Positions 1 to 64,000 of a DNA stretch of 64,000 nt are shown here, one piece after another (position 1 is the stretch's first letter; each line of letters starts with the position of its first letter). The notes below the pieces were generated by a model, which was given only the letters and a program-made list of their open reading frames with translations, was not told where the DNA came from and ran no database searches. Origin of the DNA: Closterium sp. NIES-65 (lineage: Eukaryota; Streptophyta; Zygnematophyceae; Desmidiales; Closteriaceae). The position numbers were made by a program, and so were the translations under genes. The DNA lies in NCBI GenBank assembly GCA_948144175.1, contig CANXME010000418.1, positions 1,301,001-1,365,000 of the forward strand, in the 5' to 3' direction.

Positions 1-621
1 GAGCCGCGACCCTACACCTACGAGAAGTTTCTGGCCATCTACTCTCATCGACGCGACTCGTCGAAGAAACTCACCGTGGAGCAAGAGGAAGAATTGGCGC
101 ACCGCGAAGCTGAGGAGCTTCGCCAGCAAAGCCTCGCAGAAGCACGTGGGACCTTCGCTTGCGCCACCTGGGGAGCTGAGGCTGAAGAAAGTGCCTCCAA
201 TGAAGGGGGGTGGGGGAGCGCTGGAGGATGGGGAACAAGTGACACTAGCAGCTGGGGAGACAACGTCGGAACCTGGGCCAACGCGAGCGACGGATGGGGC
301 GCCGCAACTAGCGCCGACAATAGCAGCTGGGGTACTTTCCGCGAAGAACGGAAGGGGGGAGAGGATGAAGCTGAGGAAACTGAGGCAACAACTGCAGTCG
401 TTCCTCTTGGTCGTCCCCTGCGTCACATTCCACTCGCACCACCTCCTCCTGACAACCCCCCGCGTCGCAATCCATGGGACACCATCATCTGGGGCAACGA
501 GCCGTAAACCCCGCGTTGCACCGTCTACGGACCTGCCCCTGAGCCACGCGAACCAACCTTCGTCCCTGGAACCATCCCCGGGACCAACATTCTGCTCTCT
601 GAGATTCGCGACAGAGAGTTC

Positions 622-3603
622 TTGGCGCTGATGCTGACTACCGCACCAGAAGAAGAAGAAGCAGAGGGAGTAGCAGCAGAACCTGCTCCTGTACCTGACG
701 AAGACCTTGAGGAAGCGCGCGCGCGCTACATGTCTACCTCCGGCTTTCGTGCTGACGATACTCTCTGGCACCAGCGCCTCGGACACCCTTCACGCGCGAC
801 ACTGAAAAACTGCATCGACGCAGGCGTCTTCGCTCCTAGCGCACTCCTGCGCCCTGATGGCTCCGAAGTGAGAGGCGTGACACATCCGTGCAACTGCACC
901 GTCTGCCCCGAAGCTGTGCTGAGCCACCAACCATTCCCGCTGCTCGAACCTGGAACAAACCGCTAACCCAAGCTACACAAGGTGTACAACGATTTCGTGA
1001 GCGTGGGGCATTGCGGAGTCGAGGACGAAATGTACACACTCACCTTCATCGACGCTGGAACGCGCTACGTGTGGGTCGTGAAAGTGGAGTCACGCGACAG
1101 AGCCTAGGAGTTGTTTCGCCTCTGGCTGGCGCACGCGGAGCGACAGTCTGGGAAGAAGCTGAAAATCTGGCAATCTGACGGCGCGGCAGAATTGAGGAGC
1201 AACCAGATGCAAACCTACCTCACGCAAAAGGGGATCGAGCACCACATTTCTCTCCCCTACGCACACCAGCAGCAAGGCGTAGCTGAGCGGACGAACCGCA
1301 CGCTAATGACGAAGGTGCGCGCGCTGATGAAGCAGTCGAAATTGCCACCGATCTACTGGACCTACGCGATGCACCACGCCGTGCGGGTGCACAACCTACT
1401 TTCGACCACCGCCATCACCGGCAATCTGTCCCCGCACGTCAAATGGACCGGGACCAAAGGAGATACCTCCATGTTGCGCGTATGGGGGTGCATGGTTCAA
1501 TACCGCCCGCCGACTTCAACCATCGGCAAATTCGCCAGCCGCGCACGCTGGGGGATCCATCTCGGCATCAGTCACGAGTACAAGGCGTGGATCGTGCTGG
1601 ACCTCCTCAGTCAAAAAATCGCTCACGCTCGCGACATCATCTTCTACGAGCGCCTCTTCCTCGACTAGTTCCGCCGCGACGAAGAAACGAACGCGAACCG
1701 TGTCTACGCGAACGATGGGCACAGCTACGCAACGCCCGAAGACGAAGCCGCTGCAACAATCTTGGAGCAGGACACGAGGGGCGAGTTCGTGTGGGAAGAA
1801 CAACGCAGCAGCGACGACGACGACGACGATTCCTCAGGAGGAGGAATGGGCGCAGCAGACGGAAGCAGAACAGGCGGAAGCGGCAGAGGCACAGCACCAT
1901 CAGCGCCTCCTGAACCAGAAAGCGATGACGACGACGTACAGGAAGTCATCCCGCAACGTCGCCACGACAGCACTATCTCAGGACTGTAGCTGCTCGGACT
2001 TCACACCGCAACTTCGAAGGCGCCACGTGTCATCGAGCCCCGAAATCCGAGCGAAGCTCTTTCTGGACCACACAGCAAGGAATGACATGAAGCAATGGAC
2101 GCAGAGATCAAGGCGCTGGAGTCACGAGACACCTGGGTGCTAATCGACCGCGCGGCGATCAAAGGCGCAAGAATCCTCTCGGGGAAGTGGGTCTTCCGCG
2201 TGAAAACCGCAGCGGACGGAACGATCGAGCGCTTCAAGACGCGTTGGGTGGTTCGCGGCTACGATCAGAGGCATGGCATCGACTTCGACCAGACGTTCGC
2301 CCCAGTTAGCCGCCATACCTCCGTTCGAATCCTGTTCGCCATTGCAGCTGCAAGGCACCTACCACTCCGCCATATCGATGTGAAGAACGCGTTCCTATAC
2401 GCGTTAGTGGACGCCATGATCTACGTGGAGCAGCTGCACACCTACGGCGAAGGGGACTCGCGCGTGTGCCAACTGTGCAAGTCACTCTACGGGATCAAAA
2501 AGGCTCCGAGGCTGTGGCAGCAGTACCTGCACAACATCCTGCTTGAAATCGGATTCAAGCAGATGCCGCACGATCCAGGGATGTATCGCCGCAAATTCCG
2601 CAGGGAATACATTCTCCTCACGGTGTACGTCGACGACCTGCTTTACACAGGCTCAAACAACGAGCTTCTCGAGCAGTTCGAGAAGGCCTTGGCGGGGCGC
2701 GTCGACATCACGTGCAACTACGAGGTGAAGCAGTTTCTAGGCCTCAACATCTCCTACGCGCCTGAGGCCATTCATCTCTCAGCGGCTAAGTACGCAGAGG
2801 AGTTAGGGAAGCGGTTCAACATTTCACCTGCTCCTCTCTTAACTCCCTACCAAACTCCCGGACTGAACCACAAACCCGACAACAAACCCCTATCCCCTGC
2901 TGGGATTCAGACGTACCAGCAGCAATTGGGATGCCTCCTCTTCGCCTCTGTCACCTGCAGGCCAGACCTCTCGTACATCGCCAGTCAGCTGGCGCAGTAC
3001 TCACGCAAACCAACGGCTGAGAATCTTTTGGATCTGCAGCGCGCCCTTCAGTTCTTCGTTTCAACGCCCAAGATTGGGCGGTGCTACTCAACTGCACCAA
3101 CTCCATCCTTCAACCTCATCGGCTATGTAGACGCCGATCACGCAGCAGACCCCAATAATCGTCGGTCCAGGACTGGCTTCCTGTTCCGACTCGAGCCAAC
3201 GGGACCAATCTCCTGGAACTCGCAGAAGCAGGAGCTGGTTGCCCTGTCGTCAGCCGAAGCGGAATTCATCGCAGCAACTGCAGTAGTTCGCGAAGGCCTC
3301 TACTTGTAGGAACTCCTACAAGAGGCGAAAATTCCAGCTTCGCCCACATTTCGCCTTCACTGCGACAACCAGAGCGCGATTCGCATCGTGAACAAACCTG
3401 GTTTCATCAACCGCACCAAGCACATTGCACTGCGGTACTTCTTCGTGAAGGATGAGGTGGACAAGGGCAAGGTCAACTTGACCTTCTGCCCGACCGGTGA
3501 CATGGCAGCATACTTCCTCACGAAGCGACTGCCACGCCAGCAGTATCAGCACTGCTCCGAACTCAGCGGCGTGGTCAAGCAGGTCAAGTCGAGCTACGGC
3601 TAG
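622..3603 (+). pseudogene. Broken copia gag-pol remains of element A
   Basis: Polyprotein remains of element A. Recognisable parts are the GAG-pre-integrase motif (WHQRLGHPS, with CTVC downstream), the integrase core with its DGAAE and HHISLPYAHQQQGVAERTNRT segments, the RVT_2 reverse transcriptase (WVFRVK, FAPVSRHTS, VYVDDLLY) and the copia RNase H end (ADHAADPNNRRSRTG, HIALRYFFVKDE). These motifs are diagnostic of the Ty1/copia (Pseudoviridae) family. The reading frame is interrupted several times, so it is treated as a fossil. Confidence 0.88.
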
Positions 3604-3616
3604 GAGTGAAGGGGGG

Positions 3617-3956
3617 TGTTACGAATAGTAATACTTGAATATTGTTGTGCACTCGTCACCGCATCAAAGAGAAGCACACAGTATCGCGAATGAACGCGAA
3701 GCGTCAGACGGTTGGAATCGACTCGAAGCATCAGACAGTTGGGACGCATCTGGACCATCAGAGCAGACAGCATCAAGCAGCTGCAGGCAGGATGGTTTCG
3801 GCGGGAACAGTTTCGTAATTGTTCGCGCCGCACGGTTGGGAATGTATTTGAATAAGGGAATGTACCCCTTAGAGTACATGGCTAGCTAGGTCGTTTCATC
3901 TCCGCTGTACTCATATTTATATTTGCTGTATTTGCATGTTTTAAATCATCTCAAAG
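3617..3956 (+). repeat. 3' LTR of element A, part 1
   Basis: First 340 bases of A's 3' LTR. It is about 90% alike, by eye, to the reverse complement of the solo LTR at 53,731-54,181. It ends in the target duplication CAAAG (3,952-3,956) made by the insertion of element C. Confidence 0.9.
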
Positions 3957-4085
3957 TGAGAAACTTAGAACGAGAATGGATTGACTAAGGAATGAAAGTG
4001 ATACAAATATGCAACCCTAGAATTGTGTACCCCTTAGTATCTAACCCGCTACAGCTTACACAGGCTAGATCATATAAGTTTGACA
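3957..4085 (-). repeat. 3' LTR of element C (129 bp)
   Basis: Short LTR with TG...CA ends in element sense. All 62 bases shared with the 5' LTR copy are identical as read; the 5' copy lacks 67 internal bases. It resembles the E LTR around the segments ending CATATTTGTA and CTTTCATTC. Confidence 0.88.
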
Positions 4086-4153
4086 CACCCCCATAGGCAA
4101 AGTGGGGGAGAACAAGGGGTCACAAGACCAGTCAAGCAAAGCAAGGCACAGCA

Positions 4154-4363
4154 TGTCAGAATGTATTTGTTGTCTAGCCTGTAGTGGGGTACTCTGTAAT
4201 GAGTACAACCCAATTTAGGGTATTGTACTTGTATCCCAAGTCTTGCTAGTGAACCCACTTCTCTTTCAAAAACCTCTCGATACTTTTCTCCTTACCCTCG
4301 AACTCGATCACTAAGGCACCTAAACTATGGCTACTAAGCCCACCCTTGCTTAAGATTTTCACA
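4154..4363 (+). repeat. 5' LTR of element B
   Basis: 210 bp, TG...CA ends, 4 substitutions from the second copy at 6,182-6,391. Confidence 0.93.
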
Positions 4364-4423
4364 TGGTATTCAGAGCAGGTACCTTCCTGCTGCCTTCTTG
4401 CTTCTGCTGCCTATCGTCCTGCC

Positions 4424-4447
4424 GCGCGCCTCGGGCGCGCGGCGATT
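4424..4447 (+). other. Post-primer-site hairpin of element B
   Basis: A near-perfect GC hairpin, CCGCGCGCC-TCG-GGCGCGCGG, 60 bases after the primer site. Similar hairpins occur at the same place in C, D and E. A packaging or dimerisation signal is an inference. Confidence 0.6.
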
Positions 4448-4774
4448 TTCTGCCCGTAACCGCCGTGCGCCTTGGGGCGCGCGGCGGGTTCCTACCTCGT
4501 CGCGGCGTCTTGGGGGCCCGCGCACTGGCCCCGACCGTCGCCTCGTCGCGGCGTTTTGGGGGCCCGCACGCAGGTCCCTCCCGTCGCCTTGTCGCGGCAC
4601 TTTTGGGGCCCGCGAGCCGGCCCCTCCCGTTGCCTCGTCGCGGCGCCTTAGGGGCCTGCGCGCGGTCCCCTCTCGTCGCCCGTCGAGGCACTTTCGGGGA
4701 CCCGCGCGGCTCCCTAGCACGTCGCCCTTCAGGGCACAATGGGGGCCGCGCCCTTCCCCTCCCCTCCCTCCTAC

Positions 4775-5595
4775 TTTCCGCTGCAGCAGCAGCCCCTGGA
4801 GCAGCCGCCCCAGCAGCAGCAGCCCCTGGAGCAGCCACCCCAGCAGCAGCAGCCCCTGGAGCCGCCGCTACTGCAGCAGCCGCCTCAGCAGCAGCAGCCC
4901 CTGGAGCAGCAGCAGCAGCCCCTGGAGCAGCCGCCCCAGCAACAGCAGCCCCTGGAGCAACCGCCCCAGCAGCAGCAGCACCTGGAGCAGCCGCCCCAGC
5001 AGCAGCAGCCCCTGGAGCAGCCGCCCTAGCAGCAGCAGCCCCTGGAGCAGCCGCCCCAGTAGCAGCTGCCCTAGCAGCAGCAGCCCTTGGAGCTGCCGCC
5101 CCAGCAGGAGCAGCCCCAGCAGCAGCAGCCCCTGGAGCAGCCGCCCCAGCACCAGCAGCACCTGGAGCAGCCGCCCCAACAGCAGCAGCACCTGGAGCAG
5201 CCGCCCCAGCAGCAGCAGCCCCTGGAGCAGCCACCCCAGCAGCAGCCGCCCCAGCAACAGCAGCCCCTGAAGCAGCCGCCCGAGTAGCAGCCGCCCCAGC
5301 AGCAGTAGCCCCTGGAGCACCCGCCCCAGCAGCAGCAGCCCCTGGAGCTGCTGGCCCAGCAGCAGCCGCCCCAGCAGGAGCAGCCCCAGCAGCAGCAGCC
5401 CCTGGAGCAGCCGCCCCAGCAGCAGCCGCCCCAGCAGGAGCAGCCCCAGCAGCAGCAGCCCCTAGAGCAGCCGCCCCAGCAGCAGCAGCACCTGGAGCAG
5501 CCGCCCCAGCAGCAGCAGCCCCTGGAGCAGCCGCCCCAGCAGCAACAGCCCCTGGAGCAGCCCCCCCAACAGCAGCCGCCCCTGGCCCCTGCAGC
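4775..5595 (+). repeat. 30-bp minisatellite in element B
   Basis: About 27 imperfect copies of a 30-base unit of the form CCCCTGGAGCAGCCGCCCCAG followed by CAG triplets. All six frames give low-complexity Pro/Gln/Ala/Ser/Leu strings, so the long open frames here are not evidence of a gene. Confidence 0.9.
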
Positions 5596-6181
5596 AGCCG
5601 CTCCTGGACCCGGTGCAGCCGTGGGGGGTGAGTGTAGGGGTGATGGTTGTGGGGGTGTCGATTGTTCGTGCCGTCCCCTCCTCCTCCTCCTCCTCCTTCG
5701 TCTCCCACTGCTGCAGCTCTCGTTGAGGGGGGTGGATGTGTGGGAGTCTGGGGTTTAGGGTTTAAAGGGGTGCTTTGGGTGTAGGGCTAGGGTTTGAGCA
5801 GGGGGTGTGTGAGAGGGGCGTTGGGCAGCTGGGGGAGGTTGAGTGGAGGCAGCAGTCTTGTCGTTAGCAGCAGCAGCAATCCGGAGGCTACAATCTCCGG
5901 TAGTCGCCAGTCGTCCGTGGGTCCATTGCTCGTCTGCCGCTACTTCTAGCCGCGAGGCCAGTTACTCCAGTAGTCCGGAGCGCTGTTCCGATAGCCACTG
6001 AGCCAGCAGCTTGTCTGTGTGACTGCAGCGTCAGCAGTCACCTCCCATCTTCTCTCCCCCACAGTCTCTCCTCCTCCTCACTTGCCCTATGTGATTAGCT
6101 CTAGCCTTACTTACCTATTGTGTACTCTTGCTCTATGCTTGCTCACTGTGCTGATTACACCCCACTCTGGCTATGGGGGTG

Positions 6182-6391
6182 TGTCAGAATGTATTTGCTG
6201 TCTAGCCTGCAGTGGGGTACTCTGTAATGAGTACAACCCAATTTAGGGTATTGTACTTGTATTCCAACTCTTGCTAGTGAACCCACTTCTCTTTCAAAAA
6301 CCTCTCGATACTTTTCTCCTTACCCTCGAACTCGATCACTAAGGCACCTAAACTATGGCTACTAAGCCCACCCTTGCTTAAGATTTTCACA
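6182..6391 (+). repeat. 3' LTR of element B
   Basis: 210 bp, preceded directly by the purine tract CTATGGGGGTG. Confidence 0.93.
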
Positions 6392-6540
6392 AAGCAAGCT
6401 CAGGAAGGATCACAACGTCACCACACATTCTGAGCACAAGTTCAAGGCCACAAGGCCAGTTCACATGCATGAGTACACACATATATATAACGCTAAACAA
6501 GCAAGAGCAGGTATATATATATGTAACAGTACAAGCAAGG

Positions 6541-8055
6541 TCAGGAAGTGAGCAAGTGAGGTAAGGTAGGTACAAGACCTAACAGAGTACAAAAGCGCTG
6601 ATGGTCACAAGGCGCAAGTGCCTTGGTGAAGATATCAGTAGTGTTGGCCTCAGAGGCCACGTAAGCAAGGCGCAGCTGACCACGCTGCTGAAGCTCACGA
6701 GCAAGGAAGTAGCGAAGAGCGATGTGCTTCGTTTTGTGCTCCAGTCTATGCTCCCGAAACAAGGCCAGCATAGCCTTGTTGTCTACATACAGATTTGGAG
6801 GAGAACGAGGCGGCTCTCCTAGGTCAGTCAGCAGGTAGGTGAGCCAGCGTAGCTCCTGTGCAGCCATGGCCCCTGCGTAGATCTCAGCCTCACAACTTGA
6901 GCCGAGAACAGAAGACGAGCGGGTAGACCGCCACGAAACAGAGCCAGAACCAAGGCTGAAGGTGTAACCCTGTGACGACCGCTGCGTAGCCTGGTCGTCA
7001 GCCCAAGAAGCGTCTGCGTGACCAGTGAGGACCACTGGACTCCACCCTCCAAGCACAAGCCCCATGCGCGACGTACTGCACAAGTAGCGCAACACCCTCT
7101 TTGCTGCAGCCATGTGCTCTGGCCTGTGTCTCCCAGGAGCAACATAGCGTGCCAGAATGCTAAGAGGGTATGCAAGGTCAGGCCGAGTGCAGGTCATCAT
7201 GTATATGAGGCAGCCAACAAGCTCTGGGTACGGGCCACTCGACTCTACGGACTCATCCGAAGGCAGAGCTGAGAGCGAGTGGCGAGTAGGCAGAGGAGTG
7301 GCCTGAGGCGAGGAGTACGTGAAGCCGAAGCGCTGAAGGACCTGCTGCACCATGTGTGACTGAGTCAGGGTAATGGTGCGCTGTGCTCTGTCCCGGGTGA
7401 TCTGCAAGCCAAGGTAGCTGCGCGGTTCACCCAGGTCTGTGCACGTGTGTCTTTTCTGCAGCTCGGACTTCACGTGGACGAGTCCAGCAGTGTCAGCTGT
7501 GGCGAAGACCAAGTCGTCGACGTACACGAGGATGTAGAACGGCGGCAAAAAAGTGTCGGTGCGCAGAAACAGCGACGGGTTGGCAGTAGAAGAAGCAAAC
7601 CCAAGAGCCGCAAGTGTAGTCCTCAGTGTGTCATGCCACTCACGAGGTGCCTGGCGGAGACTGTAGACTGGCCGCCGGAGGCTCCACTGGGTACTAGGAG
7701 GAAAAGACCCAGTAAAGCCAGGTGGACGGCGCAGCCAGATCACCTCGTGCAGGCTGCCCTGCAAGAAAGCAGTGCTGAAGTCAAGAGAGTGAAGCTCGTA
7801 GTCACGGTGAGCGGCTATGTGCAGCAGTACCCAAAGAGTGGTCATCTTCGGGGTGGGAGAGAAGGTCTGAAAGTAGTCAACTCCCTGCCGCTGACTGAAG
7901 CCACGAGCCACGTAGCGCGCCTTGAAGACAGGCGGAGAACCCGGCGGCCGCTTCACCCTGAAAATCCACATGCCACTGACGATGTTCGCCCCAGGAGGGG
8001 GAACCTCGTCGACGTAGGTGCCTGTGGACTTCCAGGAAGCCATCTCTACATCCAT
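6541..8055 (-). pseudogene. RT-RNase H part of element C
   Basis: A 504-codon open stretch holding the copia RVT_2 reverse transcriptase and RNase H. Visible landmarks are FRVKRPPGSPPVFKARYVAR, DFSTAFLQG, LVYVDDLVFA (catalytic YVDD), TRPDLAYP, the RNase H segment ADASWADDQATQRSSQGY, and the terminal TKHIALRYFLARE. It is the best-preserved part of C; the element as a whole is broken. Confidence 0.9.
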
Positions 8056-8067
8056 GGCTGCCTGCCA

Positions 8068-9594
8068 CTAAGAGGAGTAGGGACCCTCTATCGCCTCCGT
8101 GTAAGAGCGCAGAGTCGGGATGTCTAGTGCATCCGGGTCTCCCTCAGAGGCAAGCAGTATGGACACAAGATGAGGTGAAGCAGTAGCAAAGCACTTGAAC
8201 TCCTCCGGCCTGTCCTCAAGGACGTCCGTGCCAAGGGCACACTCACCCCTAACAGACGGAGGACAGACAGACTCAGACTCAGCGACAAGACTAGCAGCGT
8301 AGTCTAGGCGACAGCGAGCAGCGAAGTCGACAAGCTCAGAAACTAAGGCAGACGCAGCAGCGGACTCAAAGGAAGGGTCACTGACGACAGTAGCAAGGAG
8401 ACGCGTGACAGTAGGACTGACAGCACAAAGGGAGTCCGACTCTTGGTCAGGAAGAATAGAAAGAGAGGACTCAGGGTGAGATTGCCAAGGGGCACGCAGC
8501 GGAGCAGTGGAGGGACGCAGAGACATCCGGTGCGTGCCGGGGGCAGGGGGAGGACGCTGACGCGAACCACGACTACTAGTGCGCGCAGCACGGATAGGCG
8601 ACGCAGGACGAGACGCAGGCTCACGACGCTCAGCAAGAACTCAAGTAGGACCAGTGTAGGGAGAAGGAGCAGGCAGAGGAGAGCTAGGGTGTAACTGTGA
8701 CTCGGACTAGACAGGCAGTGGACACTCTAAGGGAGGAGCCGGACTAGCAGAGGGCGGAAGACCAAGAACCTGCTCAAGTAGCGGAACGAAGTACGGCCGC
8801 GGCCGCTCAGCACCACTAGCACCAGAAGGGACAGCACCACCACCCCGAACGACAGCACCAGCGCCAGCGGCACCCCCAGCTCCAGCAGTGCCAACTCCAG
8901 TACCCTCAGAGGCACTAGCACGAGAGGCACCCTCAGCGCCAACACCCCCAGCAGCTCCAGCTCCAGCCGGACCACCAGAAGACGCAGCGGGTCCAGCTCC
9001 AGCACCCTCAGTAGCACCGACGCCCGCAGCACCACCATCTCCAGTACGAGAAGCACCCGCAGGCCCAGAAGCTCCAGTACTCCCAGTACGAGCACCTCCG
9101 GGACCCGCGGCACAAGCACCCTCAGCAGCAGCAGAACCTCCAGCACCCGCAGCACCTCCAGCTCCAGCAGCTCGCCTCCTGCGCCGGGCAAACCACTCAT
9201 GCAGCTCCTGTGGAGAGAGTAGCTCACGCCGGGACGAAGTACCCGAAGAACCTCCAGGCCCAACACCGTCAGACGCCACACGAGCAGGTCCAATACCCTC
9301 AGACTCCGCACCCCCAGACGCAGCACCCCCAGGCTCAGCACCCCCAGGCGTAGCACCCCTAGGCTCAGCACCCCCAGGCGCAGCACCCCCAGAGTCAGCA
9401 CCCCCAGACTCAGTAACCCCACGCCCAGCACCTCCAGAGTCAGCACCCCCAGACCCAGCACCCGCAGGCTCAGCAACCCTAGTAGCACCAGAGAAAACAG
9501 CTACCTCGACAGGGTCGACTGCGTCTACCTGAGACACACCTAAGGGGGCAGGACCCTGAGGGGGGGAGGGGTCTACCGGAGGGGGACCTGGCAT
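8068..9594 (-). pseudogene. Low-complexity linker part of element C pol
   Basis: Region between integrase and RT, rich in Gly, Ala, Pro and Ser codons built from short repeats (GGAxxGGAxS). Such variable linkers are common between IN and RT in copia polyproteins. It belongs to the fossil C. Confidence 0.7.
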
Positions 9595-9619
9595 AAGGAA
9601 GAGTGGCGGGGGGGGGGGG

Positions 9620-10499
9620 GGAGGGACGCAGTGCGGTAGGAGAAGAGACAGTAGTAGGGAACCGACTCGTCAAACGTGACGTCCTAGGAGGACAGAACAC
9701 GGCGCGAGGTGGGGTGGTAGAACTGCCAGCCCGGCGCGTCAGGGCGGAAGCCAAGGAAGACGCAGGGAACAGCACGAGGGGACAGCTTGTCCGCAGACAA
9801 GTCGCGGACGAACGCCCGAGATCCCCAGACATGGAACGCAGACGCATCGCCAACCTTCCCCGTCCACAGCAAAGCAGGGGAGGTCTCCGGCATGGAGACC
9901 CGGGGCTGAAGGTTGATCTATTGCGCCGCGTATCGAACCGCAAACGGCCGCAGAAAATGGGGGGCAGCCACATGGACCATGGACGTACGAGCGACGTCCA
10001 TGACCATGCCAATGCGGCGCTCAGCAATCCCATTCTGCTGCGAAGAGTCCGGAAGCGTGAACGTCTGGCGGATGCCTCGTGCACGACAAAATGCTCGCAG
10101 AAGATCCGAGGAGAACTCTCCGCCTCTCTCAGAGTGCAGACGCAGAACCAGAAAGTCCGAGCCGGAACTCTCTCTGAGCTTGAGACGAGCTGCGCGGATC
10201 CAGGCGATCAACACCTCAGTGACCTCACCCTTGATGCGCAAGGGGAAGACTGTGGTGTAACGCGAGTAGTCATCAACCACCAGCAGGAAGTAACGCTCGT
10301 GACCCTGTCCACGGACGCGGGCTGGGCCCCACACGTCCATGTGAAGCGTCTGCAGCGGAGCCTCTGTCGGAGGAAACTCAGAGGAGTGAGGAGCAGCGCG
10401 CTGCCGCCCCTCGACGCAGGGAACGCAGGTGGGGGCAGGCCCCGGAGGAAGGGGAGGGAGGGACCGGGGGAGACGAGAGACAAGGACACGGGAGGCCAT
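9620..10499 (-). pseudogene. Integrase part of element C
   Basis: Matches the copia integrase core: LQTLHMDVWGP, FLLVVDDYSRYTTVFPLR, LHSERGGEFSS and the downstream SQQNGIAERRIG segment. The order and spacing agree with element E at the right edge of the window. Confidence 0.85.
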
Positions 10500-10502
10500 G
10501 CC

Positions 10503-12513
10503 TCAAAGACGAGGCAGGGAGGGGTGACCAATGCGGTGGTGCCAGAGGAGAGTCTGGTGAGACAGGAGACGACACGAGCAGGGGGCAGAGTCAGGACCAG
10601 ACCTGGACGCCGCAGCAAACACCTGACCCGACGCGGCTACCTGAGCAGACTCAGCGACCGGAGGAGACTCAGTAGTCAGTGTGTACAGGCTCGACCCCGG
10701 CTGAAGGGTAAACGTGGCCAAGTGACGGCCCGTCCGAGCATAGGTACAGTGGGTCACTCGCTGACTCGCAGGATTGAACTGGTGAACCCCTCCATCCTGA
10801 AGGTCAGCACCACTCACCAAGTTCGTAGAGAACGAGGGGAGGTAAAGACCCGACAGGGTGCCAGAAGGGGCCGCCGGATACGGTAGAACAGTGGAGTAGT
10901 GGGCAAGGACAGGACCCCCAGAAGGGTCTGCCAGGGAGACTGCCACTGGCCGACTAAGCAGCGTAAGCGTGGTGCGGTCTCGAAAGAAGGAGCGGGAAGC
11001 ACCCGAGTCAGGGGTGAAGGTGTGGGTGGCTAGAGCCGACGCGGTACCTGAGAGCGCTGACTCACCAGCACCTGGGGCAGCAGTCTCACCGGCACCTAGA
11101 GCAGCAGCCTCAATGCCCGGGTCAGGCGGAAAACACCGGTAACAGTCACCCTTATCACTAATAGTCACAGCACACATTGCGACAAGAATAGCATCATAAT
11201 CAAGTTCAAAGATCGCAACACCCGCCCTAAACAGCTCGCCCCAGCGAGGGATCTCAGTAGCGTCGGGGAACTGATGACGCCAAGCGTCCGTCAGGCGGCC
11301 GAAGCAGTGCTGGGTGGAGTGCAGGCCCCCACACTGCTCACCCGTGCGGTCGCCTGTACATAGAACGTAGGTACAGGGGCCAGCACCCCCACCCCGCTGA
11401 CGAGCAGTGTACCACTCACGAAGCTGCTGTGGGGAAGGAGTCTCACGAGTGCCCTGCTGCTGCTACTGCTGCTGGCGCTGACCACCACCGGAGCCGACCC
11501 TCTGCGAAGAGCCGCCCCGACCAGCTCCACCTCCGCCGCCGCTACCTCCACCACCGCCACCACCTCCACCACCTCCGCTCGCACCGCCACCACCGCCGCC
11601 TCCTCCGCCTCCACTGCCGCCACTAGTGCCCCCACTCCTGCCACCACTCCCACCGCCACCCCCACCACCTCTGCCGCCTCCACCGCCGCCTCCGCTGCCC
11701 CCGCCAGCTCCTCCAGCGCCCTTGCCCCCCTTGCCCTTGCCTGAGCGGCGTCTCCCGCTAGGGGCAGACGCCGCGCCGACCGACTCAAGACCAACGAGGT
11801 CGGCCACAGCAGCAGAGGCAACAGAGGGCAAGAGGGGGGAGGGGGAGCACCCCTCAAAGACAGGGGTACGAGGGTCACCACGAGAGGCTCCTATAGCGAC
11901 GATACTCTTTTGTGCTGCTAGGAGGCGCTCCTCGAGGAGGTCAATGGTGAGGGTGGTGGGGCAAACAGAGAGGAACTGGTCCCTGACTGAGCGAAGGGTG
12001 TCAAGGAGCCGGGTGACTATGTAGTAGAGGGTGATGTACATAGGGGGGGGGGTTCTTAGCGCAGAACTCAGCAGGAAGTGCAGCGCGGTAGCAAATGTCA
12101 CTAGTGCGAAGGTGCGTAATGAGGTCAGCGACTGTGGGAAAAGCGGCGAGGTCAGGGAAGAGGTACGGCAGTATGAGGCGGCTAAGGGCAGCAGTGGCAG
12201 GGGAATAGTAGCGTGCAACGACAGCGTCGTACAAGGTCTTAGCACTCTTGTACTGACTAAAATGCGTGTGCTCAGCGGTCGGTAAGTGGCGGCGCACAGC
12301 AAGGCGAGCAGCAGCATCGCGCGTGGCCCACTGTGAGCGAACAGTGGCGTCAGCATTAGCAGCAGGGGCAGGAGAGGCACCAGAGGTGAGGTCAAACAGG
12401 GAGAGACCGTCTGCCCTATCGCACTGTAGGAAAAGCTGCAGATGATCTACCCAGACCTCAAAGTCAACAGCCCGACCCTCAGCATCAAAGGTGAGAACAC
12501 TGGGGGTGGCCAT
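10503..12513 (-). pseudogene. gag, protease and GAG-pre-integrase part of element C
   Basis: The gag start (MATPSVLTFDAEGRA at 12,513) is nearly the same as E's gag start. It is followed by the gag helical domain, a poly-Gly stretch (about 11,520-11,720), a Cys/His segment, a DSGASRSFF protease motif (about 11,000) and a GAG-pre-integrase WHHRIGHPS motif (about 10,530). The coding is broken. Confidence 0.85.
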
Positions 12514-12649
12514 GACAACAGCAGACAGACAGTGAGCACAGCGGGGTAGGGCAGTGCAGTGGCAGAGGCGTTGCGCTTACCAGGCAAGGGAGATGGTCCG
12601 AGGCAGGCCGGCAGGGACAGGGCCGCTACTGCATCGACGGCGGCGTCTC

Positions 12650-12934
12650 AGCTGCGGCGGCCCGGCGGCTCGGCAGCTCGGCGGCTCGGCGGCTCGGCGG
12701 CAAAGGCGGCTCGGCGGCTCAGCGGCTCGGCAAAGGGGGCTCGGCGGGGCCGTGAAGGGCGGCGTCGCTGCCGCGAAGGAGCGGCGACGGGGCCGCTGAA
12801 GGGCGACGACGAGGCCGCCGAAAGGGGCGGCGACGAGGCCGAGTAGGGGCGGCGACGGGGCCGCGGAAAGGGCGGCGAGGGGGCCACAGAAAGGGGCGGC
12901 AACGGGGCCACTGAAGGGCGGCGACGGGGCCGCG
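12650..12934 (-). repeat. Leader of element C, 23-bp minisatellite (gag-proximal part)
   Basis: Imperfect copies of a GC-rich unit related, on the plus strand, to GGGCGGCGACGGGGCCG. The array continues at 14,188-14,700 on the other side of element D. Confidence 0.85.
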
Positions 12935-13196
12935 TGTCGAAATATTTTGTCATGTTTTATAATTGCTTGTAGTTGTAGTTAGTGTAGTTATGTAAACTTT
13001 TGTTGGTGGTGCACCTTATTTTGTTTCTATGCTATATGTACCCCTGAACCTATAGTGAAACCACCTTTTCACCAATTTCCCTCTCAACTCACTCGACATT
13101 GCTCCTAAGGGAAAACCCGCTCGATACCTAAGTTAGGGCCTAGGCTACTAAGCCTAGGCCCCCGTTTCTACTCTTAAATTACTTAGACTCTCGACA
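12935..13196 (+). repeat. First LTR of element D
   Basis: 262 bp, identical as read to the copy at 13,926-14,187; TG...CA ends. Confidence 0.94.
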
Positions 13197-13263
13197 TGTT
13201 ATCGGAGCTAGGTTCGTCCTGGCCTGTGGGCCCACTTTACACTTCCGCTGCTAAGGTTTTCCG

Positions 13264-13495
13264 GTCGCGCGCCTAGGGCGCGTGACGACTTTATTTTTAC
13301 ATTGTCCCGCCCACGGGCGTGTGACTCCTTCCCTGCCCGTCGCGCGCCCCGTGGCACGCGACGGTGCCCTTCTACTGCCCATCGTGCGCCCCGTGGCACA
13401 CGATGGTGCCCTGCTCGTCGTGTGCCCCGAGGCACACGATCGGGCCCTTTTATGCTACCCGTCGTGCGCCCCGTGGCACTGGCCCGCGACGGGCC
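13264..13495 (+). other. Series of GC-rich hairpins after D's primer site
   Basis: At least four hairpins in a row with a conserved loop close to GCGCCCCGTGGCAC and changing arms (CGTCGCG/CGCGACG, ATCGTG/CACGAT types). The arm changes mostly keep pairing, as expected of a selected RNA fold. This is inferred by eye. Confidence 0.55.
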
Positions 13496-13925
13496 TTTCC
13501 GCCCCTGCACTCCCTGCTGCCGCCCCTGACCCATCTGCACCGACGCCTCTTCGCCGCTCTGCGGCTTTCTTCCTTCCCACCCCCCCCTTTCTCTTGTCTC
13601 CCTGCAGCCGTGGGGAGGAGGGTATGGGGGTGGAGGGTGTTGGAGCGTGGGGTCAACTCTCTCCCTTTCCCTCCTCCTTCTTTCAGTCCCACCGCTGCAG
13701 CTGCCGCTGGGGGAGGAGGGTGTGAGGATGTGGGTGAGGAGGGGGAGTGGTACCGGGGTGGCGGGTGTGAGGCAACAAGCAGCCGTCCCTCCACCTCTCC
13801 TCTCTTCCCCCTTTCTCTGCTGCTTCTGCAGCAGTGTGGGGGAGGGGAAGGAGGAGGGTGAGGAGATGGTAGGGGTACCTGCTGTTGCTGTAACTACATA
13901 CCTACCTACAAGCATTATGGGGGCG

Positions 13926-14187
13926 TGTCGAAATATTTTGTCATGTTTTATAATTGCTTGTAGTTGTAGTTAGTGTAGTTATGTAAACTTTTGTTGGTGG
14001 TGCACCTTATTTTGTTTCTATGCTATATGTACCCCTGAACCTATAGTGAAACCACCTTTTCACCAATTTCCCTCTCAACTCACTCGACATTGCTCCTAAG
14101 GGAAAACCCGCTCGATACCTAAGTTAGGGCCTAGGCTACTAAGCCTAGGCCCCCGTTTCTACTCTTAAATTACTTAGACTCTCGACA
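13926..14187 (+). repeat. Second LTR of element D
   Basis: 262 bp, directly after the purine tract TATGGGGGCG, followed by target duplication CCGCG. Confidence 0.94.
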
Positions 14188-14700
14188 CCGCGGAAGGGCG
14201 GGGACAAAGCTGCTAAGAGGCGGCGACGGGGCCGCTGAAAGGGCGGCGACGGGGCCGCTGAGAGGGCAGCGACGGGGCCGCTGAAAGGGCGGCGACGGGG
14301 CCGCAGAAAGGGCGGCGACGGGGCCGCTGAAAGGGCGGCGACGAAGCCGCTAAGAGGCGGCGACGGGGCCGCTGAGAGGGCGGCGACGGGGCCGCTGAGA
14401 GGGCGGCGACGGGGCCGCTGAAAGGGCGGCGACGGGGCCGCTGAAAGGGCGGCGACGGGGCCGTTGAAAGGGCGGCGACGGGGCCGCTGAAAGGGGGAGG
14501 CAGCGACGGGGCCGGAAGGGGCGGCTACAGGGCCGTCAAGGGCGGCAACGAGGCCGGTAGGGGCGGCGTCGGGGCCGCCAAGGGCGGTACGATGGGCCAC
14601 TAAGGAGGGCGCGACGGGGCCGCTAAGGAGTGCGCGACGGGGCCGCTAAGGAGGGCGCGACGGGGCCGCTAAGGAGGGCGCGACGAGCCGCTAAGGGCAG
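14188..14700 (-). repeat. Leader of element C, 23-bp minisatellite (LTR-proximal part)
   Basis: About 20 copies of a 23-24 bp unit, plus-strand form CTGAAAGGGCGGCGACGGGG. In element sense the unit matches E's leader repeat at about 17 of 23 bases. Confidence 0.88.
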
Positions 14701-14808
14701 AACACTAGGCGCGCCTGGGGCAGGGGACAACGCGCGCCCCGAGCAGGAAAAAAAATCGATCTTGGTGGGCCCTAGGACAGTTCCCACTAGGGAACCTGCT
14801 CGATACCA

Positions 14809-14870
14809 TGAGAAACTTAGAACGAGAATGGATTGACTAAGGAATGAAAGTGATACAAATAAGTTTGACA
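14809..14870 (-). repeat. 5' LTR of element C (shortened)
   Basis: 62 bp, equal to the two ends of the 129-bp LTR copy at 3,957-4,085. The primer site lies just inside. Confidence 0.88.
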
Positions 14871-14981
14871 CAAAGCATTTTACATTCACTCTGCTATTGA
14901 GGTCAAGGGCCCACCAACATCACTTCTCTGCGTGCGAACCTTCCTGAGTAGATCCTAGGCCACGATCAACTTGTGATCGCA
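14871..14981 (+). repeat. 3' LTR of element A, part 2 (with C's target duplication)
   Basis: Starts with the second CAAAG and continues A's LTR to GATCGCA. It matches the solo LTR at 53,731-53,840 in reverse complement. Total LTR length without the insertion is 446 bp. Confidence 0.88.
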
Positions 14982-15047
14982 GCACGGGGGATTACCGGTA
15001 TAGCGAAACTAAAGTGGTATCGGTAATGAACTGTGGTTGGTTGTTGT

Positions 15048-16101
15048 CAGGCCCCTAGATTCGTTTTGAGGTAGTCTGAGGCCTCAGAGTACACCCCTCT
15101 TGGAACTCTGTCTGTCAGAGGTGCCTCAAAATTTTAGTCTGAAAATTCAGACAAGCACAATTTTTTTTGTCTGAACTGTCAGAGTTACTTCAAATTTTAA
15201 GATGTTCATGCAGTTTCGTAAAAGCAGTTATAATAGCATTGAGGCTGATTACAGCCTACCATCCCAACGCATCAGGCAACGTGCTCGTGCTCGTGCATCG
15301 CCTCTGTTCATATCGGCGGCGTTCCAGTGTTTTTGTCACGTGAAGCGCATGGTTGTTTCTGCTCTGCTGATCTCATTTCGTTTTGTCGTGTGTGTGATTA
15401 CCGTTCTGTACCCATTTTCTCGCATGTGTGCCGATTTTGTCAGTTTTGGATTTGCTTTTCAAGCGATTCGATCGTTCAGTTCACCCGATCTGTATCAGGT
15501 GGGCCAAGTGCCACGCAGCTGAGCTGGCAGCAGGCAAAACTGTTGCTTGGCGTGGCATGTGAGGATCAGACAAGTGCCACACGAAACTTTCAGTACGAAT
15601 CAGGAACTTCGCAATTCACGCCAGTGCGTGCTGCAGATGTTTTTACAGCGAGTCAGCATCAAAGTCGCCTATTCTTTACAATACATTAGTGATAACTTAC
15701 ATGTGACGAGATTTTGTCTTCAGAAATCACGTAATCACGCAACCATTTCCTCAGTGTAACTGGAATATATTCTCGACGAACGAGTGTATTTGGATGTCCC
15801 AGCTGTCGAAGTGAGCGTTGCTCATGTCCTGGCACTCCACTGCCATCTCGGAAGTGGGCATATCGGAAGGAAACTTCCAGGAAACTTTCCTCCGATAAGT
15901 GCGCAGAGTGAACCCCCGATACAAGTCTGAGGCTCAGCCTACCCTAGTAAAATTAGGCTGAAATTTCAGACAACTTATAAGAAAAAACTCTGGAAAATCA
16001 GACAAGGTACATAAATAAATTCTTGGAGTTCAGACTAGGTACAAAAAAAAAGTCTGAACGGACTCTGATTCAGACTCCAAAGTCTGATATCTAGGGCACT
16101 G
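15048..16101. mobile_element. Non-autonomous hAT-like DNA transposon 1
   Basis: The 1,054-bp element has inverted ends CAGGCCCCTAGAT and, on the other strand, CAGTGCCCTAGAT (11 of 13 match). The flanking 8-bp sequences GTTGTTGT and GTTGTCGT match at 7 of 8. Eight-base duplications with CAG ends are typical of hAT elements. Both subterminal zones (15,065-15,200 and 15,920-16,095) carry many AGTCTGA/TCAGACT motifs, some as palindromes such as AGTCTGAAAATTCAGAC. Subterminal repeats of this sort are transposase-binding sites in known hATs. No transposase-like frame is visible inside, so it would depend on another element. Confidence 0.75.
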
Positions 16102-16386
16102 GTTGTCGTGCGACGGGCCTGGGACTGAGGCTTGGGGAATTGTCGAAGCGGAGGCCCGGGGCGCGGATTACCCGCCGAGCCGTGAGGTCGGGGTGCGACG
16201 TGCGAAGGTGGCGGGAGGATTAGTCGATGCGGTGGTTGCGAGTGGTAACGGTGCTGACTGTGGTGCTACAGTTGTGTACGCACTGAGTTGGGACGCGAAG
16301 TAAGGAAAAGGAATTTTCCTTGCACATTGGGACGATGTGAACCAGCTTAATAATTGATTATTTGTTTTTAATTTGCTCCAACTGCA
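16102..16386. other. Spacer downstream of the kinase gene
   Basis: Between hAT-like element 1 and the kinase stop codon. I see no gene; it probably includes the kinase 3' untranslated region. Confidence 0.5.
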
Positions 16387-19028
16387 CTAAACCAACAGCC
16401 TGCTGCCTTGACACCTTGCCACATCATCTGAGCTGCCAGCCTGGCAGGCTTGAAACAGCCGCATCAGATCTGCCACCCTGTCAGCCCGGAGCTGAGTCAG
16501 CAGCGAGGGGGGTAGTGCTGGAGGGGAAGGAGCGGCAGGGCGTGGTGATTGGTTCGTTGGTTTGCGTGGACGGGCGGAGAGAGCGCGAGAGGGCGTGCGG
16601 GGAGTAGGGGTAGTACAGGTGGCAAGGGTGCGAGGGGAAGGGGGGGGAGGGGGACAGATGGAGAGGGGGCGAGGGGGTGTGGGTCGGGGGGGCGTGGGGG
16701 AATGGGAAGAAGTGGCATCATCTTGGGGAGGGGTGGTGAGGTGGTTGGGATCAGCTGCAGCGTTGGCAGTTGCTTTGGGAGTGGGCGTGGTAGTGAGGTG
16801 AGGGGTAGCAGTGTCTTCTGCACACGGATACTGGTCCTGTTGACTAGGTTGACTGGGTTGACTTGACTGACTGGATTGATGTGACGCAGTGGTTTGACTC
16901 AGTTGACTTGATGCAGGCTGGAACTGACTCAATTGGCTTGACTGCCAAGGTTGGGACTGGAGAATGCTCGGGCTGCTCATGCCTCCTATTGGCGAATTCT
17001 TCACAGCCACATTCGCTGCAGTCACGCTCCCTGCTGTGCTACAGCCACTCGCACCAGTGCTGCTGTAGTCAACGCCATTCCACGGCAGTCCATGGCAGTC
17101 AACGCCAGTCCACGGCAGGAACGAGACTCGTTGCGCTTCTGTGTTGATCAAAGGGAGATCGTCACTGGGAGCTGCAGGACTGTACAAGGGGCATTCTGCT
17201 GCTGCTGCTGCTGCTGGCTGTGCTGCTGGCCGAAATGCTGCTGTTTGTACTGCTGTTCTGCTTCTTGATTCCGAACCAGCTGTGCTGCTGCTAATACCCA
17301 CACTACTGCTGCTGGTAGTCCCGAAAGCATGTACCTCTGTCCTCAGTTCAGCTTTCAACAAGTTTCTCCTCCGCCCCACCGTGTCAAACCAAGGATGCGA
17401 AAGAATCTCACCAGACCTGATCCTCCTCCCAGGTTCCTTCTCCAGCATCCTCCGAACCAGATCCTTAGCCTCGGCAGAAACCCCGCCCCACAGCTCCGGC
17501 GAGACCAGATCCGGCGCCGCTCGGCACGCAGCAGCAAACACGGCGTTGTGGTTCGGGCCATGGAAGGGAAGCTTCCCGGAAAGGCAGGTGTAGAGGATAA
17601 TCCCGAGGCTCCACACATCCACCTGGTGGTCATACAGGTGACCTTTCACGACCTCAGGGGCCAAGTAAAAAGGGCTCCCTACCAAGCCTGTCAGGTGCTC
17701 CCCAGGGGCCAATCGCCTTGCCAGGCCAAAGTCGGCAATGCAGAGGTGGAGGTTCGGAAAGCTGCCCGCGTCCCCTGAGAAAGGCCGAGCCAGCAGGATG
17801 TTCTCGGGCTTTAAGTCCCGATGCACCACCCCCACGGAGTGCATCCACGCCAGCGTGGCAGCCAGCTGGCCCACGACAGCGGCCGCCAGCTGTTCGGGCA
17901 TGCCCGCTGACTCAGCGTACCGGTCAACGAGGTCAAACAGGTCTCCTCCGCTGCAGTGGTCCATGACCAGGTGCACCCCCCAGTTGTCCTCGTACACTGA
18001 ATGTAGACGCACCAGGCCCTCCCAGGGGGACCTCTCTGTGCTGTTGACTGGGTTGACTGGGTTTACTGCTTCCTCCTCGTCCCCTTCTCTTGCTCTCTCC
18101 TCTTCCTCCTCTTCCGCCATCTGCTGCAGCAGCAGCGGCGTCAGTGCCTCGGCGCGCAGCTCCTCCATCTCCCGCGAGCCCTGCGAGCACAACCCAGTAC
18201 AGCACAGCACAAGGCAAGGGGAATCGGTAGTTAGTGGTGAGACGTGATTTCACTCTCACCCATCTCAGCAGCGGCGTCAATGCCTCGGCGCGCAGCTCCT
18301 CCATCCATCTCCCGCGAGCCCTGTGAAAGCAGCGCAGCACGAGGAGCACGAGGAACTCAAAAGTCGTCTCTTATCCCGCAGTTTTTTTTTTAGGCGCCTC
18401 AAAAGGGAACGAGGAGCACGAGGAGCAAGAGGAGCCGCACCTGAAGCAGCTCCTTGCTGATTGTCTTGCAAGCGAACGTCGCCCCGCTGCCCCGTTCCCG
18501 GCACGCGCGCACCACGCCGAAATGCCCGCGCCCCAGCTCCTCCCCGATCTCGAACCGAGCCTCCAGCCTCGGCCCGAAGCTGCCGACGAGCCACGGTTCC
18601 GACCAGCTTGGGGGGAAGTGATACGGCTGGATCTGCTGGCTCGGCGGCGCGCCGCGGGTGCAGCTCGAGCTTCGGTAGTACCGCTGTCGCGTTTGCGCCG
18701 CGAGGCGGCATCGCTCCTCCAACTGGTCTAGAAGCATGCTGACGTGGCAACGGGTGGTCGCGGCGCGCGGGAAATCGAGCACTGGCCGATTAAAACTTCC
18801 AAAACGACGACTCGAACTTGGATGATTGCTACTACCGGCGAGGACTTGGGAGGAAATGGTGTCATGGATTGCCTTGGTGTCATGGATTTCTGCCGCTGCC
18901 ATGACGTCACTGGTATGGCGAGGCTCTCTCATGCTGCTGCTATGCCGCGGCGCGGTTCTGAAATCGTCTTCGAAAGGAAAGTAGACTCCGATTCGTTGCG
19001 AACGATTGGCGAGGATTTGGGAGGCCAT
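16387..19028 (-). CDS. Ser/Thr protein kinase, PEPRK/PPCK-like (CDPK superfamily), two exons
   Basis: Exon 1 is 19,028-18,441 (196 codons, ATG start). Exon 2 is 18,180-16,387. The GT (CAG|gtgcgg) and AG (tcgcag|GGC) borders are phase 0, giving 793 residues. Kinase landmarks are complete: glycine loop [12 protein letters not shown]-binding Lys in [19 protein letters not shown] in ADFGLA, and YLAPEVVKG, ending near [19 protein letters not shown] and the overall pattern recall plant PEP-carboxylase-related kinases. No EF hands are present. The first ~130 residues are Ser/Arg-rich and unlike the family. A ~30-residue acidic insert lies between helix C ([10 protein letters not shown]) and [10 protein letters not shown]. 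The tail of ~300 residues is Ser/Pro/Thr/Gln-rich. The enzyme is likely an active cytosolic or nuclear protein kinase; substrate unknown. Confidence 0.85.
18264..18323 (-). repeat. Intronic echo of kinase exon 2 start
   Basis: Decayed second copy of the first ~55 bases of exon 2 (compare 18,130-18,190), including the codons for EMEELRAEA. The intron also holds TTTTTAGGCGCCTCAAAA at about 18,387-18,404. Confidence 0.8.
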
Positions 19029-22000
19029 GGCCGTCGCAGATAGTATGTGTGTTTTTCCTTTCGTTAACGGGTGATTGCCGAGACGCGTGTGTCAGAGATT
19101 ACTGGTAGAGCTTGCTATATCTGCATAGAGCGCGCCGCTCGTCGGCCTATTTCTGAGGCGCGTCATATATAGTAGCTGCAATTCGGGTGTCACGTTCCAG
19201 CAGATAAAGCATTTTAATTACTTCAAAAAGCGCAAGCCTTGTGGGAGGAGGCAAAGCGAGTCCGGAAAACGAGCGGATGAGAAACGATCGGACCAAGGGA
19301 AAGCATGGCAAACAACTGATACTAGTGCGAGGAAGAAAGGGACTGAAATAACGATGCTGCGTTACACATTGGAGGCCTGATGACGTAGTCTGAGTCAGCT
19401 CGAAATACACCTGGACTAGGGGAGAGGGCAGAGGCACAGCTGACGACCGCTACCAGTGCTGGAGTCACTTCTGAAATCTACACAAGGAGGAATGGGACCG
19501 AAGCGACGCCTCTACGTTACACTGTGGGGGCCGAGCTGACTCCACGTTACAGACTAGAGGATGGCCTGTTGCTGAGAGAAGACGACTGTCGGCAGGTTGT
19601 TTTGTGGAAAAAAGCCGTACATTGGAATAGAATGAGGCGTGGAAGAAGAGGGACGACTGGGTTCGTGTGTGCAATGGGATTCGGTCGGACGAATTAGTGG
19701 ATTTTTTGGCTGTGGCAGGCGTGCTGCCAATGAAGTGGGCAAGTGTTGCAGTTTGTAACGAGAAACGCAGCTGGTGCACACGAAAAAGTCAGACCACAGA
19801 GGTTTCTGATGTGCGAGGGAGGGGACTGAAGCGCGACGGAAGGACGGGAACGAGAGGGAATGGGGCTGGTTTGGATTGGGTAGGATGGGTTGGGATAGGA
19901 TGATATGCGTTGCGATGGGAAGGGATGCGATGGATGTTGGACGGAAAGGATTTGCAGGGAATGGTCGTCGGGGGGAAGGCCGTCGGGGAATGGTCGCCGG
20001 GGGAAATTGCGGAATCGAGGTTGTGCGGGAGGGAGCAGCTGGTGCTTCACCTCGGGTGTTGCGGGGTGCCAGTTGTACTTCGGTGGTGGGTGGGGTTCGG
20101 AAGGGAAGGGAGGGAAGGGGGAAGAGGGGGATGAACTGCTTTCCCATCCCACACTCGCTGATTGGCGCTGTCAACAACTGGGACTCCGCAGCTTGCTGCG
20201 CGCAACATTGTCCCCCCCGAAGCGTGTGCGTTTTGAGAGTCAGTGGCAGGGGCGGCTGTTGCTGCGGTGCGAAAGAAAATCGGAGAATTCTTGGATTGCA
20301 GGGAGGGGGGAGGGGAACATAAATTTGACCAGGGGAAGGCAGAGCAACGGCAAGTAGAAGTTGAGCGGGGGGGAGGCGGAGAGGGGAGGAAGAGGGAAAG
20401 GCTTGCGGTGGTCGTGAGCGCAGATTCGGTTTCAACGCAACTGCCACGGGGCGGGTGGGGGATGGGGTGGGGAAGGGGTTGTGTGGCTGCGGGGGCGATG
20501 GAAAGTGCTAGGAAAGCTGAGGGGTGATATCCTCGCATTCAGGGCAAAGATAGATAAGTTTGTTACAATATTGCCCAGAAATTTCACTAGAGGTGGAGGA
20601 AAGATGCTACACATGATGCTCACCCCCTGCACGCGAAATTGCCTCGTACCTGATGGAAACCTTGCATCCGTGGGTTTTGTGCCGTGAGGCTGCACCCACG
20701 TTACAAGCACGTCAGCCAATACGAACCACAGAAGCTGAAGTCTGACTGAAGAGAAGGCAGTCAAAAAGTCAACGGTGAGTTATAAGCCCTTTTTTCCCGA
20801 AACGAATTGACGAAACCTCCGCGAAATGCAGGAATCGTTTATACGCCCGAAGGGTAAGGCAAGGTCGGGGGGCTCAACCGGGCATCGTGTGTAATTACAC
20901 TTGGCAGGTGTAGTGACGGTTCAGTACAGCTGATCAGAGGAAGTAGATATTCAACCAGTTTCAGCTGACCCACTGAATGGGCAATCGTGGACTCGGTCAA
21001 CGTCGCGTCTCCTCCACGCACGAAAGAGTGCGACGACTGGTTCAGGGTACTGTACTTGCATGTGATTCTCCGTGCCTTTGACCATCAAACCTGTGCACTG
21101 GAACACAGGTCGGTGGAGAAAAGATTGGACCTCCCAAAACATACGCGCTGTTGGACCAGGGAATTAACAGATGGATGCTCGAGGGACGAGTCACGATCTC
21201 GTACCATACAGTTGGATAACACTCAATACTTGTCAAGCTAGTGGTTTTGATGAGTAAATACTTTAATGCTAGTAGGGAGTAAATGTTTCAGTAAGGAACA
21301 GACACTAAGTAGCATGCATACAGTCTGAGAAATCAAGCGAGCTGCTGGGTGTTCATACACTCACCAAGGTGTACACACACCCAGCAGCAGCAGCAGCAGC
21401 AGAACAAATTGGGCACAGCATCATAGACAGAACAAAATTCCCAAGAAAGACAGAAGTCCCAGCCACAGCAGCAGGTACCACATGCAATCACTGCGTGGCC
21501 TTATCAGAAAACAACAAAACCAAAAAAAGGCGGGAACCTGCAGCAGCAGCAGCAGCAGCAGGCAGGCTGGTGGGACCCTGGCACTGCACACAGCCAGGCA
21601 CCTGCATCAGCGAGTGACACAGTGCCTGCACTCTTCTATGGCAACAACAAAGTCAAGCCACTCATGCCATCTCACGTCACACCACCCAACCCCCTGCCCT
21701 CCCGTCCCCACACAGGGGAAAGTGTAACATCCGTGTGTCTTTCCTTTGCCCCTGCACTGACCACTCTGCACAGCCATGGTGTTCCACTGCAGGTCCCTTG
21801 TCGGTCCAAGCTGCTCCTAAAACCCGCTCTCGCTCGGTGCAATGCCCGCCATGCCGCCAGTTCAAATCCCTCCACAATCCACACTCCCTCCACAGAATGC
21901 TATAGATGCTCCTTCCTGCTCAGTCGTTCCTCTGCTGCACGCTGCCTCCACCGCCCCTCCCTGCCTGCACCAGTCCCTGCACACCTCCCTACTGTCTCCA

Positions 22001-22949
22001 CCCACCCATCCGCCATCACCACCCGCAGTCAGCCTCTATTTGAGGCTGAGGGCTTTTTCAAAAGCCTCATAGACCATCGTGACTTGCACCAGTCCCTCCA
22101 CACTGCCTCTGCTGTCTCCACTCGGTCATCCACCATCACCCGCCACAGCCTCTCTTCATTTCAAATCACACAGCAACGCCGAAAGTTAGTGTTTCAACCC
22201 CCAGTTTTTCTTCTTTTCTTTTCTTTCTTTTAGGTGACCGAAGTCAAACAAACAAACATACACAGACACATTCACACACACATGCTCAAACACATGCACA
22301 CGTGTGCGCACATACATACATGCAGACACACCCACTTTCCAGGACATGCCATGCCACCCATGCACTGACATGCACAAGGCATTGGCATTCCACCAACACA
22401 CACCCTGCTGCGTCTGCTCATCAATAATCACACGCCAAAAAAGTTAGCTCCAGTGCACACATGCACAAGTCAAATTGTCAGCTTCGCATCAGCTTCACAT
22501 GCCCAGTCACACCACTTCCCACACACACTCCCATTCCCTCCACACCTCATTTTCCTTCAACTCTCACGGCCTTCCTTGCACTCTGGAGCAGCAGCAGTCC
22601 TCAAATCCCCACTCTTAGCCTCCGCCACATTGTAGCTCTTGGCACCTGGCTTGGCAGGAGCTACAAGAGCAAGAAACGGTCACCTGTCGTCACATTGTAG
22701 CTCTTGGCACCTCGCCTTCCGTCCTAGACAGGTGACATTTGAGTCGCCTCCACAGCTGACCGTCTCCTCTGCTGCCACAGCAACTGCTGCTCTCAAATTC
22801 CCCTCTTTGCCTTCCCACCTTACCCCTTGGAACCTCGTCTTCCTTTCTACCTTCTGCCCCTGCCGCTGCGTGTAATAAGGCAATTTTTGAGTCAAGCCAG
22901 AAATCGTCTTTGCCTCCCCACCTGCCCCCTTAAAGCCTCAACTTTACGT
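19029..22949. other. Intergenic region between kinase and NOP14
   Basis: About 3.9 kb with no gene I can support. It holds the kinase upstream region, short CAG/GCA runs (21,380-21,405; 21,540-21,562), CA-rich tracts (22,245-22,330), a CT-rich tract (22,205-22,230) and a local duplication around 19,335-19,560. Long open frames here translate to Pro/Ser low-complexity sequence and have no recognisable domain. Confidence 0.55.
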
Positions 22950-23076
22950 CTACCTTCTGCCCTTCCCGCTGCTCATACCACCCCTCTTCCTCCCCAGCTG
23001 CCCCGACCACATGAGGTGCGCCTGCTGCTCCATAAACGCCATGGCCCGCTAGTTCTTCTCCCGCCGCCCCCCCTCA
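22950..23076 (-). repeat. Echo of NOP14 last exon
   Basis: A copy of the 3' part of the last exon (compare 23,135-23,255), lying downstream of the NOP14 stop. It carries stop codons, so it is a non-coding duplicate. Confidence 0.85.
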
Positions 23077-23131
23077 GCAGCAGCTGCTTCCCTCGAATCC
23101 CTTTCCCTGACTTCCCTTCACTTTTTGCCTC

Positions 23132-26100
23132 CTACCGCCTGCCCTTCCCGCTGCTCATACCGCCCCTCTTCCTTCCCAGCTGCCCCGACCACATGAGGTG
23201 CGCCTGCTGCTCCATGAACGCCATGGCCCGCTGGTTCTTCTCCCGCCGCTCCTCCAGTGCGTTCGCAGCCTCATTAGCGCGGGCGGCAGCGAGGAATTGG
23301 TTATCCTTGCGCAATTCCCTAGCTGCTCCTCGTGCTTCCCTCTTGATCGCCCGCTGCAGCCGCCGCTGCTCTGCGCGCTCCCTGTTCGGATCGTAGTCCT
23401 TGCCACGGGCGAAACTGGAGCGAAAGGAGAAAAAAGGAACACAGGAAGCGACGGAAGGGAGAGCGCGGGGGAAGGACAGGGGAACACGGGGAAGGAGGGA
23501 AGGGAGGCAGGAGAAAGGAGTGCACATGAGGGGAGAGCAGGCGCCAGCATCCACTGTGGGGGCAGCAGGAGCAGGAGCAGCAGCGGCGTGGTGTGCGTGT
23601 ATAGCAGCGCGGAACTAGTTGTTCTTGAGCCACTCTCTCACGAACTCTCTCACAAGGTGTATTTTTGAGGGGCCTAAAGAATCATGGAGCTGGCTGTCCT
23701 GGCGCAGATTCCTTGCTGCCCCCACCACCCACCTTCACCCCTCCGACCCACCTCCGGCTTGTCCTTCATTCCGTACCCAGGTACCTCGATATCATTCTCA
23801 AAACGTACTCAGATCGAACTTGGGGTTGAACTGCCTCGCCGGCACGGCCCGCTTCAACCGCAGCCGCAGCGGGTGCCTGGAACCTCGATACATAATTAAG
23901 ACTCAAACCACTCCATTAACTTCAACACCTACTCAGACTCAAACTTGGGGTTGAACTACTTCGCCGGCACTTCTCCAAGCCTCCGACTGCCATTTCGTTC
24001 TACCTCCCACCCATCCGTCTCATCTCCGCACCTACCCAGACCCAAACCACACACTATCATTCCCAATTCGTACTCAAAACCACACACTATCATTCCCAAT
24101 TCGTACTCAGATTCAAACTTGGGGTTGAACTGCTTAGCATTCACAGCCCGTTTCACCCTCAGCCCCCAGTTTCAGATGTACCTTTCCGTTACAGCACTCC
24201 CTTATCCCTCTCATTCTCAACACGTGCTCAGACCGCACCTCTTAACGCTCCCTTATCCCTCTCCTCCCAACACGTACTCAGATTCAAACTTGGGGTTGAA
24301 CTGCTTCGCAGGCACGACCCGTTTCACCCTCAGTCCCCTATCCCCGGTTTACCACCTCGTATAAACGTTCCCTTACCCCCCATATCTTAAAACGTACTCA
24401 GACTCGAATTTCGGGTTGAACTGCTTCGCAGGTACGGCCCGTTTTACCCTCAGCCGCAGCGGTTGCCTGGAACCTTCCACCTCCGCCACCGCCCCCTCGA
24501 TATCCTTCACCCACGCTGCCCGCTCCTGCTCGATTTCTTCGGGCAGCTGCCCGGACTCCGCGAGGGCGGCGAGAGTGGGCAGGAAGGGCGCGAAGATCTC
24601 GGGGAAGGGCTGCATGGGGCGGTAGAGCAGCGCAAAGGAGCGGAGGGTCTTGAGCACTGCCAGCAGCAGACTCAGCCTGGGGTTGTGTGTGGGGGAGGTT
24701 AGGGGGAGATAGGGGAAGAGGTGGGGGGAGAAGTGGGCGGGTGTAGTGGGGACAAGCACCAGTAGCAGCACATGGGGCGGTAGAGGAGCGCCAAGGAGCA
24801 AGCCACCTGAACCTGAGTCATAACCTGAAACCACCAGAACTACATGAGATCACCTGAACCTACCAGAAGCCACCGTGGAAAAAAACTGAAACCACCTGAA
24901 CCTACCTGAAACCACCTGAACCTACCTGAAACCACCTGAACCTACCTGAAACCACCTGAACCTACCTGAAGACGTCGGAGCCAAAGTAGGCCTCTGCCAC
25001 GGTCCCTGCTGCACTGCCCTCCACACCCAGCAGGGTGGGAGGAGCAGCAGGAGAAGCGGAGGGCGAAGCCTTGGAAACAAATGGGTTGGCAGTGGTGCTG
25101 GTGGTAGTTTCAGTGGTGCCGGAAGTGCTGGACGGGCAGGAAGGTCCCAGGAAGATGCGGTCAAAGTCGAGGGCCTCGGGTTTGTCTTCTAGCGGCTCGC
25201 GCTTGCGCTTGCGGTGGTTGCTGCCGTCGCCACACGGCGCCCACAGCCACTGCTGCGAGCACACCTGCAGCAGCATATAGCGCGGCACTCCCTGCAAGTG
25301 GGGGTGGGACGAGATGGAGAGGAGGAAACGAGAAACGGGGGCCGAAACAATGACGCAAACTAATCACGAAAGGAGGAGGAAGGGGAGGAAGGGCGGGAGG
25401 ACGTTGGGTAGAAGGAATGGGAGGAGAAGCATACCTTGGGCTTGACGAGGTTTGAGCGCAGGGGCAACAGCGCTTCACAGCAGTGCGTGCAATATAGATT
25501 TCGAGTTGACTCAAAACTGTGTGATGTGATGTGATGTGATGTGATGTGATGTGATGTGATGTGATGTGATGTGATGTGATGTGATGTGATGTGATGTGTG
25601 ATCACGGGAGGAGGAAAGGCCATACCTTGGGCTTGACGGGTTTGAGGGCGGGGGCAACAGCGCTCCACAGCAGCGCATGCAGAAAGTTAAGCGCCTCTGG
25701 GACAAAGCGACGACTCTGAGACACCATCTGGAACGAAGTGAGGGGGAGGAGAGGGGAGGTAGCTAGTGACGGTGAGTCAGTGGGATGAGATGTAGGGGCA
25801 GTGACGACAGCAAAAGCGGCAGTTAGGGGAGCATCAGGGGTTTTCAAATGGCAGTAGCGGGGAGTAAATTGGCAGCAACAGTGAGACTCACATTAAGGAG
25901 GAGAGCGGATATAAAGAGGCCAGCTGCCACGTCCTTGGTGGAGCGCACAGGGCAGCAGGAGAGGAACTGGCCCAGCAGCAGCGAGATCAGTGCCGCACGC
26001 AGGAACTTGAGTATGCATGTGAGAGTGACACTCACATTGAGGAGGAGAGCGGATATGAACAGCCCCGCAGCCACATCCTTGGTGGAGCGCACAGGGCAGC

Positions 26101-29100
26101 AGGAGAGGAACTGGCCCAGCAGCAGCAGGAGCAGCAGGAGCAGGAGCAGCAGCAGTGGACACTAGTTCTTACATTGAGCAGAAGCGCAGATATGAAGAGG
26201 CCAGCTGCCACGTCCTTGGTGGAGCGCACAGGGCAGCAGGAGAGGAACTGGCCCAGCAGCAGCGAGACGGGCGTCATGACTGGATGTCGGAAGTCAGAGG
26301 AGGGGAATATGAGCGCCCACAGACGGAGCAGGAGGAGTGTGCGCGCCGTGGGCCATGCTGGCTCTGAGAGGAGAGGAACAAAAGGGGGGACGGGGTGGGG
26401 AGGGGAGGGAATGGGCAGGGAAGGGCATTACAGGGCGTCATGACGGGGTGGTGGAAGTCGGAGGGGGGAAGATGAGCGCCCAGAGACAAAGGAGCAGCAG
26501 CGTGTGTGTCGTGGGCCATGCTGGCTCTGAGATACGGGAGAGGAATACAGGGGGTGCGGAACACCTGCTAGGGGATAAAGGGAAACCACGTGATTGAAGA
26601 AGTGTTTTGAGACGCCTCAAAACACTTCTTCAATCTTTTGAGACGTCTCAAACAAGCCGTGCTGGCTCTGAGATACGGGAGAGGAATACAGCGGGTTCGG
26701 AACACTTGCGAGGGGATAACGGGGAACCGAACCAAGGTACTGCTTAGCAGCAGCGACATGTGCTGTACCTACTGTACAGTTCCGTACCACACCGTACCGC
26801 ACTGTATCCCATCGTACCTCCGGCTTTGAGGCGCGCCACGAGGCGTTTCTGCATGCGGGCGAGCCGCTCGCGGGTGCAAACGGCAGCGAAGAGAGAGAAG
26901 GACGCGGAGAGCTCCACAAGCGGCTGCACACGGGCCCCCAACCCATTCAGTCCTATACCGTACCGCACCGTACCGCACAGCACCACACCGTACCGCACCA
27001 TACCGCACCGTACCTCCGGCCTTGAGGCGCGCCACGAGGCGTTTCTGCATGCGGGCAAGCCGCTCGCGGGCGCAGACGGCAGCAAAGAGAGGGAAGGACG
27101 CGGAGAGCTCCACGAGAGGCTGCACCAACGCATTGATGTGCGCCGCTGCCACTGACGGCGCCCTCTTCTGCAACTCACTCGTCGCCTCTTCCTCCTCCTC
27201 CACCTCTTTATCTTCCTGTTTCCCCTCCTCCACCTTCCTCCCCCCTTGCGGCTTCACCTGCTGCCTGCTCCCTTGCTGTTTCTGCTGCTGCTCGTGCTGT
27301 TGCTTCTGCTTCTTCCCTGGCTGATCCTCCTCCTCCACCCGCTGAGACACACCACCGCCACCACTATCACTAGCCAGCGACGCGAAGTACTGCAGGAGAA
27401 CGTTATAGAAGATCTGCATCTTGCGCTTGTTGTCTGGGGACAGGTGCGCCGCGTTGCACGCGCGGATGCGTGCGATTGCCACGCCAACCTCTGCTGCTGC
27501 GCGCCCCTCTAGCAGCCGCTGCAGGTCCTTCAGCTGCTGTGGTGCTTCTATCACGTATGGCAGCTCGCGCCGTCGAAACACCCTCTCTATGCGCTCATTC
27601 TCCTCCTCTTCTTCCTCCTCGTCCTCCTCCTCATCTTCCTCCTCCTCATCCTCCTGCTCTTCTGTTGCTGCTGCTGCTGCATTTCTCTCTTCCATATTAT
27701 GCTTCTCCCCCTCCTTCTCTTCCTCCGCTTCCTCCTCCTCATCACTCTCCTCTCCCTCCTCTTTCTCCTCTCCTTCCTCCTCCTCGCTCTCCTCCTCATC
27801 CTGCTTCACATCCCTCACAGACCCTCGCTTCCCCTTCACCCTCTCCCCTCCAATCTCCTCATCACTCTGCTCCCAATCCACGTCAGCTAGATTCTCCGCC
27901 CCATCCTCCTCTTCATCCTCCTCCTCCTCTTCCCCCTCACTCCCACTCTCATCCTCGCTCTCCTCCCCCTTCTGACCCAATACATCATAAACCCACCCCT
28001 TCTTCTCCTCCTCGTCCTCCTCATCTTCCTCCAACACGAAATTCTCCCCTAAATCGTCCCCAGAGATCTCCCGTTTGACCTTCTTCCTCTGCCGCCTCTT
28101 CCTCCCCTTCCCGCCCTCCTCCTCACTAGACCCCTCCTCCCCTTCCTCTCCCTCCTCCTCGTCGTCACTGGGCTCCCCAATCATACGCCTCTTCCTTGCA
28201 GCCTGCACACAAGGCAGGGGGAAAGAGTGTAACCACCGCACACACAGCAATTGAGTCCACAAAAAAATCGTCGTCGTCACTGGGTTCCCCATCCATACAC
28301 CTCTCCCTTGCAGCCTGCGTATAAGGCGTGAGGAGAAGGGAGGGCGATTAACGCACACAAGGAAACAAAGAGGTTGAGCTTGGGAGTCGACACAAGAAAC
28401 TAGGCATGAGGATGGAAGGCAAACAGATCACACCAGGGAACAAACAAGTCGTAATTTTCAAGTAAACTCCAAAGGCCTTCAGAGAAAAAGCAATATCTGA
28501 CCACATAAGATAAAATCTCACCTCGAGCTTCACCAGTCGCCCCCTCTCCGCCTCCGCCGCCTCCTCCGCTGTCTTGGTGCGTTCCCCGGGCTTGGCGCGG
28601 ATGTCAAACACCATCTCCCCAGAAACAAGCCTGCTGTCTCTACCAATCTTACCTCGAGCTTCACCAGACGCGCCCTCTCCGCCTCTGCCGCTTCCTCTGC
28701 TGTCTTGGTGCGTTCCCCGGGCTTGGCGCGGATGTCAAACACCATCTCCCGCGCCAGCACGTCGTACTGCTTGTCGTCCATCTCCTGGTGACAATGGACA
28801 AGCGTGGGGGAAAGGGGGGAGGAGAATAAAAGGCGGGTGGAAGAGAGAGAGGCGAGACAACCACCATCTCCCGCGCCAACACGTCGTACTGCTTGTCGTC
28901 CATCTCCTGCCGATCATGGGAGAAGGTGGGTAGTGAGCGGGTGGCGGAGGGAGAGGGAGGAGGGAAAAAAGGGTGCAGGAGAGGTTGCAGGTTACACTGC
29001 CTGCCCTCCATCTCTTTCACCAATCAGTGAGGTTGCAGGAGAGAGTGAGTTTGGAGGACAAGGAAAGTGGGTTTGAACACGTGGAGGAGAGAGAGGGTGT

Positions 29101-30264
29101 AAGGACAAGGAAGGCGGGCAACGAGAGAACACGCGGGTGAGAGTGAGGGTGGGGGACAGAAGTGTGAATTTTACTTTGAGAATTCTCAAAGTAAAATTCA
29201 CAAAGGTGGGCAACGAGAGAACGCGTAGATGAGAGTGAGGGTGGGGGACAGAAGAAGCAGCAACAGCAGCAACAGGAACAGCAGCAGCAACGGTGATGGC
29301 ATTCGCACCTCTTCAGCCACGTCAGCAGCCAGCAGCGAGCCACCAGCAGCCGCCTTTGCAGCACCAGCAGCGCCACCAGCAGACGCAGCAGCAGACACTC
29401 CTCCCGCCGCCCCTCCCTCCCCGCCTCCCCCTCCCGCCTTCTCCTCCCCCTTGGCGCCCTTTCCGCCCTTTCCCCCTTTGGGCGCGCGCGTGAGCGCGAG
29501 CAGCGCGTCAGACTGTGCGATCTGGCGGAATTCCGCGTCGAGCTGCTCGCGCAGGTGCTCGTCCTCCTCCTTCTCCGCCTGCCGCTTCGCCTTGAACAGC
29601 TTGCTCTTCGCCATCACCTCCTCCATCACCTCCCTCTTCGTCTTCTGTCGCTCCTCGCCTCCCTCCTCCTGCCCTGTCGCCGCGTCAAGCTGGCCATGCG
29701 GAACAAAAAAAAGGGCAAACGAAGGAATTGGGTTGGGTTGAGTGAGATGAAACAGTGGATTTCTTCTTCTCCTTCTCCGCCTGCCGCTTCGCCTTGAACA
29801 GCTTGCTCTTCGCCATCACCTCCTCCATCACCTCCCGCTTCGTCTTCTGTCGCTCCTCGCCTCCCTCCTCCTCTGCCTCTACGTCAAGCTGAGAATGGGG
29901 AAGGCACGAAGTTGAGCAATGGAACAGGACAAGCAGCCATGGCGGGACACACGATAGTCATTCACACCAAGTGAGTGAGTGAGTTAGTGAGTGAGTGAGT
30001 GAGTGAGTGAGAAAGGGAGAGAGTGAGAGTGAGAGAGGGGGGGGGGGGGGCGGGGGCGAGGGGGGAAAGAACAGGTAGAGAGTGGGGAACAGGTACAAGG
30101 GAGAGGAAGAGGGCGAGTGGGCGAGAAGGCAAGTGGGCGAGTGGGGAAGAGGGCGAGAGGGCGAGTGAAGAGGCTCACATGTGCGTCTGTGGCCGACTTG
30201 GCCTTGGGAACGAAGCCACCACCAAAGTGATACTCGCTCACAATCTGATCGCCCACTGCACACA

Positions 30265-30329
<65 letters not shown>

Positions 30330-30453
30330 GCACGCACACACACGGGAGGGGAGGGGGGGATGGGCAGAGGCACACAAGGAAGACGGATGAAAAGCAGCCC
30401 TGAAAACGAAACCACCACCAGATTGTTACTCACACACGATCTGATCGCCCACT

Positions 30454-30516
<63 letters not shown>

Positions 30517-33440
30517 CACGCGCACAGGGGAGGGGAAGAGCTAGACAGAGGCACACGAGGAAGACGGATGAGAAACAGGAAGCAAAAAAAATGGAGGGGC
30601 CTTGTGATGTGACTCATCATCAATCTGGTTGCCGAGTGCACACAGGCGCGAGGGGAAGACCTCGTTGACACGCGGGAAAAAAAAATACTTCCGACACACT
30701 CGCTTCGCTTGTCATCATCGCGAGGAAAAAGGATAGCTCCGACGCACATGCTTGTCATCATCGCAGCAACAGGACACACGAGCGTTGATCGCGGCGTGCA
30801 CACAATCAAATGGTCTAGAGAGAGGGAACCAATCACAATCAACTGGTCTAGAGAGAGGAAACCAATCACAATCAACTGGTCTAGAGAGAGGAAACCAATC
30901 ACAATCAACTGACTCACACACTCTGATCATCAACATGTAACAATCCAATCACCTACGCACGTGCTCTATCGTCGTCATCCTCGTCCTCGCTGAAGCCCGA
31001 CACGCCCGAGTCGTCAAAGTCGTCAATCTCCCGCCCACGCGCGTGCTTGTCATCCTCGTCGCCACCACACATGTAAGAGTTAATCACAATCAACTGGTCT
31101 AGAGGAAAAAGAGTCGTGACTGGCACACTGCAATCACCAACTCACGTGCTCCATCATCGTCTTTTGAGAATTCTCAAAAGTGCTCCATCATCATCATCAT
31201 CCTCATCCTCCCCAAAGCCAGACACGTCCGAGTCGTCAATGTCGCGCCCGCCGTGCGTCAGAGAAGAGGCAACCTGACTCTTATCACCAGCCCACACACC
31301 CCAATCACCAACTCACGTGTTCCATCGTCGTCATCCTCATCCTCCCCAAAGCCAGACACGTCCGAGTCGTCAAAGTCGTCAATGTCGCGCCCGCCATGCG
31401 TCAGACGCAAGTCGCCGTCCTCACTCGCCGCCGCCCGCCTGCTGCTGCGCCTCCCCGCGCCTCCTCCGCCTCCGTCGTCGCCCTCCCCGTCGTCGTCGTC
31501 GCTCTCGTCGTCGTCCCCGAGGGAGAACCGGTTCTTGCGACTCAGCTGGGCCTGGAGAGGAGGGAAACGGAAAGGAGAAACGGATGGGAAACGGAAAGGA
31601 GAAACGGATGGGAAACAGATAACAAAACACTGACAACAGCAGATTCGCCTGTCGCAGTCGTCCCCGAGGGAAAACCGGTTCTTGCAACCCAGCTGGGCCA
31701 GCGGCCTGGGAAAACCAGAGAAGGAGAAACACATGGGAAGAGCGGGATTTAGAGAGCGTCCCAAAGCATCGGCAGTGGCAAAGTCCCATGCCGTTGTGGC
31801 GGAACGCAAAGTAGCGCAAGGACATGTCACAATCATGAATAGCGTACCATGTCATGCAATGCCATAACCTACCGTACCGTACCATGCCATGCCATGCCAC
31901 GATGTACCATGCGTTCCTTCTAGAACCGCACGATTGCCTTCTCGCCCTCGGAAATGGACTCGTCGCCCTCGGGAGGAGCAAAGAGCACAAGGTAGCGCAA
32001 TGGCATGCCATACTGTACCACGCCGTGCCATACCGTATCATGCCATGCCATGTCACGACGTACCATGCGCTCCTTCTGGAATCGTACGATGGCCTTCTCG
32101 CCCTCGGGAATGGACTCGTCGCCCTCGCCGAACCTCCGATCCAGAAACAGGTTCGCCTTGCCGCGCTGCTGAAACTCCTGCAGCAGCGTCGCCTTCCTCT
32201 GATGGCGGTTAGGGCGAATGCAAGCGGGGATGTAAATTCAAGATGGACAAGAAGTGAGCGGAAACAGAAGAGACAACCGATACCCAAACAGACGCGCCTT
32301 GCCGCGCATCTGAAACTCTTGCAGCAGCGTCGCCTTCCTCTGCTGGTGGTTGGAGTGGACATGCCAATGAGGATGCAGATGAGTACGACGGATAAGTGTA
32401 GAAAGAGAGAGAAAAAAAGGATAGATTCGCCTCTCCCCGCGCTCCCGAAACACCAGCAGGTGCGTCGCTTTCCTCTAATCATGGCTGGGCTGGGGTAAGG
32501 GTATGTACAAGAGGATGGGGAAGAGGATGGGGAAGACACCGTAAGATGAGGTGGGATACTGCCAAACGGCGAGAGGTCAGTGCGGCGCGGAATGAAAGCC
32601 GTCAGTGCAGTGCGAAATGAAAGCCATCAGCGCAGCGCGGAACGGAAACGGCTCGCGGAACGGAAGTCGTCAGTGCAGCGCGGAAGAGATAGCCGTCGAG
32701 AATTGAACGGGAGACGCGAGAGCTCGATTAATTTTTGGAGAATCTCAAGAACCAACGTATCTGAAACGGAAAGCCATCAAGAATTGCAGGGAAGAAGATC
32801 AAGGGAAGGGAGGGAGGGTGCGAAGCGACGGGAAGACGGAAAGGAAGTGTCACGGAGAGGGGAGGAGGTCTAAACCAGAAGCTGCGACAGCAAGAGCGGA
32901 GCGGCCTCACTGAGCTACGGAGCTACGGAGCTGGTGCTATGTATACAGGCGTTGCGGCGCTCTAAGAATCGCATCCAAACACCGGATTCTCCGTTTCGTT
33001 TAGGAAACTATTCGGGAAGAAACGGGAAATGAGGCACGAACGTGGCGAAGGAGAAATCAACATCTCGGCCGAGCTAAGTCTGCAGCAAAGGATCATCAAA
33101 GAAGAGCTAGCAACGACCGTTCTTGAGGCTTGCTCTTACACTCCCCAACGCAAACCTTCTCAACCGCACAGCTCCATTTTCGACGACTCAAACAGTAGCT
33201 ACGTTCCCTAGGACTAACCTTTTCCACAGCCGCGCTCCTGGCCTTGCCGATGGACTTGGCGCGAACATCGCCCTTGACCTTGCGTCCCAGAATGTCGAAC
33301 TTGCGACGGTTCCACAGCTGCTCGAACACGTTCACCAGCCGGCCCGACACGCCTCCGGGCTTGCCGCTCCTAGACAACCCGGCAGCGGCGCCGCTGGGAT
33401 CCGAAGACCCCACGCCGGAGCTCCTCCTGTTCTTAGCCAT
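23132..33440 (-). CDS. NOP14: Nucleolar protein 14 (NOP14), 12 exons
   Basis: NOP14 acts in the nucleolus in 18S rRNA processing and 40S subunit assembly. Exons (minus): 33,440-33,219; 32,198-32,064; 31,551-31,317; 30,255-30,179; 29,689-29,309; 28,784-28,653; 28,202-27,014; 26,363-26,173; 25,727-25,626; 25,291-24,966; 24,676-24,377; 23,414-23,132. All GT-AG phases agree, giving 1,190 residues. Family landmarks: NRRKFDILGRK near the N-terminus, FLDRRFGEGDE, HFGGGF, YDVLAREMVFDIRAKPGERT, a long acidic stretch, ELPYVIEAP, LWALIFPSSDFRHPV, KDVAAGLFISALLLN, SQSRRFVPEALNFL, LRLRVKRAVPAKQFNPKFE and KGAARELRKDNQFL-like C-terminus. It is longer than the human protein (857 residues), mainly from the acidic and low-complexity parts. 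Introns are full of partial exon copies. Confidence 0.93.
23797..24335 (-). repeat. Four echoes of the end of NOP14 exon 11
   Basis: Copies at about 23,797-23,890, 23,930-23,975, 24,108-24,170 and 24,280-24,335 repeat the exon segment coding KRAVPAKQFNPKFESEY, with varying decay. The copy used in the gene model is at 24,395-24,470 because only there is an open path to a donor (GTAAGG) in the right phase. Confidence 0.85.
24840..24966 (-). repeat. Tandem repeat of NOP14 exon 10 splice donor
   Basis: About five copies of a ~20-bp unit, minus-strand form TTCAGGTAGGTTCAGGTGGT. Each copy recreates the exon end TTCAG and donor GTAGGT, so several donors lie in a row. Confidence 0.8.
25431..25490 (-). 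repeat. Echo of NOP14 exon 9 end
   Basis: Decayed copy of the exon 9 end and its donor (compare 25,622-25,680). Confidence 0.8.
25511..25605. repeat. GTGAT pentanucleotide microsatellite
   Basis: About 18 tandem copies of TGATG/GTGAT between exon 9 and its echo in NOP14 intron 9. Confidence 0.95.
25889..26135 (-). repeat. Two echoes of NOP14 exon 8, second half
   Basis: Copies at 25,889-25,990 and 26,033-26,135 repeat the ~100 bases coding LGQFLSCCPVRSTKDVAAGL and onward, with the donor. They are very close to the exon copy at 26,173-26,275. Confidence 0.9.
26437..26735 (-). repeat. Echoes of NOP14 exon 8 start and of its acceptor
   Basis: 26,437-26,535 repeats the first half of exon 8 with acceptor. 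A block around the acceptor is doubled again at about 26,512-26,590 and 26,655-26,730, with two palindromes exactly between the two copies. Confidence 0.85.
26593..26652. other. Paired palindromes in NOP14 intron 7
   Basis: 26,593-26,634 is a hairpin with perfect 19-base arms (ATTGAAGAAGTGTTTTGAG) and the 4-base centre ACGC. 26,637-26,652 is the perfect palindrome TTTGAGACGTCTCAAA. Both lie between two near-identical ~75-bp direct repeats. Confidence 0.9.
26814..26940 (-). repeat. Echo of NOP14 exon 7 end
   Basis: About 125 bases matching 27,010-27,135, with donor GGAG|gtacg. A CCGTACCGCA-type short tandem repeat separates the two copies. Confidence 0.88.
28270..28320 (-). repeat. Echo of NOP14 exon 7 start
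   Basis: Copy of the exon 7 acceptor and first codons (compare 28,160-28,210). Confidence 0.75.
28523..28617 (-). repeat. Echo of NOP14 exon 6, second half
   Basis: About 95 bases nearly identical to 28,653-28,750, with a donor at the same place. A further copy of the first half is at 28,862-28,912. Confidence 0.9.
29163..29202. other. 40-bp perfect palindrome between direct repeats
   Basis: The arm TGTGAATTTTACTTTGAGAA is followed at once by its exact reverse complement, with centre GAATTC. It is flanked on both sides by a ~50-bp direct repeat (29,112-29,162 and 29,203-29,254). It lies in NOP14 intron 5. Confidence 0.95.
29766..29891 (-). repeat. Echo of NOP14 exon 5 start, open and with its own acceptor
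   Basis: About 125 bases matching the start of exon 5 (29,565-29,689), with an AG acceptor before CTTGAC. It stays open across KTKREVMEEVMAKSKLFKAK, so it could act as an alternative exon, but no donor of matching phase is clear. Confidence 0.85.
29967..30030. repeat. GTGA/GAGT microsatellite
   Basis: Tetranucleotide-like run followed by GAGAGT repeats and a G tract, in NOP14 intron 4. Confidence 0.9.
30262..30328. repeat. (CA)n microsatellite 1 in NOP14 intron 3
   Basis: About 30 CA dinucleotides abutting the acceptor of exon 4. Confidence 0.97.
30405..30514 (-). repeat. Echo of NOP14 exon 4 acceptor with its own (CA)n tract
   Basis: Copy of exon 4 start (30,405-30,456) with adjoining (CA)n (30,457-30,514), so exon edge and microsatellite were copied together. 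A third, more decayed copy is at 30,605-30,645. Confidence 0.88.
30958..31262 (-). repeat. Two echoes of NOP14 exon 3 end
   Basis: Copies at 30,958-31,045 and 31,181-31,262 repeat the exon 3 end (31,317-31,420), coding DIDDFDDSxVSGF and an Asp run. The palindrome CTTTTGAGAATTCTCAAAAG (31,161-31,180) abuts the second copy and splits the short direct repeat GTGCTCCATCATC. Confidence 0.9.
31640..31707 (-). repeat. Echo of NOP14 exon 3 start
   Basis: Copy of the segment coding AQLSRKNRFSLGDD (compare 31,500-31,551). Confidence 0.82.
31911..32480 (-). repeat. Three echoes of NOP14 exon 2 around the real exon
   Basis: Partial copies at 31,911-31,968 (exon 3' half), 32,284-32,345 and 32,425-32,480 (exon 5' half with acceptor) flank exon 2 at 32,064-32,198 on both sides. 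Confidence 0.85.
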
Positions 33441-35170
33441 TCCTGGACGGACCCGGACGGAACTGGACGGACGTAGACGGACCTGAACTAAGCCTCGAGA
33501 TGAGACGCTAGTTCTGACGCGACTGCGCTACTACCCTCGCGACTCTAAACTCAGGGCTGAGCCGACGCCCTAAAACGGCACTAGCTAAAGCCATAGTGAC
33601 ATCTCGGGGCGAGCTCTACGCAAGCCCCAGCGCAGGAGAGCGTTGGAAGGAAGCAGCAGCTGCACGTAACCTCAACACAAACATGAAAGCTTCTCAGTTT
33701 GGTTCAGAAATACCAATGAATCCGACTCTTTCTAGCTGGCTTTCCTCATGAGTCGTGACCATGGTGTTGTGGGTCCAATGAGCAGTGATGTGATAGACCA
33801 ACAGAAGAGTGGCTCCTCCATCCATAACTCTTCTCCCCTACTACTCACCTCGCCGTAACTCCGACAAACCTCGGGGTTTGTTCTCACTGGGATTGGTTGG
33901 GAGGGGGAAACGGCTGGTGGGGCTAGGGTTTCGCCACGGGCCTCCTCCACTTCTCTCATTCATCCCTCCTCTCCCCTCTCCCCTCTCCCCTCTCCCATCT
34001 CTCCGCTCCACTTGCGTTTGTCGGCTCCGCTCCGTTACCTACAGTTGAACTTCTTCTGTCTGTTTCATGACTTTCCCGTCCATTCAGCTGACACTCAGCC
34101 GGCTTCCGTCAGACTTCGCGGATCCATCCATCCAACCACACATACTGTAGGACTTTGTTTGTCGCCGCACTGAATTTGCAGTCTGCCCGGCCACGAAAGG
34201 TTTCGTCTCGGGACTGATCAGCGCCTGGCGAAAGAGACGCAAACTAAGGGCTGATGTTGTCAGTGCCCTCACGAGTCGCACGGTCACGCGCGAGACGACA
34301 GGTTATTGGTTGATCAAAAAGCGAGCTTATGATTGGATATCTCTTCATACCATGCGAACCATCCCATGGTTGGTGCAGAAAAGCTCGCAAGGGGATGCCA
34401 GAAGCAGTCAAGCATCTGTGCTGCAATTGTAATAAACAAACACTTCAAAAATGGTTTTACTTCACCACATACCAAGCAGAAACCTCACCCTCAAAATAGG
34501 CCTTGAAGACAAGAACCAATGAAAGAGCTTTCGGCTCAGAAATGGTGACAGGGAGCTATAAAAGCATAACAAAACCAGCTCAAACATTTGGGTGATGCAA
34601 TCTCTTGCAGTTCTTTTGGTGTACATTTGTACATGCATTTGTTGTTGGTCCTTGGTATGTTACAGTAGTAGGGAAAGTGGAAAGTGGTACGGTAAGAGGG
34701 GGATAAAGGGGGGTGAGGGGGAGTGGAATGGGGGCTTTAAGGGCATCGTTGCTCATTCTTGTTGTAGATTGCTCATCGTCAAACAGCCCAAGAAACTAGG
34801 AGGCAACACACAAGCATACATTCTGTTCAATGAGGCGCAAGTTTCACAAGCTAAAGGAGGTTGGCAGCACTAACTACACACATACATGGTAACCGCCCCT
34901 AACAAACGAGAACAAAGAGCTCCCTACGCTAAACAGCATTGCACCAAGCTACAGTTGCAGAACCTACCGACACCAAGTCCAGCATCAAGCCTCCACTGGT
35001 GGCCTAATCGATACCATTATTGTGTAATGGCACAAAGCAAGGCAATCCAGCCACCTCGCCTCAAGCACACACCCTTGGCTCAACCTCTTCCCCCTGTTGC
35101 TCCGTTTGCTCCTCCTGTTGCTCTCCCACTTGCTCCTCGCTCCAACTCATCAAATCAGACTCTCCCAAGC
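33441..35170. other. Intergenic region upstream of NOP14
   Basis: Likely holds the NOP14 promoter near 33,450-33,700. Contains a CCTCTCCC run (33,964-34,000). No gene is supported. Confidence 0.5.
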
Positions 35171-35640
35171 TCAACCGCACAGCACCAATCAGTTCTTCTC
35201 CTGCCCCTCACAAAACCTTCAACACTCATGCTGTCCCCTCTTGTACCCCTCGCCCTCTCCCCCCCCCCCCCCCCCCCACCACTTCAGCTCTCTTGGGACT
35301 CCACTTCACTCAGCTCACCTCAACCGCACAACACCGCTCTGTCCTTCTCCTGCTCCTCTCCTTAGTGCCCCTCGCCCTCCCCCTCCATCTCATGGGACTC
35401 CAGGTTACTCAGTTCAGGGGGGATGAGTGACACTGCCACCCTAAACCCTGTGCACCCTGCTCTCAGCTCAGCTCAACTCATCTCATCTCATCTCATCTGA
35501 GCTCTGCGCCACAGCACCACCATTCGCTGCACATGCTCCTTCTGCTCCTTCTGCCTCCCCCTCCAGCTCGTGTGATTCCAGCTCGCTCAGCTCAGCGGGG
35601 ATGAATTTTCCAAACGACACCCCCGCCCCTGCACCTCTCA
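35170..35640 (-). repeat. Tandem echoes of the 3' end of the giant acidic gene
   Basis: Segments at about 35,170-35,215, 35,318-35,432 and 35,527-35,640 repeat the gene's last ~130 bases (35,648-35,780), coding SFGKFIPAELSELESHELEG, in decreasing quality. Each ends near CTCAACCGCACAGCACC or a close form. Confidence 0.8.
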
Positions 35641-35647
35641 GCCCAGC

Positions 35648-38600
35648 TCAACCGCACAGCACCACTCCCTTATCCTGCTCTTCCCCTTTGTGCCCCTCCG
35701 CCTCGCCCTCCCCCTCCAGCTCGTGGGACTCCAGCTCGCTCAACTCAGCGGGGATGAATTTCCCAAACGACACTCCCGCCTTGTGCACCCTGCGCCGCCT
35801 CCGCCCTGCCCTCTGCTTCTGCTCCTTTTGCGCTGGTGTAGAGGCAGCACTGGTTGCTGCTTCTTGTCCGGTGCTCTCCAACTCGCCCCCATGTGAACCC
35901 TCCTCTGAGAATTCCTCTGAATCTTCCCACGAGCCTTCCTCTGACCCCACTTCCTCCCACTCTCCATCCTCGGACACCGCCTCTTCATCCTTCTCCATAC
36001 CTCCATCTCCCATCACTCTCTCCTCTTCAATCCTCATGTGAGGCGAATCATGTGCACTCGAATCTTCTTCTCCACTTCTGCTCTCCTCAATCTCCTCCCC
36101 AGATCCCTCTGAACCGTTTGCAACACCCTCCTCAATAGCCTCTCCTTCCTCTCCCTCTCCCACTCCCTCACCCTCTCCCTCTTCACCTCCCTCACTCACT
36201 TCCTCCCCACCCTCCCCCTCACTCATAGTGTAAGACAGTTCCTCCTCCACCTCTTCATACTCCTCCTGAACATCCTCGTACTCCTCATCACTCCCCAAGC
36301 TCACATCATCACCATACTCACTCCCCTCCTCCCCACCCACACTCACATCCTCACGTTCCTCAGCACCCCCCTCCCATTCCCCATCCTCGTTATTGTGTTC
36401 CTCACTTCCAGATCCATGTTCTCCCTCCGCCTCTTTCCCCTCCTCTCCCCTGCTTCCCTCTCCATCCTCACTCCCCACTCCTACCTCACCGTCCTCTCCG
36501 TCCCTCTCCATGCCTCCCACACTCTCCTGTCCCTCCTCCTTCACCTCCCCCTTTTCCCCACCATCCAACGTATCCTCCTCGCCCACACTCTCCGCGCCCA
36601 CACTCTCCTCTCCTACAATCCCCTCTTCCACCTCCCCCTCCTCCCCACCATCATCAAGGTAACCATTATCATCCAGCATCTTTTCCCGCTCATCCTCCGA
36701 TAATATCTCCTCCACCTCCTCCCCTTCCCCCTCGCCCTCCAATATATCAACTTCCTCCTCTTCTTCTCCCTCCTCCCCACCCTCTCCCCCGTCCTCCTCT
36801 TCCAACTCCTCCACTACTTCATACGCTTCCTCTCCTTCCTCCTCTTCATACTCTTCCCCTTCCTCCTGTTCTTCCCCACTTTCTGCCACCTCCTCCTCTC
36901 CCTCCTCTCCCTGCTCTCCCTCCTCTCCCACTCCCTCCTCTCTCTCCTCGTCTTCATACACGAACTCAACGATCTCCTCCCCTTCCTCGAGATCCTCCTC
37001 GTTCACATACTCATAGATCACTCCCTCCTCTTCCTCCTCTTCTCCCTCTTCCTCTTCCTCCTCTTCTCCCTCCTCTTCCTCCTCTTCTCCCTCCTCTTCC
37101 CTCTCGCCCTCCTCTAGTTGCACTCCTTCCTCCGTCGCTTCCTCCATCTTCTTCCTGTCTTCAGGATCCTGCTCATTAGCATACTCGTATATAACTCCCT
37201 CCTCTCCCTCCTTTACCTCCTCTCCCTCCTCCTGCGCTACCTCTTCCCCGTCGTCTGCCTGTGCTTCTTCCATCACCTCCTCTTCTTTCTCCCCGTCCTC
37301 GAGATCCTCTTCGTTCACGTACTCGTATATCACTCCCTCTTCGTCCTCCTCATCTACCTCTTCCTCCTCGCCCTCCTCTTCCTTCTCGTCCGCTCCCTCC
37401 TCTTCCTCCTCCTTTACCTCTCCCTCTTCCTCCGCTCCCTCCTCTTCCACCTCTTCTGCCTGTGCTTCCAATACCTCCTCTTCTTCCTCCACTTCAACTC
37501 CCTCTTCCCTCGCTCCCTCGTCCTCCTCCTCATGCCCCTCTCCCTCCTTCACCTCCTCGCCCTCCATTTCCTCCTTCTCTTCAGTTTCCTCTCCCTCTGC
37601 TTCGTCCATTTCCTCCACTTCCACTTCCTCCCCTACTTCCGAATTCCCCTCACTCACATACTCATACACCACCTCCACCTCCTCTCCCTCCTCGCCCTCC
37701 TCTCCCTTCACCTCCACCTCCTCATCCTCTCTTTCCTCCTCAGCTACCTCCTGGTGCTCCTCTCTCTCTACTCCTTCCTCCACACTCTCCTCAGCCCCAC
37801 CGCTCTCTTCCTCCACACCAGCTTCGTCCTCACCCGTCGTCTCCCCACTCTCCTCTTCACTTCCCTCCTCACTTTCCTCCTCACTCCCTTCCTCCTTCCC
37901 CCCTGCGCCTAATCCAGCGTCCTCTGCCAGCCTGTCACATGCTTCCGGACTTCCTACCACGTCGACACCACTTGACACATCAGCTCCTTCTGCCACATCA
38001 GCACAACTTGACACATCCGCATCTTCAGCCACGTCGGCTCCTTCTGTCACGTCTGCACCGTCGGCCACATCAGCAGCATCAAGGACGGTTCCCGCCAGGT
38101 CAGCGCTCCCTGCCACGTCTGTTGTCTCATCCCTTCTCTCCTTAACGTGTCCCTCTCCACCCATCACACTCCCCTCATCGCTGCACGAAGGGGAAATGCA
38201 CGAAGCAGCATCGTCCTTCCCCTCAAATCTCTCCACACCACTCAACTCCACACTCTCCTGCACTCCTTTTCCCTTCTGTCCCTCCTCTTCTTCCTCCTGT
38301 GCCTCTTCCACACTCTCAGCACTCTCCTCACACACTACTATACCCGCGTCCTCACATGCACCATTCAGTTCACTTTCTGCCTCTTCTGATTTCACTATTT
38401 CTTCTGCTTCTTCACTGTTTGTTTCAGCTCCCTCCTCGGTATCAATCCCTTCCTCCTCTTCCCTCTCTACCTTCTCCTCCGTCTCTTCCCTCGCTTCCAT
38501 TTCCTCCTCCTCCCTCGCTTCAATGCCCTCTTCCCTCTCATCCTCGCTTTCTCCTTCACTCTTCAAACTCGCTTCCTCTTCCCACTCACTCCCGCACTCA

Positions 38601-41600
38601 CTCTCAGCAGCTTCCTCTCCCGCGTTCCTTTCACCTCCCTCCTCCCCATCCTCGTTCTCTCCCTCATTCTCCAGACTGCCCTCCTCTCCCTTCTCACTCC
38701 CACACTCACTCTCGCCAACTTCCCCTCCATCACTACCACCACACTCCTCAATCTCCTCCTCAATTTCCACTCTCTCGCCCTCATCTTTTTCTCTCTCCTC
38801 CCTCTCATCCTCGCTCTCACCAACTTCCCCTCCATCACTACCACCGCACTCCTTGATCTCCGCTTCTCTCTCCTCCTCACTCTCCTCCCTCTCCTCACCC
38901 TCTTCCCTCTCCTCCTCACTCTCCACCCTCTCATCCTCACTCTCATCCTCATTTTCTTCTCTCTCCTCCCTCTCATCCTCACTCTCACTTCCGCTCCTCA
39001 CACTCACACCCTCACTCGCCTCACTCACTGACCCAATATCGCTCCCACACTCACTCCCACTCTCGCTCCTACACTCACTCCCACTCTCGCTTCTACTCTC
39101 ACTCCCACACTCACTGCCCCTCTCACTCACACTCCCCTCATCTCTCTCCCTCTCACTCTCATACTCACTTCCACATTCACTGCCAAATTCCCTCTCCTCC
39201 TCTCCCTCACTTCCATACGCCTCCCCACCATGCCCATCCTCATCACACTCGTTGTCGCTCGCACTCTCACTACCCTCTTCCACAACCTCCGCTTCTTCCC
39301 TTGCGTCCTCATGCTCCTCCTCATGCTGCTCATACTCCTCTTCCTCCTCCCTCTCCTCCAAAATCTCTACCACCTCCATTCCCTCCTCCAGCTCCTCCCC
39401 TTCCTCCAACTCAATCACCTCTACCTCCTCTTCCACCTCCTCTCCCTCCTCTTCCACCTCCTCTCCCTCCTCTTCCACCACCTCTTCCTCCTCACTAGTC
39501 TCCTCAACACCATCGTCACTACGAGCCATCACCACCAGCGGAGGCAGAGCAAGCATCCATGCTTCCATCTCAGCATCACACACACTCGCTGCTGCTCTTG
39601 CTCCTGCTGCTGCCGCTCCCCCTCCTCCCCCTCCAGTTTCCACCTCACTCACTCTCCCCACTCCGCTTCCCCCGACCGCTCCGCTTCCCCCGGTCCCTCC
39701 GCGCGTGAGCGCCCTCCGCACCCCCTCAACCAGCATCTGCGCCTCCATCCACTCCTGAAGCTCCAATATCTCGTTCACCTCCTCTTCCGCCTCTCCCTCC
39801 CCCTCATACTCCCCCTCGTCCCAGAACGCTTTCCGCGCTCCCTCTCTCCTCTCTCCGCCCTCCTCCTCCTCCTCGTCTTCATCCGCTTCCCCTTCTCCCC
39901 CTTCTTCCTCCCCCCGGCTTCCCGACTCCCCCCCTTCCGCATGCCGCTTCTCCTCCGCCTTCCCCCCAATCCCCAGCGCGGCGATCTTGGCGGCAGCGGC
40001 GGCAGCAATGGCGGCCGCAGCAGCCGCTTTAGACGACGACTTGGGCGCCTTCCCCTTGCCTGTCGCGGATAAGGAGTCGGCAACAGAACCAGAAGCATCC
40101 GCAGCAGCGGCAGAAGCAACAGCAAGGGCAGAAACAGCGGAAACAGCAGCGGCAGAAGCGGCAACAGCAGCAGCGGCAGAAGCAACAGCAGGGGCAGAAG
40201 CAGCGGAAACTGCGGTAACAGCGGGGACTGCAGGGGTTGCGGGAGGAGCAGGGGCATCACGGCAGGGAAGGGGAGGAGAAGCAGGAGCGGCAGCAGCAGC
40301 GAGCAGAACCACCCCATCCATGGCCGCTTCTCCATCCGTCGCCGTATCTCCCGCTTCCGCGCTTCGAAGCGCCTCCAAACCATTCTCAATCTCCATACCT
40401 CCCATGCTCGCAAACAAAGCAGCAGGAGGAGCACTAGTGGTGGTGGTGCCTGCTGACGTGGCTGCTGACGTGGGAGCCCAGCAAGACGGGCTCGCTTCGT
40501 TAAACGTCACCGCGTCGCCTTCATCCAAGCTCAATAACGCGTATCCCTTCCCACCGCCAATGCCACCTCCAACACTGCTGCCGGCACCTGTATCATCACC
40601 GTTACTGTCACTGTTCCCGTTACTGCTACCGTTACTGTTACCGCCGCCACTGCCTAAGCCAATCAGCTGGCTCAGCCGGCTAGTGAAGCTCATGCTCGCC
40701 AACCCCCCGGGTGGAGCGGCTGTAGCAGCAGCGGTTGTAGCAGCGGCAGTAGCTGAAACATCAGCAGCAGCGGTGGCATGCGAAGCGCCATTTGTTTCAG
40801 CGAGTTTGCTCAAAGCTCTATTCAGAGCAGCAGACGAAGGCTCCTTAGTGGAGCTCTCGCTATAATCACACCCCACTTCCCTGCGCGACCCGTGCTTGGT
40901 GTCCAGCAAATAAAGCGGCTCGTCGAACTCGTTACTGTCATCCTCTTTAATGTTCTCAAATCCATTCTCCCCTCCTTTCCCCTCCTTGGCCCGTGAGCCG
41001 TCGATGCCCTCCGATTCGGCATCGTAGCCGTTGATCGAACGGTTGGAGCTGCCTGATGACGTGGAGACGAAGTAGGATGACGTGGAGTGAAATTCTGGTC
41101 CCGTGAACACCTGTGCTGAAGCGAGAGAAAGCGTGGGCGGCAGTGACACAGGTTTGGGCGGTTGCGCTGTCGCTTCTGCGCGCGTCCATGAGAAGAGGTT
41201 CCCGAGAGAAAACGAGCTGCCACCGGCGGCGGATGTTGCGGCGCTATTCGCGGCGGAAGATGCGGCGCCAGGTACGGTGCTAGCCGCGTTCGCCGCTGCC
41301 TCTGCCTTTGCTACTTCATCCGAATTTTCCGCGAAGTCGTGAGAAGACATCAAAAGAGATGCATGAGGCAGAGAAGGAGTAACTCCACCGTCGAACGCGG
41401 CGCGGCTTGCGGAGTGAGCGAAGGAATGCGCAGGGGAGGACTCGGGTGCCTGCCAAGTCACATCTGCCACGTCTGATTGCGCTGACGTGGCTGCGGGCGG
41501 CAAGGGCTCGTCAATAACAGCATCCGCGCAACCGCTGGGAGGGGGCGAAAGAGAGCCGCGCGGAGGGCTCCAGGCGGAAGCCTTGAGCGCGTCTTCCGCG

Positions 41601-42991
41601 TAGTGATTATAACGAGCAGCGTGCGCAGAGCCACGTTTAGTCGATGACGAAAGAAGAGGCGCGTCATCGGAATCGGCAGCATCCGCAGCATCAGCAGTAG
41701 CGGATAGCGAGGCTGACAAAGACGAGGATACGGGGGAGGAGAACGAGGAGGCGGAGGTGGAAGGGGGAGAGGAGGAGGAAAAGGGGGAAGCGGAGGAGTG
41801 CAGTGCGGAGGAGGTGAGAAAGCAGCTAAACGACGGCTGGATGGAGGGGTGGCGAGCGGCGAACGCGGTGGGCGAATAGAGGACGATCGGGGTGGACGGT
41901 TCAGATGGCAGCTCCTCCAAAGGTTCGGACGGCGGCGAGGACGAAACACCCGCCATGACACTGTCCTGAGCGCCACTATCGAATGTGCTAGTAGCGAGCG
42001 GGATGGTCTGCGGTAAGGCAGCAACGAGGGGGTTAGGCGCGCGAGCAGGCGGAATGGGGAGTTTCGGAACGGGTAGCGCGACCGGGTTGCCCTGGCTGCG
42101 CGGGTTGAAATCCGCGGAGTCGTCGATTTCGTCCGTGCTGCTGCTGCTGGTTGCGCTGCGCGTGTGATTGTATCGGGCGCTCTCGCCAGCCTCGCTCGTA
42201 GCGCTCTTCAAGCTGAAGCCGGTGTACGGAGGGACAACGCCGCTAAACGGGTGTGACGTCATCGCCACGTCATTCGCGATACCGCCGTGACCGTAGGCCC
42301 CGGCCGTCACGTACCTGCTCCCGTAGTGCTGACGGCTAGCCGTCACGTCACAGCCGCCGCTGCTGCTGCTAGAGCAAACGGCGTCTGACAAGCTGCTTCC
42401 CCCGCTGCTCCGGCTCGCGCCGCTGCTGGCGCCGGGCATTGCGGCGCCCAAGCCGCGCGCGCCGGATCCGGTGGCCCGACTAATAGAGCCAGTGCCGCGG
42501 CTCGCGTAGTTGAAGAGGCTCGCGGACGAACGTGACGCGGACCAAACCGGGGGAGGAAGCTCCACGTGGTCGACTCTTACTGGTGCGTTCGCGACGGGTA
42601 AGTGCGGCTTGCCGACCACAGCGTGATACGCGGAGGGTAGCAGCTCCGACTCCTTATCGAACGGCGACTCATACGGACGCGTGCCTTCGCCGCGCCACGT
42701 GGCGTAAGACAACTGGCGCTGCTTCTGCAGGAGGAGAATCTGCTGCTCGCGCAATTTCTGCGCCTGCTCCGCTTCGAACGCCGCCTGTTCCTGCTTCTGC
42801 CGCAGCTGCTGAATCTCCTGCGTCTCCTCCACTCGCATCGCACGCAGTCGCTGTCGCATCTCGTCCAGGTCCTTGCTGAATCCGCCGATCTCCGCGCGAC
42901 GTCGCTCGCGCTCGCCGCGGTCTTCGAGGTAAAACTCCGCGGGCGACGGGCGGCCCCGCCGCCGCTCGCCGTAAGGCGCGTGGGAATACAT
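35648..42991 (-). CDS. Giant acidic low-complexity protein with N-terminal coiled coil, single exon
   Basis: Uninterrupted 2,447-residue frame from ATG at 42,991. I do not recognise a named family. Residues ~25-110 are a charged helix likely to form a coiled coil, sharing ERRRA and the DL-x(3)-RQR-(L/F)-R pattern with the neighbour at 44,055. Residues ~150-900 are Ser/Ala/Pro/Thr-rich, with an Ala run near 900-1,080. From ~1,090 to ~2,390 the protein is dominated by Glu, Gly, Ser and Asp. Within the acidic part a Tyr motif, V(I/V)YEYV(N/S)E, occurs four times. The end is basic (RAGRRRRRV) then SFGKFIPAELSEL. No signal peptide or membrane segment is seen. It is probably nuclear or cytosolic and largely disordered; the role is unknown. 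The neighbouring paralogue argues against an accidental frame. Confidence 0.72.
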   Translation of the reverse strand: MYSHAPYGERRRGRPSPAEFYLEDRGERERRRAEIGGFSKDLDEMRQRLRAMRVEETQEIQQLRQKQEQAAFEAEQAQKLREQQILLLQKQRQLSYATWRGEGTRPYESPFDKESELLPSAYHAVVGKPHLPVANAPVRVDHVELPPPVWSASRSSASLFNYASRGTGSISRATGSGARGLGAAMPGASSGASRSSGGSSLSDAVCSSSSSGGCDVTASRQHYGSRYVTAGAYGHGGIANDVAMTSHPFSGVVPPYTGFSLKSATSEAGESARYNHTRSATSSSSTDEIDDSADFNPRSQGNPVALPVPKLPIPPARAPNPLVAALPQTIPLATSTFDSGAQDSVMAGVSSSPPSEPLEELPSEPSTPIVLYSPTAFAARHPSIQPSFSCFLTSSALHSSASPFSSSSPPSTSASSFSSPVSSSLSASLSATADAADAADSDDAPLLSSSTKRGSAHAARYNHYAEDALKASAWSPPRGSLSPPPSGCADAVIDEPLPPAATSAQSDVADVTWQAPESSPAHSFAHSASRAAFDGGVTPSLPHASLLMSSHDFAENSDEVAKAEAAANAASTVPGAASSAANSAATSAAGGSSFSLGNLFSWTRAEATAQPPKPVSLPPTLSLASAQVFTGPEFHSTSSYFVSTSSGSSNRSINGYDAESEGIDGSRAKEGKGGENGFENIKEDDSNEFDEPLYLLDTKHGSRREVGCDYSESSTKEPSSAALNRALSKLAETNGASHATAAADVSATAAATTAAATAAPPGGLASMSFTSRLSQLIGLGSGGGNSNGSSNGNSDSNGDDTGAGSSVGGGIGGGKGYALLSLDEGDAVTFNEASPSCWAPTSAATSAGTTTTSAPPAALFASMGGMEIENGLEALRSAEAGDTATDGEAAMDGVVLLAAAAAPASPPLPCRDAPAPPATPAVPAVTAVSAASAPAVASAAAAVAASAAAVSAVSALAVASAAAADASGSVADSLSATGKGKAPKSSSKAAAAAAIAAAAAAKIAALGIGGKAEEKRHAEGGESGSRGEEEGGEGEADEDEEEEEGGERREGARKAFWDEGEYEGEGEAEEEVNEILELQEWMEAQMLVEGVRRALTRGGTGGSGAVGGSGVGRVSEVETGGGGGGAAAAGARAAASVCDAEMEAWMLALPPLVVMARSDDGVEETSEEEEVVEEEGEEVEEEGEEVEEEVEVIELEEGEELEEGMEVVEILEEREEEEEYEQHEEEHEDAREEAEVVEEGSESASDNECDEDGHGGEAYGSEGEEEREFGSECGSEYESERERDEGSVSERGSECGSESRSESGSECRSESGSECGSDIGSVSEASEGVSVRSGSESEDEREEREENEDESEDERVESEEEREEGEEREESEEEREAEIKECGGSDGGEVGESEDEREEREKDEGERVEIEEEIEECGGSDGGEVGESECGSEKGEEGSLENEGENEDGEEGGERNAGEEAAESECGSEWEEEASLKSEGESEDEREEGIEAREEEEMEAREETEEKVEREEEEGIDTEEGAETNSEEAEEIVKSEEAESELNGACEDAGIVVCEESAESVEEAQEEEEEGQKGKGVQESVELSGVERFEGKDDAASCISPSCSDEGSVMGGEGHVKERRDETTDVAGSADLAGTVLDAADVADGADVTEGADVAEDADVSSCADVAEGADVSSGVDVVGSPEACDRLAEDAGLGAGGKEEGSEEESEEGSEEESGETTGEDEAGVEEESGGAEESVEEGVEREEHQEVAEEEREDEEVEVKGEEGEEGEEVEVVYEYVSEGNSEVGEEVEVEEMDEAEGEETEEKEEMEGEEVKEGEGHEEEDEGAREEGVEVEEEEEVLEAQAEEVEEEGAEEEGEVKEEEEEGADEKEEEGEEEEVDEEDEEGVIYEYVNEEDLEDGEKEEEVMEEAQADDGEEVAQEEGEEVKEGEEGVIYEYANEQDPEDRKKMEEATEEGVQLEEGEREEEGEEEEEEGEEEEEEEGEEEEEEGVIYEYVNEEDLEEGEEIVEFVYEDEEREEGVGEEGEQGEEGEEEVAESGEEQEEGEEYEEEEGEEAYEVVEELEEEDGGEGGEEGEEEEEVDILEGEGEGEEVEEILSEDEREKMLDDNGYLDDGGEEGEVEEGIVGEESVGAESVGEEDTLDGGEKGEVKEEGQESVGGMERDGEDGEVGVGSEDGEGSRGEEGKEAEGEHGSGSEEHNNEDGEWEGGAEEREDVSVGGEEGSEYGDDVSLGSDEEYEDVQEEYEEVEEELSYTMSEGEGGEEVSEGGEEGEGEGVGEGEEGEAIEEGVANGSEGSGEEIEESRSGEEDSSAHDSPHMRIEEERVMGDGGMEKDEEAVSEDGEWEEVGSEEGSWEDSEEFSEEGSHGGELESTGQEAATSAASTPAQKEQKQRAGRRRRRVHKAGVSFGKFIPAELSELESHELEGEGEAEGHKGEEQDKGVVLCG

Positions 42992-44054
42992 GCTATGTCC
43001 TTACTCTGCTGAGAATTTCTACTATATCCTTCAGAATGTGAAATATGGTAAGTTTCCTTAAAACTAGACAGAGTACATTCGTGGAACCCTTGTTCCACGA
43101 GACAAGTGTTCCAAGTCTACACGACCGCGACTAGAGGAGAAGCTCCTGAACGTCACACTAAACCACGATGTGGAAGCTACGACACCACAGACTCAGAAGT
43201 CACCATAAAGGAAGTGGGATAACAAGGTGACAGAATAAATGAAATGCGCTGTGGTGCGGGCATGTGGGAGTGGTCAAGCATACCGATGGTGGGGATCAGC
43301 CTGGTTTGAGCCAGATTTGGGTACGGAGAGGAGATAGAATGGAACATCTCACATCGCAACAGGGGCAACAGGGTTGGGGAGGGCTGGATTTGGGAAGGGA
43401 AGGGACGGAAGGGAGGGGCGGAGGGGCAACAACGAGGGAGATGAAATCATGGATGGAGTGGAGTGGATTGGTTGGCTGCTTGCTTGCTTGTCGAAGCGCG
43501 GTCGCCCTCGACATTGAATCCGCGGTGCGTCAACGACGCCTGCTGTAACCACGAGCGCTTCGCATTACGAGTCGCTTGCCACGTCGAAGGGGCTCAGATG
43601 TGAAGGGACGTGGCTCCGAACTCTCACATGTGATTGTACAGAAAAAACCATAACGAGTTATTCTTCCCGACATGATTATGGGGCTAGTAGCATAGCAGAC
43701 ACTCGCAAAAACACCTCACCAATGGCTGTTCTGGTACACTTGCCTCTGTTATAAAAAAAATATCGTTTCCTTGGAAGTATACTTGGATATGTGTAATCTA
43801 AAGTATTGTATCGCGAATATTTATCGTTCCTTGTAATTCAGTCGCATTATACAGTTGAACATCGAGGAATCACATCATGAGACAAATTCACTGAGCTAAG
43901 AACTACATGAAGACTTGGTATCTTTCACTGGAAAACAGATAATTATGCAGATGTGTGACTGAGAAGTTCACACGCTCTTTGATGCGATCACTTAGTTCCA
44001 CGGTCCTCCTACGAGGAAATACTAATTTTAGCTACGTCGACCTCTAATCTTCCC
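42992..44054. other. Intergenic region between the two coiled-coil genes
   Basis: About 1.06 kb, AT-rich at 43,620-44,040. It probably holds the promoter of the giant acidic gene and the 3' end of its small neighbour. No gene is supported. Confidence 0.5.
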
Positions 44055-44732
44055 TCACAGAATCAGTTTCGCCTCGCCCTCCTTATATTCCGGCTTATCC
44101 CACAGCAGATGCTGCTCCTGATCCGCTCCTCCCATCAGCCAGCTCGCGAAACCACCACTACTCTTCTTGCTCTCAGCTTTCTTCCCCTCGCTTCCACCGC
44201 TATTCACCGCACTCTCGTACGTCTCAATTCGCCCGCTCCTTCCGCCGCCATTCGCGCTGTAGAATGTAACTCCGGAAGCGGACGGCTGAACCATATGCTG
44301 CAGCTTCGGAACCGAGGAAGAGGGAGCGACGGAGGAGTAACTCCACATGTTACCACCTGGAGGGTTACCAGGGTTACCAGCAGCCGGAGCGGTTGGCTTA
44401 GCTCCCGTGGTCTCCGTTTTCTCGGGATTTTCGCGCCAGTACATGGGTTCGGATGTGGAGGTCAACTCGCGGTAGAGCCGAAGCCCGCGGAAATCCAGCT
44501 TCGCTTCGTGGCGCGCCTCTTCCTCGCGCTGCCGCTGGATGCGCTCGAGCTCCTGCGATAGGTACGCATCGTCCTCTTGCACCTCGCGAAACCGCTGGCG
44601 AATGGAGTTGAGGTCGTTCGACATCGCAGTGACCTTCGCGCGACGTCGCTCGTGATCGTGAGGGTCGCTGACGGTTTCCAAGTACCGCGCGACGGCGCGC
44701 GGCCCAGCGCGAGAAGGGCGTGGGTGATACAT
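44055..44732 (-). CDS. Small paralogue with the same N-terminal coiled coil
   Basis: 225-residue single-exon frame from ATG at 44,732, beginning MYHPRPSRAGPR. Residues ~28-75 align without gaps to residues ~27-74 of the giant acidic protein: both have ERRRA, DL, then RQR-(L/F)-R, then a Gln/Glu/Arg-rich helix. The rest is Ser/Gly/Pro-rich, with a short end WLMGG...LLWDKPEYKEGE, and no acidic domain. No known domain is recognised. The same orientation and 1.06-kb spacing suggest a tandem duplication followed by growth of the acidic part in the neighbour, or its loss here. Confidence 0.65.
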   Translation of the reverse strand: MYHPRPSRAGPRAVARYLETVSDPHDHERRRAKVTAMSNDLNSIRQRFREVQEDDAYLSQELERIQRQREEEARHEAKLDFRGLRLYRELTSTSEPMYWRENPEKTETTGAKPTAPAAGNPGNPPGGNMWSYSSVAPSSSVPKLQHMVQPSASGVTFYSANGGGRSGRIETYESAVNSGGSEGKKAESKKSSGGFASWLMGGADQEQHLLWDKPEYKEGEAKLIL

Positions 44733-45722
44733 ATCCCTCTAGCGGATGTGAGTTCCTACGAATGGTTCTGTATAACGCCCAACACTAGGCAAAACATACA
44801 CGATGTGGGCTGTGTGCTTCCTGACAAGATAACTGTTTTTCAGAAAAGGCGGGTTTAACGAACTGGACACAATCTGGAGTTGCTGAAAAGCGGTCGGTCT
44901 GATGAGACAAAACCTGGGTCCAACACAAAAGGGGCTGTTGTGCTGCTCTAGTCATATGAGCGCTTCTAGAGACTAGGTACTCTTGCTGGCCTACCAAAAT
45001 CGTCGCAGGGAGAGTGCCGAGAGCGGATAGGATAGAGAAACTACGGCTACGTCGCATGGATCTTCCGCATTTCCGTAGGCAAACGAGGAATAGAACCACT
45101 TTATATCGCATCATATCTGTTAGGAGACCTTCCAATCGTCCGTAACCTTCGTATGCTCAATCGCCAAGGTCAAAGGCCGTCCGAGGAGGAGCCATCCTCA
45201 TTATCACCTGGAATGTGAGAGCCATACAGTTCGTGTGCCTGTAACGACTGCGACGCGAGTTCAGCCCAGGGCAGATTGAACTCGGTCATGCGATCCGTCC
45301 CTGCTGGCAGCGAAATTCCACCGCCATTGTGGCGTAACACCCACATAAAGTCGCTGACTTCTCGAAATTGCTTCAACCCTACACCCACATAGCATTCCTT
45401 ACATCATCAGCGTAGATAAATGTAATTCCAACTCTACATGCTTCTATCCTACACGTTTCATGCTACAATAAAAATCAGACAGAACAATGAACTTATATTC
45501 TAAACTGCATTCTGAGCCAGATCTATGCATTACAAATTGGTCGGAAGCGTTGTGCCGCAGAAATGCATACAGGCCATATCTATACGAAGTATTGGCCTCT
45601 TCATGAAAAAAAACAAAAAACGGTGTGAAGTCCTGACGCGCTAGGAAATAATAGAATTCAGTCTGAGCAGGAATCACAACATTGAGCAACAATTACTTAA
45701 AATGTAAAACACAACAAGGTAG
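44733..45722. other. Region between small paralogue and tRNA
   Basis: Open frames at 45,170-45,388 and 45,444-45,692 (minus) look more protein-like in composition than the surroundings, but no domain, start or splice model can be supported. Confidence 0.4.
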
Positions 45723-45796
45723 TGGCCCATACAGGTTTCGAACCTGTGACCTTCGCGTTATTAGCACGACGCTCTAACCAACTGAGCTAATAGGCC
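45723..45796 (-). tRNA. tRNA-Ile (anticodon AAU)
   Basis: Read on the minus strand, 74 bases including the discriminator A fold into a full cloverleaf. The acceptor is GGCCTAT/ATGGGCC with one T-G pair, the D stem GCTC/GAGC, the anticodon stem TCGTG/CGCGA with loop CTAATAA (anticodon AAT), and the T arm ACAGG-TTCGAAA-CCTGT. There is no intron and no encoded CCA, as in nuclear tRNA genes. A TTTTA stretch about 15 bases downstream could serve as the Pol III terminator. Ile-AAU is the main eukaryotic nuclear isoleucine tRNA. Confidence 0.97.
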
Positions 45797-45884
45797 GATA
45801 TCCATGATAAAAACTTAGTATATTGTAAAGTTAAATTAATTGAATTCTAGCACGTTTTCTGGTTGGTGGGATCACCCACATTGC

Positions 45885-46119
45885 ATGGCACCAGCGCGAG
45901 TGCTCCCTCTTCCCACAGCCATAGTCGTCCGCGATGCGCGCTCCGACGCCGTACTCGCGCAGTTCCTAGGCGGCAAGCCGGCCGGCGAGTTATGCGACGC
46001 GCTGGAGCGACTCACGGGGTCGCCGGGCTGTCTCGTGCTCGGGGACAAGGCGTCCCAAGGCGCACCGCTCGTACTGACTGAATCGGATGTGATACAATCG
46101 GGGACGTACCACTGGCGAG
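45885..46119 (+). CDS. Possible first exon of an unrecognised gene
   Basis: An ATG at 45,885 opens 78 codons (MAPARVLPLPTAIVVRDARS... ending near SGTYHWR) with balanced composition, ending at a good donor CGAG|gtgcgt. The exon ends in phase 1. No convincing second exon was found. Open frames exist on both strands further on (46,232-47,014 minus; 46,661-47,599 plus), but neither has a known domain. It could also be a gene remnant. Confidence 0.4.
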
Positions 46120-47872
46120 GTGCGTGTCGCTGGCATACCGAATTTCGCTGGTGTTTCTGAGCTGCTGCTAGCATGTAGTCTAGTCTTACCGTCGTTCGAC
46201 CCGCTTCAACAGTCGGACCGTCGACCGTAGCCTAAAGATACGGTGTCGTTATGTAGCGTCGATAAGATACAGTTAAGAATACGGTGACTCGGCGTTGTTC
46301 TGACTGGTGGCTGACGTGGCCGACACCATACGCGTGTTCATGCTGAGCTGTCGAACATACAAAATCGGTTAGCTTGCGCAGACGAAACGTACCAGACGAG
46401 ACTAATATCTCCGTGACCCCTCTCCCTTGCTCTAATCCGATGCATCGCCTTCTTCCACCTTCCCCTCTCCACACCCGCACCCCTCTCCGTCCCACCCTCC
46501 TTCCCGACTTCCCCCCTCCCCCGCCTTCCCCCTCCCCCGCCTTCCCTCCTTCCTGACTTCCCCCCTCCCCCGCCTTCCCCTTCCCCCGCCTTCCCCCTCC
46601 CCCGCCTTCCCTCTTCCCGACTTCCCCCCTCCCCCGCCTTCCCCACCCCCCGCATGCGCAGTGGCTATAACGAGATCTTCCTCTCACCCCACCACCCAGC
46701 CGGCACACCCCCCGTACAATCACACCCGCCACCGCCACCATGATTGGTCCGCGCAACTCGCGGCGTCCATACTCGCTATACTCATCCTCGGTAGCGGTAT
46801 CCAGCTGCTCATCATGCTCGCAGCCCTCCCCTTCTGCAGTTACCGCTGGTCCTGCGCCTTTTCCCACTACCGCTCGTTCATCTCCTTTATAGACGGACCC
46901 TTTAAGGTGTTCGCGTTCGTCGCGGCCGTCCAAGCGGCCGGCAGAAACCCTGGTCGGTGGCTGTGGTTCGTGAAACACCTTCGTTTCAATCACATCCGTT
47001 TGAATCCGTTTCAAGGATGGTTTTCGCGGCTACGGATTCTTGGAAAGTCTTGGTCGGGAGTAGCGGGAGAACAGGCGTATCGAGGAGAGATAGGGTTAGG
47101 AGGGGAAACAGGGCTTGGAGGGAAGGGAGGCAGAGAGGAGAGAAGGGAGGAGAGGAGGGATTCAGGAAGGAAAGGGAGAGGAGGACGGGGAGGTAAGGGA
47201 GCGAGGAAAAGCAGCTCAGGTCAGGGAAAGCAAGGAGAGGGAGGCTTGGAATCCGGTCTTGGTGACAACAGGCTCGTGCAAGGCTTGGTTACACGTTCGG
47301 CGCCAAGCCTAACTTCAGAAAGGGTTGTGGGAAAAGCTGGATCGGCGCGTTGTCCTGGGCCTGGGGAATTGGTCAACTCTCATAACTTGTTTCCCGTGGC
47401 ATCCTGTGACACTGGTTCACCCCGCTCGGTGCCCTTCTCCTCTGCTGCTGCTGAGCTCAGTGCTTACTCGCCGTCTTTCCCCACTAGGGGAAGACTGCCT
47501 GGAAAGGTTTCTTCCTCCTCCTTGTTGGCGTATGTTTCTATGAGAAGATCGATTTCTGATGGCGGCAGTGGTGATGTGAGCAAGCGAAAAGAAGACTGAT
47601 CCAGACGGACTGCCTTTTTCTTTGCTTTCGGCGCTTGTCACATGTTTCAAAATCTTCATGCACAATTGATTCTCTCAGAGGAAATGTTAACTCTGTACTA
47701 ATAAAACTTATACAGTATGATATTCTGGAACAAATCTACAGTGTTTCGGTTGATGTGCTGTTGACTGCCAGTCACCCAACTATTGACCCTGTTGACCCTT
47801 CTGACCTTGCCGACTCCCCAGCAGCACCCGTAGCAGCAATGGCAAGTGTAACGTGTCTCTGCTAGTATCTTC
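46120..47872. other. Region with unresolved coding content
   Basis: 46,490-46,650 is a CCCCCTCCCCCGCCTTCC-type repeat. The remainder has open frames on both strands with no recognised domain. Confidence 0.4.
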
Positions 47873-47920
47873 TCTCTCTGCTGTCCACTCGTTTAATGCC
47901 ATCATCCCTCAACGCAGCAG
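47873..47920 (-). repeat. Echo of the RS-rich gene's 3' end
   Basis: Repeats the segment at 47,990-48,030 coding GGFKRVDSKE, beyond the stop codon. Confidence 0.75.
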
Positions 47921-47984
47921 AAGCAGCAGCAGCAGCAGAAGCAGCAGCACTAGCAGCGTCAGCAGCAGCAGCAGCCCCAACATG

Positions 47985-50900
47985 CTATCTTCTCTCTTTG
48001 CTGTCCACTCGTTTGAAGCCACCATTCCTAGAAGGACCAGCAGCAGCAGCAGCAATAACCACAGCCGCAGCAGCAGCTTCAGCATCTGCAACAGCCATGG
48101 CTTGGGTGGCTGCTGCCCTCCACTCTGCCTGACGCTGTGCCTCCGATGAAGGCAAACCCAGCTGTGAGAGACAGAGGGGGTCCAGGAAAGGATGCAGGAA
48201 GAGAGTGATGGAGTGGAATGAAGTGGAACAGAGTAAAACGGTGTGAAACGGATGCCATTGGTGTCCCTTGGGTGGCTGCTGCCCTCCACTCCGCCTGTCG
48301 CTGTTCCTCTGACGAGGGCAGACCCAGCTGTGAGGCGGAAGGGGGGAGGAGAAGGGAAGTGAAGAGTGCTAAGGAGTGGAAAGCGGTGAAAAGGAGTGGG
48401 ACGGATGCCATGGCAGGAGTGGGACGGATGGAAAGGAATGGAGAGGATTGCAATGGAGTGGAAAGGAATGGAGAGGATTGCAATGGAGTGGAAAGGGATG
48501 GAGAGGATTGCAATGGAGTGGAAAGGGATGGAGAGGATTGCAATGGAGTGGAAAGGAATGGAGAGGATTGCAATGGAGTGGAAAGGAATGGAGAGGATTG
48601 CAATGGAGTGGAAAGGGATGGAGAGGATTGCAACGGAGTGGAAAGGGATGACGTCTCAAAAGACGTCTCAAAAAATGGTCCAAAAGTCGTCACAAAGGTG
48701 CCTCATAAGGGGAAGGTACTAATGGGAGAGAACAAACCTCACAGCAGCTCGAAATGCGTCCATAGCTTCCTTCGCCTCCATTAGTACCTTCCCCTTATGG
48801 GGAAGGAAGCTGGATTCCTTTTTACTAATGCGTCCACAGCTTCCTTCGCCTCCAGCTTCGAGCTTTGAGGGATGGATGGTTTAAAAGATGTCCCAGGAGA
48901 GGTTTTAAACGACATCTCGAAAGGAAAACTTATTCCGCGGTAACAAGGAATCTCACCGCAGCTCAAAAGGCGTCCATCCTTGCAGCTTCCTTTGCCTCCG
49001 GCTTTGGGTTTTGACATGTCTCAAAAAACTTCCCAGAAGTTGCCTCAAAAGGGGAAGGTACTAAAAGGAGCTACAGCGACTCACTGCAGCACGGAAGGCA
49101 TCCATCCTCGCAGCTTCCTTCGCCTCCAGCTTTGAATTTTGAGACATCTCAAGAGGAGTAGGCACTAAGGGGAGCGACAACGAATCTCACCGCAGCGCGG
49201 AAGGCGTCCATCCTTGCAGCTTCCTTCGCCTCCAGCTTTGCTAACTTGTTGCCCGCATGCACTGTGCGCTCCAGTTTCTGATGTATTGAGAGAGGTTGAG
49301 AAGGGGTTGACAGGGGTTAAATGGAGTGAGCGAGTCGCCATGAAGACAGGAACACAGTGTGCGTCCAGCTTTGCCAGCTCGTTGCCCGCATGCACTGTGC
49401 GCTCCAGTTTCTGATGTATTGAGAGAGGTTGAGAAGGGGTCGAGAGAGGATGAGTAGAGTGTGTCGCCGAGGAGACAAAAGCATTGCAAACCAGAAGAGA
49501 GCAGGGGCCAGGAGAAAGCAGAGCAACGGTCGGAAATATCTGTCTTAAGTGGTGGTTTTGGAGGTTATCGCAGCAAAGCAAAGAGAACATAACCATGTCA
49601 AAAGTGGGAGTAAATGACGGGCAGTGCAGCTGGGCTTTAAATTTCTAAAAAAAGTCGACTCGAACATGACAAGAAAGATACGCATGCCAATTGAAGTAGT
49701 GACTGAGGGCAGTGTGACTGTGGAGGAAGCAAAGCACTCACCTTCTTTTCCATACGAAGCTTCTTTTGCTCCCTGCAAGGGGAAACAACCGGCAGGCAGG
49801 GTTATAAGAGTGAATGTGGTGTGAGAAAGAATGTGGGGAAAGAACGTGAGGTGAAAAGTAGCATGAAGATCAAGGGACGAATGGAATCGTCGAAGGAGGG
49901 GAGTGGAGAAGACTAAGGGACGAGGGAAAGGAGGAGGAAAAGGAGGGAACGAAGGAGGGGACGGAGGAAGGGGACAAGGGGGAGAGAGATAAATGGTCCA
50001 TTCAAACATGTTCTACCTGCTATGAATAATTCTTAAGCTTCATAAACAATGCAAGAACGGTCCTTCAATCCACCACCCACCTCCAGTCAACAGAGCCAAA
50101 GAAGCGTTGCATGTTGGCCTGCTCGTCCTGCGCCTTCCTCCACTCGCCTGACCGCAATTGCTCCTGAAATCAGGGTATGTGGAGAGGGATTATAGACGGA
50201 GTTTGGAGAGAAAACTATGCTTCCAACCGTCATATAGGTGGGAATATATCGCATATTCTTTCATTGTTCTGCCGGTTCGCCAGAGAGAGATGGTACTGTT
50301 GCACGCTGAGTTCTGAGGTGCCTCAAAAGTTGGCTGCGAGGGAAAAGTCGCGTTTTGAGTCAGTACCTTTGCATGCTGAGCCCGTTGCCGAAGCACCTCC
50401 TTCTGCTCCACCTGCTCCATCATGCGTGCCTGCAGAGTCACGACACACACACACAAGAGTAGATGGTGCAGGAAAAGGAGAGAAAAGACTTCTGAGGCGA
50501 GAAAAGCCTTCTGAGGCGACTCAAAGACCAGCCCGTTGCCTAAGCACCTCCTTCTGCTCCACCTGCTCCATCATGCGTGCCTGCAGATACGAGGAGATAA
50601 TCAGAATAAAGGGAGAAAAATGTTAATAACGAGTAGAATATATAAAGAGAAGTTGGAAAACAAGAAATCACGACTTTTGAGATGTCTCAGAAGGAAACGT
50701 ATGCGAAGATTGAAAGGAATAGAGGGAGAGGAAGATGGAAAGGGAGAAAGGCAGGAAAAAATGGGCACAAAGGGGGGGGGGGGGGTGGGGGGGGGGGGGG
50801 GGGGAGGGTTACTCGAGGCAAGGATTAAAGAGAGAGAGGCGGAAGAGCAGGATAGGGGAGTAGACGGAAAAAAACGACATGGAGATCATCAAAGGATTAT

Positions 50901-52110
50901 CGTGGATCGATTTGAAAGCAAGGTGGGCGAGCAGGAGTGGGGGAGAGGAGAAGGGGATGAAGTGGAAGGAGGAACCGACATGCATGTCTTTTGAGTCGAC
51001 TCAAAAGTCAGCTGAGAAGGGGATGAAGTGGAATGTCTTTTGAGTCGACTCAAAAGTCAGCTGAGAAGGGGATGAAGTGGAATGTCTTTTGAGTCGACTC
51101 AAAAGTCAGCTGAGAAGGGGATGAAGTGGAAGGAGGAACCGACATGCATGTCGTTTGAGTCGACTCAAAAGTCAGCTGAGAAGGGGATGAAGTGGAAGGA
51201 GGAACCGACATGCATGTCTTTTGAGTCGACTCAAAAGTCAGCTGAGAAGGGGATGAAGTGGAAGGAGGAACCGACATGCATGTCTTTTGAGTCGACTCAA
51301 AAGTCAGCTGAGAAGGGGATGAAGTGGAAGGAGGAACCGACATGCATGTCTTTTGAGTCGACTCAAAAGTCAGCTGAGAAGGGGATGAAGTGGAAGGAGG
51401 AACCGACATGCATGTCTTTTGAGTCGACTCAAAAGTCAGCTGAGAAGGGGATGAAGTGGAAGGAGGAACCGACATGCATGTCTTTTGAGTCGACTCAAAA
51501 GTCAGCTGAGAAGGGGATGAAGTGGAAGGAGGAACCGACATGCATGTCTTTTGAGTCGACTCAAAAGTCAGCTGAGAAGGGGATGAAGTGGAATGTCTTT
51601 TGAGTCGACTCAAAAATCAGCTGAGAAGGGGATAAAGTGGAAGGAGGAACCGACATGCATGTCTTTTGAGTCGACTCAAAAGTCAGCTGAGAAGGGGATG
51701 AAGTGGAAGGAGGAACCGACATGCATGTCACCAAAGGATTTCTTGAGGTCATTGCGCCCGTCATCATCCGCCCCTGCTGCTCCATTCGCTCCATTCGCCA
51801 GCATCTCATTCCCAGGCGGCCCCGCATTGTTAGGCAGCTTCCCTCCCAGCCCTCCTTGACTCCCATCGTTCCCCGTTTCCTTCCTGCTGCCTTGGCGCCT
51901 CTTCCTCTTTTTGTGCCTGTCTTTCTTTCTGTCCTTTCCCCTCTTCCTCCGCTCATCCTTCCTCCCTTTCTTTGGCTTTTTCCTCCTGCCTTTCCGGTTC
52001 CTCTTTTTGGTCTGCTTCCTCCGCTTCTTCCCGCTATCCTCGCTATCACTCTCTCCACTACTATCACTATTGCTTACAGTGTCACTGCTCTCGCTATTAT
52101 CATCACTACC

Positions 52111-52146
<36 letters not shown>

Positions 52147-53147
52147 TCTGTTGTCACTGCCACTCCTCCCTTCTTCGCTGCTATCATCATCTGATGTGTT
52201 GGAATCATCCCCTTCCTCTCTCCTCCTCTTCTTCCTCTTCCCCCTTGGCTTCTTCAAGCTCCTACCGCTGCTTGCCTTGCCTTTTGTATTCTTTCGCCTG
52301 TTGTGGGATCAAAATCAAGAAGAAGAAAAGAGACGAGTAACTACCAAACACGATATAAACGGGTGGGAAACTGGTTGTTCATAAAATAGATAGAGCGAGA
52401 GGCACAGGACGAGCGGGTGTTAGAAGAATGCAGGGATAATGCCCTAGAGGAGAGGCGTGTTTGAGAAATTTCAAAAGCACCCTATAAAAGCATGGGAAGA
52501 ATGGTGTTCAGAGTGCTGGAAGAATGCCAGAAAGGGTGGACTCCTGAAGGCGCAGCCTTAAGAAAATCCGAAAGGTCTTCGCAATGATGCAGGAACAGCG
52601 TAAGAAGATACAGAAATTGTAAAAACACCTGCACGACAGATTCTCACCGCTTCTTTTCTACCTCATGACCCCTTCCCTCAGAGTCACTGTCACTACTGCT
52701 GCCGCTGCTCCTTCCATCGGACGGGCTTCGTTTCCTTCTTCTGCTCCCCTTAGCATCGCGCCTCCTGCGTTTGCCTTTTAAGCTCCTCCGCTGATCGCGA
52801 CCGTCAGAGTCGCTGTCGCTAGGACTCCTGCTCCTACTTCGGCTTCGCCTACGCCGAAGTTCACGCTCCGCCTTATTCTTCGTACTCCCGCCATTCCTAG
52901 CCTTCTTTCTCGTCTCCCTGTCACGGCTCCTGCTGGTACTGCTTCCGCTGTCACTCTTCCTGTCTCTCGCTCTGTCTCTCTCTCTGTCTATCTCTCTGTC
53001 ACTCCCACTCTCTCCATTCTCACTACTTCTGCTGACTTGTTTCGCCCGGCGCTCTTGTCGCTCTCGTCGTCTACCCCGCCCGCCGTCTCCTTCCTCATCT
53101 GACCTTCCCTCCCTCTGAATCCGCACCTCCCTTTCTGCACCCTTCAT
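47985..53147 (-). CDS. RS-rich putative nuclear (splicing-related) protein, seven exons
   Basis: Exons (minus): 53,147-52,648; 52,297-51,721; 50,429-50,367; 50,163-50,081; 49,772-49,742; 49,277-49,191; 48,161-47,985. All phases agree and give 505 residues, but the donor of exon 2 (CAT|gtcggt) is weak. The first ~270 residues are Arg/Ser/Asp/Lys-rich with RSRSRSRSPSDSDSDG, typical of SR-type nuclear proteins, followed by a Lys/Arg block. The C-terminal ~150 residues form charged helices (ARMMEQVEQKEVLRQRAQHA, then WRKAQDEQANMQRFFGSVDW, then an Ala-rich end with GGFKR). I do not recognise the family. A role in RNA processing is inferred from the RS domain only. Confidence 0.7.
48258..48333 (-). 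repeat. Echo of the last exon start of the RS-rich gene
   Basis: Copy of the last exon's acceptor and the codons LGLPSSExQRQAEWRAAATQ (compare 48,105-48,161). It is open and could be an alternative acceptor. Confidence 0.85.
48414..48652. repeat. 30-bp minisatellite in RS-rich gene intron
   Basis: About eight near-perfect copies of GGAATGGAGAGGATTGCAAT plus GGAGTGGAAA. A TGACGTCTCAAAAGACGTCT block follows directly. Confidence 0.95.
48754..49137 (-). repeat. Four echoes of RS-rich gene exon 6 end
   Basis: Copies at 48,754-48,781, 48,828-48,862, 48,966-49,010 and 49,086-49,137 repeat the exon end coding KLEAKEAARMDAFRAA (real exon 49,191-49,277). Several are followed by TTTTGA...TCAAAA palindromes (49,009-49,027; 49,137-49,153). 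Confidence 0.88.
49360..49413 (-). repeat. Echo of RS-rich gene exon 6 start
   Basis: Repeats acceptor and first codons (KLERTVHAGN) of exon 6, together with about 30 bases of intron. Confidence 0.88.
50532..50586 (-). repeat. Echo of RS-rich gene exon 3
   Basis: Near-identical copy of the acceptor and ARMMEQVEQKEVLRQRA codons of exon 3 (50,380-50,429). TTCTGAGGCGACTCAAAG lies between the two copies. Confidence 0.9.
50985..51720. repeat. 66-bp palindrome-bearing tandem array
   Basis: About twelve units, each with TTTTGAGTCGACTCAAAA (or a one-base variant) plus a 48-base segment; three units lack part of it and are shorter. The segment equals the last 9 bases of RS-rich gene exon 2, its donor and the first intron bases, so the splice donor is repeated with each unit. 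Confidence 0.95.
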
Positions 53148-53730
53148 TCAAAACCTCTGATAATAAGTAATCAGCGGTCTAATTATATGAAAAGTGAGCC
53201 GAATCGGAACTAAGGGAGCAACCGACGTTATGCCCTAGCAGGTGCCACCTTGCTCATCAGATTACTGATTTGTTCCTTGGAATATGAAGGTGCATGTTCA
53301 ACAGCTGCGGGGCGGGTGGTGTTTGTTCACTATCTCGTGCCTGCGAGACTTCGGGATTGCATTTGTAGCTGGACTCTTACAAACCGAACCGAACCTCTTT
53401 CGCGTGGTACCGCGTACGAACGTGAGGCATCGAGCTTAACCGAACGACCGAACTTCCATCAGCCCTACAATGGCTTAGTACAGTGAAGTTATCCATCTAA
53501 ATAAAGATACCAAATTATTCATGAGGTTTTGCCTTCACATGACCTACAGAGTCAGTGGATGGATGGATGCTAGCAACACTTAGGTTGGGTGATGGCCACA
53601 CGAGATGGGCATTAGAAGGGGTTTGAACCAGTGGTGCAAGGAGCTGCTAATGGCGAAGGCTGTGCTGTGCTGAATCAGGGCACTTCCCAATAGACTTCAA
53701 CCCTTGGAGTGCTGGTGGTGAGGCAAGAGC
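53148..53730. other. Spacer upstream of RS-rich gene
   Basis: Likely promoter of the RS-rich gene. No gene or known repeat is seen. Confidence 0.45.
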
Positions 53731-54181
53731 TGCGATCAGAAGTTGATCGTGGCCTAGGATCTACTCAGGAAAGTTCGCACGCCGAGAAGTGATGTTGGTG
53801 GGCCCTTGACCTCAATAGCAGAGTGAATGTAAAATGCTTTGAGATGAAATAAAACATGCAAATACAGCAAATATAAATATGAGTACAGGGGAGATGAAAC
53901 GACCTAGCTAGCCATGTACTCTAAGGGGTACATTCCCTTATTCAAATACATTCCCAACCGTGCGGCGCGAACAGTTACGAAACTGTTCGGGCAGAATCCT
54001 CGCCACTGCTGCTGCCTGATGCTGTCTGCCCGACGGTTCAGATGCGTCCCAACTGTCTGACGCTTCGAGTCGTTTCCAACCGTCTGACGCTTCGCGTTCA
54101 TTCGCGATACTGCGTGCTTCTCTTTGCTGCGGTGAGGAGTGCACAGTAATATTCAAGTACCGTATTACTATTCGTAACCCA
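53731..54181 (-). repeat. Solo LTR of the element A family
   Basis: 451 bp. In minus sense it runs from TGGGTTACGAATAG to GATCGCA and matches the rejoined A LTR at about 90% by eye. No internal region adjoins it, so it is a solo LTR. The flanking 5-mers do not match, so its target duplication is lost or the solo formed between different copies. Confidence 0.88.
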
Positions 54182-54421
54182 GGTTTGCCCAAGTCAGGCA
54201 GAGCAAGGATGTCACAACAATGCGGTGCCTTTATTGGATTGCACTGATCGCACTCTCTCACCCATCATGCGGAAAGAGGAACACATCTAATGAATCAATG
54301 CCGGTCAACGGATGGTGGTGAGTCGACACATGTGGTAGAGCCGGCCCCTGCCAGCCAGCCAGCCAGTTAGCTACACATGGAGCAGCACCGCTCCATTACC
54401 TCCAACTCTTAACGTGACAAT
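54182..54421. other. Spacer between solo LTR and element F
   Basis: 240 bases with a short GCCAGCCAGCCAGCCAG run. Nothing else is recognised. Confidence 0.5.
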
Positions 54422-55539
54422 TGTTGGGCTGAAGTCAGGCCTAATTTTACCAGTGTAAATCACCCTGATACCCTGATAATCAGGGTGGTTTTTTATGGTC
54501 ACACTGATGGGCTAGGGTTTTTTTTTGGGGAGGTTGATTTACCCTGATGTGTCAGGTTTTTTTTGTAAGGCACACTGATGGCCAAGGGTTTACGGATCCC
54601 GTATCAAGTTTTACCCTGTAACGCGTAACCTACCCCCCCCCCCCCCTCCCCCCGGTTCACCCACCCCCACTTTCCCGTAACCTGGGATTCCACCAAGGCC
54701 ACTGAGGCCGGAATTTCGGCTTTGACAACTCCTGTGCTGGCACACAGAGGGCCACTATTGGCCAGGGTTACAGTTTCCTTGCTGGCACCGCCACCTCCGC
54801 TAGTTGGTATGTTTGTCAGACTTGACAACAAGGCCAGGTTGGCTGGAAACTTGGCTGACTGCAGCAACAATGACCACGATGAACAGCCTTGGGGCATGTC
54901 TGATGATGAGTAGGATCTGTATTGCGTGCAGCATTAAAAAAAACTGACCAGGCTTTACAATAATCTTACACTGATGCGACAGGGTAAATTTTTAGAAAGT
55001 TAAGAATACCCTGATGGGAAAGTTTTTCTATAGGGGGTCACACTGATAATCAGTTTTTTGAGCTAGGGGTACACTGATCTTAAGGGTATGTCAAATCCAA
55101 AAATTTGCCCTGGCTGAAGTGCCCTAGGATCTTTGTAGAGTTGAAGTCTGAGTAGAATTGTAGTAGCGGAAGCGTTTGAATGAAAGTACTTGAACCACCT
55201 TGCGCTAGTATGTGAGGGCAAAGTAAGTTGATTTAAACAAGCAAATACAAAGGTTTATATAAGAGTACAAGGAATACGAATAGATAAGTTAAAACCGTTT
55301 TGCTGTTGCGATTCGATACAGTGCGACTCGGGCAACTGCTCAATGTCGAGTCAGTTGTGTGTCCTTGCTGTCGCGCTATATTTGTCAAGTCAAAGGTCGC
55401 TGACCTTTGACCTTCTCGTAACCTCCAGGCGGTTACCCTAACCTCCGAGGGTTGACTCGCGATGCTTCGATTCGGACTGCTTCGCTAGTGTCTTGAGTTT
55501 CGACACGACAGAGGCGCTTAAGACTTATTATTCCCAACA
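54422..55539 (-). repeat. 3' LTR of element F, split by a hAT-like element
   Basis: Outer piece 54,422-54,435, inner piece 55,121-55,539. The inverted ends TGTTGGG/CCCAACA support both borders. Confidence 0.85.
54436..55112. mobile_element. Non-autonomous hAT-like DNA transposon 2
   Basis: 677 bp with a perfect 8-bp target duplication GCTGAAGT (54,428-54,435 and 55,113-55,120). Inverted ends are CAGGCCTAATTTT and CAGGGCAAATTTT (11 of 13). Subterminal zones are crowded with ACCCTGAT and CACTGAT motifs, including CCTGATAATCAGGG. No transposase frame is present. Inserted in F's 3' LTR, it is younger than F. Confidence 0.88.
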
Positions 55540-55613
55540 CTCCCCTTCGCTTCTGGAGTGTCGCTGATGGTGACGTGGCCTTGTCCGGTCAGCATCATGC
55601 AGTACTCGAACTT

Positions 55614-58310
55614 CTATTTTCCGAGTTTCTTGGTCAAATAATCGGCTGCCATCTCGGACGTGGGACATTTGGATAAGTCGAGTTTCCTTTTCTCGATCTC
55701 GTCCTTCAGGAAGAAGTATCGCAGAGCGATATGCTTCGTTCTGTTCGCGAATCCGCTTTTGTTGGCGATGCGAATTGCAGATTGGTTGTCGCAGAATAGG
55801 GTGAAGTTGGGTAACTCGGCTAACTTTGCTTCTTCCAGCAGCTCGCGAAGGTAGAGTCCTTCCTTGGTGGCTGAACAGAGGGCGATATATTCTGCTTCAG
55901 CTGAAGAGAGAGCGATTAGTTCCTGCTTACTCGACTGCCAGGAGATAGGTCCGATAGGCTCGAGACGATAGACGTAGCCAGTGCGAGAGCGCCTGTTATC
56001 AGAATCGCCGGCATGGTCAGCATCGACGTAGCCGATTAGTTTCGTCGTCGTAGCTTCGCCTTTGTAGTAAGTCAGGCCGATCGTCGATGTGCTCACGAAG
56101 TAGTGTAGTGCGCGATCGAGCTCTGCCAGATGCTTTGCTTCGGATTTCTTGAGATAGGTGGCGAGTTGGCTTGCGGAGTGGGATAGAGCCAGGCGACAGG
56201 TGACAGCTGCGAAGAGAAGGCAGCCCAGTTTCCTTTGGTAGTCTCGTATTCCGGCAGCTTTGAGTGGAGCGGAATTTCCCTTGTCGTTTCCTGCCGTGTA
56301 GCGGTATGGTGTGGCGATGGCGGTAGGTGTGAGTGAAAAACGTTTGGCGATGGTGTCGGCGTATTTCTCGGCGCTTAGGTAGATCGCATTTTCTTCTTCG
56401 CGGATGTTGAGCCCGAGGTACTGGGTCACGGTAGAAGAGACCGTGAGCGTGAGGTCTTTCTGCAGCTCCCCTTCGAACCAGGTGGTGACGTCGTCGGTGG
56501 AGCCGATGTAGAGCAAATCGTCGACATAGACGATCAGTAGAATGTAGTCTGCGCCTTTGGTGAGGCGGTACATTCCTTGGTTGTGAGGCAGTTGGCGGAA
56601 TCCGATGCGAGTGAGGCGGGTGTGTAGGTGCTGTTGCCACAGTCGCGGGGCTTGTTTGATTCCGTAGAGCGATTTCAGTAGTTGGCAGATCTGATTAGGA
56701 TTTCCGTGAGTGCCGTGTGGGAGTTCGACGAAGATTTCGGCGTCGACGGGTGCGTAGAGGAATGCGTTGGCAACATCAATTTGTCGCAGCTTCTTCTTCT
56801 TCATGGCGGCGACGGCGAGAAGGATTCGGAGAGAGGTATGTCGACTGACTGGGGCGAATGTTTCGGTGAAGTCTCGTCCTTGCTCCTGGTCGAATCCACG
56901 CACGACCCAGCGTGCTTTGAACTTCTCGATTGTGCCGTCAGCTTTCGTCTTGATGCGGAAGACCCATTTCCTGGTGAGAATGGTCTTGTTCGGTGCCACG
57001 CTTGCGGGAACGACCTTCCAGGTGTTGCGTTCCTCTAATGCTTTTAATTCCCTGTCCATGGCTTCACCCCATTTCTCCCTGTGTTCCCCCCCCAGAGCCT
57101 GCTGAACCGTCGCAGGCTCTTTAGGGAGCGTGCTGCCTGTGTTCCCGTGGACTGCGGTGACGAGACCAAGGATTTGCAGCCCAGTCTGTGAGTATCGGGG
57201 GAGTGTTGTATCCTCTAGATAAGCTGCTTCGTCTCCTGCTTCTGGATCGGGTATGAAATTTGGCCCTATCCTTTCTGCTTCATTTGTGTTGACTGTCGAA
57301 GGTGTTACGTAACCGTTGTCGGCGAAGTGATAGAAGACTTCGCCGTTGTTACTGTCGCGATGATTTTCTTCGTCCATGGGCACGTTGACGGAGCAGTACG
57401 GGAGAGGTCCGGCTTCTTCCGATGCGTTGTCGACGTTCTGTTCATCCCAGTCTGCTTCGTCCGCTGCTGAGGCGAAGGCTCGGTCACCACGAAAGCCACC
57501 TGTGATGTCCCGATTCCCGTGCAAGTTGGCAAGGTACGTCTGAAAGGTGAGTCGCTCGTAGAAGATCACATCACGTGCTGCTACTGTTTCCTTTGTGTGG
57601 ACGTCGAAGATTTTCCACGCGTTGTAATTTTTCTCGATGCCGAGGTGGAGTCCCCACTGTGCCCGTTGTGAAAATCTTCCCGCTCGTGCTTCTGGGGGTC
57701 TGTACTGTACCATGCATCCGAAAACTCGTAACATTCTTGTGCTGCCCAGCTTCCCTGTCCACAGCAGATGCGGTGAGGCGTTGTTCGGGAGTGACGACGA
57801 CGACAACAAGTTGTGCAGCATGACAGCATGGTCCATTGCTGCAGGCCACTGGTGGTTGGGTAGCCGCATGCCACGTAGCAGTTTGCGCATGCTGTTATGC
57901 AGAGTCCTGTTCATTCTTTCTGCTACTCCTTGCTGCTGATGTGCGTAGGGAAGGGAGAGGAGTTGCTTGATCCCTCTTTCCGCCAGGTACTGCTTGAAGC
58001 GCTGAGAGGTGTACTCTCCTCCGTCTGACTGGAAGCTTTTCAGTTGTGTTCCTGTTTCCCTTTCTGCTACTGGTAGCCAAGCGGCGAATGCTGCGAGTGC
58101 CATGTCGCGGCTGGGTAGGTTGCGATGCCAGACGTATCGAGTGGCGGCGTCGATGAAGGTGATCGTGTATTGTAGTTGACTTGTCCTGGTTCGCGATTGT
58201 AGAGGATGTCGCTGTAAACTTTCTCGAGTGGTGCGTATGCAGGTGCGCTTGGGTTGTGGTGAGAGGAAAACGGTCGATGGGGTAAGTCGGCTTCGGGGCA
58301 GATGAGGCAA
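55614..58310 (-). pseudogene. Integrase-RT-RNase H part of element F
   Basis: An 898-codon open stretch with the integrase core (FQSDGGEYTSQRFKQYL, SLPYAHQQQGVAERMNRT), RT (FAPVSRHTSLRIL, YGIKQAPRLWQQ, LIVYVDDLLY) and RNase H (YVDADHAGDSDNRRSRTGYV, FCDNQSAIRIA, HIALRYFFLKDE). Its length and order are normal for copia pol. It is one part of the broken element F. Confidence 0.9.
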
Positions 58311-60417
58311 GTCCCTCGTGCACGTTGAAGTTCTCTGCCGTCGAGTAGTAGTAGCGAATCCTTGTCTATAACTCCTGCTCGTATCGTGTTGTTTAACACC
58401 GTATTGCTTGGATGTCCTATGCGTGCGTGCCAGATGTCTTCAGGAGCGCGATGTCCGGGTGAGCGTTGGTACGCGTCAGAGTTGGAGTAGAAGTTGGCGA
58501 CGATGTTTGCGCTTCGGTGGACTTCTCGTTGAGTCGGGTTCAACTGTTGTGCGGGTGTTGGTGGTGTTTCGATGACTGGTGTCGTTGGTCCTGCTACTTC
58601 CGATGATGGTTCTGCTGCTGCCGATGATGGTTCTGCTGCTGCCGATGTTGTCTCTGCTGCTGCCAATGTTGTCTCTGCTGCTGTCGTTTGTTGAATCGTT
58701 GCTAATGCTCGTGTTCGTTCTGCTTCAGGGATGGTGTGCGAGTACCAGAAACCTCCTGGGCTGAAGTCGGGATCGAGATCCGGAGGATGAGTCCAGCCGG
58801 TGAAGTTGACGATGGCGTCGCTGTCTGCAGTGCCCAGGTCGGGGACGGAATCGAGGACGAAGACGTTATTCTTCAACACTGCTTTTCCGATGTAGAGGCC
58901 GCCCTTCCCGTGGTATAACTTAAACTCCTGGGTGGTGCTGTCGGCTTCCAAGTGGATGCCTTTCGCCATCAACTGGCTGACACTCAGTAAGTTGTAGCCT
59001 AGTCCCTCCGCGATAAGTACCTTTGACATGTGTAATATGACATTTGTTTCTCGTGACTGAAGCTGTACCGCTCCTTGTCGTCGTGTGCGCAGGTTCTGAT
59101 TGTTGGCGACCGTGATGACTACTTCTCGCTGGAGTCGATGTTCGCGTTGAACGAAGCGCCCGGAGGAGCACATGTGTTGTCCGCAGCAACTATCCAAGAA
59201 CCAAGTGTCTTGGCCAGATGGTTCGCTTTGAGCGATGGCGGCGTACGTCGGATTCGGCTGGAGTGATTCGCGGCGAGGCGTCCTGTTGTCGAGCTCTTCT
59301 TCCGGTGAGTAGTGGGGTGGTGACTTGGTTGTGCACGAATCGGTTATCTTCACCATGCAATTGACGATGCTTCTTGTTCCTTGTGCAGGTTGTCCAGTTG
59401 AAGTCGTTGAAGCTTGGATTGTGGTCGTCGGACTTGCTTGCGTTGAAGCAACTTGGGAGCTTGAAGGCCGGAGTTGTCGCTGTGGTGTTGTCTGACAAGA
59501 CGGGCAGTGCGTGCGAGGATGGCCCGAAGTCTTGCAGATGTGGCAGAACGGAGGTACTGTCTTTACTTGTTGTTGACGGTTGTTGTTGCCGTTGTATCGT
59601 CGCTGAGTGTGAAACGCAAACTCTGGTGCTAATGCTTTCTTCTTGTGTCTTTCTTCTTGCAGGTCAATGTCTTGCTGCTCAGCATGAATTTCGGCGCAGA
59701 GTGCCGCTTCGGAAATCCTCCCGTGTGCTCGTAATATGGCGCGAGTGGAGCGCCAGTGGGGGCCGAGACCGCCGATGACCACCGTGACAAAGGCGTCTTC
59801 TGAAATCGACCGCCGCATCGAAGAAGCTTGTCGCGCAGTTCGCGACAGCGGCTGATATAAGCCATGCCTTTCTCGCCTGGTTTCATTTCAATCGTTGTCA
59901 ACTGCGCCATTAACCTGCTTTGATTTACGCTGTCTGTTGCTTGATACAGGTTCTTCAGGTGGTTGTACGCGAGCTCCGCGGAGTTGCCGTAGCCTCGGTA
60001 AGTCGTGATGTTCTGCTGCTGGGTCGGGGTGATGTTCCTCAGCAGTATCGTGTACGCCATCATCGATTGATAAGTATATTGCTGCTTCTCATATTGCGTC
60101 CCGTTTGTTGGATATGGCAGGGACCCGTCGAAGAAGCCGAGAATCTGTGCTCCTTCCATCATCAGTTCGAACTCGAACGACCAGGTGAAGAAATCTTTGC
60201 CGTCGAAAGGCTTTGTCGTTTGTAGTTTTAAGACATCCGCGAATTGCGATTGAACTTGTAACGCATCCAATGCCCTTTCTTGTCCTGGTGCAGGTTGCAG
60301 TTGCGGCATGAAGCTGACGGAGCCACGCTGGGGCTCGTATGGCGCAAAGGTAGGCTGTTGTTGTTGTTGTTGAATCCCGCGTGCGTAGGATGAGCCATCG
60401 AGACTCATAGGCGTCAC
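58067..60417 (-). pseudogene. gag, protease and GAG-pre-integrase part of element F
   Basis: gag landmarks are FDGKDFFTWSFEFELMMEG and the helical UBN2-like region with MKPGEKGMAYISRCRELRDKL (printed here as consecutive parts), then a CCHC zinc knuckle. Downstream are the protease-like segment and the GAG-pre-integrase motif. An EPSSAAAEP-type repeat lies near 58,600-58,690. Overlapping frames show that the polyprotein is broken. Confidence 0.82.
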
Positions 60418-60460
60418 GTTGTTGTTGTTGTTGCTGTTGTTTGATTGCGCAGGTGCTCCT

Positions 60461-60597
60461 TGTCAGAACATATCTATAGCTTATACTGCTGTGTAGGCTG
60501 TAGTGGGGTATCCCATAGGGGGTACAACCCAGTTAGGGTTTCATATTTGTACTGCTTTCATTCATAGTTCATTCATTCCTGTTTTCCTATTATCACA
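60461..60597 (+). repeat. 5' LTR of element E (137 bp)
   Basis: TGTCAGAACA...TATCACA. Its middle (GGCTGTAGTGGGGTA, GGGTACAACCCA, TTAGGGTTTCATATTTGTA) is shared with the LTRs of C and, in part, B. Confidence 0.9.
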
Positions 60598-60639
60598 TGG
60601 TATAGAGCGGGTCCTACCTTAGGACCGTTGTCTGGGCCC

Positions 60640-60666
60640 ACCGACGCGCGCCCCGAGGCGCGCCCT
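60640..60666 (+). other. Post-primer-site hairpin of element E
   Basis: GCGCGCC-CCGA-GGCGCGC about 45 bases after the primer site, the counterpart of the hairpins in B, C and D. Confidence 0.6.
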
Positions 60667-60694
60667 TTTTTTTTTAGCGACCCCTCGGGTCGCC

Positions 60695-61500
60695 TTTTCA
60701 CTCGCGGCCCCGCCGCCTCCTCTGACGCGGCTTTGCCGCCTCCTCTGACGCGGCCCAGCCGCCTCCCTTGACGCGGCCCCGCCGCCTCTTTTAACGCGGC
60801 CCCGCCGCCTCCCTTGACGCGGCCCCGCCGCCTCCCTTGACGCGGCCTCGCCGCCTCCCCTGACGCGGCCCCGCCGCCTCCCCTGACGCGGCCCCGCCGC
60901 CTCCCCTGACGCGGCCCTGCCGCCTCCCTTGACGCGGCCCCGCCGCCTCCCTTGACGCGGCCCCGCCGTCTCCCCTGACGCGGCTCCGCCGCCTCCCCTG
61001 ACGCGGCCCCGCCGCCTCCATTCACGCGGCCCCGCCGCCTCCCCTGACGCGGCCACGCCGCCTCCTCTGACGCGGCCCCGCCTCTGCTGCCGACGGCCCC
61101 GCCGCTGCACTCTACGGCCCGCCGCTGCACCCTGCCGGCCCGTCGCTGCTCCTGCCGGCCCGCCGCTGCACCCTGCCGGCCCGCCGCTGCTCCTGCCGGC
61201 CCGCCGCTGCACCTACCGGCCCGCCGCTGCACCCATCGGCCCGCCGCCTCTTACGGCCCGCCACTTGCACCTGCCGGCCCGCCGCTGCACCTGCCGGCCC
61301 GACGCTGCACCTGCCGGCCCGACGCTGCATCTCCCGCCCGAGCCGCCCCAGCAGCCGAGCCGCCCGGGACCCGAGCTGCCCAGCTGCCGAGCCGCCCGGG
61401 AGCCGAGCCGCCCTGCGCCCGAGCCGCCCAGCCGCCGAGCCGCCCGGGAGCCGAGCAGCTGTGCACCCGAGCCGCCCGGTCGCTGAGCCGCCTTTCTGCT
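60695..61500 (+). repeat. Leader minisatellites of element E
   Basis: 60,695-61,085 holds about 17 copies of a 23-bp unit, ACGCGGCCCCGCCGCCTCCC plus TTG or CTG. 61,095-61,330 repeats GCCGGCCCGCCGCTGCACCT, and 61,345-61,490 a GAGCCGCCCGGGAGCC-type unit. Confidence 0.9.
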
Positions 61501-61590
61501 GACTGCACGACCTGCCCTGCCTGGTGAGCACTGTCCCACTGACACTGCGAGCTCTTTCCCTACTGCTTGCACTGCGTCGCTGTCGTCACC

Positions 61591-64000
61591 ATGGCTACCC
61601 CTAGTGTCCTAGCTTTTGACGCTGAGGGTCGCGCCATTGATTTTGAGGTCTGGTTAGACGACCTGCAGCTGTTCTTACAGTGCGACAGGGCTGACGACCT
61701 TTCTCTCTTTGACCTCACCTCTGGCGCCTCTCCTGCCCCTGCTGCTGATGCTGATCCCGCTGTCCGCTCTAAGTGGGCCACCCGCGATGCTGCTGCACGT
61801 CTTGCTGTGCGTCGCCACCTCCCTACCTCTGAGCGTGCGCACTTTAGTCCGTACAAGAGTGCTCAGACCTTGTACGACGCTGTAGTTGCGCGCTACTCCT
61901 CCCCTGCCACTGCTGCACTGAGCCGTCTCATGCTTCCCTACCTCTTTCCTGACCTCTCTGCCTTTCCCACTGTCGCTGACCTCATTACTCACCTCCGCAC
62001 TAGTGACACTCGCTACCGCGCCGCCCTTCCTGCTGAGTTCTGCGCTAAGAACCCCCCCCCCATGTACATCGCTCTCTACTACGTAGTCGCACGCCTCCCT
62101 GACTCCCTTCGCGTCGTCAGGGACCACTTTCTCGCAGTCTGTCCCACCACTCTCACCGTCGACCTCCTCGAGAAGGCCCTCCTTGCAGCGGAGAAGAGCA
62201 TAGTCGCTGTAGGTGCTTCTCGTGGTGACCCTCGCACCCCCATCTTTGAGGGGTGCTCTCCTTCCCCCTTGCTGCCCTCTGTTGCCTCTGCTGCTGCTGC
62301 CGACCTGCTTGGTCTTGAGTCGGTCGGCGCGGCGTCTGCCCCTAGTGGGAGACGTCGCTCCAGCAAGGGCAAAGGGGGCAAGGGCGCGGGTGGAGCTGGA
62401 GGGGGCGGTGGCGGTGGCGGCGGTGGCGGCGGAGGGAGTGGGGGTGGCGGCGGGGCTAGTGGCGGGGGTGGTGGTGGTGGTGGCGGCAGCAGCGGCGGAG
62501 ACGGTGGTGGTGGTGCCAGCGGTGGTGGTGGAGGCAGCGGCGGAGGTGGAGGCGGCGGAGGTGGAGGCAGTGGAGGCGGCAGCGGAGGAGGCAGTAGTGG
62601 TGGAGGAGGTGGAGCTGGTCGGGGTGGTACCCAGCAGCGTAGCGGCGGTGGTGGTGGCCAGCGCTCGCACCGGCAGCAGCAGCAGCGCTCGCGGGACATC
62701 CCTTCGCCTCAGCAGCTTCGTGAGTGGTACGCTGGGCGTCAGAGGGGTGGGGGTACTGGTCCCTGCACCTACGTTCTTCGTTCCGGCGACCGCGCGGGTG
62801 AGCAGTGTGGGGGTGCCCACGCCACCCAGCGCTGCTTTGGCCGCCTGACGGACGCTTGGCGTCAGCAGTTCCCTGGGGCTAGTGAGATCCCTCGCTGGGA
62901 TGAGCTTCTCAGGGCTGGTGTAGCGATCTTTGATCTTGATTTTGATGCTATCCTTACTGCTATGTATGTTGTGGATTATAGTGAGGAGAATGAGGGTTAC
63001 CGGTGTTTTCAGCCCGACCCGGGCATTGGTACTGCTGCGCTAGGTGCTTGTGAGGCTGCTGCTCTAGGTGCCAGTGCGTCTGCGCTCTCAGGTACTGGTG
63101 AGACTGCGCTCTCAGGTACTGAGTCGTCCTCGTCCTCCCTCACTTTCACACTTGACTCCGGAGCTTCTCGCTCCTTCTTTCGAGACCGCACTACCCTTTC
63201 GCCGCTCGCCAGGCCGGTTGCGGTCTCCCTTGCTGACCCCTCTGGGGGTCCTGTCCTGTCTCACTTCTCCACTGTCCTCCCGTGTCCGGCTGCCCCTTCG
63301 GGCACCCTGTCGGGTCTGTACCTTCCCTCGTTCTCTACAAACTTGGTGAGTGGAGCGGACCTGCAGGATGGGGGTGTTCACCAGTTCACTCCTGCGCGTC
63401 AGAGGGTGACCCACTGCACGGAGGCTCGCACAGGCCGACACCTGGCCACGTTCTCACGTCGGCCGGGGTCGAGTCTCTACACCCTGACCGTTGAGTCTCC
63501 TCCTGTCCCTGCGTCTGGTCAGGTGGCTGCGTCGGGTCAGGTACTTGCTGCTGCGTCCCGGTCAGGTCCTGAGTCTGCCCCCTGTTCTTGTCGCCTCCTG
63601 TCTCACGAGACTCTCCTGTGGCACCACCGTCTTGGCCACCCCTCCTTGCCCCGTCTTCGGAGCATGGCTTCCCGTGTCCTTGTCTCTGGTCTTCCCCAGT
63701 CTCTCCCTCCTCTCCCCTCCGGGCCAGGACCTTCCTGTGTCCCCTGTGTCGAGGGTCGCCTCCGGGCTACTCCTCACTCCTCCCACTTCCCCCCGACAGA
63801 GGCTCCCCTGCAGACGCTTCACATGGATGTGTGGGGCCCAGCCCCCGTCCGTGGGCAGGGTTACGAGCGCTACTTCCTGTTGGTGGTTGACGACTACTCG
63901 CGTTACACCACAGTCCTCCCCTTGCGCAGCAAGGGTGCGGTCACTGAGGTGCTGATCGACTGGATCCGCGAGGCTCGTCTCCAGCTCAGGAAGAGCTTCG
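61591..64000 (+). CDS. gag-pol start of element E (cut by window edge)
   Basis: Open from ATG at 61,591 (CACCATGG context) to the window end, 803 codons. It contains the gag helical domain (LQLFLQCDRADDLSLFDL), a ~85-residue poly-Gly/Ser linker (62,395-62,635), a Cys/His segment (C-x13-C-x3-H-x4-C, about 62,763-62,835), the protease motif LDSGASRSFF (about 63,150), GAG-pre-integrase WHHRLGHPSLP (about 63,620) and the start of integrase (LHMDVWGP, LLVVDDYSRYTTVLPLR). It would supply capsid, protease and integrase for its own movement and plausibly for short relatives such as B. Confidence 0.9.
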   Translation, partial: MATPSVLAFDAEGRAIDFEVWLDDLQLFLQCDRADDLSLFDLTSGASPAPAADADPAVRSKWATRDAAARLAVRRHLPTSERAHFSPYKSAQTLYDAVVARYSSPATAALSRLMLPYLFPDLSAFPTVADLITHLRTSDTRYRAALPAEFCAKNPPPMYIALYYVVARLPDSLRVVRDHFLAVCPTTLTVDLLEKALLAAEKSIVAVGASRGDPRTPIFEGCSPSPLLPSVASAAAADLLGLESVGAASAPSGRRRSSKGKGGKGAGGAGGGGGGGGGGGGGSGGGGGASGGGGGGGGGSSGGDGGGGASGGGGGSGGGGGGGGGGSGGGSGGGSSGGGGGAGRGGTQQRSGGGGGQRSHRQQQQRSRDIPSPQQLREWYAGRQRGGGTGPCTYVLRSGDRAGEQCGGAHATQRCFGRLTDAWRQQFPGASEIPRWDELLRAGVAIFDLDFDAILTAMYVVDYSEENEGYRCFQPDPGIGTAALGACEAAALGASASALSGTGETALSGTESSSSSLTFTLDSGASRSFFRDRTTLSPLARPVAVSLADPSGGPVLSHFSTVLPCPAAPSGTLSGLYLPSFSTNLVSGADLQDGGVHQFTPARQRVTHCTEARTGRHLATFSRRPGSSLYTLTVESPPVPASGQVAASGQVLAAASRSGPESAPCSCRLLSHETLLWHHRLGHPSLPRLRSMASRVLVSGLPQSLPPLPSGPGPSCVPCVEGRLRATPHSSHFPPTEAPLQTLHMDVWGPAPVRGQGYERYFLLVVDDYSRYTTVLPLRSKGAVTEVLIDWIREARLQLRKSF

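Follow-up and report, generated by a model that had tools for sequence, protein, structure and literature searches.

Short TTTTGAG palindromes in a Closterium genome as probable hyper-truncated insertions of a Penelope-like retroelement

The 64-kb window, which is the whole stretch of DNA analysed here, contains palindromes of the form TTTTGAG-N4-CTCAAAA placed between or beside direct repeats, and raises the question of what brought them there. In a preliminary description made from the letters alone, they were read as tiny fold-back insertions leaving long target duplications, or as products of a hairpin-mediated repair, with the ends of no described element.

Abundance and form of the palindromes

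The genome-wide search called for in that description was done over 874 Mb with the pattern TTTTGAGN{2,6}CTCAAAA, i.e. TTTTGAG-N(2-6)-CTCAAAA, and with the reversed pattern as control. It returned 30,545 matches against 12 for the control, an excess far beyond chance, and the TCGA-centre core TTTTGAGTCGACTCAAAA alone returned 13,080 against 0. The window has 13 exact TTTTGAG-N4-CTCAAAA cores (at 26605, at 31162 and eleven between 50989 and 51664) and 25 cores when up to two mismatches are admitted, compared with none in each of five base shuffles. Chance or base composition is excluded as the origin by the reversed-pattern control and the shuffles. Cores are present at all the window positions first listed; many of them are degenerate, with one or two mismatches, and some coordinates were shifted by a few bases, since longer arms had been counted in.

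The form of the palindromes was assessed in the window plus 20 pieces of 10 kb, 18 of which were picked because they contained hits. In this sample, TTTGAG lies inside 65 of 72 perfect palindromes of at least 16 bp, and the seven without it compare with five given by one shuffle. The arms are constant and the centres variable, as had been noticed at first: TCGA (33 cores), ACGT (13), GCGC (10), AATT (3) and five other kinds, the centre being self-complementary in 59 of 64 cores. A viral source was also considered and rejected, since the IMG/VR contigs with the same arms resemble background, with a self-complementary centre in only 2 of 120 among the matches listed (at least 120).

Flanking duplications and empty sites

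Isolated sites were defined as cores with at most one mismatch and no second core inside 150 bp. An adjacent direct repeat scoring at least 27 was found at 28 of 38 such sites, the best of 40 cross-locus control pairs (draws from the same locus were skipped) reaching 18; under ungapped scoring, a repeat was found at 22 of 41 sites and in none of 300 cross-locus draws. At the scores used, the repeat is absent at 10 of the 38 sites, or at 19 of the 41. With a looser score, a flanking repeat accompanies 78% of 94 sites, 2% of 353 cross-locus pairs and 23% of 600 positions taken at random. In a pool of fifty repeats from two samples, the median length is 36 bp (range 15–76) and 17 repeats are perfect. 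The association with direct repeats therefore stands, since the cross-locus controls gave none at the first two scores, but not the suggestion that the repeats are exon-edge sequence: a crude 5′-splice-site motif occurs in 10 of the 50, against 6.8 ± 2.5 in random windows, which is not significant.

Two empty sites were found. Locus L130 has a 24-bp palindrome and a 59-bp perfect repeat, and three tandem exon paralogues have neither the insert nor the second repeat. For the site L143:9828, the two flanks overlap over 64 bases in the paralogue L148, and therefore the repeat is single there. The latter came from a search for diverged copies with twelve sites, which mostly gave near-identical copies that bear the insertion too, the informative paralogue coming from the L143 query. 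Isolated palindromes often lie exactly between the copies of a direct repeat, and the two empty sites show insertion with duplication. With the abundance far above chance, the repeats at isolated sites and the two empty-site paralogues, the early idea of very small fold-back insertions that leave long duplications of the target holds.

The genome is also rich in short duplications without the hairpin: in 179 of the 235 local duplications listed, the copies enclose neither TTTGAG nor CTCAAA. As the sole cause, tandem duplication with random filler was dropped and is kept as context only, for 36 of 124 duplication fillers contain a core (up to three mismatches) against about 1.7 expected, 88 being without one.

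In the window, a 73-bp target duplication (left copy 26515..26587, right copy 26656–26728, 66 of 73 positions identical) encloses a 68-bp insert at 26588..26655, composed of the arm ACGTGATTGAAGAAGTG, a core at 26605 with the centre ACGC, the mirrored arm and, at 26636, another core that has one mismatch. The 40-bp perfect palindrome TGTGAATTTTACTTTGAGAATTCTCAAAGTAAAATTCACA at 29163..29202, whose core at 29174 has two mismatches, lies between 52-bp repeats (29111–29162 and 29203–29254, 47 of 52 identical). An 18-bp insert consisting of the core only, TTTTGAGAATTCTCAAAA, at 31162..31179 abuts 16-bp repeats (31146–31161 and 31180–31195, 15 of 16 identical), and a 54-bp insert at 18355..18408, with a degenerate GCGC-type core at 18387 and the stretch CTCAAAAGTCGTCTCTTATCCCGCAGTTTTT, has 16-bp perfect repeats on both sides. 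The mismatch search also gave degenerate cores at 49009..49026 (TTTTGACATGTCTCAAAA) and, with two mismatches, at 50509..50526, while the one at 49137..49154 (TTTTGAGACATCTCAAGA) is flanked on both sides by a 79-bp imperfect repeat. An adjacent repeat was looked for and not found beside the degenerate cores at 50311..50328 and 25499..25516, the latter absent from the first list, and no convincing one was found at 50675..50692.

The source element

The reverse transcriptase (RT) piece of a longer element was scored at 150 places of the genome. At 10 of 20 places sampled, the hairpin lies 232–259 nt past the RT core, with the centres ACGT, GCGC, AATT and TCGA; at two further places it has one or two mismatches, and at eight it is missing. 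The RT ORFs contain the motifs KPADK, SRWLD and YIDD, which we take to be typical of Penelope-like elements (PLEs). RVT_1 was matched in two ORFs with E-values of 1.7e-05 (25.1 bits, below the cut-off of 29.6) and 0.0015, and in a profile comparison with solved structures the telomerase RT ranked first (E 0.0028); the predicted enzyme is a telomerase-like reverse transcriptase.

A 141-nt query from a hairpin-bearing locus revealed direct-repeat pairs 3.6 and 5.8 kb apart, and the tandem or partial-tandem pLTR-ORF-pLTR layout (pLTR, pseudo-LTR) was found, with a direct-repeat offset of 3625 in C73 and of 5.77 kb in C2000. The C73 copy has 4231 bp, a perfect 43-bp target duplication, pLTRs, RT and hairpin; it ends just inside ORF1, the pLTR reaching into the ORF start, and its defects are one mismatch in the 5′ hairpin and one stop in the RT. 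The check proposed earlier, for a longer element that shares this terminus and encodes a protein, thus gave a positive result, the protein being an RT. The insert at 26588..26655 carries an ACGT-type PLE hairpin, and its 12-mer is one base from the pLTR start of the C2000 copy. Micro-insertion arms match PLE pLTR starts elsewhere, that of L217 for TCGA copies and that of L231 for L129:2101, whereas for core-only inserts the match to the element end is the 18-bp hairpin alone. By eye, CTCAAAAGTCGTCTCTTATCCCGCAGTTTTT resembles the pLTR start of the PLE place L215. Very probably, then, the palindromes are PLE in origin. The view that their ends belong to no described element is incomplete, the ends being of a described kind: the hairpin is the 5′ end of a PLE pLTR, and palindromes at this position have been published for rotifer families, as far as the sections of that article on them go (PMC3846280).

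Paired changes occur in three of the nine base pairs of the hairpin. The set comprises 11 rows, five of them distinct, from nine of the 12 hairpin places plus C2000 and C73; of the remaining three places, L218 and L230 repeat hairpins already in the set and L229 has a broken pair, and their omission makes the 100% pairing flattering. The paired centre changes make the role of the hairpin testable. A hammerhead-like string, CTGANGA...GAAA, usually follows the hairpin; it is present at 11 of the 12 hairpin places (the exception is L215) and at one of the eight places without a hairpin; with Rfam, no hammerhead was matched in L210, L212 and L213 at E up to 5. No GIY-YIG endonuclease (Pfam) was detected in nine ORF pieces (E up to 1) or in the two RT ORFs (E up to 0.1). 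The element is a candidate member of the endonuclease-deficient PLE group, and we do not claim canonical Penelope membership.

Endonuclease-deficient PLEs are described as telomere-associated, whereas the algal hairpins are dispersed; both have a PLE-type RT, and in both no GIY-YIG domain is detected. Such PLEs are reported from rotifers, fungi, protists and plants in the part of the article that treats them (PMC3846280). In the same source, the passages on the Penelope families of Adineta vaga describe pLTRs whose 5′ ends carry palindromes of 18 bp and 38 bp and which run into the ORF start, as in the alga. Those rotifer elements differ in having GIY-YIG and target duplications of about 8–10 bp, and these passages describe no hairpin-only insertions, which the algal genome has by the tens of thousands (PMC3846280). 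The PAc element of Anolis carolinensis, in the sections devoted to it, shares the tandem pLTR-ORF-pLTR layout and the telomerase-like RT, and has a hammerhead motif in the pLTR, where the alga has the hammerhead-like string; it differs in having an endonuclease and in starting reverse transcription internally on sense RNA, within a stem loop close to where the ORF begins, and those sections make no mention of hairpin micro-insertions (PMC11167929).

Insert structure and possible routes of insertion

Inserts of 18, 24, 36, 92 and 4231 bp all retain the hairpin end, the 92-bp intermediate (L237) with a perfect 34-bp duplication. Where a second arm exists, it is a short mirror image of the first; other inserts have none. 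Among 26 duplication-flanked ACGT inserts, the far end lies 0–1 nt (12 inserts), 10–18 nt (12) or 5 nt (2) past CTCAAAA, and 12 are one-armed. Insertion with long duplication, the same pLTR hairpin with differing centres and a size ladder from 18 bp to 4231 bp are established at the level of sequence. As the hairpin begins the pLTR near the RT and the size ladder keeps the same end, we propose that the palindromes are hyper-truncated PLE insertions, each made of the 18-bp pLTR-start hairpin and, usually, only a few to some tens of adjacent bases, set in a duplication that covers tens of target bases; this explanation as a whole is likely.

Perfect inverted symmetry and high copy number could also suggest a fold-back or MITE-type DNA transposon that ends in TTTTGAG, or a palindrome that binds a protein, is under selection and has no relation to retroelements. 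This is very improbable and largely refuted, because the end is common to the 4231-bp retroelement copy: what the longer element codes for is a reverse transcriptase, neither the one-armed inserts nor the size ladder agree with such an origin, and the duplications are long and variable (15–76 bp). A MITE or fold-back element would be marked by both terminal repeats, a short fixed duplication and a transposase relative, a combination that these inserts lack. 5′-truncated or twin-primed LINE inserts, MITEs, fold-back elements and Rickettsia palindromic elements are likewise short and have target duplications or an inverted structure; their ends and enzymes are different, whereas the algal inserts go down to 18 bp and keep the PLE hairpin. 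Introners, too, are short inserts of this kind whose ends and enzymes differ.

As no endonuclease domain was detected, we propose that host nicks or staggered breaks may serve as entry, with fill-in yielding the long, variable duplications. Of the hairpin-mediated repair first suggested, this much may survive, that host breaks and fill-in could supply the duplications; the inserted sequence itself is retroelement. Reverse transcription would begin at the hairpin end and usually halt within tens of nucleotides. The copies thin out away from the hairpin, so that a start there is probable, if by a modest degree: compared with the TCGA cores counted above, 613 have 6-nt arms on both sides and 204 have one family's 13-nt arm, counts that mix families, include arrays and give no clean decay curve. 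The simplest template would be an antisense RNA with the 3′ end ...N12-TTTTGAG-N4-CTCAAAA-3′, for which we put the chances at slightly under even. In vitro, a PLE from a lizard begins synthesis internally and on sense RNA, as told in the part of that report dealing with initiation, which speaks against an antisense template (PMC11167929). Folded back on itself, the 3′ end of the hairpin might then prime the copying of a short part of the neighbouring arm, 19 nt or so at most, giving the longer palindromes.

The main rival to a start at the hairpin is twin priming on sense PLE RNA, in which both nicked strands prime near the RNA 5′ end and the cDNAs anneal through the hairpin before being filled in; each arm would then mark a start point of its own. 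The lizard PLE cuts and extends both strands, with the same internal start, according to that part of the report (PMC11167929). Symmetric short arms do exist (e.g. L130 and L153), the C73 end just inside ORF1 fits internal initiation on sense RNA, and self-complementary centres suit the annealing of two ends. Nevertheless, the start points would have to be concentrated in the first 20 nt or so of the RNA, one arm would have to remain short even in the 92-bp and 4231-bp copies, and when the opposite end of the element was searched in a comparable way, no match below 58 query positions appeared (40 of 133 candidates scored); we regard twin priming as rather unlikely.

Several partial hairpins are fused in some inserts (e.g. 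L138:2018 and L134:5079), as would be expected if host end joining captured PLE cDNA or hairpin pieces as filler at staggered breaks, the RT having no part in target priming. Short duplications with other fillers are common and no endonuclease domain was detected, which also agree with such capture; but nearly all inserts would need this one element end, whereas random capture should include internal PLE pieces, and full-length copies carry equally long duplications, which leaves it improbable. Slightly less credible still is a SINE-like, non-autonomous RNA hairpin some 38 nt long, running from (AGC)CACGTG to CTCAAAA, or a TCGA-type counterpart, produced by pLTRs or its own loci and inserted by PLEs in trans. 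Hairpin copies far exceed the RT places scored, and the left end is at most 3 nt from CACGTG in 15 of the 26 ACGT inserts, an end favoured because that set was selected on containing CACGTG. Many inserts are shorter, however, the longer arm being at most 7 nt in 14 of 22 inserts not selected by arm, and the 92-bp and 4231-bp pieces are longer. A left-arm 12-mer with central AG was supposed to be constant; it is common, but exceptions were found.

For hyper-truncated insertion, a further reading is offered tentatively, as doubtful: the hairpin swarm may be a genome-scale record of the first nucleotides added by Penelope enzymes, starting at the terminal hairpin by antisense template or self-priming, with the RT acting largely in break-patching and hairpin patches sealing staggered host breaks. 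If so, template polarity and strand joining would be settled for PLEs, and a new source of short duplications recognised. PLE copying is poorly known, and tens of thousands of insertions, most of them halting near one end and many with their target duplications intact, could record its first step directly and reveal how these elements start copying themselves. The template strand is called open and self-priming, perhaps with an antisense template, is proposed for the Adineta vaga families (PMC3846280), and later copying steps are called not yet validated (PMC11167929).

Palindromes at Penelope pLTR ends are already known; our literature searches brought up no swarms of hairpin-only insertions accompanied by long duplications. 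Six 16- to 18-mers had no match in a literature text search, and among the matches listed there were neither Closterium palindromes nor hairpin-only Penelope insertions, an absence that is unproven for the latter, much PLE literature in subscription journals lying outside the search. Inserts of 18 bp are easily overlooked by repeat annotation. The swarm is a large mutational input of short duplications, in a host that probably belongs to a sister lineage of land plants, and some of these are now arrays, into which sites may have grown by later slippage or unequal exchange. In the window, a tandem array at 50984..51729 has units of 49 and 66 bp and 12 TCGA-centre cores, 11 exact and one beginning GTTTGAG, and is likely the later expansion of one insertion plus its target repeat.

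The palindrome and its flanking duplications

The window, positions 1301001–1365000 of contig C418, contains 13 exact copies of TTTTGAG-N4-CTCAAAA. A search of the assembly (874,075,685 bases in 2400 contigs) with a centre of N2-6 revealed 30,545 matches against 12 for the reversed pattern. In 264 kb of sampled sequence (the window plus 20 pieces of 10 kb, 18 of them picked because of hits), 59 of 64 centres were self-complementary TCGA, ACGT, GCGC or AATT; TTTGAG was present in 65 of the 72 perfect palindromes of at least 16 bp.

Direct repeats flank 28 of 38 isolated cores. With ungapped, adjacent scoring, repeats were found at 22 of 41 isolated cores and in none of 300 cross-locus draws at that score, same-locus draws being left out, which bears out the proposed position of the cores between direct repeats. 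In 50 repeats pooled from two samples, the duplications had a median length of 36 bp (range 15–76) and 17 were perfect. At locus L130, one exon copy contains a 59-bp stretch twice, in identical form, separated by a 24-bp palindrome, GACTTTTGAGTCGACTCAAAAGTC, and three adjacent tandem exon copies hold the 59-bp stretch once, without the palindrome. Likewise, L148 is a paralogue of the site at position 9828 of L143 and lacks the core; the left and right flanks of that site map to overlapping L148 stretches (120–235 and 172–273), so the repeat is present once in L148. The specificity of the association is weakened by many other short duplications in the genome and by random positions, 23% of 600 of which pass a looser repeat score that is passed by 78% of 94 core sites; neither TTTGAG nor CTCAAA lies between the copies in 179 of 235 local duplications. 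Short tandem duplications are numerous in the sampled 264 kb, their filler unrelated or absent, and some lie over exon-like sequence.

Beside the core, CACGTG-N12-TTTTGAGACGTCTCA has 500 and 540 genome matches on the two strands, and its 12-mer is variable, usually with AG in the middle. In 16 of 40 CACGTG-type loci, at least 13 of 18 far-arm positions mirror those of the near arm, and 26 of the 40 have an adjacent duplication by stricter scoring. Of these 26 inserts, 15 begin no more than 3 nt from CACGTG; the other end lies 0–1 nt past CTCAAAA in 12, 5 nt in 2, and 10–18 nt in 12. The arms of TCGA copies are shortened forms of GCCATAGTAACGAGGTGAC; a repeat was assigned by a weaker score at 11 of 20 TCGA-type loci.

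The probable source element and other Penelope-like retroelements (PLEs)

A long upstream sequence is common, by eye, to three of the 40 CACGTG-type loci. When 141 nt from one of these three served as query, they matched pairs of direct repeats 3.6 and 5.8 kb apart. The copy on contig C73 has 4231 bp and is bounded by perfect 43-bp duplications. Its sense strand presents, after the duplication, a short mirrored arm, the hairpin (one mismatch) and a pLTR with CTGATGA..GAAAC; then ORF1, a reverse transcriptase (RT, one stop) and a hairpin; and finally a partial second pLTR, stopping just within ORF1, and the duplication. A longer protein-coding element with the same terminus, which the preliminary description proposed to look for, is present. 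The RT matched RVT_1 (Pfam) at 1.7e-05, with a score below the family cut-off, and a five-row RT profile gave telomerase reverse transcriptase as the top solved structure (E 0.0028).

With the RT piece as genome query, 150 places were scored among 217 candidates. At 20 of these RT places, some of them close relatives, the stretch following the RT core was examined for the hairpin: the exact core lies 232–259 nt downstream at 10, and a core with 1–2 mismatches at two more. No hairpin was found at the other eight, which are L228 and seven places at 47–49% identity to the query, four of these seven on contigs with tandem RT arrays. On ten small contigs (C614, C714, C744, C1803, C927, C969, C2347, C308, C919 and C671), RT matches are spaced regularly at about 6 to 9 kb, as tandem PLE-like RTs with 47–49% identity to the query; the hairpin was absent in the four tandem-array places sampled (L220, L222, L223 and L224).

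Centres and arms differ from PLE to PLE. The L217 PLE has GTCACCTCGTTACTATGGC, the arm of the TCGA micro-insertions, and the L231 PLE has TCAACCTCAAACAA, the arm of the insertion at position 2101 of L129. Both sides changed in 3 of 9 hairpin pairs and none was broken (11 hairpins, 5 distinct; L229, with a broken pair, was left out). A hammerhead-like string follows the hairpin at 11 of 12 hairpin-bearing places, and Rfam gave no hammerhead match on three loci.

The statement that no element with these ends had been described does not hold for the kind of end, since both self-priming and palindromic ends of Penelope pLTRs are already in PMC3846280. The literature searched yielded no account of hairpin-only insertions present by the ten-thousand with long duplications.

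Insert sizes and proposed mode of synthesis

The same hairpin end is shared by the 18-bp insert at window 31162, the 24-bp insert of L130, the 36-bp inserts of L170 and L199, the 92-bp insert of L237 (with a perfect 34-bp duplication) and the C73 copy. Short inserts predominate, the longer arm having at most 7 nt in 14 of 22 in a set not selected by arm. The TCGA cores number 13,080, those flanked on each side by a 6-nt arm 613, and those with the 13-nt arm of one family 204, counts in which families are mixed and arrays included. Among 40 candidates scored for each query, 13 plus-strand-type matches of 40–44 nt were obtained with the hairpin, and no match under 58 query positions with the other element end. 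Copies thus thin out with distance from one end, which suggests that the hairpin is where synthesis begins.

The simplest template would be an antisense RNA with the 3′ end CTCAAAA-3′; on the basis of inverted junctions, an antisense template has been suggested for Penelope in rotifers (PMC3846280). The mirrored arm would then be a short fold-back extension. This reading is opposed by an Anolis PLE, for which an internal start on sense RNA and the use of both DNA strands are described (PMC11167929); in that case two short cDNAs would meet and anneal via the palindrome. The antisense-template and two-cDNA explanations differ in the arm statistics and RNAs that they predict. No GIY-YIG domain was found by Pfam in the element pieces searched; as no endonuclease was detected, the long, variable duplications most likely arise from fill-in of host nicks or staggered breaks.

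Other features of the window and genome

Copia-type retrotransposon pieces with RVT_2 lie at 2086–3309 (plus strand), 6541–8067 (minus) and 55614–59887 (minus) of the window, the last with rve at 55614–58439 and Pol_BBD at 58067–59887. The minus strand also has a protein-kinase ORF (16387–18249) and a Nop14-like ORF (26769–28427). A tandem array of a 30-bp unit (48429–48650, 97% matches) has no relation to the hairpin. At about 8160–8450 of locus L132 there is an array of 24-bp units, TTTTGAGGCGCCTAAAAAATCACC, which are hairpin cores with one arm altered. At about 8472–8551 of L136, 80 bp of sequence containing inverted repeats (GTTCGGTTCGCCTCGAAC...) have 96–99% matches on several other contigs and represent a further short inverted repeat family. 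Twenty full rbcL matches, frequently in opposed pairs, occur on C75, C97, C162, C824, C1848, C2174 and other contigs, and reflect either contigs of the plastid genome or plastid DNA copied into the nucleus.
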